Source of the DNA: Neobacillus sp. PS3-34
GTDB taxonomy: Bacteria > Bacillota > Bacilli > Bacillales > Cytobacillaceae
Assembly: GCF_030915465.1 (NCBI RefSeq)
Contig: NZ_CP133267.1
Coordinates: 868,001 to 932,000, forward strand
Reading direction: 5' to 3'
DNA: 64,000 nt
Shown: one piece after another, positions 1 through 64,000 of the stretch
Layout of the letters: the number at the start of each line of letters is the position of its first letter
Position numbering within the stretch: the first letter of the stretch is position 1
Notes under the pieces: generated by a model
What the model was told of the DNA's origin: nothing
The model's database searches: none
What the model saw: the letters and a program-made list of their open reading frames with translations, nothing else
Made by a program: the position numbers and the translations under genes

Positions 1-524
1 TTGACCAATTCCTTAGGGATATTGATATTAAACGCAACACGGCGCGCCTGGAAAGGCTGAAGACCAATTACAGGATCAATTTCCTCTTTAAAGATTTTCT
101 CAGGAGTTTTTTCAGCTACTTCTTCAATTTCAGTTCCGCCTTCTTCAGAAGCCATTAAAACAACGCGTGAAGTCGCACGGTCCAATACTAGTCCAACATA
201 GTATTCTTTTTTAATGTCACAGCCTTCTTCAATTAACAGGCGCTTTACTTCTTTTCCTTCTGGACCTGTTTGATGAGTGACCAAAGTTTTCCCTAAGATT
301 TCGTTCGCATATGTACGTACTTCATCCAGATTTTTGGCAACTTTTACTCCACCGGCTTTACCCCTTCCGCCAGCATGGATTTGAGCCTTAACTACACAAA
401 CTGCAGTGCCAAGCTCTTTTGCAGCTTCAACTGCTTCTTCAACCGTGAAAGCCACTTTACCATTCGGAACTGCTACCCCATATTTTCTGAGGATCTCTTT
501 TCCCTGATACTCATGGATATTCAT
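1..524 (-). CDS. sucC: Succinyl-CoA synthetase beta subunit, N-terminal part (window edge)
   Basis: ADP-forming succinate-CoA ligase beta subunit of the TCA cycle, pairing with SucD. The translation starts [20 protein letters not shown] and holds the ATP-grasp beginning, including [14 protein letters not shown] and the segment around [18 protein letters not shown]. About 174 of roughly 386 residues are present; the rest lies beyond position 1. The ATG at 524-522 follows a good ribosome site (AGGAGG, 9 nt upstream). It is the last gene seen in this direction and has its own promoter (637-665) with a candidate cre box. Identification is secure from the conserved N-terminus. Confidence 0.97.
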
Positions 525-540
525 TTCCCATCCTCCTATC

Positions 541-575
541 TAGAAAAGCGAAGCGCCTTGTTAGGAGCCAGACAC
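541..575. repeat. Fragment of an AGCGCC-type intergenic repeat in the sucC leader
   Basis: The bases AAAAGCGAAGCGCCTTGTT, followed by AGGAGCCAGACAC, resemble the left end of the larger fold-back repeat at 16372-16610, which begins AAGCGCCTTGTTC. Only the end is present here. It lies between the sucC promoter and its ribosome site and would be transcribed in the 5' UTR. The match is short and by eye. Confidence 0.45.
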
Positions 576-622
576 TATTCTAGTTTTTGATTGTTAAACT
601 TTTAATTTTCGCTTTAAAAAAT

Positions 623-638
623 TAGACTGCGCTTTCAT
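623..638 (-). promoter_or_regulatory. Candidate CcpA (cre) operator of sucC
   Basis: On the minus strand the 16 bases ATGAAAGCGCAGTCTA fit the cre consensus WTGNAANCGNWNNCWW at every constrained position. The site overlaps the last two bases of the -10 box and runs into the start-site region, where CcpA binding would block RNA polymerase. Carbon control of a TCA gene is biologically plausible. Binding is inferred, not shown. Confidence 0.6.
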
Positions 639-665
639 TTTATATAATGATAAATTCCTTGTCTA
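637..665 (-). promoter_or_regulatory. SigA-type promoter of sucC
   Basis: On the minus strand TAGACA (660-665) and TAAAAT (637-642) are separated by 17 bases; each matches 5 of 6 consensus positions. It points at sucC about 110 bp downstream. The gap 525-797 otherwise holds only the cre box and the short repeat fragment. Confidence 0.65.
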
Positions 666-797
666 CCATTATGCCTAAAATATTAAATTTATCATAAGAT
701 TCAGAAAAATGCCCGTCTTTTTGCCTTGCTATCTGGGTGCTTTAATAAATTCATTCTTTAAATTGTTTTTTGAAAATAATAAAAACAAGCACTCCAC

Positions 798-1082
798 TTA
801 TTTACTCCGCATCTCCTGATCCGATCTGTAGATAAATGCAAATACCTCTGCTACGGCCTGATATAGTTCCTCTGGAATGCTTTGATTGATGTCCAGCTCA
901 CCTAAAAGCTGAACCAGATTGGGATCCTCCTGAATCGGCACCTTATTTTCCATTGCCTTTTCAATAATGGATTCAGCAATTTTACCCTTCCCCTTTGCCA
1001 GGACTCTAGGGGAATCATGCTGGCTTGGATTATATCCGAGTGCTATGGCTTCCTGCCGCTTCGGTCTATCTTCTTTGCTCAT
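798..1082 (-). CDS. ylqH: FlhB C-terminal-domain-like protein (YlqH family)
   Basis: A 94-residue protein equivalent to the cytoplasmic C-terminal domain of FlhB, the substrate-switch component of flagellar export, without the membrane part. It contains the family pattern RQEAIALGYNPSQHDSPRVLAKGKGKIAESI; in FlhB this region holds the NPTH autocleavage site, here NPSQ, so autocleavage is unlikely. It overlaps the preceding FliK-like gene by 4 nt (ATGA) once that gene's frameshift is corrected, so the pair is translationally coupled. B. subtilis has the same pair beside rnhB and sucC. Function outside flagella is unknown to me. Confidence 0.88.
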   Translation of the reverse strand: MSKEDRPKRQEAIALGYNPSQHDSPRVLAKGKGKIAESIIEKAMENKVPIQEDPNLVQLLGELDINQSIPEELYQAVAEVFAFIYRSDQEMRSK

Positions 1083-2367
1083 ACCTTGTAATCGACTCCC
1101 CCGTATATTTTATTTTCATAAACAGATATAGCGGCCTTCTTGAATGAGTGCCACTTTTATTCTCTCCCTGCTCCTCAAATGTAACGGCAGAGAGATGATA
1201 ATCCATTTCCTTCAATTTTTCCTTCAGCAGTTTTATAAATGGGGACGCGACTTCTCTCATTTCTTTTTTCTCGGATGAAATGGAAATGGTCATAATTCGG
1301 TTTTGAACCTGCATATCGACAACGGTATGTCCCATATACTCTAAATCAAGGTAAAACAACACTCTGCAATAATGCGGATCAATCTTTCCATCTTCCTTTT
1401 TTCTTCCATTCCACTGAATCGATAAATCAGACGTTTTATTCCAAAAGGTTATTGGAACCTGGGTTGTGAATTGCAGGAGTGGACCGTTATCCTGTGAAAG
1501 AAGCTGCAGCCCGGTTATCCTATTCAACAGCTGTTCGGCTGCGTCTTTTTTAGAATTACCTTCGTGCTCGGTTAAATAACGGATCAGTAAGGGTTTTAAC
1601 GATAGCAACTCATCAGCTTTTTCGGCTGAAGTGACGTCCCTTTCGAAAATCTGTTTTTCATAGTCCATACCAAGCGCAGACACCATATGTTTTATATGCC
1701 TAATAGTGTTTTCACTTCTGCCCCAGTCCAATTCCTCAGCACTTGAAATAACGGTATTTAAAATCGTCTTCAGCTGTTGAACCGTATTTGTTTCGTTTCT
1801 TTCATTTAAGGAAGACAATGCATTTTCGAGCAATTGAGAAATTGGCTTCCCGTCGAGAACCGCAGACATGGAAGAAAAAACTTCTTTCGTAAAGGGAAGG
1901 TTTCTTTGAGCCATCATTTTAATGACATCGAGAGCCATTCCCTTTGATTCGGCATTTTTCATCCATTCTGCTGCGATGGCGATAGAATCCTTTGTAATTG
2001 GCAACTGTTCTTTTAAAAGGAAACGGACAAATTCAATATTTTCTTTTCTTTGGGGAACACCCAGCTGCGACAGTAACCCTTCCATTGGATTCGCGCTTTT
2101 CCCCTTGCCGTTAGCCTCAGCAATGACTTTAAGATTAATTTTTCCTTCATCGGACTGGACCTGGAACCAATAACCCTCATCGGCAGAGAGTGGAATCTCC
2201 AATTTTGCGATCATCTTTTGGGATCCTACCTGGACTTCGGCTGTCTGATTCGGAAAAAGCCTTGTGATCCTGCCAAAAACAATTTGGCCAGATTTAAGAG
2301 ATGGCATTGGCAGACTCTGATTTGTTTCCGGCTTAAACAATGTTTTAAGAACACCTGATAGGTCCAT
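1079..2367 (-). CDS. ylqG: FliK-like protein (YlqG family), frameshifted near its C-terminus
   Basis: About 429 residues after correction. The N-terminus (PSLKSGQIVFGRITRLFPNQ) and the C-terminal half resemble FliK/flagellar hook-length control proteins. The uninterrupted frame ends in an odd tail at 1066, but the next frame reads VYENKIYGGVDYKV and stops at 1079-1081, the G-V-D-[YI]-[KR]-[VI] ending I expect for this family. One base is missing at 1133-1138, read as AAGGCC where AAAGGCC restores the frame. The corrected stop overlaps the ylqH start by 4 nt, which supports the correction. It follows rnhB by 20 nt. Function is unknown; the FliK/FlhB domain pairing suggests a physical partnership with ylqH. 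Confidence 0.85.
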
Positions 2368-2387
2368 TAAGAATCCTCTCCTATCGT

Positions 2388-3170
2388 TTATACAAAATCT
2401 TTGACAGGGGCAAAGCTCTTTCGATGATATGGGGTTATTCCATTTTTCATAATTGCATCAATATGTGTCTTTGTTCCATACCCCATATTTTTCTCAAAAC
2501 CGTAAAGTGGATAGAGAAGGGAGAGCTCTTTCATCAAGCGGTCCCTTGCCGTTTTAGCAATAATTGAAGCTGCAGCTATAGAAATACTTTTTGCATCTCC
2601 CTTGATAATCGCTTCAGTTGGGAACGGTGTATCAAGTTTCATAGCATCTATGAGTAAAAATTCTGGCAAAGGGTTTAAGGAGGCAATCGCTGCACCCATT
2701 GCTTTCTTGGTCGATTCATAAATATTTATTTGGTCGATTTCTTCCGCATCTATCATTGCCACGCTAATCGCAACAGCTTCCCTTTTGATGATTTCCTCAT
2801 ATTCTTCCCTTTTTTTCTCCGAAAGCTTTTTTGAGTCATCAATACCAGGAAGGAAAAAGCCGTCAGGAAGGATGACTGCTGCCGCAACTACAGGCCCTGC
2901 AAGCGGCCCTCTGCCAACCTCGTCTACACCGGCGATTAGATTGTAGCCCTGTAATCTATATTTGGTTTCATAGCTGTTCATTTCAATAAATTTATCATGA
3001 AGCTGCTTTTCCTGCTCTTTTTTCCGTTTCCACCTTCTTAGCAGCTGCTGCACACCTTTTCTGTCATCTATTTCGATTAATGCTATAAACGGATCGTCAT
3101 GATCTTTTATTACGGCTAATTGCTGTTCTATTTGTTGTATAGATTGTTTTTCCAAAGTATTCACCTGCAT
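2388..3170 (-). CDS. rnhB: Ribonuclease HII
   Basis: Removes ribonucleotides from DNA and RNA-DNA hybrids. It is 260 residues, the usual length for Bacillus RNase HII with an N-terminal extension of about 70 residues before the catalytic fold. Visible motifs: GVDEVGRGPLAGPVVAAAVI (first Asp-Glu pair), DSKKLSEKKRE, LLIDAM (third acid), and IIKGDAKSISIAAASIIAK. It sits between the repeat-rich region 3171-4260 and ylqG. In B. subtilis it directly follows rbgA; here the two are pushed 1.09 kb apart by the inserted elements, so rnhB probably needs its own promoter, which I could not place with confidence. Confidence 0.96.
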   Translation of the reverse strand: MQVNTLEKQSIQQIEQQLAVIKDHDDPFIALIEIDDRKGVQQLLRRWKRKKEQEKQLHDKFIEMNSYETKYRLQGYNLIAGVDEVGRGPLAGPVVAAAVILPDGFFLPGIDDSKKLSEKKREEYEEIIKREAVAISVAMIDAEEIDQINIYESTKKAMGAAIASLNPLPEFLLIDAMKLDTPFPTEAIIKGDAKSISIAAASIIAKTARDRLMKELSLLYPLYGFEKNMGYGTKTHIDAIMKNGITPYHRKSFAPVKDFV

Positions 3171-3210
3171 TTCATTCTACTGTATGTATCGGTTAAGCTT
3201 TTAAAAAAAT

Positions 3211-3242
3211 AAAGCCCCTTTTATATTATAAAGGGTTTCGTT
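3211..3242 (-). terminator. Hairpin terminator upstream of rnhB
   Basis: AACCCTTTA pairs imperfectly with TAAAAGGGGCTT round a short AT loop; on the minus strand it is followed by ATTTTTTT. It lies 40 bp before rnhB and would stop transcripts coming from the repeat region. Confidence 0.55.
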
Positions 3243-3264
3243 TTAAGTTACTTTTTTAAATTAA

Positions 3265-3508
3265 GGCTCTGTTAAACTTGCCTGTTGATTTCCACTCCAG
3301 GATGCTCGCTTTCCGCGGCGCGGGCGTTGAGCCTCCTCGGCGCTGAGCGCCTGTGGGGTCTCCCTTGACTCGCTTTTCCCGCAGGACGTTGAATAAGCTT
3401 CCTAGAATCAACACCGCACGAAGGAAATGCGATAGCATTTTCGAGGATCTCGCACCTTACGCTCCAATCAACATAGTGCCAAATTAACAATAAGTTTTAA
3501 ACATAGCC
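3265..3508. mobile_element. MITE-like non-autonomous element with 8-bp target duplication
   Basis: The 244-bp segment begins GGCTCTGTTAAACTT and its other end, read on the opposite strand, begins GGCTATGTTTAAAACTT, so the termini are imperfect inverted repeats. It is flanked by a perfect 8-bp direct repeat TAAATTAA (3257-3264 and 3509-3516), the mark of transposition. Inside lies a second inverted pair TGTTGATT (3283-3290) and AATCAACA (3466-3473) and a GC-rich core (GCGCCTGTGGGGTC) that I recall as a common Bacillaceae intergenic repeat. There is no transposase gene. An 8-bp duplication and GG-CTGTT-type ends fit IS6- or ISL3-like transposases; the family is not settled. Two small frames inside it are not genes. 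Confidence 0.72.
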
Positions 3509-3576
3509 TAAATTAAAATATAGAAAGACATCCTGTTTGGCATATTAAACACAGAATTTCCATTCATTGGGTAACA

Positions 3577-3609
3577 ATTTACTTTCGAGTTGCAAAACAG
3601 AAAGTAAAT
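3577..3609. other. Isolated 10-bp hairpin
   Basis: ATTTACTTTC and GAAAGTAAAT form a perfect 10-bp inverted repeat with a 13-nt loop, between the MITE and the 52-bp array. There is no T-tract on either side, so it does not look like a terminator. It may be a degenerate relative of the array hairpins, but its loop is longer and it is out of the 52-bp phase. Confidence 0.4.
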
Positions 3610-3666
3610 CACTGGTAAATTCGAAGGTTTTCCTCTACGCGATTCACAGAATCATTTCAAAAAGAT

Positions 3667-4127
3667 ATGAAGGACATTTTTCCTGTTTACCTGAATGGTT
3701 CTGTCCTTCATAGGGCTTATGAAAGACATTTTCCCACTTCACCTGCGAGGTTTTGTCCTTCATGAAGCTGATGAAGGACATTTTTACTCTTCATCTGTCT
3801 GGTTTTGTCCATAAGAGCCATTTTATCAGACATTCTCACCGATCTTGCGTGGGATTTTGTCCAATAAAATCCTCTTATTGGACATTTTAAACGGTCTTAT
3901 GCCCGGTTTTGTCCAATAGAACCCTCTTATTGGACATTTTAAACGGTCTTATGCCACGTTTTGTCTAATAGAACCCTCTTATTAGACATTTTCACCGGTC
4001 TTATGCCACGTTTTGTCTAATAGAACCCTCTTATTAGACATTTTAATCGCTCATGTGTCCGATTTTGTCCATCATAATCCTTTTATTGGACACTTTCATC
4101 TGTCACTAGCATCATTTTGTCCTTCAT
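3667..4127. repeat. Array 1: nine units of a 52-bp palindromic tandem repeat
   Basis: The base G of the motif GACA recurs at 3673, 3725, 3777, 3829, 3881, 3933, 3985, 4037 and 4089: an exact 52-bp period. Each unit is a left arm of 10 nt ending GACA, a 25-nt spacer with T-rich 5' end and usually GGTTT/CGTTT at its 3' end, a right arm beginning TGTC, and a 7-nt linker. The right arm of one unit pairs with the left arm of the next: TGTCCAATA/TATTGGACA, TGTCTAATA/TATTAGACA and TGTCCTTCAT/ATGAAGGACA, so arm changes are compensated. Outer units carry the CTTCAT arms and inner units the AATA arms. No open frame or promoter was recognised in it. Confidence 0.92.
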
Positions 4128-4177
4128 ACGTGGGTGACAAAAAACACCAAAAAGCCGAAACATCCTTTTTTCAACAA

Positions 4178-4210
4178 GAAAAAATGACGTATGCCATTCC
4201 ATACGTCATT
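4178..4210 (-). terminator. Intrinsic terminator of the sip-rbgA transcript
   Basis: AATGACGTATG (minus strand) pairs perfectly with CATACGTCATT round a 6-nt loop and is followed by TTTTTTC. It lies about 50 bp after the rbgA stop, so array 1 is downstream of the terminator. Confidence 0.85.
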
Positions 4211-4260
4211 ACAATGTCATTTAATTAATTATTAAGACTCTCAATATAGAAGCTAATTTC

Positions 4261-5137
4261 CTAATCCTGCTCTTTATGGTCCTCGCCGGCAAAGTCTTCT
4301 GGTTTTTCAAAAGAAAGTGGTCCAAATTTTTCTGTTCTGATTTCCCTAATTACAAGCTCTGCGGTTTTGTCGTAGTCGACCATTCCTCCGCCCATCAGAC
4401 AGCCTCTGAGCGTACCTACATGGTCGAATAACTCGACAACATCCTCAGGGACCTGTTCGAACTTGTAACGCTCCTTAAAGCGTTCAGGATACTCTCTTTC
4501 AAGAAAACGGAGCGAGAACAGGGCCAGGTCCTGTAAATTCAATAAAGTATCTTTGATAGCTCCTGTTACAGCTAACTTCCTTCCTACTTCCTGGTCTTCG
4601 AATTTCGGCCATAAAATTCCGGGAGTATCCAGCAATTCAAGTTCTTTGCCTACTTTAATCCATTGCTGTGCTTTCGTCACACCTGGAGTATTTCCGGTTT
4701 TCGCGATGTTCTTTTTTGCAAGGCGATTAATTAGCGTTGATTTCCCTGCGTTGGGTATTCCAACAATCATCGCCCTGATTGCTCTAGGGTTTACACCTTT
4801 AGCCCTTAGGCGGTCGAATTTTTCTTTAAGGATTTCATGCGAGGCCTGAACGATGTCCCTCATTCCGACACCTTCGTGGGCATTGATCGCCAGGCTTTAC
4901 CCCTTTGGCAGCGAAAAAGCGGATCCATTCCTTGGTCACTTCTTTATCGGCCATATCTGCTTTATTTAACAGCACCAGCCTGGGTTTATGCTGAATGATT
5001 TCGTCAATCATGGGATTGCGAGAAGAGTACGGTATCCTCGCATCCACCAATTCAAAAATAATATCGACGAGTTTCAGTTTTTCCGTGACCTCTCTGCGAG
5101 CCTTGGCGATATGGCCTGGAAACCATTGGATCGTCAA
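4261..5137 (-). CDS. rbgA: Ribosome biogenesis GTPase A, frameshifted
   Basis: Circularly permuted GTPase needed for late 50S subunit assembly. The first part ([22 protein letters not shown], then [10 protein letters not shown], the G4 motif) and the second ([20 protein letters not shown], the P-loop; [13 protein letters not shown]3) are in different frames. The break is at 4892-4897: GTAAAGCCTGG is read where GTAAAGGCCCTGG gives [13 protein letters not shown], two bases missing at a GGCC. Corrected length is about 292 residues. I prefer the TTG start at 5137 (MTIQWF...) because AGGAGG lies 8 nt upstream; the GTG at 5146 overlaps that site. It follows sip by 21 nt. Confidence 0.95.
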
Positions 5138-5158
5138 AGCAGCCACCTCCTAAAATAT

Positions 5159-5719
5159 CTATTTGATTTTTACGATTCGCGCGTCTGAAAGTGGCCAGTA
5201 AACGACACTGGTTTTCCCCAGAATCTTGCTCAATGGGACAGTTCCAATATGGCGGCTGTCTTTACTGAAGCGCCTGTTGTCTCCCATTACAAACAATTCT
5301 CCTTCAGGCACTGTATCACGCCCAACAGCAGTTTCCTTCAATGTAAACGCATCTGTTAACGGCCCATCGATAACCTTTTTCTTGAATTCATCCAAGTATG
5401 GTTCTTTATATGCTTTCCCATTAACATAAAGAGTATCATTTTTATACTCGATACGGTCACCCGGAAGGCCGATGACCCTTTTTATGTAATCCTTACCTTC
5501 AGGAGCATGGAATACAATGATATCAAACCGTTTAGGTTTGCCAATTTCATAGCTTAACTTATTTACTATCATTCTGTCCTGATCATGCAATGTAGGAGTC
5601 ATGGAAAGGCCATCAACTACAATTGGAGCAAAAAGAAAATACCTGATTACTGCTGCCAATATTACAGCAATTACTAACGCCTTTGTCCATTCCCAAACTT
5701 CGTTTTTCTTTTTTGTCAT
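5159..5719 (-). CDS. Type I signal peptidase
   Basis: Membrane-anchored serine protease that removes signal peptides from exported proteins. 186 residues: one N-terminal membrane segment (ALVIAVILAAVIRYFLFAPI), then the catalytic serine in GLSMTPTL, the catalytic lysine in DYIKRVIGLPGD, and the C-terminal GDNRRFSKDSR box. It is a SipS/SipT/LepB-type enzyme; which paralogue cannot be told. In B. subtilis no such gene lies between rplS and rbgA as I recall, though other bacilli have it here. The rplS terminator precedes it, so it should have its own promoter in 5720-5870, which I could not define. Confidence 0.96.
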   Translation of the reverse strand: MTKKKNEVWEWTKALVIAVILAAVIRYFLFAPIVVDGLSMTPTLHDQDRMIVNKLSYEIGKPKRFDIIVFHAPEGKDYIKRVIGLPGDRIEYKNDTLYVNGKAYKEPYLDEFKKKVIDGPLTDAFTLKETAVGRDTVPEGELFVMGDNRRFSKDSRHIGTVPLSKILGKTSVVYWPLSDARIVKIK

Positions 5720-5871
5720 TACGTGTTCCCCACCAATCTCACCAAATAAATGTTTACTTCACTTTATTTTACATAACTGACGCATAATAAACACGAGGGG
5801 ATGTACTTTTTTAATCAAACTTTAATAATTTGGTTTTTTCAGGAAACGATTTAAGGCTAAAGATTTGTATG

Positions 5872-5900
5872 AAAAAAGAGCTTGCAGAGCAAGCTCTTTT
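5872..5900 (-). terminator. Intrinsic terminator of rplS
   Basis: AAAAGAGCTTGC and GCAAGCTCTTTT form a perfect 12-bp stem with a 3-nt loop, followed by more T residues on the minus strand, 10 bp after the rplS stop. Confidence 0.93.
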
Positions 5901-5909
5901 GCATTCATA

Positions 5910-6257
5910 TTAGCGACGAATCTCTTTAATACGAGCTTTTTTACCACGTAGGTTACGTAGGTAGTAAAGTTTCGCACGACGGACTTTACCGCGGCGGATT
6001 ACTTCAAGCTTCGCAATTTTTGGTGTGTGAACAGGGAATGTACGCTCAACGCCTACTCCGTAAGAAACTTTACGTACTGTAAAAGTTTCACTGATTCCAC
6101 CACCACGACGCTTAATCACTACGCCTTCAAACAACTGAATACGTTCGCGAGTACCCTCGATAACTTTAACGTGTACACGTACAGTGTCTCCAGGACGGAA
6201 CGAAGGAAGATCAGTGCGAAGTTGTTCTTTTGTGATTTCTTGAATTAATTGTTGCAT
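5910..6257 (-). CDS. rplS: 50S ribosomal protein L19
   Basis: Binds at the 30S-50S interface. The start at 6257 gives [20 protein letters not shown] and 115 residues, the normal size; the frame is open further upstream but only as leader. Typical segments [40 protein letters not shown] and the C-terminal [18 protein letters not shown] are intact. A ribosome site (GGGAGGAG) precedes the ATG. It has its own promoter after trmD and a strong terminator, so it can be expressed apart from the upstream genes. Confidence 0.97.
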
Positions 6258-6352
6258 CGTTTTCAACTCCTCCCAACAGACGCTCATGCACTCGTTCATT
6301 GCAGCGGAACATCGTTATAAGACCGGCCTGATTTAATATCAGCGCAAGTCAC
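6258..6352 (-). promoter_or_regulatory. Candidate L19 leader RNA
   Basis: The roughly 95-nt leader between the promoter and rplS contains short self-complementary stretches (CTGAT/ATCAG, TGCA-rich repeats). Firmicute rplS genes commonly carry a structured autoregulatory L19 leader in this place. I infer it from position and partial structure; the covariance model was not tested. Confidence 0.4.
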
Positions 6353-6359
6353 AAGAAGT

Positions 6360-6388
6360 ATCTTACCATAAACGACTGGTCCGTGCAA
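6360..6388 (-). promoter_or_regulatory. SigA-type promoter of rplS
   Basis: TTGCAC (6383-6388), 17-base spacer, TAAGAT (6360-6365) on the minus strand, directly after the trmD stop. Confidence 0.8.
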
Positions 6389-6391
6389 TAA

Positions 6392-7135
6392 CTACTTATA
6401 TTCTTTTTTTATTTCTTCCAGCCATTTTGTTTGTTCGGCCGTAAGCACTATTTTTTCGAACAGGTCTGGACGGCGAAGAAAAGTCCTCCGAAGTGATTCC
6501 TTTGTGCGCCATTCCTCTACCAATTTATGATTTCCTGACAACAGGATATCAGGCACCTTCATTCCGCGAAAATCGGCTGGTCTTGTATAATGGGGATGCT
6601 CCAGCATTCCGGTGCTGAAGGAATCCTTCATGTGGGATTCTTCATTTCCTAAAACCTCCGGCAAGAGGCGGACAACACTATCGATTACGACCATCGCACC
6701 CAATTCTCCACCTGTAAGCACATAATCTCCAATCGAGATTTCGTCCGTAACTAAATGCTCTCGTATTCGCTCATCATAGCCTTCGTAATGCCCGCAAATG
6801 AATAAAAGATGCTCTTCCTTTGCAAGTTCTTCAGCCTTTGCCTGAGAAAACCGTTCACCCTGTGGACACATGAGAACAACCCGTGTTTTGGATTTAGAGG
6901 ACTCCTTGCTCAAAGCCGCAACCGCATCAAAAATGGGCTGAGGCTTCAGGACCATTCCTGCCCCGCCTCCATACGGATAATCGTCTACCGTATTGTGCTT
7001 GTTATCGGCATAATCGCGAAAATTAACAACATTGTAATGAACTGCCTCTTTTTCTTCAGCCTTTTTTAGGATGGAATGTCCAAACACACCTTCAAACATT
7101 TCAGGAAAAAGTGTGAGCACATCGATTTTCATCAT
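6392..7135 (-). CDS. trmD: tRNA (guanine-N1-)-methyltransferase
   Basis: Methylates G37 of tRNAs to prevent frameshifting, using SAM bound in a trefoil-knot fold. 247 residues with [20 protein letters not shown], the substrate-loop region [26 protein letters not shown] and [18 protein letters not shown]. The first ATG (7135) overlaps the rimM stop, with AAGGA 8 nt upstream; a second ATG follows at once. It is translated in the rpsP-khpA-ylqD-rimM-trmD series. Confidence 0.97.
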
Positions 7136-7650
7136 GATAATAATCCTTCGATAGGTTCGATGGTTACCAATTTTTCGTTGATATCCACTTTAAGCACAAC
7201 ATCTTCAATATATGGAATCAGAATCTCTTTTCCCTTATCGCCCTTGATCACCCAAACATCGTTGGCACCAGGTGTGAGGATTTCTTTAATTGTTCCAAGC
7301 TCCTCACCTGCTACCGTTACAACCGAGCAGCCAATGATTTCATGAAAGTAATATTCATTTTCCTTAAGCTTACCGAGCTGAGATTCTGGCACTTTAAGGA
7401 TGCCATCTCTGAACTTTTCAACCATATTGATATTATCGTATCCTTCAAACGTCAATAAATCAAAGTTCTTATGGCTGCGGTGGCTTTTCACCTTCAACTC
7501 GATCGGAGCTTCTGCTTTCGGTAAAAACAACGTCAGGATATTGCCGACTTTATATCGTTCCTTCGGAAAATCTGTTTTTGAAATAACTCGCACTTCGCCT
7601 CTTAATCCGTGGGTATTGACAATTTTCCCTACATTAAACCATTTCTCCAT
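7132..7650 (-). CDS. rimM: Ribosome maturation factor RimM
   Basis: Assists maturation of the 30S head and binds S19. 172 residues from the ATG at 7650 ([20 protein letters not shown]); upstream codons in frame are leader. N-terminal RimM domain followed by a PRC-barrel ([20 protein letters not shown], then [23 protein letters not shown]). The stop overlaps the trmD start, so the two are translationally coupled, as in B. subtilis. Confidence 0.96.
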
Positions 7651-7664
7651 TTTGCTACTCACCT

Positions 7665-8051
7665 CTAACGTATTTCTTGGATAATTCCATCCTTAATGAC
7701 AATCACTGGCTGGCTCGCTGGATCGCCCCATGCATCCCCTACACTCACATCTATGATGGCCTGTACTTCTTTTTCTTTAAGCTCGCTCCCTAATGGTAGC
7801 ATATGTAATTGGCTGATTTGAAACTCAAGCAGCTTTTCTTTTTCCCGCCTGATGGACATTTCTTTTTCAAATTGAGGTTTAATCTCGCCCGGCTGAAATC
7901 TTTTTGATTTCTCGAGCCGTTTGGCTTCAAACTGAAGCTGTTCATATTCCTTTTGCAGCTGCAGCATTTGGTCATTATATTTATCAAGCAATTTCTGCCT
8001 GCTTTGTTCAGTTAAAATTTGTTTCACCACAACATTTTGAAGTATTTTCAT
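7665..8051 (-). CDS. ylqD: YlqD-family protein of unknown function
   Basis: 128 residues, starting [19 protein letters not shown] with GGAG 8 nt before the ATG at 8051. The middle (residues about 20-90) is a charged coiled coil rich in Glu, Lys and Gln; the C-terminus ([27 protein letters not shown]) looks like a small beta domain. Equivalent genes occupy this place in other bacilli. I know no established function; its setting suggests a role with ribosome maturation. A terminator lies between it and khpA. Confidence 0.88.
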
Positions 8052-8113
8052 CATAGTTTCTCCATGTTCCATTTTCTTTGTACGGATTCACTGAAAAAAT
8101 AAAAAAAGCTAGC

Positions 8114-8143
8114 AAAAAGAGGGGGATATTCCCCCTCTTTTTT
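8114..8143 (-). terminator. Hairpin terminator between khpA and ylqD
   Basis: AAAAAGAGGGGGA pairs perfectly with TCCCCCTCTTTTT round a 3-nt loop; the symmetry gives T-tracts on both strands. It would attenuate rpsP-khpA transcription before ylqD-rimM-trmD. Confidence 0.9.
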
Positions 8144-8153
8144 ACAGTACAGC

Positions 8154-8384
8154 TTATTCGCCGATTTCTAAAAAAATCTTCTTCTGTTGTGATGATCCTG
8201 CTGCATAGACAACGGTTCGTATTGCCTTTGCAACGCGCCCCTGCTTTCCAATCACCTTACCCATGTCACTCTTGTTGACAGAAAGCTTATAGGTTACGCG
8301 TTGATCCTCTTCCACGACATTAACATGTACATCTTCCGGAAAATCAACAAGGGGCTTAACAATCGTTTCGATGAGCTGTTTCAT
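8154..8384 (-). CDS. khpA: KH-domain RNA-binding protein KhpA
   Basis: 76 residues of a single KH domain with the GKVIGKQGRVAKAIRTVV loop (GXXG type). In Firmicutes KhpA partners KhpB (Jag/EloR) to bind RNA and influence cell wall synthesis and division. It starts 11 nt after the rpsP stop and shares its promoter. The old name is ylqC. Confidence 0.95.
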   Translation of the reverse strand: MKQLIETIVKPLVDFPEDVHVNVVEEDQRVTYKLSVNKSDMGKVIGKQGRVAKAIRTVVYAAGSSQQKKIFLEIGE

Positions 8385-8395
8385 TTCAGTTGATA

Positions 8396-8668
8396 TTACT
8401 TGCCAAGTTTAGCATTATGGAATTTTTCCATGATGCCTTCTTTAGAGAACAAGTTGCGTACTGTGTCAGATGGTTTAGCGCCATCCTTAAGCCACTTAAG
8501 AACAAGTTCTTCGTTAAGATTAACAGCTGCAGGTTGAGCAACCGGATTGTAAGTTCCTACAACTTCGATGTAACGTCCGTCACGAGGAGAACGAGAATCT
8601 GCTACTACAATACGATAGAAAGGGGATTTTTTAGCTCCCATACGTTTTAAACGAATTTTAACTGCCAT
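8396..8668 (-). CDS. rpsP: 30S ribosomal protein S16
   Basis: 90 residues, [20 protein letters not shown], with the conserved [20 protein letters not shown] segment. The ATG at 8668 follows GGAGGTG; ten upstream codons open in frame are leader. It heads the rpsP-khpA stretch behind a strong promoter. Confidence 0.97.
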
Positions 8669-8708
8669 TTTAAATAAGCACCTCCGAATATGTTTCACAC
8701 AAGATAGA

Positions 8709-8737
8709 ATATTATCAAAAAGTAAAAGGTTTGTAAA
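8709..8737 (-). promoter_or_regulatory. SigA-type promoter of rpsP
   Basis: TTTACA (8732-8737), 17-base spacer, TAATAT (8709-8714) on the minus strand, 40 bp upstream of the rpsP start in the gap after ffh. Confidence 0.85.
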
Positions 8738-8767
8738 GTGTTTTTTCTTTACAGACGATTTTTTTGT

Positions 8768-10120
8768 TTAAAAAGGGTTGAATGGCAGCTTAAAGCCGCC
8801 TTTTTTCTTGCCTTTTTGCTGCATGCCTGTCATTTGCTTCATCATTTTTTTCATATCTTCAAACTGCTTCAGCAAACGGTTTACCTCAGGAACAGTTCGA
8901 CCGCTCCCTTTGGCAATCCTCTTTTTGCGATTGGCATTGATAATTTCAGGCTGGTTTTTTTCCGCTGTCGTCATCGATTGGATAATCGCTTCGACATGGG
9001 CAATTTGTTTTTCGTCGATTTGAAGATTGTTTAACCCCTTGATTTTGTTTGCACCTGGCATCATTTTCAAAAGCTCGTCAAGAGGCGCCAATTTCCGAAC
9101 CTGTCCAAGCTGATCCAAAAAGTCTTCAAGCGTGAAAGTGGCAGTCCGCATTTTTTGTTCAAGCTCTTTTGCTTTCTCCTCATCCACATTCGCCTGTGCT
9201 TTTTCGATCAATGTCAGCACGTCACCCATACCAAGGATTCGTGACGCCATCCTCTCTGGATGGAACGGTTCGATTGCATCCATTTTTTCACCAAGACCTA
9301 CAAACTTAATAGGAGTTTGGGTTACAGCGCGAATCGAAAGTGCCGCACCGCCGCGTGTATCGCCATCGAGCTTAGTTAAAACAACTCCGGTAAGTCCGAG
9401 CTGTTCATTGAAGCTTTGAGCAACATTCACGGCATCCTGCCCGGTCATCGCATCAACGACAAGGAATATTTCATCGGGCTTTGTCAGCTCTTTGATGTCT
9501 TTTAACTCATCCATCAATGATTCGTCTACATGAAGACGCCCGGCTGTATCAATAAGCACATAATCATGATGTTCTTCCTTCGCTTTTGCAATCGCCTGTT
9601 TTGCAATTTCAACCGGGCTTACTTGGTCTCCTAGTGAAAAAACAGGCATACTTAGCTGCTTGCCAAGCGTTTCGAGCTGCTTGATTGCAGCAGGGCGATA
9701 GATATCGGCAGCAGCAAGGAGCGGTTTCCGATTATACTTCTTGCGAAGCAAATTTGCCAGCTTCCCAGTGGTTGTCGTTTTACCGGCACCCTGAAGACCT
9801 ACCATCATAATGACAGTTGGAGGCCGGTTTGAAACAGCAATCTTGCTCTGTTCGCCACCCATAAGCTCAGTCAGTTCATCATTAACAATCTTGATAATCT
9901 GCTGTCCTGGAGTTAAGCTTTTCAGGACCTCCTGGCCTACGGCACGCTCGCTTACTTTCTTAACAAAGTCTTTTACAACCTTGAAGTTTACGTCGGCTTC
10001 CAGAAGGGCAAGGCGAACTTCCCTCATCATTTCTTTAACATCCGCTTCATTTACTTTCCCTTTTCCGCGGATTTTTTGAATCGTACTCTGCAGTCGGTCG
10101 GCTAATCCTTCAAATGCCAT
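8768..10120 (-). CDS. ffh: Signal recognition particle GTPase Ffh
   Basis: Binds signal sequences and 4.5S/scRNA and targets ribosomes to the membrane with FtsY. 450 residues: N domain (LQSTIQKIRGKGKVNEADVK), G domain with GLQGAGKTTTTGKLA, the insertion-box region DIYRPAAIKQL, DTAGRLH and TKLDGDTRGGA, then a methionine-rich M domain ending KKGGFKLPFNPF. It follows ylxM by 11 nt. Confidence 0.98.
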   Translation of the reverse strand: MAFEGLADRLQSTIQKIRGKGKVNEADVKEMMREVRLALLEADVNFKVVKDFVKKVSERAVGQEVLKSLTPGQQIIKIVNDELTELMGGEQSKIAVSNRPPTVIMMVGLQGAGKTTTTGKLANLLRKKYNRKPLLAAADIYRPAAIKQLETLGKQLSMPVFSLGDQVSPVEIAKQAIAKAKEEHHDYVLIDTAGRLHVDESLMDELKDIKELTKPDEIFLVVDAMTGQDAVNVAQSFNEQLGLTGVVLTKLDGDTRGGAALSIRAVTQTPIKFVGLGEKMDAIEPFHPERMASRILGMGDVLTLIEKAQANVDEEKAKELEQKMRTATFTLEDFLDQLGQVRKLAPLDELLKMMPGANKIKGLNNLQIDEKQIAHVEAIIQSMTTAEKNQPEIINANRKKRIAKGSGRTVPEVNRLLKQFEDMKKMMKQMTGMQQKGKKKGGFKLPFNPF

Positions 10121-10131
10121 CCTGCCGCCTC

Positions 10132-10470
10132 CTAATCTAATTTCTCCAGCTCGGCAACTGCATTGAGCAGTACCTGCTTGGAAGGGATTTCTTCATTCAA
10201 TAATTCTTTCATTTTGGTTAAAAGGGTGCTGCGCTCTTGAAACTTTTGAAACAATAGCAGCTTCTCCTCGTACTCCTCAAGCATTGCTTCTGTACGCTTA
10301 ATATTATCATAAACTGCCTGGCGGCTGACATCGTATTCTTCAGCAATTTCCCCAAGAGAATAGTCATCCAAATAATAGAGAGACATATAGCTTTGCTGCT
10401 TCGGTGTTAACAACGATTGGTAAAAATCATAGAGAAAGTTTATTCTCGTTGTCTTTTCAAGCATGCTCAT
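10132..10470 (-). CDS. ylxM: YlxM, helix-turn-helix SRP-associated protein
   Basis: 112 residues of the UPF0122 family. Residues about 20-60 ([41 protein letters not shown]) form a sigma-70 region-4-like helix-turn-helix. Always found next to ffh in Firmicutes; work in streptococci links it to SRP function. It has its own strong promoter (10505-10533), separating it from ftsY. Confidence 0.93.
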
Positions 10471-10504
10471 CCCTCCTTGTTAAGTGAAAAGCCTTTACAT
10501 TGCT

Positions 10505-10533
10505 AGTTTACACAGCGGGCTTTGCCCTGTCAA
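10505..10533 (-). promoter_or_regulatory. SigA-type promoter of ylxM-ffh
   Basis: TTGACA (10528-10533), 17-base spacer, TAAACT (10505-10510). The spacer itself contains GGGC-AAA-GCCC, a short inverted repeat centred between the two boxes. Confidence 0.85.
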
Positions 10534-10570
10534 TGAATTACGCAACAGACAGACTACTAAAAAATGAAAA

Positions 10571-11553
10571 CTATTCGCTTTCAATCTGGTCTGCGAATAG
10601 ACCGTAAACGTATTTTTCAGCGTCAAATTCCTGAAGGTCATCCATCTTTTCGCCAAGCCCTACAAATTTGACCGGAATCCTTTGTTCGTTTCTGATCGCC
10701 AGGACAATCCCGCCTTTTGCTGTTCCATCCAGCTTCGACAAAACAATCCCCGAGACATCCGTAACTTCCTTAAACGTTTTTGCTTGTATAAGCGCATTTT
10801 GTCCCGTTGTCGCATCAAGAACAAGCAGGACTTCATGCGGAGCGCCTGGTATTTCACGTTCAATAACCCTTTTTACTTTTTCCAGTTCTTTCATTAAATT
10901 GACTTTATTTTGAAGCCTGCCCGCTGTGTCACATAATAAAATATCTGCTTTTCGGGATTTAGCAGCCTGAATGGCATCGAACATTACTGCGGCAGGGTCT
11001 GATCCCTCGGCCTGCTTAATCACTTCCACCCCAACCCGGTCTCCCCAAACCTCAAGCTGTTCGATCGCTCCAGCCCGGAACGTATCACCTGCAGCCATAA
11101 GAACGGTTTTGCCTTCACTTTTAAACTTATGTCCCAGCTTGCCGATCGTCGTCGTTTTACCGACGCCGTTTACACCTACAAATAAGATGACTGTCAACGC
11201 ATTTTCCTGAAGGTTCAGCTTGGAGGATTGCTCTTCTCCCCCATTGTAAATATCGACTAGCTTTTCAGAAATGACACTTTGCACTTCCTGCGGATCTTGG
11301 ATATTCCGGCGCTTGACCTCCATTTTAAGCTCGTCAATCAGCTTCATAACCGTATCAAAACCCACATCTGCCTGAATCAGGATTTCTTCCAATTCTTCAA
11401 AAAAGTCTTCATCTACTTTACGGTATCTGGCAACCAGATCGTTCATTTTTCCAGAAAAGCTGTTACGGGTCTTTGTAAGGCCTCTTTAAATTTTTCGGAT
11501 ACACTATCCGTTTGCTTTGTGATTTTTTCTTTTAATTTTTTAAAAAAGCTCAT
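10571..11553 (-). CDS. ftsY: SRP receptor FtsY, frameshifted in its N-terminal helix
   Basis: Membrane-associated receptor GTPase for Ffh. Corrected length 327 residues: [20 protein letters not shown] at the start (ATG 11553), then after the break [58 protein letters not shown] and [10 protein letters not shown]. The break is at about 11482-11486, where GAGGCCTT is read and GAGGGCCTT restores [11 protein letters not shown]: one G lost at GGGCC. Without this the first frame ends after 35 codons. It follows smc by 17 nt. Confidence 0.96.
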
Positions 11554-11570
11554 ATGCCCACTTCCTTAAC

Positions 11571-14500
11571 TTAAGATTCGACAAGCTCCTTCGATTCCTC
11601 AAGCCGGACCGAGACCAGCTTGGAAACTCCCGATTCCTGCATTGTTACTCCGTATAAGACATCCGCTTCCTCCATCGTGCCTTTCCGGTGGGTAATAACG
11701 ATAAACTGAGTTTCGGCACTGTAGCGTTTTAAATATTGGCTGAAACGATGAACATTAGCCTCATCAAGCGCAGCTTCGACCTCATCGAGGATACAAAATG
11801 GAACAGGACGGATCTTCAAAATTGAAAACAGGAGTGCAATTGCCGTCAGTGCCCGTTCTCCTCCAGATAATAATCCCAGATTCTGAAGCTTCTTCCCAGG
11901 AGGCTGAGCGACGATTTCTACTCCTGTATTTAACAGGTCTTCTGGATCTGTCAGCCTTAAATCAGCTCTTCCGCCTCCGAACAATGCTTTGAAAACAGGT
12001 TCGAAGTGGGAGCGTATCCCTTCAAAGGTTTGTGCAAACCTCTTCTTCATCTCAATATCCATTTCACCGATTACGAGGAACAGTGTATCCTTCGCTTCCT
12101 GTAAATCCGTTTTTTGTTCAAGTAAAAATTCATAGCGTTCCGATACCCGGTCATATTCCTCGATCGCTCCAAGGTTAACACTTCCAAGCTCTTCAATTGC
12201 AAGCTTGATCAGTTTTACTTTTTTCTTGGCCTCTTCCGCAGGAATCGTTAATGGGTACTGATCCTTAGCTGCCTCAAAGGATAATAAATATTCTTCGCGC
12301 AGATGGGCAAGTCGGTTTTCCAATTCGACATCAAATCGGTTTAACTTTATTTCCTCATCCTTGAGAACTACAACAAGACCTTTATGGCGGCGTTTAAGCT
12401 CTCTTGCTTCTATTTCTTCATCCTCAAGGTTTGTTTGAAGCTTGAGGCGCTCTTCTCGTCGGGTTGAAATAAGCTTAATTGTCTCTTCTTTGTCCTTCTG
12501 TTTGGTTTTTGCGGCAGCTTCAAGTTGTTCTTCGCCTGAAGAGCTGTTGGTCATTTCTGAAGAAAGCAGCTGCAAATCCTCTGTAAAGATGGCCAGCTTT
12601 TGTTCGCTTTCCTCCAAATCCTGCTTAACAGCAGCAAAGCGTTCACGCGCATGGGAAAACTGCTCATTTTTCGAGGCATATTCCACTTTTAACTCACTGA
12701 TTATATTGAGCAAAGCCTCTTTAGACGTTAAATCACTTGTTTTTTGTTCAGTCATACGGATAATAAGGGCATCCAGGGACGCAATTTCATCCGAATAGGC
12801 TTCAAGCATTTTCTTTAATTCCCGTTCCCTTGCAGTTAGGGTCGAATTTTCCTCCGAATATTGTCCCTTCTCCAAATCATAAATGGCAAGTCGGTCGTTG
12901 ATGTTTTTCTCTTCTAATTCAGCTTCACGAAGATCTCCTTTAAGCTCCTGTTCTTTCAATCGGAGCTCCTCGCCCGTCTTTCTTATCGCTTCAAGACCGC
13001 TTTCATGCTTACTAATATCTTCCTTCAAGGATTTCACAAGCATTTCAAGCTTGGACGTCTTATCTTCCATATCTGCAATTTTTTCTTTCAGGTCATCCAA
13101 TTCGCCCTTTCGAGTGAGGAGCGAGGACGATTTTTGCTTCATTGCCCCTCCGGTCATAGACCCTCCTGGATTCACAATATCGCCTTCGAGTGTGACCATA
13201 CGGGAACGATACTGAAGGATTTTTGCCAAATCATTGGCTCCCTTCAGATCTTTCGTCACAATGACGTTCCCCAAAAGATTGTTCATAACTTCAGCGTATT
13301 TAGATTCGAAGGACACCAGGCTGACGGCCGTACCGACAAAAGAAGGATGACCTTGAATCGAGGAGAGCTGAACTGAAGAAAGCGGACGCCCTTTGATGAC
13401 ACTTAACGGGAGGAAGGTGGCTCGCCCATATGAATTCTGCTTCAAAAATTGGATCGCCGTTCTTGCACTCTGTTCCGTATCTACAACAACATGCTGAAGC
13501 GCTCCACCAAGAGCTGTTTCCAGTGCGGTTTCAAATTGCTTTGGGACCTGAAGTAGTTCTGCAACTGCTCCTTCAATTCCAGAGAGCCTGTTTCCACGGG
13601 CTTTTAGAATCTCCTTAACTCCCTGGAAAAAGCCAGCGAAATCCTCCTCCATATCCTCAAGCATATCTTTCCTTGATTTTGCCTGTTGCAGGAATTGATA
13701 TGCCTGATAGAGCGTCTTCTCCTGTTTTTCATAACTGTTTCTTTCTGTCTCTAGCCTGCGCTGGGATTCTCTGAAGGAATCCGCCTGTTTTTCAATCTCC
13801 TGCCGAAGCTCTTTAATCTCACCCTGTATTTTGGCTTTCTTTGCCTCGGCCAGTTGACGATCCTCTAAATATTTCACATTTTCTTCATCAAGCCGCGTAT
13901 TTTTTCGCATCTGCTGCTCAAGCTGCTGCCCAATATATTTAAGTTCATTTTTTGCGCCTGCTGGTTGTTGAGAAGCTCAATATACTCACTTTTTAATGAA
14001 TCTATCTTTTCGTCGATATTTTCACTGTACAGTTGAAGCTTTTCTTGTTTTTCCTTCAGCTGCGACTGCAAAGCCTTTGCTTGTTCACCGAGGGATGTAA
14101 CCGCAGTTTCCTGCTGTTCCTTTTGTGTCGTGAGGACGTTGAGTTTTTCGGAAATCTCCTGGATATTCCGTTCAAGCTGTGATTTATTTTGAACAGCGTT
14201 TTTCTTACGCTCCTTCAAAACCTCTTTTCGCCCTTCAAGCTTCTCAAGTTCCTCACTTGCGTATAAGAGAACGTTTTGTAAATCACTGATTGATTCATCA
14301 AGAGCTGTAATATGATCCCTTTTTTCTTCAATTCTAGCTTCTTTTGTTTGCAATTCAGAGGAAATCTTTATCTCCTCGTTTTTATGGTCCTCAAGCTGCT
14401 CAGAAATATTTTTCCATTTTTGATGTAAATCCTCGATTTCATAAACCGTTAAAGCTACTTCTATCTTTTCAAGTTCATCTTTTTTTTCAATAAAATCCTT

Positions 14501-15136
14501 GGCAATCGATGCCTGGATTTTCAAGGGTTCCACCTGTCCTTCAAGCTCGTGAAGAATATCCTGGACACGGTTGAGGTTTTCCTGGGTCTCTGTCAGTTTC
14601 ACTTCTGCTTTTTTCTTGCGGTTTTTATATTTTAAAACACCTGCCGCTTCTTCAAAAATGGTCCTGCGGTCCTCTGCCTTACTATTTAAAATTTCTTCCA
14701 CTTTTCCCTGACTGATGATAGAAAAAGCTTCTCTGCCAAGTCCGGAATCCATAAATAGATCAATAATATCCTTCAGCCTGCATTGCTGTTTATTGATGAG
14801 GAATTCACTTTCGCCTGAACGATAAACCCTTCTTGTCACACTTACTTCGTTGTAGTCAATCGCAAGACCTTGATCCTCATTGTCGAGGGTAAGCGTCACT
14901 TCTGCAATATTTAGCGGTTTTCGTGAATCGCTTCCTGCAAAAATGATGTCTTCCATTTTTGTACCTCTCAGCGATTTAGCCGACTGTTCCCCTAGTACCC
15001 AGCGGATTGCATCAATTATATTGCTTTTCCCGCTGCCATTGGGACCGACTACGGCTGTCACACCTGGTACAAACTCAACACCAATTCGTTCCGCGAAGGA
15101 TTTGAAACCAATGACATCCAACCGTTTTAAATACAT
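11571..15136 (-). CDS. smc: Chromosome partition protein Smc, frameshifted in the first coiled-coil arm
   Basis: Condensin ATPase that organises and segregates the chromosome with ScpA/ScpB. Corrected length 1188 residues, the normal size. N-terminal head with GPNGSGKSN (residues 31-39) and ALDYNEVSVTRRVY-type region; long coiled coil; hinge around GYLEGAVAELLQV/GGALQHVVVD and the GDIVNPGGSMTGG segment; second arm; C-terminal head with LLSGGERALTAIALLF signature and PVPFCILDEVEAALDEANV Walker B. The frame breaks at 13953-13957, where GCAGGCGCAAAAAATG is read and an extra C (GGCC) gives QAAKNELKYIGQQLEQQ. It follows rnc closely. Confidence 0.97.
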
Positions 15137-15177
15137 GTATTTTCCTCCTTAGGCGGGCTGGCATCATACTCTTTATG

Positions 15178-15922
15178 TTAGCTTTCTGCTTTTGATTTTA
15201 ATTTTCCCAGGGCCATCTGAGCAGCATGCTGTTCTGCTTCTTTTTTCGATCTGCCTGTACCAGTGCCCAATTCCTGCCCGTTTAAAGAAACAAGAGATAC
15301 AAATTCCCGATTGTGGGCAGGCCTTTTCCTGAAGGACCCGGTATTCGATTGCTCCCGTTCCATCTCTTTGTACCAGCTCCTGAAGCTGGCTTTTAAAATC
15401 CATCACATGAGAAAAAGCACCGGCATTAATTTTAGGAAATACGACTTTGTCGAGAAACTCTGTTACCTGCTCAATTCCTTTGTCCAAATAGAGAGCTCCA
15501 ATGAAGGCTTCGAAAACGTCTGCAAGCAGTGCAGGTCTTTCCCTTCCGCCTGTCATTTCTTCTCCTTTACCAAGAAGGATCATTTTCCCAAATGCTAGAT
15601 CATTGGCAAAGGAAACAAGGGAAGGTTCACAAACAATCGCTGCTCTTAACTTAGTAAGTTCTCCCTCGCTCATCATTGGGTATTTCTTAAAAAGAAACTG
15701 TGAAACAGTCAGCTCCAAAACAGCGTCTCCTAAAAATTCAAGCCTTTCGTTATCTTCAAAAGGCTTCCTGCGATGCTCATTCACATATGATGAATGGGTA
15801 AAAGCTTGTTTTAATAATGATTCATTTTCAAATTGTATTCCCATATATTTCTGAAAATCCTTAAACAGATTTTCTTTTGCGCGATTAATATTCATCTCAA
15901 TTTCCCTTTCATTTTTGCGCAT
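15178..15922 (-). CDS. rnc: Ribonuclease III, frameshifted before the dsRBD
   Basis: Double-strand-specific endoribonuclease for rRNA processing and toxin/antisense RNA control. Catalytic domain with the signature [20 protein letters not shown] and [19 protein letters not shown]-terminal dsRNA-binding domain [19 protein letters not shown]...[16 protein letters not shown]. The two are in different frames, with two bases missing at 15320-15324: AAAAGGCCTGCC is read and AAAAGGGCCCTGCC gives EKGPAHN. Corrected length 248 residues. I chose the ATG at 15922 for its GGTGG site and because the length then matches B. subtilis; an ATG nine codons later is possible. Confidence 0.95.
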
Positions 15923-15953
15923 CGTATTTCCACCCAGCTTTCTAGTAGAGCGC

Positions 15954-15998
15954 CCTGCTGGCCCCTAAAAATATCATACCTTCAGCAGGAAATGATAT
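15954..15998 (-). other. Pseudoknot-like structure in the rnc leader
   Basis: Two 7-bp inverted repeats interleave: CCTGCTG (15954-15960) with CAGCAGG (15983-15989), and ATATCAT (15971-15977) with ATGATAT (15992-15998). Read on the transcribed minus strand, loop sizes are 2, 5 and 10 nt, which suits an H-type pseudoknot; otherwise the two hairpins exclude each other. It lies about 32 nt upstream of the rnc start codon. Function is inferred only. Confidence 0.5.
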
Positions 15999-16015
15999 CC
16001 CTTCTATAATACAGA

Positions 16016-16045
16016 AGAAAGCCCCGTTTGAAAACGGAGCTTTGC
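16016..16045 (-). terminator. Terminator of acpP
   Basis: AAAGCTCCGTTT and AAACGGGGCTTT pair round two bases on the minus strand with T-rich sequence after, 15 bp past the acpP stop. It makes rnc depend on readthrough or its own start. Confidence 0.8.
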
Positions 16046-16059
16046 AAGAAATCCAACGA

Positions 16060-16293
16060 TTATTTAGTGCTATTTATGTAATTAACAGCATCGCCAACTG
16101 TGCCGATTTTTTCAGCATCATCGTCAGAAATTTCCATATCGAACTCATCTTCTAATTCCATTACCAATTCAACTACATCTAGTGAATCAGCACCTAAATC
16201 TTCTTTAAACGAAGCTTCAAGGGTTACTTGAGACTCATCTACACCAAGACGGTCCACGATGATTTTTGTTACGCGTTCTAATACATCAGTCAT
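16060..16293 (-). CDS. acpP: Acyl carrier protein
   Basis: 77 residues; carries fatty acyl chains on a phosphopantetheine arm attached to the serine of [16 protein letters not shown] (ADSLD motif). Acidic helices typical of ACP. Ribosome site AGGGGAGGTGA. Normally 60-100 bp after fabG; here the gap is 387 bp because a repeat is inserted, and the gene appears to have its own promoter just upstream. Confidence 0.98.
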
Positions 16294-16316
16294 GCTTGTT
16301 CACCTCCCCTCAAGCT

Positions 16317-16345
16317 ATTATAGAGTATAACATCAAAATAATAAA
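16317..16345 (-). promoter_or_regulatory. Probable acpP promoter
   Basis: A perfect TATAAT (16317-16322) preceded at 17 bases by a weak TTTATT (16340-16345) on the minus strand. It lies between the inserted repeat and acpP. Confidence 0.6.
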
Positions 16346-16371
16346 TCAATAAATGAAAAAAGAAATGTGAA

Positions 16372-16610
16372 AGCGCCTTGTTCACCCCCGACAAGCATAA
16401 GACGCACCTCGCAGGATGCCTACCACACTGACTAAACTTCTTTGCTGGCATGCGACGAGGTGAACATTAACTCCCCGATTACCCTATACCGCAGGAGCAC
16501 CCATCAAAGCGGGATGATAAAGACCTATTATTCAAAGAATTATCTCAGTCTTTACTTCATTTTCCTGCCCTCCGGAGAGGGGGGCTTATGACCTCGAGGG
16601 GGTAGGCGCT
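16372..16610. repeat. Fold-back intergenic repeat between fabG and acpP
   Basis: The ends are imperfect inverted repeats: left AGCGCC...ACCCCC...CATAAG, right CTTATG...GGGGGT...GGCGCT. Inside lies a further imperfect hairpin (CACCTCG near 16405, CGAGGTG near 16453). No coding frame and no clear target duplication were found. The end sequence AAGCGCCTTGTTC recurs at 541-575 and is one I recall from many Bacillaceae intergenic regions. The whole gap 16294-16680 holds only this and the acpP promoter. Confidence 0.65.
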
Positions 16611-16680
16611 GGAACTGGACATCAAAACCTTTGCCAAAAACTAGATTATTAATTACTTAACATGAATTGTAAAAAGTTAT

Positions 16681-17424
16681 TTACATTACCATTCCGCCGT
16701 CAATATGCAGCGTTTGTCCTGTCATATAAGAACTGTCGTCTGACGCAAGGAAGGCCGTTACTTTTGCGATATCCTTAGGTTCCCCAAAACGCGCCAAAGG
16801 AATCATCTTCAACATTTCTGTCTTTACTTCCTCCGTAAGCTTCTCGGTCATATCTGTCGTAATAAATCCTGGAGCAATCGCATTGACCGTAATATGCCGG
16901 GATGCGAGTTCCTTTGCAGTCGTTTTCGTCAAGCCGATCACTCCCGCCTTTGCAGCCACGTAATTGGCCTGCCCTGGATTTCCGCTCACGCCAACAATAG
17001 ATGCAATATTGATGATTCTGCCATTCCGTTGTTTCATCATCTGGCGCGTCACAGCTTTGGTGCAAAGAAAAACGCCTTTTAAGTTAATGTTGATGACATC
17101 ATCCCATTCTTCTTCCTTCATCCTCATTAAAAGGTTATCCCTGGTAATACCGGCATTGTTAACGAGTACATCAAGTTTTCCGAAGCGGTCAATCGTTTCC
17201 TTCACCATTGCACTCACTGATTCAGAATCCGACACATCACACTTCACTGCGAAGGCATCTCTTCCCATTGCTTTAATTTCGTCAACTGTTTCATTCGCTT
17301 TCGCTTCACTGCCAGAGAAATTTACCGCAATATTTGCTCCCTGCCTAGCAAGCTCCAGGGCAATTTCCCTGCCAATGCCGCGGGACGCTCCAGTTACCAG
17401 TACCGCTTTTCCATCCAGATTCAT
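16681..17424 (-). CDS. fabG: 3-oxoacyl-[ACP] reductase
   Basis: NADPH-dependent ketoreductase of type II fatty acid synthesis; short-chain dehydrogenase fold. 247 residues with the nucleotide-binding [15 protein letters not shown], the NNAG motif ([17 protein letters not shown]), catalytic Ser in IINIASIVG and YVAAKAG (Tyr-xxx-Lys), and a C-terminal [10 protein letters not shown]. The start overlaps the fabD stop by 4 nt. Confidence 0.98.
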
Positions 17425-18367
17425 AGGTTATCCTCCTTTAATGCTTCTATTACAGAAAGTCCGCTTTCCTCATCAAAAACAGAATACGTTTTTACTGTCC
17501 GGTCGATTTTTTTGACTAATCCGGATAAAACCTTCCCAGGTCCGACCTCAATAAAAGTATCTACACCCAAAGCGATCATTTTCTTTACAGAGTCCTCCCA
17601 TAAGACAGGAGAGAATAACTGTTCAATTAATTTTCCCTTTATTTCAGAAGCATTGCTCATTGGCTCAGCAGTTACATTCGCAATAACAGGAATACTCGCA
17701 TCCTTCATATGAATTTCGTCCAGCACAGCGGATAATTGCTCTGCTGCAGGCTTCATTAGGCTCGAGTGGAATGGACCGCTTACTTCGAGTGGAATGACCC
17801 TTTTCGCTCCAGCGTCTTTTGCCTGTATACCGGCTAATTCTACTCCGTTTTTAGAGCCTGATATGACGATTTGTCCAGGACAGTTCAAATTGGCAAGCTG
17901 CACTGGATGACCGGATTCAGTAATCCGGGCAGTCACTTCAGATAGCTTTTCCCTATCGAGGCCGAGAACTGCCGCCATCGTACCCTCACCATTAGGAACT
18001 GCCTTTTCCATGAACTCTCCTCTTTTCCGGACAGCATAAACCGCTTCCTCAAAGGTAAGGGTTCCAGCCGCGACGAGTGCTGTATACTCCCCAAGGCTAT
18101 CGCCGGCAACATAATCTGCTTTAATACCGGAATTCCGGAAGAATTCCAAAATGGCAATGCTTGTTGTTAATAGGGCGGCTGTGCGTTGAAGGTTAATGTA
18201 AGTTCTTCCTGCGGACCTTCAAAAATCAGCCTGCTCAAATCAATTTTCAATTTGCTATCCGCTTGTTCAAAGACGTTTTGGACATTGGGATATTTCTCAG
18301 AAAGGCCTTTTCCCATTCCAACTGTCTGTGAACCCTGTCCAGGAAACAAAAATGCTATTTTACCCAT
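17421..18367 (-). CDS. fabD: Malonyl CoA-ACP transacylase, frameshifted, with an altered active-site box
   Basis: Loads malonyl groups onto ACP. Corrected length 315 residues: [19 protein letters not shown] at the start, nucleophile elbow [14 protein letters not shown], and [14 protein letters not shown] with the catalytic His. The frame breaks at 18173-18178, where CAGCCGCCC is read and CAGCCGGCCC gives [12 protein letters not shown]. The elbow is normally GHSLGEY; here the codon is GAT instead of CAT (base 18101), which turns GGCC into GGCG. I regard both as sequence errors. It overlaps fabG by 4 nt and follows plsX. Confidence 0.96.
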
Positions 18368-18380
18368 AAAAACACTCCCT

Positions 18381-19387
18381 TTATGTGTGATCAGCAGATG
18401 ATTCCATTTGCTCGATCGACTTTTTGATCAGCCCTGTAACATCATTTCCAACCATTTCCCTTGTTTGCCTGATGGCACTGAATAATGACTGGGCATTGGA
18501 GGATCCATGCGCCTTAATGACAGGAGCCTTCAAGCCAAAAGGCCAGCACCGCCATATTCAGAATAGTCCATTGAATTTTTCAGTTTTACAAGATCTGGCT
18601 TAAGTACTGCGGCTGCCAGCTTGCTCTTCATGCTGCCGGTTAGTGCTGTTTTTAACATCTTAAAGACTGACATTGCGGTGCCTTCGATCGTTTTAAGAAC
18701 CATATTGCCCGTAAATCCATCCGTAACCACCACATCCGCGGCACCTTCAAGCAGGTCCCTGGACTCCACATTCCCAATAAAATTGATATTGGCTGCTTCT
18801 TTTAACAGTGCAAATGATTGCTTCGTCAAATCGGTTCCTTTTTTCTCTTCAGAACCAATATTTAATAGGCCTACTCGCGGGTTAGCTATTCCTCTTACCT
18901 TTTCGGCATAAATGGAGCCCATAATTGCGTATTGGAGCAGGTGCTCAGGCTTTGCATCCACATTGGCGCCTACATCCAAAAGGATGAATCCTTCCCCGCC
19001 GATTGTCGGCAAGGTCGGTGACAGTGCCGGGCGGTCAATTCCTTCAATCCGTCCTACCACAAACAGGCCAGAAGCCATCAGGGCACCGGTATTTCCAGCT
19101 GAAATGCATGCATCCGCGTTCCCGTCGGCCACCTGTTGTGCCGCAAGGACCATGGAGGCATTCTTTTTGCGGCGAACTGCCCTGACAGGCTCGTCCGTTC
19201 CAAGAATCACTTCATCTGTGTGCAAAATGCTGATCCGATCATGGCCGGTAATATATTCCTTTATTTTTTTCTCATCTCCAACAAGAGTGATATGTATGTC
19301 TGAGAAAGCTTCCACTGCCTTCAATGCTCCTAAAACAATTTCCTTTGGAGCATTGTCGCCTCCCATTGCATCTATAGCCAGCTTCAT
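18381..19387 (-). CDS. plsX: Phosphate acyltransferase PlsX, frameshifted near its C-terminus
   Basis: Makes acyl-phosphate from acyl-ACP for phospholipid synthesis with PlsY. Corrected length 335 residues: [76 protein letters not shown], and after the break [21 protein letters not shown] ending [12 protein letters not shown] at 18381. One T is missing in the run at 18537-18540, three bases from a GGCC. Member of the FapR regulon. Confidence 0.96.
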
Positions 19388-19401
19388 GTAGTTCGCATCC
19401 T

Positions 19402-19968
19402 TTAATTGTTTTTTGAACGGTACATTTCAAATTCTCCCGAGAAAACAAGCTCACTATTCACAAAGCTGTTTACCTCTACAAAAGTTCTGCCGCTGCCTTC
19501 ATCAATTTTCGTAACCTTCGCCTTGGCAATAACCCGTTCATTTTGTTTAACCTGGCGCTTAAATTGAATACTTGACTTAGCTGTCAGAGCCAATTCATCA
19601 TTAATAACAGCTACGGCTAAAGAGTTTGCCTGTGCAAAAACATGGTGCCCCCGTGCTATCCGGTTCCTCTTAAACACATGCTCTTCTTTAACATCAAAAA
19701 TGGAAATGGCACTGCGGTCCAATTCCATATCTATTATTTCCCCAATTACTTCATCTAGCGGCAGGGAACGGACTTCATCATCGAACCGCTTCTCGGCGAC
19801 TGTTTTTATTCGCTCACGAAGCTCTGGTATGGAAAGCTCCAGCCGATCAAGACGGATGGTTTGAACACTTACGGAAAATTTTTCTGCAAGCTCATCATCT
19901 GTTATAAAGGGATTTTCTCTTATCGTTAACGTTAATAATTGCTGCCGTTCACGTTTATTTCTTTTCAT
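19402..19968 (-). CDS. fapR: Fatty acid and phospholipid regulator FapR
   Basis: Malonyl-CoA-sensing repressor of fatty acid synthesis genes. 188 residues: N-terminal DeoR-like helix-turn-helix ([33 protein letters not shown]) and a C-terminal hot-dog effector domain ([22 protein letters not shown]...ERVIAKAKV). The ATG at 19968 is preferred over the in-frame TTG just before it. It heads the fapR-plsX-fabD-fabG operon and its own operator lies upstream, so it is autoregulated. Confidence 0.96.
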
Positions 19969-19988
19969 CAATCACACCGTCCGCACTC

Positions 19989-20006
19989 TTATGACTAGGT
20001 ACTAAT
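19989..20006 (-). promoter_or_regulatory. FapR operator
   Basis: The minus strand reads ATTAGTACCTAGTCATAA, one base off the palindromic FapR site as I recall it (TTAGTACCTAGTCTTAA). It lies immediately downstream of the -10 box, positioned to block initiation. Confidence 0.88.
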
Positions 20007-20009
20007 AGT

Positions 20010-20038
20010 AGTATAAAATTAAGAAAAGCAGATTGCAA
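20010..20038 (-). promoter_or_regulatory. SigA-type promoter of fapR-plsX-fabD-fabG
   Basis: TTGCAA (20033-20038), 17-base spacer, TATACT (20010-20015). The -35 hexamer is part of the recG terminator stem. Confidence 0.85.
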
Positions 20039-20067
20039 GAATTACTTCACCTTCACTGCAATCTGCT
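20027..20067 (-). terminator. Terminator of recG
   Basis: AGCAGATTGCA and TGCAATCTGCT form a perfect 11-bp stem with a 19-nt loop, followed by TTTTCTT on the minus strand. It overlaps the -35 box of fapR. Confidence 0.8.
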
Positions 20068-20125
20068 TCTTCGCTTTATATTTTAGGTAGTTTATCTATT
20101 ATTGGTAAAAAATTTCCAGTCATTG

Positions 20126-22174
20126 CTAATCAAGCTTTTCTCCATCCAGAACCCCGGTACTCTCGAGCTCTCTTCTAAGCGCCTCATATTCCGGAGACTC
20201 CCAGAATGTGCTTGAAGCAATCAGCATCGCGGCATCATTTCTGGCCGTTTCCAATGCACGGTAATCATGGACCATATCAGCCACTTTGAATTCAGGTATT
20301 CCGCTTTGCTTTTTACCAAAAAAGTCACCTGGTCCCCTAAGTTCCAGATCCTTTTCACTTAAAACAAAGCCGTCATTTGTCTCCGTCATGATTTTCATTC
20401 TTTCCTTACCAACCTCTGTCTTAGGGTCGGCAAGCAGGATACAGAAGGATTGGTCGCTCCCTCTTCCCACACGTCCGCGAAGCTGATGGAGCTGTGAAAG
20501 CCCAAATCTCTCCGCGTCGTATATGACCATCATCGTGGCATTTGGAACGTTTACCCCTACTTCGACTACCGTAGTCGAAACGAGAACCTGTACATCATTT
20601 GCACTAAATGCTTTCATAACTGCATCTTTTTCGTCAGAGTTTAACCTGCCGTGCATTAAGCCGACCTTATACCGATTTTGGAAGTGGAAGGAAAGCATGG
20701 AATGCACTTCGATGGCATTTTGAACATCAAGCTTTTCCGATTCCTCAATCAATGGACAAATCACATATGCCTGATGCCCTTTTCGAAGCTCTTTTTCTAC
20801 AAAGGCAAGCACACGCTCAAGCATCTCCTGCTTGGCCCAATATGTTTCAATTGCCTTCCTGCCAGCCGGCATTTCATCAATGATCGATACGTCCATTTCA
20901 CCAAATACCGTGATGGCTAACGTACGAGGTATAGGCGTCGCTGTCATGAAAAGGACATCCGGATTTTCGCCTTTTTCACGAAGGACTCTTCGCTGCTCGA
21001 CTCCAAAACGGTGCTGCTCATCCGTAATAACAAATCCAAGCTTCTTAAAGGATACCTCATCCTGGATTAAAGCATGTGTACCAATTAAAATATCGATCTC
21101 TCCTTCAGATAACTTCCGGAGAATTTCCTTTCGCAGCTTTCCTTTTACTGAACTCGTTAACAATTCGACCTGTATGGAAAATGGCTCCAATAACCCCTTT
21201 AACGATTCAGCATGCTGTTCCGCCAATATTTCGGTTGGAACCATGAGTGCTCCCTGGTATCCGGATGTCACAGCCGCAAAAAGACATACTGCGGCAACAA
21301 CCGTTTTTCCCGAACCAACATCGCCTTGCAGAAGACGATTCATCCTGTAGGAAGACTTCATATCTGAAAGAATCTCGTTAACGACTCTTTTTTGTGCATT
21401 TGTAAGCGGAAATGGAAGGCTGTCAATGAAATCCTTTAACCTGCTTAAATCGTAATTTATTTTAATACCAGGTGACTGTTCCCTTTCAAACTTCCTCAAA
21501 GCCTGCATTTTCAGCTGAAAGGAAAGGAATTCTTCGTAAACAAACCTGCGCCTCGCCTGCTTGACATCATCCTCATTTTCAGGGAAATGAAGCGCCCTTA
21601 AGGCATCATGCCTGCCTAAAAGCTTATATTTCATCAAGAGAGCGTCAGGTAGATTCTCCTCTATAAGACTTCCATATTGATGGAATGCAAGTTTAATAAA
21701 TTTACGCATCCCTTTCATTGTTACGTTGCCCCTAAGGGTATAAACCGGTTCAAAATTGCTCGCTTTCATTGAAGATCCTATTTGCATTTCATTGGCCGTT
21801 ATCAGCTGGCGGTGCTGGTCCCACTTCCCTGTTACAGTTATCGTTTCATTTACCGCAATTTTATTTTTTAAATAAGGCTGATTAAAAAAAGTAACTTGTA
21901 TTAAGTATCTGTCAACCAGCATTCTGACTGTCAGCCGGGATTTTTTCCGTCCATAATAGACAAGAGAAGGCTCGCTGTGAACCTTCCCTTCAACCGTAAT
22001 TTTTTCTTCATGCTTTACGTCTGCCAAATCCCTTAGGCGGTAATCCTCATAACGATATGGGAAGTTCTCCAGTAAATCATGAATAGAGTGGATATTCATT
22101 TCAGCGAGCGTCACAGCTGTTTCTTCCCCAATTCCTTTTATCGCGGTAACAGATTGATTAAGATTTGGATTCAC
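20126..22174 (-). CDS. recG: ATP-dependent DNA helicase RecG
   Basis: Branch-migration helicase for stalled forks and Holliday junctions. 682 residues, full length: wedge/OB domain (residues about 60-150), Walker A LLQGDVGSGKTVVAA, motif II DEQHRFGV, TATPIPRTLA, and motif VI QLRGRVGRG; C-terminal TRG-type segment. Its start overlaps the sdaAA stop by 17 nt, so the serine dehydratase pair and recG are one transcript, as in B. subtilis. Confidence 0.97.
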   Translation of the reverse strand: MNPNLNQSVTAIKGIGEETAVTLAEMNIHSIHDLLENFPYRYEDYRLRDLADVKHEEKITVEGKVHSEPSLVYYGRKKSRLTVRMLVDRYLIQVTFFNQPYLKNKIAVNETITVTGKWDQHRQLITANEMQIGSSMKASNFEPVYTLRGNVTMKGMRKFIKLAFHQYGSLIEENLPDALLMKYKLLGRHDALRALHFPENEDDVKQARRRFVYEEFLSFQLKMQALRKFEREQSPGIKINYDLSRLKDFIDSLPFPLTNAQKRVVNEILSDMKSSYRMNRLLQGDVGSGKTVVAAVCLFAAVTSGYQGALMVPTEILAEQHAESLKGLLEPFSIQVELLTSSVKGKLRKEILRKLSEGEIDILIGTHALIQDEVSFKKLGFVITDEQHRFGVEQRRVLREKGENPDVLFMTATPIPRTLAITVFGEMDVSIIDEMPAGRKAIETYWAKQEMLERVLAFVEKELRKGHQAYVICPLIEESEKLDVQNAIEVHSMLSFHFQNRYKVGLMHGRLNSDEKDAVMKAFSANDVQVLVSTTVVEVGVNVPNATMMVIYDAERFGLSQLHQLRGRVGRGSDQSFCILLADPKTEVGKERMKIMTETNDGFVLSEKDLELRGPGDFFGKKQSGIPEFKVADMVHDYRALETARNDAAMLIASSTFWESPEYEALRRELESTGVLDGEKLD

Positions 22175-23054
22175 GTTTATTCAGCGGAATTCCGAAGATC
22201 TTTGCTTCCAGCTCACGACCAGTCGGAGTAGCCGCCAACCCTCCCTGTGCTGTTTCTTTTAGAGCAGTCGGCATAGATAAGCCTATTTTATACATTGCAT
22301 CAATAACTTCATCACATGGGATTCTGCTTTTCACACCGGCAAGAGCCATATCCGCTGCTACCATTGCGTTAGCCGCTCCCATCGCATTTCGTTTCACACA
22401 AGGCACTTCAACCAGCCCTGCAACAGGGTCACAGACAAGTCCTAGCATATTTTTTAACGTAATTGCCATTGCCTCAGCACATTGCTCCGGCGTCCCGCCT
22501 GCTAGTTCAACAAGAGCGGCAGCAGCCATTCCAGCAGCTGACCCAACTTCTGCCTGGCAGCCCCCGGCAGCACCGGAAATGGATGCATTATTTGCTACTA
22601 CAAAACCGAATGCACCGGCTGTGAACAGAAACGATACCATTTGTTCGCGTGATGGGTTTAATTTCTTTTTCACTGCGAAAAGAGTCCCTGGCACAACCCC
22701 TGCAGATCCCGCAGTCGGTGTCGCGCAAATGGTGCCCATAGCAGCATTTACTTCATTCGTCGCTACTGCCTTGCTGACTGCGTCCAAAATGGTTTCCCCT
22801 GAAAGGAAATCCCCTTTTTCAATATACTGCTGAAGCAGAACCGCATCTCCGCCTGTCAGGCCTGAATGTGATTTTACTCCCTTAATACCCCGTTCAACTG
22901 CCTCTTCCATTATCAGCAGGTTTCGATCCATAAAAGAAATAATTTCTTCACGTGAACGGCCTGTAACCGTCATTTCCTGCTCAATCATAAGCTCGGAAAT
23001 CTTTTTGTTTTGGCTAACAGCCAATTCTACTAACTCGGCAACATTACGAAACAT
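22158..23054 (-). CDS. sdaAA: L-serine dehydratase alpha subunit (iron-sulfur type)
   Basis: Converts L-serine to pyruvate and ammonia using a 4Fe-4S cluster together with SdaAB. 298 residues from the ATG at 23054 (MFRNVAELVELAVSQNKKI). Conserved stretches include GTICATPTAGSAGVVPGTL, ISGAAGGCQAEVGSAAGMAA, LGLVCDPVAGLVEVPCVKRN and GGLAATPTGRELEAKIFG; the cysteines in these are the likely cluster ligands. It follows sdaAB. Confidence 0.96.
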   Translation of the reverse strand: MFRNVAELVELAVSQNKKISELMIEQEMTVTGRSREEIISFMDRNLLIMEEAVERGIKGVKSHSGLTGGDAVLLQQYIEKGDFLSGETILDAVSKAVATNEVNAAMGTICATPTAGSAGVVPGTLFAVKKKLNPSREQMVSFLFTAGAFGFVVANNASISGAAGGCQAEVGSAAGMAAAALVELAGGTPEQCAEAMAITLKNMLGLVCDPVAGLVEVPCVKRNAMGAANAMVAADMALAGVKSRIPCDEVIDAMYKIGLSMPTALKETAQGGLAATPTGRELEAKIFGIPLNKRESKS

Positions 23055-23103
23055 TTGCCTTCCCCCTTCTGAACGCACAAGAATCTATTGTATATTAATG
23101 TAT

Positions 23104-23766
23104 TTAATCAACTATCTTTGTCACTTTTAAAATGTGCTGAAGCTTTTCGATTTCATGAAGGACATCATCATCGATGTTTTGGTCGACTTCGATTGTCATT
23201 AAAGCCAGTTTCCCCTTTTCTTTTCTGGAAACCTCCATATGGCCGATATTAATCTCGTACTTAGCCAGGATGTTTGATACTGCAGCAATGGCTCCAAAAC
23301 GGTCATCATGGACAACCAGGATAGCAGGATGGTGGCCTGAAAGCTTTAGTTCAAAGCCATTTAATTCGGTAATCTCAATTTTACCTCCGCCAATCGAAAT
23401 TCCGACCAGCTCAAGCTCACCTTTTTCATCACCAATAAAAACTCTTGCCGTATTGGGATGTTCGGTGATTGCATCTTCCTCTATGAAACGAATCTTCATA
23501 CCCCGTTCTTTTGCAAGATCAATCGCCTGAATAATCCTTTCATCATGGGTATCATAATCGAGAATTCCCCCGATAATGGCTACATCTGTCCCATGCCCTT
23601 TATAGGTTTTGGCAAAGGAACCATAAAACGAAATATTTGCCCATTTTGGCTCCCGCCCAAACAAGCTTCGCGCTACCCTGCCAATTCTTGCTGCTCCGGC
23701 AGTATGCGAGCTTGAAGGTCCAATCATGATTGGCCCGATTATATCAAAAACACTTTTATATTTCAC
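23104..23766 (-). CDS. sdaAB: L-serine dehydratase beta subunit
   Basis: 220 residues, partner of SdaAA. It begins MKYKSVFDIIGPIMIGPSSS with the SSSHTAGAARIGR motif of the serine dehydratase beta domain; residues about 145-220 form an ACT domain (ILVVHDDRFGAIAAVSNILA...GKLALMTIEVD) that may sense an amino acid. First gene of sdaAB-sdaAA-recG, directly downstream of the fakA terminator. Confidence 0.96.
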   Translation of the reverse strand: MKYKSVFDIIGPIMIGPSSSHTAGAARIGRVARSLFGREPKWANISFYGSFAKTYKGHGTDVAIIGGILDYDTHDERIIQAIDLAKERGMKIRFIEEDAITEHPNTARVFIGDEKGELELVGISIGGGKIEITELNGFELKLSGHHPAILVVHDDRFGAIAAVSNILAKYEINIGHMEVSRKEKGKLALMTIEVDQNIDDDVLHEIEKLQHILKVTKIVD

Positions 23767-23817
23767 AATCGCTCTCCCCTTTGAAAAACTAAGTTCTCCA
23801 CATCCCCTAAAAAAGCA

Positions 23818-23851
23818 AAAAAATAGAAGGGGATTCCCCCTTCTATTTTAT
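23818..23851. terminator. Bidirectional hairpin after fakA
   Basis: AAATAGAAGGGG and CCCCTTCTATTT pair round a short loop with A/T tracts on both sides. It lies between the fakA stop (23900) and the sdaAB start. Confidence 0.85.
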
Positions 23852-23899
23852 CCGTTCTGTATCCTAAAGGTCTAGTATTAATATCTGCCTTTTATTCGG

Positions 23900-25581
23900 T
23901 TACTCGATAGAGAAAATAAAGGAATAAAGCGGCTGCTTGCCATTATGGATTTCAACTTCTACATCAGCGAAATTTTCTTCCACAAATTGTGCCAGGCTAT
24001 TAACTTCCTCTTCGTTAACCCCTTCACCCTGAATAATGGTGAGAATTTCCGAATCCTCATCAAGCATAGCTGAAAGCAAGGCTTCGGCCGCCTTCATTCT
24101 GTCGCGGTTTTTCACGATAATTTTACCGTCAGCAATTCCCATAAAATCATCTTTTTCAATTTCCAGCCCATCAATGCTAGTATCACGTACAGCAAATGTG
24201 ATTTGGCCAGTTTTAACACGCTTTAGTGCTTCATTCATTGAAGACTCATTCGTCTTAAAATCTGCACCTGGATTAAATGCAAGCAGTGCAGAAAGGCCTG
24301 AGGAACTGTCTTTGTTTGAATGACAGATACTTCTTCCTCTGCTACTTCTGCTGCCTGCTGTGCTGCCATAATGATATTTTTGTTGTTAGGCAAAATATAG
24401 ACTTTCTTAGCATTTACATCTTTAATCGCTTTGACGATATCCTCTGTGCTTGGATTCATCGTTTGGCCGCCTTCAATAATTGCATGGGCTCCAATGCTTC
24501 TGAATAAGTCTGCGATTCCTGCTCCCATTGAAACCGTTACAATACCATATTCCTGCTTTTCTTTCTTTTGAGCAGGTTTTTCCGATACAAGCGGTGTATG
24601 TGTTTCACCAACAATATTCGTATGCTGCTGGCGCATATTCTCGATTTTAATATTGATCAGGCTTCCGTAGCGCTGCCCATAGCTTAGCACTGTTCCCGGC
24701 TGTTCTGAGTGGATATGGACCTTTACAAGTTCTTCATCCGCAATGACTAATAAGGAATCACCATATTGGCTTAAATCCAAACGGAAATTTTCTTCTTTAA
24801 ACGGATTATTGGCTAATTTATCAGCTTCAAATCTCACCATCATTTCCGTACAATAGCCAAATTCAATATCTTCTGTATTGAGGTAGCTTTGTACGCTTTT
24901 GTGATGCTCTGCACTCACCAATTCATTCATTGAAGGCAGCGCGGCTGGCGAATCTGGGAGCTGTTCTCCTTTTAATTCAGCCAAAAAGCCTTCATAAACA
25001 AAAACAAGTCCTTGTCCGCCGCTGTCAACGACACCTACTTCCTTTAAAACTGGGAGCAGGTCTGGAGTCCGTTTTAAGGATTCCCGTGCTTCAGCAAGCA
25101 CTTCCTCCATGATTACAATAACGTCATCGCTGTTTTTGGCAGCCTGTACGCCTCTTTTGGCTGAATCCTTCGCAACAGTCAGAATGGTTCCTTCTACCGG
25201 CTTCATTACTGCCTTATAAGCTGTTTCCACACCTAAGTCCAAAGCTGCAGCAAAGTCCTTGCCTGAGATTGCCGCTTTGTTTTCAATCGCCTTTGCAAAA
25301 CCTCGAAACAATTGGGAAAGGATAACGCCAGAATTTCCGCGTGCGCCCATTAAAAGTCCTTTGGAAAGAGCAACCCCAACTTTCCCAATATGATCCTGTA
25401 CGTTATTTTTTACTTCTTTCGCACCTGAGGTCATAGATAAATTCATATTTGTTCCTGTATCACCATCGGGAACTGGAAAAACGTTTAAGGCATCAACCAT
25501 ATCTGCATTTGCAGAAAGATGATTCGCACCCTGAATCACCATCTCTGCAAAACGTTTTCCGTCTAATGCTGTTATTGACAC
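23900..25581 (-). CDS. fakA: Fatty acid kinase FakA (YloV/DAK2 family), frameshifted
   Basis: ATP-dependent kinase that phosphorylates exogenous fatty acids bound to FakB (DegV family). Corrected length 560 residues: N-terminal DhaL domain with [18 protein letters not shown] and [16 protein letters not shown]; middle domain; C-terminal domain ending [14 protein letters not shown] [11 protein letters not shown]. Start is GTG at 25581, with AGGAGG upstream. The break is at 24297-24298: CAGGCCTTTC is read and CAGGGCCTTTC gives [15 protein letters not shown]. It follows yloU by about 95 nt, the usual pairing. Confidence 0.94.
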
Positions 25582-25675
25582 AAAACTTTCCTCCTCACTG
25601 AGGTTCGTTACTACGAAAAAAAGGTTCGTGCACGAACAAAGTGATCGATATGATCCATTTGTTCGTTTTGCGAAC

Positions 25676-26038
25676 TTACGGGTTCGTAACTCGAACTCCC
25701 TGAACATAAATATTTACCGAGTCAACGGCCAGTCCAACAGTTTGATCAAGCGTGTATTTTACCTTCGATTGCACGTTATGGGCAATTTCTGAAATTTTCG
25801 TTCCATAGCTGACAATTATATACATATCAATATGTACTTCCTCGTTTTCCTGGCGGACAATCACACCCCGAGTGAAGTTTTCTCTTCTTAAAATTTCTGT
25901 AAGGCCGTCTTTAATTTGACTTTTTGACGCCATACCGACAATTCCATAGCAATCTGTTGCTGCTCCACCTGCGATGGTTGCGATAACTTCATTCGAAATA
26001 TCAATTTGTCCGTACTTGGTTTTTAATTCGATGGACAT
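25676..26038 (-). CDS. yloU: Asp23/Gls24 family protein YloU
   Basis: 120 residues, alkaline-shock/Asp23 family: [70 protein letters not shown]. Small envelope-stress-related scaffold proteins in Firmicutes; the molecular role of YloU is not established. It is transcribed divergently from rpmB and leads into fakA. Confidence 0.93.
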
Positions 26039-26079
26039 GGAACGTTCCCCCTTTGGAAAATTACTCCTTGGCTACAGTC

Positions 26080-26108
26080 ATTTTACTATAGACATTGCAA
26101 TTTTGAAA
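26080..26108 (-). promoter_or_regulatory. Candidate yloU-fakA promoter
   Basis: TTTCAA (26103-26108), 17-base spacer, TAAAAT (26080-26085) on the minus strand. The 26039-26338 gap holds only promoter-like sequence; I see no gene in it. Confidence 0.45.
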
Positions 26109-26190
26109 GTCATACTTGCTTTGATTACTATAAAGCCTGCAAACTGAATCAATGTCAAGGTTTTTTTCTTGAAAGCTTTCTTCACAAGTA

Positions 26191-26219
26191 TTGCATTCAG
26201 ATACGTTGTGTGATAAATT
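26191..26219 (+). promoter_or_regulatory. Candidate rpmB promoter
   Basis: TTGCAT (26191-26196), 17-base spacer, TAAATT (26214-26219), 120 bp upstream of rpmB. The -10 box is only 4 of 6. Confidence 0.35.
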
Positions 26220-26338
26220 ATTAAAGTATCTTTAGGCAGAAATATGGCCAAGCCATTTTTCTCAATGAAACGGATGGCAACATCTGAATTTGTTAATAAA
26301 AGCATGAAAGCTTTTTGTAGTTAAGGAGGGAAATAAAT

Positions 26339-26527
26339 ATGCCACGTAAATGTGTTATCACTGGTAAGAAAACAACAACTGGTAATGCACGTTCTCACGC
26401 TATGAACGCTAACAAGCGCACATGGGGTGCAAACCTTCAAAAAGTACGCATTCTTGTTGATGGAAAGCCAAAGCGTGTATGGGTTTCTGCAAGAGCGTTA
26501 AAATCAGGTAAAGTTGAACGCGTTTAA
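26339..26527 (+). CDS. rpmB: 50S ribosomal protein L28
   Basis: 62 residues, [20 protein letters not shown], with the typical [14 protein letters not shown] segment. Preceded by AAGGAGGG. One of only two plus-strand genes here; it is divergent from yloU and convergent with spoVM, as in B. subtilis. The zinc-binding CXXC pairs found in some L28 paralogues are absent, a single Cys remains. Confidence 0.97.
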
Positions 26528-26535
26528 TATCGATT

Positions 26536-26570
26536 AGACATCCTTCAATGGGATGTCTTTTCTTTATTTT
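26536..26570 (+). terminator. Terminator of rpmB
   Basis: AGACATCC pairs with GGATGTCT round a 7-nt loop, followed by TTTTCTTTATTTTT. Confidence 0.85.
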
Positions 26571-26582
26571 TACCCAAATGGC

Positions 26583-26613
26583 AAAAAATAAAAGCACCTT
26601 CAGAAAAGGTGCT
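26583..26613 (-). terminator. Terminator of spoVM
   Basis: On the minus strand AGCACCTT and AAGGTGCT form an 8-bp stem, followed by TTTATTTTTTG. Confidence 0.8.
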
Positions 26614-26667
26614 AAAAACGGTTCAGAAAGGTTGTCTTTCTATTTGGCAGACAGCAAACATTAACAG

Positions 26668-26751
26668 CTATTCGTTTTTCTTAAATGCTCCAATCATCGC
26701 CCGGACAAGCCCGCCCAAAAACCTCGGCAGTTTAATCGTATAAAATTTCAT
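26668..26751 (-). CDS. spoVM: Stage V sporulation protein M
   Basis: A 27-residue amphipathic peptide, MKFYTIKLPRFLGGLVRAMI then GAFKKNE, nearly identical to B. subtilis SpoVM (26 residues). It recognises the convex curvature of the forespore membrane and anchors SpoIVA for spore coat assembly. The proline at residue 9, important for membrane recognition, is present. Ribosome site GGAGGGA. Expected to be SigE-controlled in the mother cell, though I could not place a clear SigE promoter. Confidence 0.96.
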   Translation of the reverse strand: MKFYTIKLPRFLGGLVRAMIGAFKKNE

Positions 26752-26852
26752 ACTGTCCCTCCTCACCATATCACACGTTTACAGCCTTCAACCGTGTGCC
26801 CTTATCATCCTATTCAATAAAGAAAAATAAGTACTTAATCTGCAGAAGCAAT

Positions 26853-27500
26853 TTAATCGCGGCTTCTTACCACTATTAATATGCCTTCAGAAAATGAAAA
26901 AGTACCTTCTTCATTAATAAGTTCATTACTAATACATAGTGTAGATCCGATGGAAATATGACAGTCATTTAAAGGATATTTAAATCCTTCAAGTGTGATA
27001 CCCTTAACTTCTAAGGTAAGCGGGAGAAACGAAGTATACATTTTTTCCTGGATTCTCTTTATTTTGTATATGCCGGGCCCTTTTACGAAAACGGTGTTTT
27101 GTTTGTCAATAAGATGAATTTCACAGCCACTTCCGCTAAATAAAGGCTTTAAAAGCAATTGAATGTTGGCCAATAAGTGGTCAAGCCTACCCCCGGTGCA
27201 GCCAAAAATTCTAATTTCAGACGGGTTCTGTTCAATTGCCCAATTCAAGGCAATTTCCATATCTGTTTCGTTCTTTTCTGGTTTATATTTCTTTAAGGAC
27301 TCCACTTTTTGCCTTATTAACTGCCATTCTGCTGCTGTTACAGAATCGAAATCCCCAAAAGCAATATCCGGTACAATCCCTTTTGATAAAAGGGTAAAAA
27401 CTCCTCTGTCAACACCAACCCAAGTACCGTTTTTGGCTGAATATGTGTCCAGTTCAGGGACTTGCTCTAACGGGCCACCCGCCAAAATATTTATAATCAT
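26853..27500 (-). CDS. thiN: Thiamine pyrophosphokinase
   Basis: Makes thiamine pyrophosphate from thiamine and ATP. 215 residues with VGVDRGVFTLLSKGIVPDIAFGDFDSV (active-site DFDS), KNETDMEIALNWA and GCTGGRLDHLLANIQLL. Lies between rpe and spoVM as in B. subtilis. Confidence 0.95.
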   Translation of the reverse strand: MIINILAGGPLEQVPELDTYSAKNGTWVGVDRGVFTLLSKGIVPDIAFGDFDSVTAAEWQLIRQKVESLKKYKPEKNETDMEIALNWAIEQNPSEIRIFGCTGGRLDHLLANIQLLLKPLFSGSGCEIHLIDKQNTVFVKGPGIYKIKRIQEKMYTSFLPLTLEVKGITLEGFKYPLNDCHISIGSTLCISNELINEEGTFSFSEGILIVVRSRD

Positions 27501-27537
27501 CTTATTTACATCCCCTCTTCATTAACCGAGCATATAG

Positions 27538-27560
27538 AAAAGCCAGCATTGTCTGCTGGC
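27538..27560 (-). terminator. Terminator between rpe and thiN
   Basis: GCCAGCA and TGCTGGC pair round a 5-nt loop on the minus strand, followed by TTTTC; 9 bp after the rpe stop. The T-tract is short, so readthrough into thiN is likely. Confidence 0.75.
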
Positions 27561-27568
27561 CAATAAAA

Positions 27569-28213
27569 CTATCCTCTTAATGCTGAAATGGCTTTTTCTC
27601 TGTCTGCCTCATTGTAAATAGCCGACCCAGCCACAAGAACATTTGCTCCAGCTTCTATACAAAGCTTGGCGGTTTCACTATTAACCCCGCCGTCCACTTC
27701 AATCTCAATATTAAGCCCTTTATCCTGAGCCATTTTCTTAACCGCTGTGATTTTTGAAAGGACATCAGGGATGAACTTTTGTCCGCCAAACCCTGGATTT
27801 ACGGACATCAATAATACCATATCGATATCTGCTAAAACATGCTGGATCGTTTCAACAGGTGTAGCAGGATTCAAAACAACTCCCGCCTTCACACCAAAGG
27901 ATTTAATATGGTGTATAGTCCTGTGGAGATGCCTGCACGCTTCAACATGGACTGTAATATAGTCGGCACCTGCCTTAGCAAATGCTTCAATATATTCGTC
28001 GGGATTTTCAATCATTAAGTGAACATCTAATGGGAGCTTTGTCACCGGCCTGATTGCATCCACAATTAATGGACCTATTGTGATATTTGGCACAAAATCG
28101 CCGTCCATAACATCAACATGAATATAATCTGCCCCGCCCTGTTCAACGTCCTTAATTTCTTCCCCTAATCTGGAAAAGTCTGCAGACAAAATGGAAGGTG
28201 CAATTTTTACCAT
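27569..28213 (-). CDS. rpe: Ribulose-phosphate 3-epimerase
   Basis: Pentose phosphate enzyme, TIM barrel, 214 residues: [60 protein letters not shown] and [12 protein letters not shown] carry the metal and acid ligands. Start is the ATG at 28213; its GAGGT site lies inside the end of rsgA, so the two are closely coupled. Confidence 0.97.
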
Positions 28214-28215
28214 AT

Positions 28216-29091
28216 TCAATACCTCGGCTTTCTTTCTCTAATTTCCTGTAAAAAATCAAGATAATGTTCATAACGGTATCCAGGGATTTCACCTGCTTCA
28301 ACAGCAGCCTTCACTCCACACTTTGGTTCCTTCAGATGAAGGCAGCCTCTGAACTTGCAGTTTTCACTTGCCCGTTCCAAATCCGGGAAACAGAAGTTCA
28401 GCTGTTCTGCCTCAATATCCATAAATTCCAAAGAACTGAAACCGGGAGTATCGGCAATCAGACCGCTGCCAATTTCAATCAGCTCTACATGACGGGTCGT
28501 ATGCTTACCCCTTCCGAGATGGGAGGAAATATCATTAGTCTTCAATTCCAGGCCTGAGCGCATTTAGCAAGGAAGACTTTCCGACACCTGATTGACCGGC
28601 AAATACCGATATTTTATTTTCAATATGAGGATACAGCTTTTTAAGGCCGCTTCCGTTTCAGAAGAGGTCAGGATAACTTCATAACCCGCTGCCCTATACT
28701 CCTCAGCAAATTTTTCGATTTTCACTTTTTCCCCGTCACTTGCTAAATCGATCTTTGTAATACAAATAAGCGGGTTAATATAATTGAATTCCACGAGAAC
28801 AAGAAACCGGTCAAGCAATGTCGTGCTGAAGTCAGGCTCAACTGCAGAAAAAACAAGAATCGCCTGATCCACATTGGCAATTGGCGGCAGGACAAGCTCA
28901 TTTTTTCGGTCCTTCACTTCCATGATATAACCTTCCTGCTCATTATCAGCCTGAAACACTACGTTATCACCTACAAGGGGGGTGATTTTATTTTTCCGAA
29001 AAACCCCTCTTCCGCGGCATTGCGTCAATCGACCTTCAGAAATCACATAGTAAAAACCGCTTAACGCTTTAACAATTTTTCCTTCTGCCAT
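28216..29091 (-). CDS. rsgA: Ribosome small subunit GTPase RsgA, with two frameshifts
   Basis: Circularly permuted GTPase for late 30S maturation. N-terminal OB domain ([21 protein letters not shown]), G4 [11 protein letters not shown]-loop [14 protein letters not shown] (only in a middle frame), then [24 protein letters not shown] and the zinc knuckle [17 protein letters not shown]. First break near 28645: GCGGCCTT is read and GCGGGCCTT gives [12 protein letters not shown]. Second at 28551-28556: CTCAGGCCTGGAA is read where about five more bases (a repeated CCTGG) give NALRPGLELKTN. Expected length about 293 residues. Confidence 0.94.
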
Positions 29092-29117
29092 AGAAGCACT
29101 CCTTGAAATAATAGTTT

Positions 29118-29154
29118 TAAGAGCAGTACGTACAAAAAGTCACGACTGCTCTTA
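29118..29154 (-). terminator. Hairpin between prkC and rsgA
   Basis: TAAGAGCAGT and ACTGCTCTTA form a perfect 10-bp stem with a 17-nt loop; the T-tract after it (TTTTAACTATTATTT-like) is interrupted, so termination may be partial. Confidence 0.55.
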
Positions 29155-29167
29155 GAAATCAAAAAAT

Positions 29168-31129
29168 TTATTTAGGATATTGAACTACTTTGTCAATGAT
29201 CACTTCATTGTCCCTCATAACCTTATATCCGGCATTTTTTCCATATTGAACCATTAATTTGATCTGCCGCTTTTCATTTTTGGTTATATAGAAGGTATCA
29301 ACTGGTTCTGTCATACTGTTTTCCATGTCTTCGATGTATATCTGTACTTGCTGAGGCTGTCCTGGAATTGATGGTTCGTAAGAAATCTCGACTTCTTCTG
29401 TAACCTGTTTAGGCGGGATTTCCTCTTTGCCTTTCGAAAGCACAACTGTAACAGTATCACCTCTTTTCAGCTCTGCTCCAGGTTCAGGACTTTGTGAGAT
29501 AACCATATCTGCAGGAACATTTTCATCATAAGCCTGCTGCGACATATCGATAACAAGGCCTGTGGAATCAGCATAATCCTTAAGCGTTTTGGAGTTATAC
29601 GCAGATAAATCTTTAAGGATAATTTTATGCGGTCCTTTACTCACTTCAAAGTTTACTATGGTATCTTCCGGGACCACCTTTTTGCCTGCCGGTGGATCCT
29701 GGCTAAGAATCGTGCCAGGGTCGCTGTCATCATAGACTTCCGTTTCTGTAATGTCTTTAAAGTTTTTGTCCTTTAGCAATGTTAATACATCTTCATATTG
29801 GCGACCTTTGTAGTCGACAATTTCCAGCTTTTCCTTGCCTATACTTTCATAAAGATCGATTCTTGATCCTTCTTTAGCTGTATCTCCTCCATTTGGGTCA
29901 GTCTTTATGATTTCCCCTTCTGGAATGCTTTCATCGTTAATCTTCTTTGTTTTGCCTATCACAAATCCTTTTGCCTCTAATTTTGATACAGCCTCTTCCA
30001 AATTCATTCCACTCACATTTGGCACATTGATATCTTTAGGAGAGAACCATTTTGGAAAAACTGTAACCGTCATCAACGCTAGAAGGACAAGAATAACGAA
30101 GGTCGTAACAAGAATGATTGGCCACTTCTTACGTTTTTTCTTTTTAGGCTCCTGTACAGGAGTCTGTTTGTCTGCATTTCCGTTCTTATCGTTTCCATGA
30201 ACCATCGTTTCATCCAGGTTTTGAAAGGGACGGTCATCCGTAATAATTGGAATGGCCTTAGTAGCTTCATCATCTGCTGGAATGATAAATTTCGGTTCGT
30301 TTATCCGATTTGGATAAAGTGCTGTCTGCAGGTCTACTTCCATTTCATCAGCATTGTTATAACGATGGAAGGGATCCTTGGCAGTGGCTTTTAAGACAAT
30401 GTTTTCAACACTTTGTGGTATATTCGGATTCCATCTTCTTACAGATGGGGTTTCCGATTGTAAATGTTTAAGAGCAATGGAGACAGCAGACTCTCCCGAA
30501 AAAGGCAGCCTGCCCGTCAAAAGCTCAAACATGACAATGCCAAGTGAGTAGATATCCGATTTTTTGTTTGCCATGCCTCCGCGTGCCTGTTCGGGAGATA
30601 AATAATGGACCGAACCCATCACAGAATTGGTCTGTGTTATGCTTGTCGCACTCAATGCCATGGCGATGCCAAAATCGGTTATTTTTACATTCCCATTACG
30701 GTCTACCAGGATATTATGAGGTTTTATATCCCGATGGACGATATGATTGTGATGGGCATGAGAAATCGCCGAAGTCAGCTGTTTCATAATCCCTAAAGAC
30801 TCTTCCACTCTCAGTGGTGAATTTTGCTGTATGTATTGTTTTAATGTTTGTCCTTCGACAAATTCCATGACGATATAATAAAGATCATCTTCTTCACCCA
30901 CATCAAAAATATTTACGATATTTGGATGTACAAGACTTGTAGCCGATTGTGCTTCACGATGAAAACGGCGGATAAATTCCTCATCATTTGCAAAATCGAG
31001 CCTAAGCATTTTAACGGCAACGTCGCGGTCTAGGATCATGTCATGGGCCAGGTAAACATTCGCCATGCCGCCCCCGCCAATCATATCCAATATTTTATAA
31101 CGGCCGCTAATTCTTTTTCCTATTAACAT
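29168..31129 (-). CDS. prkC: Membrane Ser/Thr protein kinase with PASTA repeats
   Basis: Senses muropeptides or lipid II and phosphorylates cell-wall, translation and germination targets. 653 residues: kinase domain 1-270 (GGGGMANVYLAHD, VAVKML, HRDIKPHNILVD, DFGIAMALS, activation loop SVMGSVHYLSPEQARGG), one membrane segment about 336-356 (IILVTTFVILVLLALMTVTV), then three PASTA repeats (starting NVPNVSGMNL, LEIVDYKGRQ and IILKDLSAYN) and a short beta-rich tail. Adjacent to its phosphatase prpC with no gap. Confidence 0.97.
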   Translation of the reverse strand: MLIGKRISGRYKILDMIGGGGMANVYLAHDMILDRDVAVKMLRLDFANDEEFIRRFHREAQSATSLVHPNIVNIFDVGEEDDLYYIVMEFVEGQTLKQYIQQNSPLRVEESLGIMKQLTSAISHAHHNHIVHRDIKPHNILVDRNGNVKITDFGIAMALSATSITQTNSVMGSVHYLSPEQARGGMANKKSDIYSLGIVMFELLTGRLPFSGESAVSIALKHLQSETPSVRRWNPNIPQSVENIVLKATAKDPFHRYNNADEMEVDLQTALYPNRINEPKFIIPADDEATKAIPIITDDRPFQNLDETMVHGNDKNGNADKQTPVQEPKKKKRKKWPIILVTTFVILVLLALMTVTVFPKWFSPKDINVPNVSGMNLEEAVSKLEAKGFVIGKTKKINDESIPEGEIIKTDPNGGDTAKEGSRIDLYESIGKEKLEIVDYKGRQYEDVLTLLKDKNFKDITETEVYDDSDPGTILSQDPPAGKKVVPEDTIVNFEVSKGPHKIILKDLSAYNSKTLKDYADSTGLVIDMSQQAYDENVPADMVISQSPEPGAELKRGDTVTVVLSKGKEEIPPKQVTEEVEISYEPSIPGQPQQVQIYIEDMENSMTEPVDTFYITKNEKRQIKLMVQYGKNAGYKVMRDNEVIIDKVVQYPK

Positions 31130-31882
31130 TTATAGCTCACCCTCAATGCCTGCTAAATAATCAACAATCGCCAGGGTAATATTATCTTTGCCGCCATATT
31201 TGTTCGCAAGTGAAATAAGCGTTGAAGCTTTTTGTTCAAGCGATTCATCATTCGTAAGAATTTCCATCATCTCAGTTTCTTTTACCCTGTCGGAAAGCCC
31301 GTCAGAACAAAGCAAGAGTCGATCCCCTTCTTCAAACATGATGGTACAGATATCCATATCAACTTGCTCTTCTGTTCCCAATGCCCTCAGGACAACATTC
31401 TTGTGAGGATGATACTCGGCATCTTCCTTTGATATCTGGCCGGATCTCACCAGCTCATTCACTAAAGAATGATCCTCCGTTAATTGCTTAAAACCCATTT
31501 CGTTCAATAAGTAGCCCCGGCTGTCCCCTATATTGGCAATTGTTACAAAACCGTCGGTACAAACTGCAGCTACAATGGTTGTACCCATTCCGTCACACTC
31601 TGTATTCTTTTGGGCATGCTCAAATAAAATGATATTCACATCCAGAATGTGCTCCTTTAGCCAGGACTCAGCATCTGCAGCAGTTAAAATACCTTCTGTC
31701 TTTTCCCATGTTGTTTTCAAATGAATAACTGTCATATTGCTTGCCACATCACCGGCACGGTGACCGCCCATGCCATCTGCAACGATGGCCAGGCGGTGTC
31801 CGTCAAGGTTAATGAAAACCCCGCCGGAATCTTCGTTATTAAGTCGTACCATTCCTTGATCTGTCATATAAACAGCTTTCAT
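31130..31882 (-). CDS. prpC: PP2C-type Ser/Thr phosphatase, partner of PrkC
   Basis: Reverses PrkC phosphorylation. 250 residues from the ATG at 31882 (MKAVYMTDQGMVRLNNEDSG). Metal-binding aspartates in LAIVADGMGGHRAGDVAS, GDSRGYLL, LLCSDGLSDRV and GGKDNITLAIVDY. It begins 4 nt after rlmN ends and abuts prkC. Confidence 0.97.
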   Translation of the reverse strand: MKAVYMTDQGMVRLNNEDSGGVFINLDGHRLAIVADGMGGHRAGDVASNMTVIHLKTTWEKTEGILTAADAESWLKEHILDVNIILFEHAQKNTECDGMGTTIVAAVCTDGFVTIANIGDSRGYLLNEMGFKQLTEDHSLVNELVRSGQISKEDAEYHPHKNVVLRALGTEEQVDMDICTIMFEEGDRLLLCSDGLSDRVKETEMMEILTNDESLEQKASTLISLANKYGGKDNITLAIVDYLAGIEGEL

Positions 31883-31886
31883 ACCT

Positions 31887-32978
31887 TCACCTCGTCTCTT
31901 CTTTCCGCTCCTTTGCACGAAGTTGTCCACATGCTGCGTCTATATCAGAACCGTGCTCACGGCGTATTGTTACGTTAATACCATGTTTTTTTAATGTTTT
32001 TTCAAAAGCAAAGATCTCGTTTTTCGGCGTCCGCACATAATCCCTTTCAGGGACATAGTTTACAGGTATCAAATTGACATGGCATTTAATCCCTTTTAAA
32101 AGGCGCGCCAATTCTTCTGCATGCTCAACCTGGTCATTTACGCCACCAAACAGGCCGTATTCAAAGCTGATACGTCTGCCGGTCTTATCGATATAATACC
32201 GCACTGACTTCATTAAGTCATCAAGTTTATATGCTTTATTAATCGGCATTAATCTTGAACGAATTTCTGTATTAGGCGCATGAAGAGAAATCGCAAAATT
32301 GATTTGCATATTTTCATCGGCAAATTGATAGATTTTTGGAACAATGCCGCTCGTTGAGACTGTAATATGGCGAGCACCGATATTAAGCCCTTTATCATGG
32401 TTGATAATTTTTAAAAAGGAGAGCATGTTATCGTAGTTATCGAATGGCTCGCCAATTCCCATAATTACAACTGAGCTGACTCTTTCCTCTGTTTCATCAA
32501 GAGCCTGTTGTACCGTTACAACCTGGGCGACAATTTCGCCAGCTGTTAAATGGCGTTTAAGTCCGCCAAGAGTAGAGGCACAGAATGTACAGCCGATTCG
32601 GCAGCCAACCTGAGTGGTTACACAGACCGAGTTGCCGTAATCATGTCTCATTAAAACTGTTTCAATTGAATAACCATCGTGAAGTTCAAATAGGAATTTA
32701 ATCGTTCCATCTGCAGACTGCTGTCTGATTGCAGTCTTAAGCGTAGTGATTTGAAAATTGTCCGATAGCTTGTCACGAGTTGATTTTGACAGGTTGCTCA
32801 TATCTTCAAAGGATACGGCTCTCTTTTTATAAAGCCAGTCAAAAACCTGTTCGGCACGGAAGGCCTTTTCTCCATTATTTGAAAGCCATTCCTTTAATTC
32901 ATGCAGTTCCAAAGAATAAATGGATGGCTTTTCTTTTTCCAATGATGTTCCTGTATCAGTTGTGTTTAATTGTTCCAA
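31887..32978 (-). CDS. rlmN: 23S rRNA (A2503-C2)/tRNA methyltransferase RlmN
   Basis: Radical-SAM methyltransferase, 363 residues, with the cluster motif [11 protein letters not shown] (CX3CX2C), [12 protein letters not shown] and the C-terminal [14 protein letters not shown]; the partner cysteine in DAACGQL is present. It lies 3 nt after rsmB in one continuous run of genes. Confidence 0.97.
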
Positions 32979-32981
32979 CTG

Positions 32982-34328
32982 CTACACCTTCTTTCTTAGG
33001 CACGCTATATAAAATCCGTCTGAACCTATATGCTGCGGTAATATTTGTAAATCAAATCCAGTAATCAAGGGGCGAATAGCTTCCGGCATGCGTTCGGCAA
33101 ATTCCGTGTCACCTTCAAACTCGGGATGCTCCTTTAAAAACGAAGTAACAGTATTCTCATTTTCCTCTTTATCCACTGTACACGTACTATATACGAGAAT
33201 TCCACCTTTTTTAATTAAGGGGGCAACAGAATTCAAGAGATTTTGCTGAATGCTGGCTAACTGGATGATGTCTTTTTCGTTTTTTGTATACTTGATGTCT
33301 GGCTTTCTGCGCATTACACCAAGGCCAGAACACGGGGCATCAAGCAGGATTTTGTCAAATGATTCTTCCTCAAAATGTTCTCCAGCTTTGCGGCTGTCCA
33401 TCGCAATAGTGGTAATATTTCTCAACCCTAATCTTGATGCAGTTTCCTTGATCAATTTTACTTTATGCTCATGCAAATCGAGTGAAATAATTTCTCCTCT
33501 ATTCTCCATTTTCTCGGCAAGATGTGTGCTTTTTCCTCCTGGAGCGGCACAGGCATCCATTATACGCTCGTTTGACTTTACATCAAGTGCATATGCAACC
33601 ATCATCGAGCTTTCATCCTGAATGGTGAGAAAACCCTTTTTAAAAGCAGTGGAAGAAGCCATATTCCCTTTTAGAGCGATAATTGATTCTGGAAGGATCG
33701 GACTTTTTTCTACAAAGAAACCATCCTCTTCCAGCATACCAAGACATTCTTCCCGTGATATTTTCGTTAAATTAACTCTTGCTGTTTGTACAGGTGCGGT
33801 AAGATTCAATTCACACATTTCTTCGGTTTTCTCTAATCCGAATTGATCGGCCCATCTTGATACAAGCCATAAAGGGGTGCTCGATTCGATAGAAAGCCTT
33901 TCCAGCGGGTCCGTAATTTCCTCAAGAGATGGCAAACCTTGACGCTGTATACTGCGCATCACACCGTTTACCATGCCTGAAATACCTTTATGACCTTGCT
34001 TTTTGGCAATTTCTACTGCCTCATGAATAGCAGCGTGATCAGGAACCCTATCAAGATACACCATTTGATAGAGGGTCATCCTTAATAAATTCATCACCCA
34101 GCGTTCCGTCTTGCTGCCATTCTTTATGAAAGGTTTCAAAAAGAAATCAAGCGTCATTTTTCTTTGCAGTGTTCCATAAACCAACTCTGTTAATAATCCA
34201 ATGTCTTTAGTTGGCAATTGATTTTTTTCAATTGCATTATGCAAAAGCAAATTGCTGTATGATTGATTTTTTTCAATCGCATCCAGTATTTCCAGCGCGG
34301 TTTCACGCACATTTTTTTTCTTTCCCAT
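32982..34328 (-). CDS. rsmB: 16S rRNA (cytosine-967-C5)-methyltransferase
   Basis: 448 residues: NusB-like N-terminal domain (ALEILDAIEKNQSYSNLLLH) and a SAM-dependent C-terminal domain with MDACAAPGGKSTHLAE, DAPCSGLGVMRRKPD and the catalytic cysteine in YSTCTVDKEEN. One base separates its start from the fmt stop. Confidence 0.97.
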   Translation of the reverse strand: MGKKKNVRETALEILDAIEKNQSYSNLLLHNAIEKNQLPTKDIGLLTELVYGTLQRKMTLDFFLKPFIKNGSKTERWVMNLLRMTLYQMVYLDRVPDHAAIHEAVEIAKKQGHKGISGMVNGVMRSIQRQGLPSLEEITDPLERLSIESSTPLWLVSRWADQFGLEKTEEMCELNLTAPVQTARVNLTKISREECLGMLEEDGFFVEKSPILPESIIALKGNMASSTAFKKGFLTIQDESSMMVAYALDVKSNERIMDACAAPGGKSTHLAEKMENRGEIISLDLHEHKVKLIKETASRLGLRNITTIAMDSRKAGEHFEEESFDKILLDAPCSGLGVMRRKPDIKYTKNEKDIIQLASIQQNLLNSVAPLIKKGGILVYSTCTVDKEENENTVTSFLKEHPEFEGDTEFAERMPEAIRPLITGFDLQILPQHIGSDGFYIACLRKKV

Positions 34329-34329
34329 T

Positions 34330-35274
34330 TTATTCTCCTAGCTTCATTCCTGATGTGATTTTTGCCCCGGAACCTCTAAGGAACTGTTCAGCCGCCATTT
34401 TTGTTTTTCCTGATGGCTGAAGCTCCGTAATCTTTATGGCAGTGCTGTTTCCTGTCTGGACGACAATTCCATCTGAATGGATGTCCACGATCGTACCTGG
34501 TGTTTTATTGCTGTCATGGGCCATCTTTACAGTTTGCCAGATCTTTATCACTGCACCGTCCAATGACGTGTAAGCTACAGGCCATGGATTCATCCCGCGA
34601 ACCTGGTTATATATTTCTTCACCTGTTTTGGACCAGTCGATTAATTCCTGTTCTCTTTTGATATTATAGGCAAACGAAACGTCCGCTTCGTTTTGCGGTA
34701 TCGGTGTAAGTTTATATTCGAGCAGGAGCGGCAGGGTATCTGACAGGAGCTTTGAACCGGCTGCGCTTAATTTATCATGAAGGGAACCCACATTGTCCTC
34801 TTCCGTAATCGGCACCTCGACACGAGTTAAAATATCTCCCGCATCAAGCTTTTCGACCATATACATAATGGTAATGCCGGTCTTTTCTTTCCCCTGGATA
34901 ATCGAATAATGGATTGGCGCGCCTCCCCTTAATTCCGGAAGAAGTGAGGCATGAACATTTATGCAACCATATTTCGGAGCATCCAGAAGCTCCTTGGGCA
35001 AAATTTGTCCAAAAGCTGCCGTAACAATCAGGTCAGGATTAAGGGTGAGTATTTTTTCAAGCTCTTCCTTTTGCCTTATTTTTTCTGGTTGAAAGACAGG
35101 AATACCGTGTTTTACTGCTTCAACCTTAACAGGCGGAGGAGTTAAAGTCCTTTTTCTTCCAACCGGGCGGTCAGGCTGGGTTACTACACCAATTACTTCA
35201 TAGCCGTCTTCGATAATTTTTCTTAAAACTGGCACCGAAAAATCGGGAGTGCCCATAAAAACAATTTTTGTCAT
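34330..35274 (-). CDS. fmt: Methionyl-tRNA formyltransferase
   Basis: Formylates initiator Met-tRNA. 314 residues: [49 protein letters not shown] (catalytic Asn-His region), and the C-terminal oligonucleotide-binding domain. Overlaps the def stop by 4 nt; def and fmt act on the same formyl group. Confidence 0.98.
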
Positions 35275-35756
35275 TCCTTTTCCAACCCTTCCAACTCTTC
35301 TTCAGTCAAATATTTTGTCACTTTTGTGGTAAACAAAATACCGGATAGATGATCTATTTCATGCTGGATTGCCCTTGCCAGAAAATCCTCTGCTTCCAAA
35401 GTATACTTTCTTCCTTTTCTGTCAAAGGCTTCAATCTTCACATAAAACGGCCTTGTCACTTCACCATATACGCCGGGAAAACTTAAACAGCCTTCCGGGC
35501 CGGTCTGTTCTCCTGAAGTTTCGATAATTCTCGGATTAATCATTTCAATTGTTCCGTGTTCATCATCGACATCGACGATGGCAATTTGCGAATCAATTCC
35601 AATCTGAGGTGCCGCAATACCGACCCCATCAAATTCAATCATTGTATCATACATATCATTTAATATCTTCACAAGCTTTTTATCAAAAACCTCTACCTGC
35701 TTACAATCCTGTTCAAGAATTTCTGCAGGATAAGTTACAATTTTTCGTATAGACAA
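35271..35756 (-). CDS. def: Peptide deformylase
   Basis: Removes the N-formyl group from new proteins. 161 residues with the three metal-site motifs [18 protein letters not shown] and QHEIDHLSG. It sits between priA and fmt. Confidence 0.98.
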
Positions 35757-35812
35757 AGCTGCTCCTCCATTTATTCTTTACTTTTTATAATTTATAAAAC
35801 AAAAATACAAGT

Positions 35813-38220
35813 CTACATTAAGATATATGGATTAACGTCCACAAACACCTGCAGGCTCCCGGTACTATCCTGAAAACGGTCCAGCACTTCTTTCAATATT
35901 GCAGGAAGGTCGGGTTCCCGCTTGTATTTTATCAAACATTGATACCGATATCTATCATTGATCCTTGGTATTGGAGAGGCAACCGGCCGAGGACTACTGC
36001 TTCTCCCGAAACCTTGGAACGGACATAGCCAGTTATTTTTTCTGTGGCAGATACAGCTGCCATTAGCTGTTCATGGCTCACGGTGACAAGGGCTATATAA
36101 TAAAATGGCGGATATTTATGGAGCTTCCTCACCATCATTTCCTGCTGATAAAATAGATCAAAATCCTGTTTCCCGGCAAGTTCAACACTATAATGCTCAG
36201 GCGTGTAAGTTTGGATGACCACTTCTCCCGGAAGATGATGCCTTCCAGCCCTTCCGCTGACCTGCGTTAAAAGCTGGAATGTTTTTTCGGAAGACCGAAA
36301 ATCAGGCAAATGAAGCATCGTATCTGCTGACAGTACACCGACAAGGGTGACATTTGGAAAATCGAGCCCTTTTGCTATCATTTGTGTACCTAACAGTATA
36401 TCCGCTTTTCCTTCCTGGAAATCACTCAATAAGCGTTCATGGGCGCCTTTCCGCCCGGTTGTATCCACGTCCATCCGTATTACCCTTGCTTCAGGGAGCA
36501 GTTTTCCCAGTTCCTCTTCAACCTTCTGTGTACCTGTACCAAAGAAACGAATATGGTCACTTGCACACTCAGGGCAATTATGGGGTACATGGCTTTCAAA
36601 ACCACAATAATGGCATTTCATCTGCTGGCTTGCACGGTGGTAGGTCAGCGAAATATCGCAATGCGGGCAATTCATCACATACCCGCAGTCCCGGCACATG
36701 ACGAATGAGGAATGTCCGCGTTTATTTAAAAAAAGTACGATCTGTTCTTTTTTTTCCAGCCGATCAGTCAATTTTTCAAATAAAAGCTTTGAAAACATCG
36801 AGCGGTTGCCTGAACGCAATTCTTCCCTCATATCGATAATCTCAACAGATGGTAGAGACTGCATATTCATGCGGTTTGGGAGCTTTAAAAGTTTATAGAC
36901 ACCCTTTTGCGCCCTCGCAAAGGATTCAAGTGACGGGGTTGCACTTCCCAGAACAACCGGGCAGCTATAATTTTTTGCCCTTTCGATTGCTACATCCCTT
37001 GCATGGTAACGTGGCATTTCCTCTTGCTTATAGCTTGTCTCATGTTCTTCATCAATGATGATGAGCCCCAAATTTTCAAACGGGGCAAACACCGCCGACC
37101 GCGCTCCGACAACAACCTTTACTTCCTTGCGCTGGATTTTTCGCCATTCATCGTATTTTTCACCAGCCGACAAGCCGCTGTGCAATACTGCAACCTTGTC
37201 GCCAAATCTGCCTTTGAAGCGATTGACCATAAGGGGAGTCAAAGCAATTTCCGGAACAAGCATGATCGCTTCCTTGCCTTTATTAATAACATCCTGGATC
37301 GATTGTAAATAAATTTCTGTTTTTCCGCTTCCTGTTACACCGTAAAGTAAAAACACTTCATGCTTTTCTTCCCGATTTGCTTTTAGAATTGGTTCAATTG
37401 CCGTTTGCTGGTCGCCAGTTAATGGGAAAGGATTTGTAGGGTCAAATGTGCGGTTCTCGAACGGGTCACGGTATACCTCCATTTCCTTTTCCGCAAGCAC
37501 GCCCTTTTCTACCAGGGTCTTTACTGATGACGCCGAAACATTTAGCTCAGATACCAGCTTCCGCAGCTCGACTGGATTGCGGTCCTGCAAAAAGAAATTT
37601 AAAACTGCCTTTTGTTTGCCTGCCCTTGAGGATAAGGCATTTATTTCTTCTTTTACTGCATTTTCAGGTACAAGAGGGTAAACAAACAGAAGCTTCTTTT
37701 TCTTTACTCGTTCTTTCACCTGATAAACGACTTCTATCGTGCCTTTGGCTGCTTCTTTCTGCAAGGAGGAAATCAGCCCTTTTTTGACTGCATCGTCCCA
37801 ATCAAGCTCCTCTTCTTTTTCGAATATAGTGAGGAGATTAGCTGGAAGTTCGCTGGCGGATTTTCCAAAGGCAAGCTTTATTTTCTTTTGATACTTCGCC
37901 TTCAGTGCGGCCGGGAGCATAGCCTGGTAAGAAGCTATTTTAAAACTCAACGTATGATTGGTTAGCCATTCTCCCAGGTTCATGAGTTCTTCATTAAGTA
38001 CAGGTTCTAAATCCATCGGCTCGCTTATTGCCTTTAATTTCTCAAAATCGGAATGCGTTTTAACACCGGATACATATCCCTGAATTTTTCTTGGTCCAAA
38101 TGGAACGATTACCCTTACACCGGGTTTTATGATATCCTCCCACTTTTCAGGAATCAGATAGTCAAAGGCCCTATCCGTTTGCTTGGCTGGAACATCAACA
38201 ATGACACTGGCGATTTTCAT
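35813..38220 (-). CDS. priA: Primosomal helicase PriA, frameshifted near its C-terminus
   Basis: Restarts stalled replication forks. Corrected length 802 residues: N-terminal DNA-binding domain (VDVPAKQTDRAFDYLIPE), Walker A LLYGVTGSGKTEIYLQ, DEEHETSYKQ, zinc-binding cysteines in CRDCGYVMNCPHCD and CHYCGFESHVPHNCPECAS, QVSGRAGRH. After the break the tail reads RINDRYRYQCLIKYKREPDL and ends VDVNPYILM at 35813. One C is missing at 35985-35988 (GGCCGG read, GGCCCGG expected, giving LGPVASPIPR). It overlaps the coaBC stop by 4 nt. Confidence 0.96.
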
Positions 38221-39423
38221 TTCTTCTGTTCCTTTAAAAGAGAAGAAATTTCTTCAATAATTTTTCGGGCAACTTTTTGCTTCGTCATCAACGGGAGATT
38301 TTCAGGCGATCCATTTCTTTTAAATAACGTCACAATATTCGTTTCCGTTCCAAAGCCTGCACCTTCCTGCTGAACATTGTTTGCAACGATCATATCTGCA
38401 TTTTTGGATTCCAGCTTCCTTCTGGCATATTCTTCAACATTCTCTGTCTCAGCTGCAAAGCCGACAAGTATTTGTGTGGCTTTCTTTTTTCCAAGCTCGG
38501 ACAGAATATCTGTTGTTCTCTCAAGTTCAAGAACACTATCGCCCGCCTGCTTTTTGACCTTATGCTCATAAGCGGTTTTAGGGCGGTAATCAGCAACTGC
38601 TGCTGTCTTAACGACTACATCTGCCCTATCATAATAAGCCAGCACAGCCTGATGCATTTCCGCTGCACTTTCTACTTTTACCAGTTCAATGCCTGCAGGT
38701 GCATTTATCGAGACTGGCCCTGAAATGAGAACCACATTTGCACCGGCCTTTTGGCTTCCTCTGCAATTGCATAGCCCATTTTTCCGGTTGAGTGATTGGA
38801 GATAAAACGGACAGGATCAATTTTTTCACGCGTTGGACCAGCTGTGATAACAACTGTTTTTCCTTCCAGCTCCCCTGTACCTCCCTGGAAAAATCGTACC
38901 GCAAGTTCCACGATATTTTCCGGTTCCTCGAGGCGCCCCTTCCCGACATAACCACAAGCAAGATATCCTTCTCCAGGTTCAATGAATTGATAACCATATT
39001 CAAACAATGTGGCAATGTTTTTTTTCACTGCCGGATGGTCATACATATGGACATTCATAGCGGGAGCAATCCAAACTGGTGCGGTCGCGGCCAGCAAGGT
39101 AGTTGTAATCATATTATCAGCAAAGCCATTTGCAAGCTTGGCAATGGTATTCGCTGTAGCTGGTGCTACCAGGATCAAATCTGCCCAATCAGCCAAATCA
39201 ATATGAGCAATCACCTCGGGATTTTTTTCTTCAAAGGTGTCTGTAAAAACCTCATTTCGTGATAGAGCCTGAAATGTCAGAGGTGTTACAAACTTTGCCG
39301 CCGACTCGCTTAAAATGACCTTGACTTGGGCCCTGTCTGGACCAGTTTACTGGTTAATGCTGCTGCTTTATATACTGCTATTCCGCCCGTGACACAAAGT
39401 AATATCCTTTTTCCATTTATCAT
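38217..39423 (-). CDS. coaBC: CoaBC: phosphopantothenoylcysteine decarboxylase/synthase, two frameshifts
   Basis: Two steps of coenzyme A synthesis. N-terminal flavoprotein domain ([50 protein letters not shown]), and CTP-dependent synthase domain ([32 protein letters not shown]). Breaks: 39328-39333, GGGCCC read where GGGGCCC gives [12 protein letters not shown]; and 38745-38752, AAAAGGCC read where AAAAAGGCC gives [14 protein letters not shown]. Corrected length 402 residues. Confidence 0.96.
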
Positions 39424-39539
39424 TTACGATACACCCGACTTTCTATATCTCCAGTAACTTCTTTACTCCATTATGCTGGAACACTGTCCATTTTTCATCT
39501 TTTTTACACCTGAATCCATCAAAGAAAAAACTCACCTAA

Positions 39540-39585
39540 AAATAAAAAAGTCCGACTCATAAGGAAAATACCTCTGGTGTCAGAC
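39540..39585 (-). terminator. Terminator after rpoZ
   Basis: GTCTGAC and GTCGGAC pair (one G-U) with a 22-nt loop on the minus strand, followed by TTTTTTATTTTT. It separates gmk-rpoZ from coaBC. I see nothing else in the 244-bp gap. Confidence 0.65.
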
Positions 39586-39667
39586 CCTGCTCAATTTTAT
39601 CTTATTACAGATTGAAAAGCGTTTAGCGTATTAAAAATCGTAATTCACCTGAATGAAAAATTTAGTT

Positions 39668-39886
39668 TTACTCAGCTGAACCGTCTGTCTTTTTGGCGAT
39701 TCTGTATGTCAGCTGGCCGCCATAGATTTCTTCAAGCGCTTTACCGACAAATTTATGAGAAACATACTTTTCCATCTGTGGGTTTGCAACTATCTGCATA
39801 GCGCGTGCCCTTTTTGCCGCAACAGATACAAGGGAATACTTGGAATCAATTTTTTCAAGAAGTGAATCAATAGAAGGATATAACAT
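39668..39886 (-). CDS. rpoZ: RNA polymerase omega subunit
   Basis: 72 residues, [20 protein letters not shown], with AAKRARAMQ and the conserved [17 protein letters not shown]. Assists assembly of the beta-prime subunit. Two bases after gmk. Confidence 0.97.
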
Positions 39887-39888
39887 GC

Positions 39889-40778
<890 letters not shown>

Positions 40779-40835
40779 GGTGTTCCCCCATCATCAATAA
40801 TTTATTTTTGCCGTGTGTGTCTTTTTCTAAACACG

Positions 40836-41711
40836 TCATTCAATATTCTGAATCTGCTCTTTCATTTTTTCAAGCAAACTTTTAATTTCAACAACATCTC
40901 TTGCGATAATGGAATCGTTCGCTTTTGAGCCTATTGTATTAGCCTCCCTATTCATCTCCTGAACAAGAAAATCCAATTTACGCCCTATCGGATTATTTTC
41001 GATTAAGATATTAAAAAATTGCTGGATATGGCTGTTCAGCCTGATCAATTCCTCGTTGATATCCGCTTTTTCCGAAAAGACCGCCACTTCTGTCAGGATT
41101 CTTGCTTCATCAGCCTGGCCATTAAGAAATTCCTGCATTCTTCTCGTCAATCTCTCTTTATATTGTTGAACAACAGAAGGTGCGTGCTTTCGCAAACTAT
41201 TTACAAATGCTTCGAGCTGATGCAAATGTGAGGTAATGTCTTTTACAAGCTCAATCCCTTCATCCTGCCTCATTTTCGTTAGGTGGCAAGCCGCATCTTC
41301 AGCAGCTGCCAGAACTGCATTTTCAAGCTCATCATCAGAGCCTTCTGTCTCTTCAATATGTATTAAATCTTCACGGTTTATCAATTCTTGTAAGGTAATG
41401 GTTCCTTCAATTCCGTATTTTAACTGAGCTTTTTTAATAAATTGGTAATATTCCTCTATTAAGTCCCATTCCACACGAAGCTGGCGGCTGACAGCACCTT
41501 CACCCTCTACAGTGATGAAAACCTCCACTCTCCCACGCCGGATATAGGCACCAAGTATCTTTTTTATTTTCTCTTCCACTTTAAGGAGCTGCCGCGGCAT
41601 TCGAATATGATATTCGCAAAATCGGTGATTAACCGTTTTAATTTCAACATGGACAGTAAAAGAACCACTTTCTGTTTTACTTCTTCCAAAACCCGTCATG
41701 CTAACTGCCAT
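40836..41711 (-). CDS. yloC: YicC-family endoribonuclease-like protein
   Basis: 291 residues starting MAVSMTGFGRSKTESGSFTV, with KTVNHRFCEYHIRMPRQL and a C-terminal GRKLDFLVQEMNREANTIGSK block that defines the YicC/YloC family. Members have been shown to be RNases in some species. The ATG at 41711 is preferred; six upstream codons are leader. It leads the remA-gmk-rpoZ group. Confidence 0.93.
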   Translation of the reverse strand: MAVSMTGFGRSKTESGSFTVHVEIKTVNHRFCEYHIRMPRQLLKVEEKIKKILGAYIRRGRVEVFITVEGEGAVSRQLRVEWDLIEEYYQFIKKAQLKYGIEGTITLQELINREDLIHIEETEGSDDELENAVLAAAEDAACHLTKMRQDEGIELVKDITSHLHQLEAFVNSLRKHAPSVVQQYKERLTRRMQEFLNGQADEARILTEVAVFSEKADINEELIRLNSHIQQFFNILIENNPIGRKLDFLVQEMNREANTIGSKANDSIIARDVVEIKSLLEKMKEQIQNIE

Positions 41712-41757
41712 CAAACACACATCCTTCAATAAAAAAGAAATCAGTTTTTTCCTGATA

Positions 41758-41794
41758 ACAACAAAAGGTAATAGAGTCTTCTCTACTACCTTTT
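41758..41794 (-). terminator. Terminator of the P-type ATPase gene
   Basis: AAAAGGTA(g)TAGAG and CTCTA(t)TACCTTTT pair round 4 nt on the minus strand, followed by G-T-rich sequence. Confidence 0.8.
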
Positions 41795-41809
41795 GGATTA
41801 TAACATACT

Positions 41810-44489
41810 TTATTTTGTTTTTCTTGCCAAAAATGATCCTGCCAATAAAAAAGTTGGTATTGATGATAAGCCAAGGATCAGCAGCCAGTCTCTTCCTGCG
41901 ATAGGCAGGGTATGGAATATAGGCTGCAATGGCGGATAATAGATAACAACAAGCAGCAATGCCAAGGATGAAATAACGGACCAGACAAGGTATGGATTGC
42001 CAAAAGGATTCCTTGAAAGCACAGATTTTTCACTGCGGCAGTCAAAAACATGGATCAGCTGGGCCATTACCAATGCAGCAAAAGCCACAGTCTGTGCGTA
42101 TTGAAGCCGTTCTGGCTGATTATTATACACAATGATAAACGCCAATAGTGTCACTATCCCTATCAAAAAGCCCCTAGAAACAACTTTCCAGCCTAATCCC
42201 CTGGCGAAAACTCCTTCCTTGGAGCTTCGCGGTTTTCGTTTCATTACATTTTCCTCAGGGCGGTCAAGCCCCAATGCCATGGCAGGCAGTCCATCAGTCA
42301 CCAGGTTTACCCACAGGATCTGTATCGGTAAGAGCGGTAACGGCAATGCAAGAATCATTGCAAATAACATAACCAGAATCTCACCAACATTGGAGGCAAG
42401 CAAGTAACGGATAAATTTACGGATATTTTCGTAAATATTCCGCCCCTCGGTTATTGCTGATTTGATCGTCGCAAAATTGTCATCGAGCAGCACGAGAGCA
42501 GAGGCTTCCTTGGCAACATCCGTTCCCGTAATTCCCATCGCTACACCAATATCAGCAGCTTTTATTGCCGGAGCATCATTGACACCGTCTCCGGTCATTG
42601 CTACAACGTGACCTCTATTTTGGAGCGCCTTTACAATTTTAAGCTTGTGTTCAGGAGAAACCCTCGCGAACACGGATACATCATCTACAATATTTTCGAG
42701 TTCTTCGACCGACATTTCTGAGAGTGCTTTTCCATCAACAACCTTGCTTTTATTAGTCAGAATACCCAGCTGTCTGGCAATCGCCTTGGCAGTAATAACA
42801 TGGTCACCGGTAATCATAACTGTCTTGATGCCTGCTTCTCGGCATTCTTTTACCGCATTTCTCACTTCAGGGCGAGGAGGGTCAATCATTCCCTGGACAC
42901 CAATGAATGTCAAATCCATTTCCGCTTCCTGCTCGCTTAATATTAACGTATTGGAAGGTACCTGCTTAAAAGCGATTGCAATCGTTCTTAAAGCATTTGA
43001 TGCCAGCCCGTCAATGGCTTCCTGCACCCTTGTTTTTACCTCGCCGACTAAAAATTGATTTTTCCCATCCCAGAGAATCGACTTACTTATTCCGATTAAG
43101 ACATCCGGCGCCCCTTTTGTAACGATAAAATGGCGCCCCTCTCGATCTTTAACCAGAACACTCATCATTTTTCGGGTGGAATCAAACGGGAACTCATTTA
43201 CAATCTCGAACTCTGTTAAAAGCCTGTTACGGTCATACCCTGCCTTCATAGCACTGACAAGGAGCGCACCTTCGGTTGGATCTCCGTCAAGAATGACTTC
43301 TTCATTTCTATAAGACAATTCGGAATGATTGCAAAGCATGCCAAACATCAGCATTTGCTGTAATGCTTTTTCTTCCCTTGGCATAACCGTTTTTCCTTCT
43401 TTGTAAAAAACGCCCTTAGGCTCATAGCCTACGCCGTCAACTGTCCATAAGTTGCCGCCGCTCCACAAATGGGTAACCGTCATCTTATTCTGAGTCATCG
43501 TTCCTGTTTTATCAGAGCAGATGACCGATGCACATCCAAGTGTTTCAACTGCAGGAAGTTTTCTAACAATAGCATTTTTCTTAATCATCTTTTGAACACC
43601 CAGTGACAGTGCTACGGTCACAATCTGCCGGAAGCCCCTCAGGAATAGCTGCTACCGCAAGCGAAACCCCAGCTAAAAACATTGTATAGATATCATTACC
43701 CTGCATAACTCCAATCCCAACTACCAGGAATGTTAACAACAGGGCAGCTGTAATTAATATTTTGCCAAGCTGCTCCAGCCGATGCTGCAAAGGAGTAGTG
43801 GCTGTTTCCGCATTTTGGAGCAAATCAGCAATTTGTCCCATTGCCGTTTTCATTCCCGTTCCTACTGCCACACCCACTCCGCTGCCACGTGTAACCATTG
43901 TGCCCATAAAGGCGATGTTTTCCATATCGCCTATACCTGGATTTTCAGTTTTTAATGGATCTGTATGCTTGGAAACGGGCAAGGATTCTCCCGTGAGTGC
44001 TGATTCTTCAATTTCAAGGCTTCTGGCTTCTATAAGGCGGACATCCGCACCAATCCGGTCCCCGCTTGCAAACTTTAGGATATCCCCAAGGGCAATCTCC
44101 TTTGAAGGAATTTTAAGCCATTTTCCTTCCCTTAGAACATGTACCTGCGGTGCTGACAATTCCTTTAAAGCCTGAAGTGATTTCTCCGCTTTTCTCTCCT
44201 GAAAAAAACCGAGAAATCCATTGATCAGGACAATCGCTATTATCGCTATAGCATCAATGTACTCCCCTAATAGTCCTGAAATTAATGTTGCAGCAAGAAG
44301 GACAAGAACCATGAAGTCCTTAAACTGGCTAAAAAATAAGAGCAAAGCCGATTGCTTTTCTCCTTCAGCCAATTCATTATATCCATGCTGCTGAATTCGT
44401 TTCTGCGCCTCTTCCAGCGTCAATCCAGACGAAAAGTCCGTATTCAAAGATTTTTCTGCCTCGTTTACATCCATTTCATGGAACTTCAT
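41810..44489 (-). CDS. yloB: Calcium-transporting P-type ATPase, frameshifted
   Basis: P-IIA type pump, 892 residues after correction. N-terminal cation ATPase domain, DSALTGES-type actuator region (ESALTGESLPVSKHT), AGVSLAVAAIPEGLPA in the membrane, phosphorylation site CSDKTGTMTQNKMT, MTGDGVNDAPAIKAAD, and C-terminal membrane helices. The frame breaks at 43624-43627: CCGGCAGATTG is read and CCGGCCATTG gives EGLPAIVTVALSLG (GGCC misread as GGCAG, net +1). Starts divergently from rqcH. Confidence 0.95.
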
Positions 44490-44548
44490 CCGGCCATCTC
44501 ACTTCCCCCTTAATCACACAAAAAGTGCATATCTTCTAAGTAAGCTTA

Positions 44549-44577
44549 TTCAGCCTCGTCCCAAAAAATGCTATGAT
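44549..44577 (+). promoter_or_regulatory. Candidate rqcH promoter
   Basis: TTCAGC (44549-44554), 17-base spacer, TATGAT (44572-44577), 105 bp before rqcH in the divergent gap. Confidence 0.55.
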
Positions 44578-44682
44578 ATAGTATCGTTCTTCGAAAAGAT
44601 AAGAAAGAATATGAGACAGTCCGCATTTTAAAAGGATATACTAATAATAGATATTAATGATTGATAGAAAAGGATGTTTGCC

Positions 44683-46391
44683 ATGTCATTTGATGGTCTT
44701 TTTACAAAAGCAATGGCCGATGAGCTGTCACATTCGTTAAAAGGCGGCCGTATTAATAAAATTTATCAGCCATATAAAAATGAAATCATACTAACAATCC
44801 GGGCTAATGGAGTTAACCATAAACTGTTGCTGTCTGCCCATCCGAGCTATGCTCGGGCACAGCTAACGAAAGAATCGCATGATAATCCGAGCGAGCCGCC
44901 AATGTTCTGTATGCTTCTCAGAAAGCACCTTGAAGGCTATATCGTCGAAGATTTACACCAGGTAGAAGTTGACAGGATTTTGATTATTGAGGTCAAAGGA
45001 CGGAATGAATTAGGCGATATCAGCTATAAACAGCTAATTGTAGAAATTATGGGGCGCCACAGCAATATCATTCTTGTTGATAAAAACCGGAATATTATCT
45101 TGGACAGCATCAAGCATGTATCGTATGCACTAAATACACACCGCGCCATCCTGCCTGGCCAGGCCTATATTTCTCCGCCTGAACAAAATAAACTCAATCC
45201 ATTTAAAGCCGATGAGCAGGATGTGTTAAGGCTGCTGGATTTTAACAGTGGTAAGGTTGATAAACAGCTTGTAGAGCATTTTGCAGGTGTGTCCCCACTG
45301 TTCGCTAAAGAAGTTCTTTTTAAAAGCGGGCTTGCGAATAGGACAACCGTTCCTGCAACTTTTATTGAGATGATCCAAAGCATTGGAAAAGGTGAAATTC
45401 AGCCGGCAATAACGTCTGCAAATAATAAGGAGAATTTCTACCTCCTGCCACTTCAGCATTTAAAAGGCGAAAGTAAAAGCTTTCCGTCGTTAAGCGAGAT
45501 GCTCGACCGCTTTTACTTTGGTAAAGCTGAACGGGACCGGGTTAAACAACAATCGTCTGACCTTGAGCGCTTCATCGTGAACGAAAAGGAAAAGAATGAG
45601 AAAAAAATCGAAAAACTACAAAAAACCTTATTGGAGGCCGAAAAGGCTGATGAGTTCCAACGGTACGGAGAGCTGCTGACAGCCAATCTGTATGCTGCAA
45701 AAAAAGGGATGAAGGAAATTGAGGTTATCAATTACTATGATGAAGAGGGACAGACGATTAGCATTCCTCTTGATCCGCTAAAGTCACCGTCTGATAATGC
45801 TCAGAAATATTTCTCAAGATACCAAAAGGCGAAAAATTCTGTGGCAATTGTGGTCGAGCAGATTGAGAAGGCACGGGATGAAGCTGCTTACTTTGATAGC
45901 TTATATCAACAGGTTCATGCTGCTTCTCCAAAGGATATCGAAGAAATCCGCGAAGAATTGGTTGAAGGCGGATATATCCGTTTAAGGCAAAAAAAGAACG
46001 CAAAAAAAGCTTCCAATGCGAAGCCTGTTCTCGATCATTATATGTCCACTGATGGAACTGAAATTATTGTCGGTAAAAATAACAAGCAAAATGATTATTT
46101 AACGAACAAGCTCGCAGCAAGGGATGAGATTTGGCTTCATACAAAGGATATTCCTGGTTCCCATGTTGTTATCCGCAGCAAGGAGCCTACTGAGGACACA
46201 ATTAAGGAAGCAGCAATGCTCGCCGCGTATTTCAGCAAGGCCGAGAGTCCAGCTCCGTCCCTGTCGATTTTACAAAGGTTCGCTTCGTGAAAAAACCAAA
46301 CGGCGCAAAACCAGGATTTGTGATTTACGATAACCAGCAGACCGTGTATGTTACACCTGATGAAGAAATGGTCCTTGCGTTGAAGAAATAA
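44683..46391 (+). CDS. rqcH: Ribosome quality control factor RqcH (NEMF/Rqc2 homologue), frameshifted
   Basis: Adds alanine tails to stalled nascent chains on 50S subunits. About 569 residues: NFACT-N domain ([32 protein letters not shown]), helix-hairpin-helix, long coiled coil (residues about 290-430) and NFACT-R domain ([20 protein letters not shown]). The ATG at 44683 ([11 protein letters not shown]) is favoured by AAAGGA 8 nt upstream. The frame breaks at 46239-46242: AAGGCCGAGAG is read and AAGGGCCGAGAG gives [16 protein letters not shown]; the tail then ends at 46391. Confidence 0.95.
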
Positions 46392-46400
46392 CAGTGGATA

Positions 46401-46722
46401 TGGCCTTCATGACACCGCTGAAGACCAAAACCACCCTTTTGAACAGTGGAATCGGTCTTCATGTCACCGATGAAAACCAAAACCACCCTTTTAAACAGTG
46501 GAAATGGTCTTCATGAGACAGATGAAGACCAAAACCACCCTTTTGAACAGCGGAAACGGTCTTCATGTAACCGATGAAGACCAAAGCCTCTCTTTTGAAC
46601 AGTGGAAATGGGCTTCATGAGACAGATGAAGACTAAAACCACCCTTATGAACAGTGGAAATGGGCTTCATGGCACCGATGAAGACCAAAGCCTCTCTTTT
46701 GAACAGTTGAAATGGTCTTCAT
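46401..46722. repeat. Array 2: six units of a 52-bp palindromic tandem repeat
   Basis: The motif GAAGACC (with variants) begins at 46420, 46472, 46524, 46576, 46628 and 46680: an exact 52-bp period, plus a partial unit before the first. GGTCTTCAT and ATGAAGACC pair across a 7-nt linker. Linkers alternate between CACCG- and GACAG-type, and the spacer alternates ACCACCC/GCCTCTC in the last four units, so a 104-bp dimer was itself duplicated. On the minus strand the spacer (TTTCCACTG...GGTGGTTT) resembles that of array 1. It fills the convergent gap between rqcH and pyrE; no gene is present. Confidence 0.92.
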
Positions 46723-46737
46723 AAGACAAAAACAACG

Positions 46738-46782
46738 AATGGTCCAGGTTATCCGCATTTCCAGCGGCATCCCGGACCATTC
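46738..46782 (-). terminator. Terminator of the pyr operon
   Basis: GAATGGTCC and GGACCATTC form a perfect 9-bp stem with an inner CCGC/GCGG stem, followed on the minus strand by GTTGTTTTTG; 3 bp after the pyrE stop. It may also act on rqcH transcripts. Confidence 0.75.
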
Positions 46783-46784
46783 TA

Positions 46785-47413
46785 TTATTCAAACCTATTT
46801 CCCCAATTCGCAGGATCCTTGCTCCAAGCCAGCAAACTTTCCTGGTCACTTACGCTAATATATCCTTTTTGAATAGCCTCAGTAACTAATGTCGGAAAAT
46901 CGGTCAACGAACGATTTTCAATTTTTGCCTCCGCTAAAAGTGTTTTACCTTTTTCCAGCCCGTACGTAAAAATCGATACTGCGCCAAGCACATCACAGCC
47001 CGCAGCTCTTAACGCCTCAACCGCAGTAATCACACTTCCACCGGTTGAAATTAAATCCTCTATTACAACCACTTTTTGCCCTGCTTCCGCTTTGCCTTCA
47101 ATCTGATTTCCCTTGCCATGTCCCTTTGCCGAAGAGCGTACATAGCACATCGGCAGATCCATAAGCTCACTCACCCAGGCAGCATGAGGAATTCCTGCTG
47201 TTGCTGTTCCGGCTACAAGCTCTGCTTCAGGAAAGTGTTCGAGAATAAGCTTTTTTAACCCTCCTGCTATTTGCCGGCGAACCACCGGATAAGAAAGAGT
47301 CAGCCGGTTGTCGCAATAAATTGGGGATCGTAGTCCCGATGTCCAAGTAAATGGTTCATTCGGCCTTAAAGCCACAGCATTTATTTCTAATAAGCTTGCC
47401 GCAATTTCCCTCT

Positions 47414-47417
<4 letters not shown>
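46785..47417 (-). CDS. pyrE: Orotate phosphoribosyltransferase
   Basis: Orotate plus PRPP to OMP. 210 residues from the ATG at 47417 ([20 protein letters not shown]), which overlaps the pyrF stop by 4 nt and follows GAGAGGAG. PRPP loop [20 protein letters not shown] and substrate region [15 protein letters not shown]. Last gene of the operon. Confidence 0.97.
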
Positions 47418-49812
<2,395 letters not shown>

Positions 49813-49816
<4 letters not shown>

Positions 49817-52800
49817 GCCAACACCGCCTTCTCTTCTTCCGTATCCATTGGTTCAGCTGAAAAATTCATAGATTCAATTACTTTTAAAATTGCATCTGCT
49901 GTATCAAGGGATGTTAAGCACGGAATGCCGTTTTCAACCGCTTCGCGGCGAATCCTGAATCCATCGCGTTCAGGCTGTTTTCCTTTTGTGAGGGTATTAA
50001 TGATAAACTGAGCTTCCCCTTTATGAATGACATCAAGCAGGGTTTTTCCCTCAGAACCAATTTTCTCTACAACATTGACTGGCAGCCCGGCTTCGCTAAT
50101 AATGCTTGCTGTTCCGCTTGTCGCCATTAGGCGGTATCCGTTTGCGGCAAATCTCCTGGCAAGCTTGAGCGCTTCCGCTTTGTCTTTATCAGCAACTGTC
50201 AGCAGAACCGTCCCGAATTTTTGAATCTTCATCCCTGAAGCAACCAAGCCTTTATAAAGCGCTTTTTCAAGGGTATGATCCTTGCCCATTACTTCACCAG
50301 TTGATTTCATTTCCGGTCCTAGTGTAATATCGACATTTCTCAATTTTGCGAAGGAGAAGACCGGTACTTTGACAAATACGCCATCCTTTTCAGGAACGAG
50401 TCCTGATGAGTAGCCCTGAGCAGCCAGCGATTCACCAAGTATCACTTTAGTAGCAATTTTCGCCATCGGTATTTTGGTAATCTTGCTCAAAAATGGCACT
50501 GTTCTGCTTGATCGAGGATTGACCTCCAATACGTACACTTCATTGCCAGACAAGACATACTGGATGTTGAGCAGGCCGATAATATTCAGCCCTTTTGCCA
50601 GCTTTTCCGTATAATCAACGAGCTTTTGCTGGACCTCAGCTGAAAGAGTCTGTGGCGGATAAACCGCGATTGAATCACCCGAGTGAACACCGGCTCGTTC
50701 AATATGTTCCATAATTCCTGGGATAAGAACGTCTCTGCCATCGCATATTGCATCTACTTCGATTTCTTTACCTGTTAAATAGCGGTCAATTAAGACCGGA
50801 TGCTCTGGATTTACCTTTACCGCGTTTTTCATATAGTGAAGGAGTTCTTCGTACCTGTAGACGATTTCCATTGCACGCCCTCCAAGTACATACGATGGCC
50901 GGACAAGGACTGGATAGCCAATTTCCTCCGCGACCATAACTGCTTCCTCAACCGACATCGCTGTTTTCCCTGGAGGCTGAGGGATGTTCAATCCTTCAAG
51001 TGCTTGCTCGAATTTATCCCTGTTTTCTGCCCGGTCAAGATCCTCAAGGCTTGTTCCAAGGATTTTCACTCCATTTTCCGCCAGTTTTCCAGCAAGATTA
51101 ATTGCTGTTTGGCCGCCGAATTGGACCACAACGCCTTCAGGTTTTTCAAGCTCAATGATATGCATGACATCTTCTACTGTAAGCGGCTCGAAGTAAAGCT
51201 TATCCGATATACTGAAATCGGTAGAAACTGTTTCAGGGTTGTTATTGATGATAATCGCTTCAAAGCCTGCTTCCTTGATTGCTCTGACTGAATGGACAGT
51301 CGCATAATCGAACTCGATCCCCTGGCCAATCCGAATCGGCCTGATCCTAACACGATAACACTTTTTCTTCCGGATACTTCTGATTCGTTCTCATCCTCAT
51401 AAGTACCGTAAAAATAAGGCGTTTCTGATTCAAACTCCGCTGCGCATGTATCCACCATCTTGTAAACTGGCATGATCCCAGATTCCCGGCGAAGGCTGAG
51501 AATTTCTTCTTCTGTGATATTCCATAGCTCAGCAAGCTTTTTATCGGTAAATCCCTTTTGCTTTGCAGTTTTCAATAGCTCAAGTTCATTGATATTTTCT
51601 TTAAGCTTTTCTTCCAGTTTTATGATTCCTTCCATCTTTTTCAGGAAGAAAAGATCGATTTTACTCCATTGGTGAATGGTTTCGATGCTGATTTTCCGTT
51701 TAAGGGCTTCAGCTATATAAAATAATCGTTCGTCCCCCGCTTTACGAATGCGTTTTTCCAATAATTCCGCATCTATCTCGGCTCCGTCGTTAAGCTCGAA
51801 ATGGGTAACATTTGCCTCCAGCGAACGGATTGCCTTTAATAAGGATTCCTCGAAGGTACGGCGAATTGCCATTATTTCACCCGTTGCTTTCATCTGTGTT
51901 CCAAGCGAGCGGTTTCCGGATTCAAACTTGTCAAACGGCCATCTAGGAATTTTTGTCACGATATAATCAAGTGCCGGCTCAAAACTTGCATACGTTTTTC
52001 CCGTGACCGGATTTAGCATTTCATCAAGTGTCAGCCCTACAGCGATTTTTGCAGCCAGCTTTGCAATCGGGTAACCTGTAGCCTTTGATGCAAGTGCTGA
52101 TGAACGGCTGACCCTTGGGTTTACTTCAATAATGAAATATTCAAAGCTGTATGGATCAAGCGCCAGCTGAACATTACAGCCTCCTTCTATTCCAAGTGAC
52201 CGAATAATTTTAAGCGAGACATTTCTTAGCAGCTGGTATTCTCGGTCGCTTAATGTTTGGCTTGGAGCGACAACGATTGAATCCCCGGTATGTACACCGA
52301 CCGGATCGATATTTTCCATATTGCAGACAACGATAGCATTATCATTGCTATCACGCATAACCTCATATTCGATTTCCTTGAAGCCGGCAATGCTTTTCTC
52401 AAGCAGGCACTGCTTTACTGGACTATTCTTCAATCCGCTCGTCACGATTTCAGCCAGTTCTTCCTGGTTTCGGCAGATTCCGCCGCCAGTTCCGCCCAAT
52501 GTATAGGCAGGACGGACGATGACCGGAAAACCAGCCCGTTCAACGAAACTCTCTGCCTCATCAAGATTGTGGATTATTTCACTGTCAGGCACCGGTTCAT
52601 TCAGCTCATTCATTAATGTACGAAACAATTCGCGGTCTTCTGCTTTTTTAATTGCAGAAAGCTTTGTGCCCAGTATTTCCACACCACATTCATCAAGAAC
52701 TCCAGATTCATAGAGTTCCACAGCAAGATTGAGTCCAGTCTGCCCTCCAAGCGTCGCAAGAAGTGCATCAGGTCGCTCTTTGCGGATAATCCTGCTGACA

Positions 52801-53018
52801 AATTCAAGCGTAAGCGGTTCAATATAAACCTTTTCGGCAATTTCTGTATCCGTCATAATCGTAGCAGGATTGGAGTTTACGAGAATGACACGGTAGCCCT
52901 CTTCTTTAAGGGCAAGGCATGCCTGAGTTCCGGCATAATCAAACTCTGCTGCCTGCCCGATCACAATGGGACCTGACCCGATTACAAGAATGGTGTTTAT
53001 ATCAGTACGTTTTGGCAT
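49813..53018 (-). CDS. carB: Carbamoyl-phosphate synthase large subunit, frameshifted
   Basis: Two ATP-grasp halves making carbamoyl phosphate for pyrimidines. 1068 residues after correction: [53 protein letters not shown]; second half [52 protein letters not shown], and an allosteric C-terminal domain. One C missing at 51338-51341 (GGCCGATT read, GGCCCGATT expected) breaks the frame between the halves. Overlaps carA by 22 nt. Confidence 0.97.
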
Positions 53019-54098
53019 TTTTCAGCAGCCCCCTGTTTCTCAGAATCTATCATTTCCATAAACTGATTGAATAACCCGTTTGCATCCTCCGGTCCCGGTG
53101 AAGCTTCAGGATGGTATTGGACTGTAAACGCCGCAAACTTCTTATGCTTAAGACCTTCAACTGTTTCGTCATTTAAAGCGATATGTGTCACTTCAAGTTC
53201 TGTATTAACGACTGAATCCATTTCTACAGCATATCCGTGGTTTTGAGAGGTAATAGCAATCTTTCCTGTGCGTAAATCCTTGACTGGATGATTTGAACCG
53301 CGGTGCCCAAATTTCATTTTGCTCGTATCGGCCCCGCATGCGAGAGCAAACAATTGGTGACCAAGGCAAATACCAAAGAGGGGAATCTTACCCAGAATTC
53401 CATTTATCATCTCAATTGCCTCAGGAACATCCTTTGGATCTCCACGCCGTTCGACAACATGACTCCATCCGGCCTTAGGTGCAGGATTTCTTCTGCAGTA
53501 GCGTTATAAGGAACTACGATCACATCGCAATCACGCTGATTCAATTCTCGAAGAATTCCGTGCTTCATTCCAAAATCAACTAGAACTACTCTTTTTCCCC
53601 TTCCAGGACTTGGATAAGGATTCTTGGTTGATACCTGGCTTACCTGGTCAATCGGAAGCGTGGAAGACCGAAGCTGTTCCAGAACAAGGTCCGTATCCTC
53701 ACTGATATCACAAATGGCACCTTTTAATGTTCCATGCTGGCGGATAATTCTTGTGAGTTTTCTAGTGTCTATTCCGCTAATGCCAGGAATCTTTTTGATG
53801 CGGAAATACTCATCAAGCGTAAATTCACTTCGCCAATTGGATGGCAGCTCTGCAGCTTCCTTCACGATAAAGCCTTTAACTGCAGGGTTGATTGATTCAA
53901 AGTCATCACGATTAATTCCGTAATTCCCAATCAAAGGATAAGTAAGGGTAACAATTTGGCCACAATAGGACGGGTCAGAAAGAATTTCCTGATATCCGGT
54001 CATTCCCGTATTAAAAACAACCTCACCGATTGTTCTCTCTTCGCTTCCAAACCCTTCGCCGATAAAAATGGTTCCATCCTCTAAAATAAGCTGCTTTT

Positions 54099-54102
<4 letters not shown>
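52997..54102 (-). CDS. carA: Carbamoyl-phosphate synthase small (glutaminase) subunit, frameshifted
   Basis: Supplies ammonia from glutamine to CarB. 368 residues after correction: [40 protein letters not shown], catalytic Cys in [37 protein letters not shown]. The frame breaks at 53445-53450: AACGGCGTGGAGATCC is read where AACGGCCCTGGAGATCC gives [13 protein letters not shown] (GGCCC misread as GGCG). ATG at 54102 overlaps the pyrC stop. Confidence 0.96.
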
Positions 54103-56440
<2,338 letters not shown>

Positions 56441-56442
56441 CT

Positions 56443-57729
56443 TTATGCTTCTATATTTTCCTCAAACATATCTTCTTTTGCCGTTTCCCTTCCAGGAAGC
56501 ACAAGATTTAGTACGATACCGCATATAGCCGCTAGGGCCATGCCTTGAACTTGGAAGTCGTTTATTTTTATAAATGCTCCGCCAATTCCGATTACAAGGA
56601 TGACAGATGAAATAACCAGATTTCGTTTGTCGCCGAAATCAATTTTGCTATCCACTAGCATGCGAAGCCCTGATGAAGCGATGATTCCGAACAGCAGAAT
56701 TGATACACCGCCCATAACAGGAGTCGGTATGGAGCTGATTAAAGCAGTCACTTTACCAATAAATCCGAATATCGTTGCAAGAACAGCTGCTCCAGCCAAG
56801 ACATAAACACTGTATACGCGAGTAATGGCGAGAACCCCTATATTTTCACCATAAGTTGTTTTTGGAGGTCCGCCGATCAAAGCTGATATCATTGTTGCTG
56901 TGCCGTCCCCGAGAATAGATCTGTGCAAACCTGGGTCTTTTATATAATCTTTTCCTACTACCTTACTGAGGACAAGCTGATGGCCAATATGCTCTGATAA
57001 GGTAACTACTGCTACCGGGACCATTAAACCAACTAATCTCCATGTGAATTTCACTTTATAATCAATGAATGGGAAGAGGAAATCAGGCATTTCTAGCACA
57101 TGTGCGCTTTTCACATGTGAAAAGTCAACAACCCCAACAGCTACCGCGTACAAATAACCAACAATGATTCCTCCAAGAATCGGAACCATACTCAGCATAC
57201 CACGAAGATAAATCGAGAAAATGATGGTCGCAGCAAGCGCTACAAGGGCTACTGAAAAATGGAGCATGCTGTACTTTCCAGCAGGGTTGTTCATTGCCAT
57301 GTTTACTGCAGTGCCTGCGAGCGAAAGGCCAATGACAACTATTACCGGGCCTACCACAATCGGCGGAAGCAACTTCATAATCCAGCGATAACCGGCTTTT
57401 TTAATAATGAGTGCGACGATTCCATATACAAGACCCGCCATAAAAGTTCCCACCATGGCAGCTCCCGGGCCGCCTGCAGCTTTTGCGGCAATGACCGGAG
57501 CAATAAAGGCGAATGAGGAACCTAGATAGGCTGGCACCTTAAATTGAGTTATAAGCAGAAATGCCAGTGTGCCCAAACCGCTTGAAATCAGCGCGATGGC
57601 CGGGCTTAAGCCTACAAGATATGGCACCAGGATGGTGGCGCCAAACATCGCAAACAAATGCTGAAGGCTTAAGGTCAGCCATTGAAGCGGCTTCGGTCTG
57701 TCATGTACATCAAGAATTGGTTTATTCAT
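56443..57729 (-). CDS. pyrP: Uracil permease
   Basis: Uracil:proton symporter of the NCS2 family, 428 residues, about 12-14 membrane helices. Start MNKPILDVHDRPKPLQWLTL at 57729; family motifs QHLFAMFGATILVPYL, SSFAFIAPVIAA and the conserved GGPPKTTYGENIGVLAIT. The upstream open frame is attenuator sequence. Confidence 0.96.
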   Translation of the reverse strand: MNKPILDVHDRPKPLQWLTLSLQHLFAMFGATILVPYLVGLSPAIALISSGLGTLAFLLITQFKVPAYLGSSFAFIAPVIAAKAAGGPGAAMVGTFMAGLVYGIVALIIKKAGYRWIMKLLPPIVVGPVIVVIGLSLAGTAVNMAMNNPAGKYSMLHFSVALVALAATIIFSIYLRGMLSMVPILGGIIVGYLYAVAVGVVDFSHVKSAHVLEMPDFLFPFIDYKVKFTWRLVGLMVPVAVVTLSEHIGHQLVLSKVVGKDYIKDPGLHRSILGDGTATMISALIGGPPKTTYGENIGVLAITRVYSVYVLAGAAVLATIFGFIGKVTALISSIPTPVMGGVSILLFGIIASSGLRMLVDSKIDFGDKRNLVISSVILVIGIGGAFIKINDFQVQGMALAAICGIVLNLVLPGRETAKEDMFEENIEA

Positions 57730-57769
57730 TTTAAAAATCCCCCCAAATATAGCTTCTCTAGTTAGCAAT

Positions 57770-57868
57770 AAAAATACCCTCTTCGCGAGTAGACAAAGAG
57801 GGTATAAAACAGGCATGGAAAGCCCGCTTATTCCCCTTTGTCAGCCTCACAGGACTGCATTTAAAAGG
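57770..57868 (-). promoter_or_regulatory. PyrR-dependent attenuator between pyrR and pyrP
   Basis: The minus strand shows GCAGTCCTGTGAGGCTG (PyrR-binding loop, 57842-57858), then a terminator ATACCCTCTT/AAGAGGGTAT (57774-57805) followed by TTTTTATTG. Confidence 0.9.
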
Positions 57869-57878
57869 GTTATAACAT

Positions 57879-58548
<670 letters not shown>

Positions 58549-58556
58549 CTAAAGCT

Positions 58557-58585
58557 ATCTTACCTGACACACTTCGACATGTCAA
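58557..58585 (-). promoter_or_regulatory. SigA-type promoter of the pyr operon
   Basis: Perfect TTGACA (58580-58585), 17-base spacer, TAAGAT (58557-58562). The -35 box overlaps the stop codon of the upstream pseudouridine synthase gene. Confidence 0.92.
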
Positions 58586-59493
58586 CGATTATTTCTCAAG
58601 TGTTCTAGCAGCCGTTCAAATTCTTCTGGAAGGGGTGCTTCAAATTCAAGGTATTCTTTTGTCCTTGGATGGATGAATCCTAAAACGCCTGCATGAAGAG
58701 CCTGTCCATCAATATCGAGCGTTTTTTTCGGTCCGTATTTAGGGTCTCCTGCAAGCGGAAAACCGATATACTTCATGTGAACACGGATTTGATGGGTCCT
58801 TCCCGTTTCAAGCTGACATTCAACGAATGTAAAATCCTTAAAGCGGTCAATGACATGAAAATGGGTGACTGCATGCTTCCCGTGGTCAACAACCGTCATG
58901 CTCTGCCGGTCTTTTGTATCTCGGCCGAGCGGAGCATCGATCGTTCCATAATCATGAGCAATAACTCCATGAACAATCGCTTTATACTTTCGGGTAACTG
59001 TTTTTTCAACAAGCTGATTTACGAGGCTTTCGTGTGCCATATCGTTTTTAGCGACCATTAAAAGTCCTGATGTATCCTTATCGATCCGATGGACAATACC
59101 AGGCCTCATTACGCCATTGATTCCGGATAAATCCGTGCAGTGCGCCATCAGGCCATTAACAAGCGTGCCAGATGGATGACCTGGAGCAGGATGGACTACC
59201 ATTCCCCGTGGTTTATTAACAACAAGGACGTCACTGTCTTCGAAATAAATATCAAGGTCCATTTCTTCAGGAACAACATCTAGTTCTTCTGGTACCGGGA
59301 TGTTAATTTCTATCGAATCATTAACACTGCATTTATAATTGGTCTTGACCTGCTGTCCATTGACCAGCACATGGCCTTCTTTAATCCATTGCTGGACCTG
59401 TGTTCTGGACCATTCCTCGTTTAAAGCAGAGATAGCTTTGTCAATGCGGTCTCCTTTTTCATTTTCAAGAATGGTGTGTTCCATTTTCTCCAT
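58582..59493 (-). CDS. ylyB: RluD-family pseudouridine synthase
   Basis: 303 residues: S4 domain at residues about 15-75 ([20 protein letters not shown]) and catalytic domain with [20 protein letters not shown] (catalytic Asp) and [20 protein letters not shown]. Modifies uridines in 23S rRNA; exact target not known to me. Overlaps the lspA end by 29 nt. Confidence 0.95.
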
Positions 59494-59957
59494 AAGATTT
59501 CTCCTTCGTTTCTCTCTCTTCTCGCAGCATTTGGATCATCAATAATGCTACACCGATGACCAGGGACGAATCGGCGATATTGAATACCGGGAAATTATAG
59601 CCAAATATAAATGTATGAATGAAGTCGACTACTTCCTTGCGGATGACCCGATCGATAAAGTTGCCAATCGCTCCGCCCAGCATAAAAGCAAGTGCAACGC
59701 GCCAATAGTGGCTTGCCCTTTACTGCTTTCTGCATATAATAAATGATACCGACAATCACAATCAGTGTAATGGCATAAAAAAGCCACATTTGCCCTTGTA
59801 ATATCCCCCATGCCGCTCCTCTGTTGCGGTGGGAAGTAATATAAAGTATATTTTCTATTACCGTAATACTTTCACCAAAATGCATTTTGCTAACAACCAG
59901 CCATTTTGTAATTTGGTCCAAGATAATAATAAAGGCAGCAATCAAATAATAAAACAC
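59465..59957 (-). CDS. lspA: Lipoprotein signal peptidase, frameshifted
   Basis: Aspartic membrane protease that cleaves prolipoproteins. About 163 residues after correction, four membrane helices: [61 protein letters not shown] and [16 protein letters not shown] (catalytic Asp in each of the last two). The frame breaks at 59698-59703: TTGGCGCGTTGC is read where TTGGCCGTTGC or TTGGGCGTTGC gives [12 protein letters not shown] (extra base in a GGCC-like site). GTG start at 59957 with GGAGG 8 nt upstream. Confidence 0.94.
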
Positions 59958-60025
59958 AAGGAAAACCTCCACATCCTGCGATGACTTCCCTAGCATTTTA
60001 GCACAATCTATATCAAAACGACAAT

Positions 60026-60328
60026 CTAACGATAGAAAAACATGCTCTCATACGGCTTTTTATAAAAAGAACCTATTTGATGAAAATCCTTTTCCGACTT
60101 CAGTGTAGGGAGTATTTTAAGCAGTTCTTCCGGGAGTAGCTCACCTGAAATTTCACACTCACCAAAATTCCCCTTCTGTATTTTTGCGATTGCAGCCCTG
60201 ACATCGAATAGTTCTTCCTTCAAAAAAGACGTTAGCCAATCATTGCTTTCTCTTTTCATTAACCCATTTATCAATTCCTCTTCAGTTTCACGGAGTTCCA
60301 AATACAGCTTTTCTTGCATTGCTTTCAT
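60026..60328 (-). CDS. ylyA: DksA/TraR-like protein without zinc-finger cysteines (YlyA type)
   Basis: 100 residues from the ATG at 60328 (GGAGG 8 nt upstream); 15 upstream in-frame codons are leader. N-terminal coiled coil ([40 protein letters not shown]), then [20 protein letters not shown], which matches the DksA finger region, but only one of the four usual cysteines is present. B. subtilis has a similar gene between lspA and ileS, reported to bind RNA polymerase. Confidence 0.82.
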
Positions 60329-60440
60329 TGTCGTTACCTCCGTTAATTTATTTTTCTTATTATTTTCCGGCAATGGTAAAGCAACACGGTAAAACTTTTG
60401 TCATCACCTGAAACAATTAACGGAGGTGGGAAATTAAAAC

Positions 60441-60470
60441 AAAAAACCCTGTGCGGATTCGCACAGGGGC
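60441..60470 (-). terminator. Terminator of ileS
   Basis: CCCTGTGCG and CGCACAGGG form a perfect 9-bp stem with a 4-nt loop, followed by TTTTTTG on the minus strand. Confidence 0.92.
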
Positions 60471-60475
60471 ATTTC

Positions 60476-63247
60476 TTAAGCCAATTCAGAATAATTTTCT
60501 TTTACTACTTCAGCACAGCGCTGGCAGAGGGTTGGATGCTCACTGTTCTGTCCAACCTCAGTTGTAACAGTCCAGCATCTTTCACATGTCTCACCTTCTG
60601 CTTTTGTAACTACAATAGCAGCAGTATCAAGCTTAATTGCGTTCTCTGGAGCATCTTCGTATGACCCAGCTACTTCAAAAGCAGATACAATAAACAATTG
60701 GCCCACGTTTTCTTTAATTGAATCAAGCAATGCTTTTGTTTTTTCATTTACATATAAAGTGACCTTAGCCGTCAATGACTTGCCAATTACTTTTTGATTT
60801 CGTGCTTCTTCAAGAGCCTTTAACACATCATCACGGAGTTCAAGGAAGGCTGACCATTTTTCTTCCAGAGAATCAGCATTTGCAAGTTCCTTGTACTCAG
60901 GAAGGTCCGTTAATTGGACACTTTCTTCCTTCGCATTTGGAATAAAGTTCCACACTTCATCCGCTGTGTGCGAAAGGATTGGCGCTGTCAATTTTGTCAA
61001 AGCAAGCAGCGATTCGAAAAGGACTGTCTGGATGGCACGACGATCGTGGTTGTCCTTTGCTTCGATATAAAGGACATCCTTTGCAAAATCTAAATAGAAT
61101 GCACTTAAATCCAATGTACAGAAATTGTTAACAGCGTGGTAAATGCCAGCGAATTCATAATTTTCATATGCACCCTTGACGTATTTAATCAATTTATTCA
61201 ATTTAACAAGCATAAATTGATCGACTTCACGCAGATTTTCGTATGAAACTGCATCAGTTTCAGGATTGAAATCAGCCAAATTTCCAAGCAGGAAGCGGAA
61301 GGTATTACGGATTTTCCTGTAAACCTCGGCAACCTGTTTTAAAATGGCATCAGAAACACGGACATCCGATTGATAATCAACAGAAGCAACCCAAAGTCGA
61401 AGAATATCAGCACCCAGCTGATTCATGACCTTGGCAGGAACAACCACATTTCCAATTGACTTACTCATTTTCCGGCCTTCGCCGTCCAATGCAAATCCGT
61501 GGCTCAATACACCTTTATAAGGTGCCTTTCCAGTTACAGCTACAGCGGTTGAAAGGGAAGAATTAAACCATCCGCGGTATTGGTCGGAGCCTTCAAGGTA
61601 CAAGTCCGCCGGGCGCTGCAGGTCATCTCTTTCTTCTAATACTGCCTGATGGGAAGAGCCAGAATCAAACCAAACATCCATGATATCTGTTTCTTTCGTA
61701 AATTTACCATTAGGGCTGCCTTCATGTGCAAATCCTTCAGGAAGAAGTTCTTTCGCATCCCACTCGAACCAGATATTTGATCCATGTTCACGGAATAAAG
61801 CCGAAACCTGATGAATCGTCTCATCAGTAATTATGGCATCTCCATTTTCAGCGTAGAAAACCGGAATTGGTACGCCCCAGGCACGCTGGCGGGAAATACA
61901 CCAGTCCCCACGGTCACGGACCATGTTGAATAATCTTGTTTCTCCCCACGCAGGAACCCACTTTGTTTCTTTAACAGCTTCCAGCAAATTCTCTCTAAAG
62001 TCCTTAATAGACGCAAACCACTGAGCAGTTGCACGGAAAATAACCGGCTTTTTCGTTCTCCAGTCATGAGGATAGGAGTGTGTGATAAATGAAAGCTTTA
62101 ACAAGGCTCCCGCTTCTTCCAAAGCCTTTACAATCGGTTTATTGGCCTCATCATAAAATAATCCTTCAAAACCGGCCGCTTCCTTGGTCATTACGCCTTT
62201 ATCATCAACCGGACAAAGAACTTCCAAGCCATATTTTTGGCCAACGTGGAAATCGTCTTCTCCGTGTCCAGGGGCTGTGTGTACGCAGCCTGTACCGGCA
62301 TCGGTTGTCACGTGATCGCCAAGCATTACTAATGAATCACGGCCATACAGGGGGTGTACAGCAATAATATTTTCGAGGTCACTGCCTTTAACCTTTTGTA
62401 CTGTTTCTGTTTCTTCCCAGCCAATTTCCTTTTGGACTGCTTCAAGCAGTGCTTCGGCAACCAGGAATTTTCCGCCGTTTGCAGAAACAACAACATAATC
62501 AAGATCAGGATGGACAGAAATCCCTAGATTGGCAGGAATTGTCCATGGAGTAGTTGTCCAGATAATGATGCTTGTATCAGTATCCAGAACACCTTTTCCG
62601 TCTTTCACTTTAAAACCTACGTAAATAGATGCAGAACGTTTGTCTTGGTATTCAATTTCAGCTTCCGCCAAGGCAGATTCACTTGAAGGTGACCAATAAA
62701 CCGGCTTTAGCCCTTTATAGATATAGCCTTTTTTCGCCATTTCACCAAAAACCTTGATTTGCTGTGCTTCGTATTCAGGATTTAAAGTGATGTACGGATT
62801 TTCCCAGTCTCCACGCACACCAAGGCGTTTAAACTGCGTACGTTGATTATCAATTTGTTCCAATGCGTATTCAGCGCAAAGCTTACGGAATTCAGCAACC
62901 GTCATCTCTTTGCGTTTAACACCCTTATTAGTAAGTGCCTGCTCAATCGGAAGCCCATGGGTATCCCAGCCTGGAACATAAGGGGCGTTATATCCGCTCA
63001 TTGATTTATAACGGACGATAAAATCCTTCAAAATTTTATTGAGCGCGTGGCCCATGTGAATATCACCGTTTGCGTATGGATGCCCATCATGCAAAATATA
63101 CATTGGACGGTCTTTTGTACGCTCCTGAACTTTTTTGTAGATATTCATTTCTTCCCATTTTTCCTGAATTTCAGGTTCTCTTTTCGGCAGATTGCCGCGC
63201 ATCGGAAATTCAGTTTGCGGCATTAACAGCGTATCTTTATATTCCAT
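60476..63247 (-). CDS. ileS: Isoleucyl-tRNA synthetase
   Basis: 923 residues, bacterial type 1: HIGH-like [28 protein letters not shown] signature, editing domain with [17 protein letters not shown], and a C-terminal zinc site (CERCWTV...CQRCAEV). Regulated by the T-box leader upstream. No frameshift. Confidence 0.98.
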
Positions 63248-63294
63248 TTCTATTTCCTCCTGACAGTATCATCATTAACAAATGGCCAAATAAA

Positions 63295-63575
63295 AAAACC
63301 CCCTCATCCCAAATAGGGACGAGAAGGTTTGTTCCCGCGGTACCACCCTGATAGAAGGTGCATGAATCTGCACTTTCCTCTTTGCTCATTCGTAACGTGA
63401 ACGAAACGCCGAAGCTTATTCACCTGCGCATAACAGGCTTTCAGCCAGGAACTCAAGGGTGATCTTCCAGTTTTTCCACTTTTGCCGGGCTTCCACCATT
63501 CCCGGTTCGCTGCTAAAAGCAATTGTTTAACTGTACTGTCCCTATCATTGTCATTGACCATTCTATTTACTTTAT
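63295..63575 (-). promoter_or_regulatory. Isoleucine T-box leader of ileS
   Basis: The minus strand carries the T-box sequence AGGGTGGTACCGCGGG (63338-63353) just before a terminator (GTCCC/GGGAT stem, then GGGGGTTTTTTT at 63293-63325). Upstream is a long stem I with a specifier loop reading GAAGATCACC, where ATC is an isoleucine codon. Uncharged tRNA-Ile should stabilise the antiterminator. It explains most of the 360-bp gap 63248-63607. Confidence 0.95.
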
Positions 63576-63581
63576 TAAGAA

Positions 63582-63611
63582 ATTATATGCGAAATAATGC
63601 ATTTTCGTCAA
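63582..63611 (-). promoter_or_regulatory. SigA-type promoter of ileS
   Basis: TTGACG (63606-63611), 18-base spacer, perfect TATAAT (63582-63587). The -35 box overlaps the divIVA stop codon. Confidence 0.85.
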
Positions 63612-64000
63612 GCTAGCGAATCTTCTTCCTCAGTCGATTTTAATTCCGTTGCATCCAATTCGTATTCGAGCAAATGATCCCAGTCATCTGTGTTCAGCAT
63701 ATCAAGCTGTGCTTCGATTAGCATTTTAAAGCGTGTGCGGAATACTTTGGACTGTTTCTTTAGATCTTCAATCTCCAAAGCAATCTTTCTTGCTTTGGAT
63801 AAAGACTCATTCACGATACGGTCAGCATTTTTTTCTGCTTCCTTGATAATGAGCTTTGCTTCCTTCTGGGCATTGCGTTTTAAATCCTCAGCAGCTTCCT
63901 GGGCAACAACGATTGATTTATGCAAAGTATCTTCAATTGTCGTAAAATGGCCCAAACGATCGTTTAAATCCTTCAACCGCTCTTCCATTTCTTTTTTCTC
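63608..64000 (-). CDS. divIVA: Cell-division protein DivIVA, C-terminal part (window edge)
   Basis: Pole- and septum-localised scaffold. The frame is open to the window edge, about 130 residues: coiled coil (EERLKDLNDRLGHFTTIEDTLHKSIVV, EAEKNADRIVNESLSKARKI) with a short acidic tail ELDATELKSTEEEDSLA. The lipid-binding N-terminal domain (about 30-40 residues) is beyond 64000. Position next to ileS is as in B. subtilis. Confidence 0.93.
   Translation of the reverse strand, partial: EKKEMEERLKDLNDRLGHFTTIEDTLHKSIVVAQEAAEDLKRNAQKEAKLIIKEAEKNADRIVNESLSKARKIALEIEDLKKQSKVFRTRFKMLIEAQLDMLNTDDWDHLLEYELDATELKSTEEEDSLA

Follow-up and report, generated by a model that had tools for sequence, protein, structure and literature searches.

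The 64-kb window analyzed here, a 64,000-nucleotide stretch of the Neobacillus sp. PS3-34 genome, contains two tandem arrays of a 52-bp repeat. TRF places period 52 at 3666-3810, 3855-4096 and 46390-46722, and at a lag of 52 the self-match is 0.73 for array 1 and 0.81 for array 2, whereas lags of 51 and 53 give 0.31-0.34. Array 1 comprises about nine units at 3666..4131, with its sense on the minus strand, in the gap between ylqF/rbgA and rnhB, and array 2 about 6.5 units at 46390..46727, with its sense on the plus strand, running from the likely rqcH stop codon onward. The ribosome biogenesis GTPase gene ylqF/rbgA (4261..5146, minus strand) is interrupted in this assembly, with two pieces in different frames (4261-4863 and 4835-5146) that were searched separately, and its intrinsic terminator (4182..4210 with approximate limits, minus strand; locus L045, -14.1 kcal/mol) lies between the gene and array 1. 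Beyond the array the annotated gene is rnhB, encoding ribonuclease HII (2388..3170, minus strand; L045:1789-2571). At the second site the rqcH-like gene (44674..46290, plus strand) matches the NCBIfam EfbA and RqcH models, both under their curated cut-offs, and its frame ends about 100 nt 5' of array 2, apparently through an indel. The orotate phosphoribosyltransferase gene pyrE (46785..47435, minus strand; L046:3486-4136) is convergent to rqcH. A hairpin without assigned strand in the gap between array 2 and pyrE (46738..46781), spotted by reading and without a call in the terminator prediction, is possibly the terminator of this convergent pair.

Both arrays follow one repeat-unit plan, consisting of a 10-bp arm, a 7-bp center, a second 10-bp arm and a 25-bp spacer. 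Hairpins of the 10-7-10 form with 9 or 10 Watson-Crick pairs begin at 3702, 3754, 3858, 3910, 3962 and 4014 in array 1 and at 46505, 46557 and 46661 in array 2, accounting for 9 of the 15 in the entire window. Perfect dyads, recorded without a strand, stand at 3754..3780 (TTCAT arm type) and 3858..3884 (AATA arm type) in array 1 and at 46505..46531 in array 2. The sense strand of array 1 reads AAAn-TGTCC-N5-center-N5-GGACA-AAAC, with several internal units of the AATA arm type and half-dyads at both array ends (ATGAAGGACA at 3667 and TGTCCTTCAT at 4119), and array 2 carries the variant arms TGGTCTTCAT/ATGAAGACCA. Aligned in one orientation, units of the two arrays share a T-run and a TG..CA dyad along with the 10-7-10-25 layout, which confirms the identical hairpin plan noticed in a first-pass annotation of this DNA; the spacer resemblance it also described amounts to a partial likeness and no more. 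Its observation that both arrays are oriented alike relative to the gene ending alongside holds (ylqF/rbgA on the minus strand, rqcH on the plus), and the opposite strands that it reported are true of this pair but not special to it, as polarity elsewhere tracks genes and replication. Over 69 units the consensus is AAAn-TGTCC...GGACA-AAAC. The 7-bp center is asymmetric (AAGGnnT).

The family is more extensive than the two window sites. It occupies at least 31 sites in the Neobacillus genome (G000), where 155 matches were counted, and a genome-wide scan with the dyad pattern returned 143 matches against 8 with the reversed pattern. Further arrays exist and their period is also 52, and the proposal of a single dispersed family stepping at 52 bp is borne out both here and elsewhere in the order. 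A wider model matches 67 of 397 Bacillales genomes (42 of the 67 with at least five matches, several with one), and period-52 array loci occur in six families (f1, f6, f14, f22, f42, f47). In a sample of the phylum, matches came solely from the Neobacillus genome, one member of its family and one borderline genome. The R1 model was applied at E 0.01, a loose threshold; the 20 weak R1 matches in G003, several of them about 145 bp apart, may be another repeat, and G013 has 50 R1 matches, yet one R2 match at 1e-5. On 80 rqcH loci of named species R1 gave two weak matches only, so the family itself is not shown in those species. We found no published description of the repeat family in the literature searched. 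Assemblies can be broken by the arrays, as 3 of 8 sampled G014 contigs end within one.

The pitch of the arrays is nearly invariant: across 129 arrays, 569 of 606 neighbor spacings are exactly 52 bp and 591 of 606 are 51-53 bp, counts that overstate independence because orthologues are among the arrays. Inside arrays the mean difference is 0.07 for the arms and 0.20 for both the mid-spacer and the 7-bp center, and the arms vary less than the spacer in 40 of 44 arrays; CRISPR arrays, by contrast, hold unrelated spacers between constant repeats. Between arrays of one genome the mid-spacer differs at more than half of its positions (0.51-0.68), compared with arm differences of 0.00 (G041), 0.03 (G014), 0.15 (G018) and 0.25 (G000), which shows that spacer length is better kept than spacer sequence, while the arms are kept as sequence. 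Since the spacers of separate arrays are slightly more similar than composition alone predicts, the constant pitch may be partly due to shared descent. The recurrence of a small set of arm types in five genomes argues for protein sites, as does Cytobacillus purgationiresistens, in which unrelated arms follow a 10-7-10-24 plan. Several arm types stand side by side in G000 and G018, which would call for several specificities and counts against that reading.

Presence within the genus is patchy, with 1 match in G001 against 155 in G000, a contrast that speaks against binding sites, and the rqcH loci of the congeners G001, G002 and G003 have no tandem array. Copy number has changed by whole units at four orthologous sites of G041 and G151. 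These features, along with the homogeneity of the arrays and their avoidance of divergent gaps, suit a selfish or neutral satellite, in which a short palindromic element would spread to tolerated intergenic sites, beyond terminators and clear of promoters, and would expand or contract by slippage or unequal crossing-over without host function, its orientation reflecting orientation-dependent stability or an insertion route via the lagging-strand template. We consider such a satellite unlikely, though a serious competitor: period 52 in six families despite strongly diverged spacers is hard to obtain without selection, and eno is followed by arrays in two families with different arms. Plasmids (queried with two arrays) and phages (one array) gave no BLAST match, a weak test for a variable family with the low-complexity filter on. 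A link to Y1 (RAYT; IS200/REP-type) transposase genes was rejected, as these do not correlate with R1 matches in a set of 61 genomes (Spearman 0.11, p 0.41) and G006 has 90 R1 matches and zero PF01797; G000 has one PF01797 match. Whole-unit copy-number change and the arm-center-arm geometry also recall the core-type sites on which a tyrosine recombinase acts (arms on both sides of a 7-bp overlap), set as direct repeats between which recombination would alter copy number, and archaeal dif sites are described with 11-bp arms and a 6-bp center (PMC5357621). We regard the recombinase reading as very unlikely overall. An overlap is expected to be constant and the center varies within arrays as much as the spacer does, although AAGG is preferred in it, and unequal homologous exchange accounts for copy number equally well. 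We also tested whole arrays as inverted-repeat elements: a right half-arm starts 54 of 76 arrays (p 0.0008), a left half-arm ends 45 of 76 (p 0.21), and in the 33 arrays with both half-arms, orthologues included, complementarity exceeds that of shuffled sequences both for the end arms (p 0.0005) and for the outer flanks (p 0.001).

The arrays are located at gene 3' ends, often beyond a terminator. At 28 of 31 sites in the Neobacillus genome the gene lying upstream in the sense direction points toward the array; co-directional gaps hold 43 sense arrays and 5 antisense, and only 3 of 76 arrays lie in divergent gaps, compared with 44 of 115 array-free gaps, so that placement is extragenic and promoter-avoiding. 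L201, a divergent case, and L202, an antisense case, are both counted in these location figures, which rely on gene calls from a home-made hexamer finder. L202 consists of two arrays head-to-head. In one array compilation the strand of L191 was wrong by default. The terminator analysis, from which L187, L201 and L202 were excluded as in the end-arm analysis, entered 83 arrays, and for 68 of them a sense gene lay at most 450 nt away. Among these 68, a terminator separates the array from the stop codon in 24 and follows the array in 7, and in 25 the array starts no more than 60 nt from the stop codon. Replacement of terminators by arrays was considered and rejected, with terminators at 29/68 array ends (before or after) and at 20/77 co-directional and 10/20 convergent controls. 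Recurrent annotated neighbors are eno (G248, G275), LytR/CpsA/Psr-type genes (G041, G200), a pyridoxine/HMP-kinase gene (G275, G014) and nfo (G317), and the largest recurrent neighbor groups among 137 loci resemble common paralogue families.

This 3' location and sense orientation, with starts frequently close to the stop codon, would be expected of a transcribed 3'-end RNA whose tandem hairpins and purine-rich linkers protect, terminate or tether transcripts. RNA folding of three units gives -10.3 to -13.6 kcal/mol on either strand, and the arms covary: among 30 units of the Neobacillus genome, 7 of 10 pairs show a two-sided change in one unit or more, and cells changed on both sides number 110 against a shuffle mean of 40 (69 units, five genomes). 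These paired changes also count in favor of dyad sites in duplex DNA. By unit counts, sense-strand G-U is favored over A-C at pair 5 (104:48) and pair 6 (60:40), as such an RNA would predict, and disfavored at pair 10 (39:100). When counted by array-positions over pairs 1-9, with the leading strand assigned as sense for complete-genome loci, G-U (97) and A-C (81) mismatches show no clear strand preference (p 0.26), which is evidence against an RNA hairpin. A constant 25 nt is also unnecessary for an RNA linker, and Rfam gave no match over the arrays at the gathering threshold in the window and only chance-level matches far under threshold with a relaxed E-value at five loci. We therefore judge the RNA improbable. 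Of the two mechanisms offered by the first-pass annotation, phased DNA sites fit better and a transcribed hairpin array fits worse, because pitch is stricter than spacer sequence, mismatches lack a clear strand preference and terminators, where found, mostly precede the arrays.

Polarity with respect to replication bears on the same question. Among the arrays listed from five single-contig genomes, sense coincides with the leading strand in 62 of the 62 scored. The convergent and divergent sites of the five genomes, 25 in total, are no exception, which a transcript-based orientation would not predict. Motif counts made 56 arrays co-oriented; L245 and L254 are ties whose model strand is the leading strand, and in four further ties the default and model strands agree on co-orientation. 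Strand came from the model for L189, L198 and L233, which lack a TRF row, and from local skew for L253; L187 has a second array outside the scored set, and the origin of G030, whose start reads N, was placed by skew and gene direction. In the Neobacillus genome the sense lies on the leading strand at 25 of 31 sites and runs against replication at 6, window array 2 included; array direction follows replication in most genomes examined, and here follows more closely the direction of the adjacent ending gene. Leading-strand purine excess could add to the apparent polarity, as the asymmetry of the unit is largely purine content, but in the exceptions L040, L046 and L055 the AAAC flank is retained, on the opposite strand. 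Along the replichore the 62 arrays are evenly distributed (KS against uniform, p 0.52), with no rise toward the terminus. Polarity, covariation and the asymmetric center would also agree with single-stranded hairpins forming on the lagging-strand template (the sense strand) and read at the fork by a protein that recognizes hairpins, for instance a factor of the primosome or of recombination. Such a role appears highly improbable, because it leaves the fixed 52-bp pitch unexplained and G-T is not preferred over A-C overall on the sense strand.

We tentatively favor, at somewhat less than even confidence, the reading of the arrays as helically phased, polar double-stranded DNA sites for a putative dimeric protein. 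Each 52-bp unit would be one double-stranded site with two 10-bp half-sites in dyad (TGTCC-N5 and N5-GGACA) around the asymmetric 7-bp center, bound by a putative dimeric, sequence-specific protein. A pitch of 52 bp corresponds to five turns of 10.4 bp and would set every dyad on the same helix face, such that bound dimers could contact their neighbors, while the asymmetric center and AAAC flank give the array its direction. The arrays sit at transcription-unit edges, often shortly past a terminator or between convergent genes, and lengthen or shorten by whole units. Protein binding, the dimeric state and cooperation between neighbors, the last already suggested by the first-pass annotation, are what we infer from this geometry, and our guess at the most likely function is chromosome organization, for example with the arrays forming polar topological boundaries where transcribed regions end.

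Several known systems share parts of this architecture. REP/BIME elements lie near gene 3' ends. They are described as short extragenic palindromes tagged by GTAG or CGTC, in many copies and sometimes tandem, with hypothesized roles in supercoiling, termination or mRNA stability (PMC3733652). The 52-bp family is likewise extragenic, palindromic, short, multicopy and promoter-avoiding, but its 69-unit consensus has no GTAG/CGTC foot, and it differs in its fixed tandem pitch, replication polarity and missing Y1 correlation. The same source lists bcr1 as a MITE-type repeat in Bacillus (PMC3733652). Both bcr1 and the present family are intergenic repeats in Bacillus or its relatives in the order. 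By description bcr1 is set apart, being larger and not a 52-bp tandem array. AIMS, KOPS and SRS are leading-strand-biased polar sequences (PMC5993296, PMC5357621), the SRS bias reaching up to 85% (PMC5357621). The leading-strand bias of our arrays is like that of AIMS and SRS; their tandem 52-bp dyad differs from the 8-mers of AIMS, KOPS and SRS, as does their even density toward the terminus from AIMS and SRS. The SRS octamer, which we take to be GAGAAGGG, occurs exactly in 0 of 397 units and with one mismatch in 46 of 397 against 12 of 425 shuffled units; despite this enrichment, an SRS in the center is unsupported. The RTP/Ter system of Bacillus subtilis provides polar, protein-bound dyads in a Bacillus chromosome, and unlike these replication-terminator sites the 52-bp arrays are spread across the whole chromosome. 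An RTP link was rejected, with no RTP-family match in G000, G002, G014, G018, G041 or G030; PF02334 is above cut-off in 8 of 61 genomes, including G009 (56 R1 matches), and in G000 has 0 matches.

In summary, our analysis describes a repeat that is spread over many families within the Bacillales, keeps a pitch of exactly five helix turns and, where scored, is almost always co-oriented with replication. A bolder extension, which we put forward as rather doubtful, is a Bacillales-wide polar positioning code, in which some 5-30 phased dyad arrays per genome at transcription-unit ends, aligned with replication, would be covered by a putative dimeric protein forming one-sided filaments that mark direction for chromosome organization or segregation, with the arms co-evolving with the protein while pitch, center and plan stay fixed. 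If a protein reads the arrays, it would be a new component of chromosome biology in the Bacillales, and the arrays themselves would offer a ready ligand for its isolation; otherwise they would represent a clear natural example of a bacterial satellite that is both polar and phased.

Both tandem arrays reported by the first-pass annotation are real, standing out in the window as period-52 tandem repeats and as a self-match at lag 52. On the sense strand the unit reads AAAn-TGTCC-N5-(AAGGnnT)-N5-GGACA-AAAC, after which comes a spacer that leans to purines; the 52 bp of the unit divide into a 10-bp arm, a 7-bp centre, a second 10-bp arm and a 25-bp spacer. Array 1 (window 3666-4131, minus strand) lies between ylqF/rbgA and rnhB, beyond the ylqF terminator, and array 2 (46390-46727, plus strand), a diverged family member with TGGTC arms, faces pyrE and begins at the probable stop codon of rqcH. 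The ylqF/rbgA gene (4261-5146) is broken across two frames and the rqcH frame (44674-46391) ends about 100 nt early, which probably reflects indels in a noisy assembly. By eye, a G+C-rich stretch preceding array 1 (about 3285-3480) resembles a separate dispersed Bacillus repeat, and the 122-125-bp tandem repeats of two fetched loci (L093, L100) look similar in type to it. Rfam matches in the window are ordinary: a T-box leader (63312-63557), two PyrR-binding leaders (57767-57871 and 58425-58542) and an L19 leader (6277-6315).

The proposal that the two arrays belong to one dispersed repeat family was borne out by a genome-wide pattern scan, which returned 143 matches against 8 with the reversed pattern, and by further arrays both in the same genome (31 sites) and in relatives. 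The narrower covariance model R1, built on 30 units, gave 155 matches in this genome (E <= 0.01), and units were present at 31 of 31 fetched sites, with 1 to about 19 per site. The density of these sites is uneven, with none from 3.01 to 4.29 Mb and 22 of the 31 from 4.68 to 1.34 Mb across the contig ends. At the same cut-off, which is loose, R1 matched 36 of 61 relatives, with at least 10 matches in 21 and at least 50 in 13. Of 397 genomes from the order, 67 matched the broader model R2 (E <= 0.001), which was built on 69 units drawn from five genomes; they fall in 34 of 135 genera, and 42 of them have at least five matches. In a phylum sample of 398, R2 matched, apart from the own genome, just one member of its taxonomic family and one borderline case. 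The distribution is patchy, and within the genus R1 matches per genome number 155, 66, 20 and 1. In G003 the 20 matches are weak, with several spaced by about 145 bp (C31:24077-24417, C10:92872-93215), and they possibly represent another tandem repeat. Tandem Repeats Finder gave period 52 at fetched loci from six families (f1, f6, f14, f22, f42, f47). No description of the family was found in what was accessible of the open-licence literature on the family or on polar sequences (including PMC3733652, PMC5357621 and PMC5993296), which is not proof of absence.

A custom gene finder called both flanking genes for 76 arrays, of which 43 lie in the sense direction between co-directional genes and 5 antisense (p 1.4e-8), with 25 at convergent and 3 at divergent sites; gaps of 150 nt or more that hold no array at the same loci were co-directional in 62 cases, convergent in 9 and divergent in 44. 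A sense gene ended within 450 nt upstream of 68 of 83 arrays, and in 24 of these an intrinsic terminator separated the stop codon from the array, while in 7 one lay downstream of the array (shuffled controls, 0/59 and 0/64). Array-side gene ends were not short of terminators compared with control gene ends. In two genomes of different families (G248, G275) an array with a different arm type in each follows an apparent eno terminator.

Orientation also follows replication. In five single-contig genomes (G151, G275, G317, G030, G200), the sense strand was the leading strand in 62 of 62 scored arrays among the matches listed: 58 by motif count, two ties being settled by model strand, three by model only and one (L253) by local skew. 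Local GC skew agreed with the leading strand set by the half-way point at 60 of 62 loci, the two others being L241, near zero, and L253, just beyond half-way. Of 282 genes close to these arrays, 224 (79%) are on the leading strand, and at gene-neutral sites (20 convergent, 5 divergent) all 25 arrays run with replication. G248 lends weak support, with 10 of 11 arrays oriented with replication if the origin lies near 1.4 Mb; the skew of this genome is irregular and weak, and the count leaves out a head-to-head pair (L202, 2462-3487) that joins 52-bp arrays of different arm types. Of the 31 arrays in the own genome, 25 run with replication and 28 with the upstream gene. The exceptions to replication polarity include array 2, which is oriented like its gene, as well as L039 and L044, for which the intrinsic direction is ambiguous. 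Arrays are evenly spread along the replichore (KS p 0.52). Leading-strand purine skew may add to the apparent polarity; the AAAC flank retained in L040, L046 and L055 speaks for an intrinsic direction of the element.

Across 129 arrays (760 units), 569 of the 606 neighbour spacings in the range 40-64 bp measure exactly 52 bp and 591 fall within 51-53; off-pitch spacings include, in small numbers, five at 42-43, one turn less, and two at 44-49. When arrays from a single genome are compared, 0.51-0.68 of middle-spacer positions differ, as against 0.00 to 0.25 of arm positions, and inside arrays the arms are less variable than the spacers in 40 of 44 cases (p 4e-8). Since composition alone would give a spacer difference of about 0.61 (G041) or 0.71 (own genome), the spacers are strongly diverged yet not wholly unrelated. 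A functionless satellite is a weakened explanation, because the pitch stays constant although the spacers have diverged. Four orthologous arrays of G041 and G151 differ by whole units (8.3/5.3, 2.9/4.9, 8.8/6.8 and 5.8/6.8) at 91-95% identity over aligned stretches. The rqcH site of congeners G001, G002 and G003 yielded no tandem array, and in G001 the next gene directly follows the rqcH terminator.

Around rqcH, some named Bacillaceae carry tandem arrays unrelated in sequence to the 52-bp family, among them further 51/52-bp arrays (L084, L097, L112, L118, L120, L095). That of Cytobacillus purgationiresistens (period 51, 10-7-10-24, centre GCGGGGG, a single G-T pair between the arms AGATGAGAAT/ATTCTTATCT) clearly follows almost the same plan, with arms of a different sequence. 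C. praedii has period 52 and a weaker 9-7-9 dyad (8/9 pairs, centre AGAGGGG), which may be due to chance because the centre length was varied from 3 to 29; in Lederbergia citri and Bacillus sp. IITD106 the arms are 13-14 bp long and the period is 51, and the L095 and L112 arrays lack the arm-7-arm plan. Several Neobacillus have period 21/42 beside rqcH. Intergenic arrays of period 20-21 (or 40-42), about two helix turns, occur with unrelated sequences in several genomes, at L066, L071, L074, L077 and L091, all downstream of rqcH, and at L189, L197 and L206, the last two sharing their locus with a 52-bp array. In this small sample rqcH-side periods are mostly near two or five helix turns, with longer ones of 122, 125 and 334 as well.

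Arm types vary by lineage (TTCAT, ATCAT, AATA, GATAG, TTTAA and others), and both arms change jointly (110 cells versus 40 in shuffles). Stem mismatches show no clear strand preference: per array, pairs 1-9 give 97 G-U and 81 A-C (p 0.26) and pair 10 gives 12 versus 27; per unit, where units of one array are non-independent, G-U predominates at pairs 5 and 6 (104:48, 60:40) and A-C at pair 10 (39:100). On balance, these data agree better with a duplex DNA site of two-fold symmetry than with a folded single strand. Of the two mechanisms proposed at first pass, phased DNA sites are favoured, and a transcribed hairpin array is weakened because G-U pairs are not preferred overall, arrays are placed beyond terminators and polarity is independent of genes. 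What the arrays do is a guess; we tentatively regard them as phased, polar duplex sites for a putative dimeric protein, a reading that is plausible but falls somewhat short of probable.
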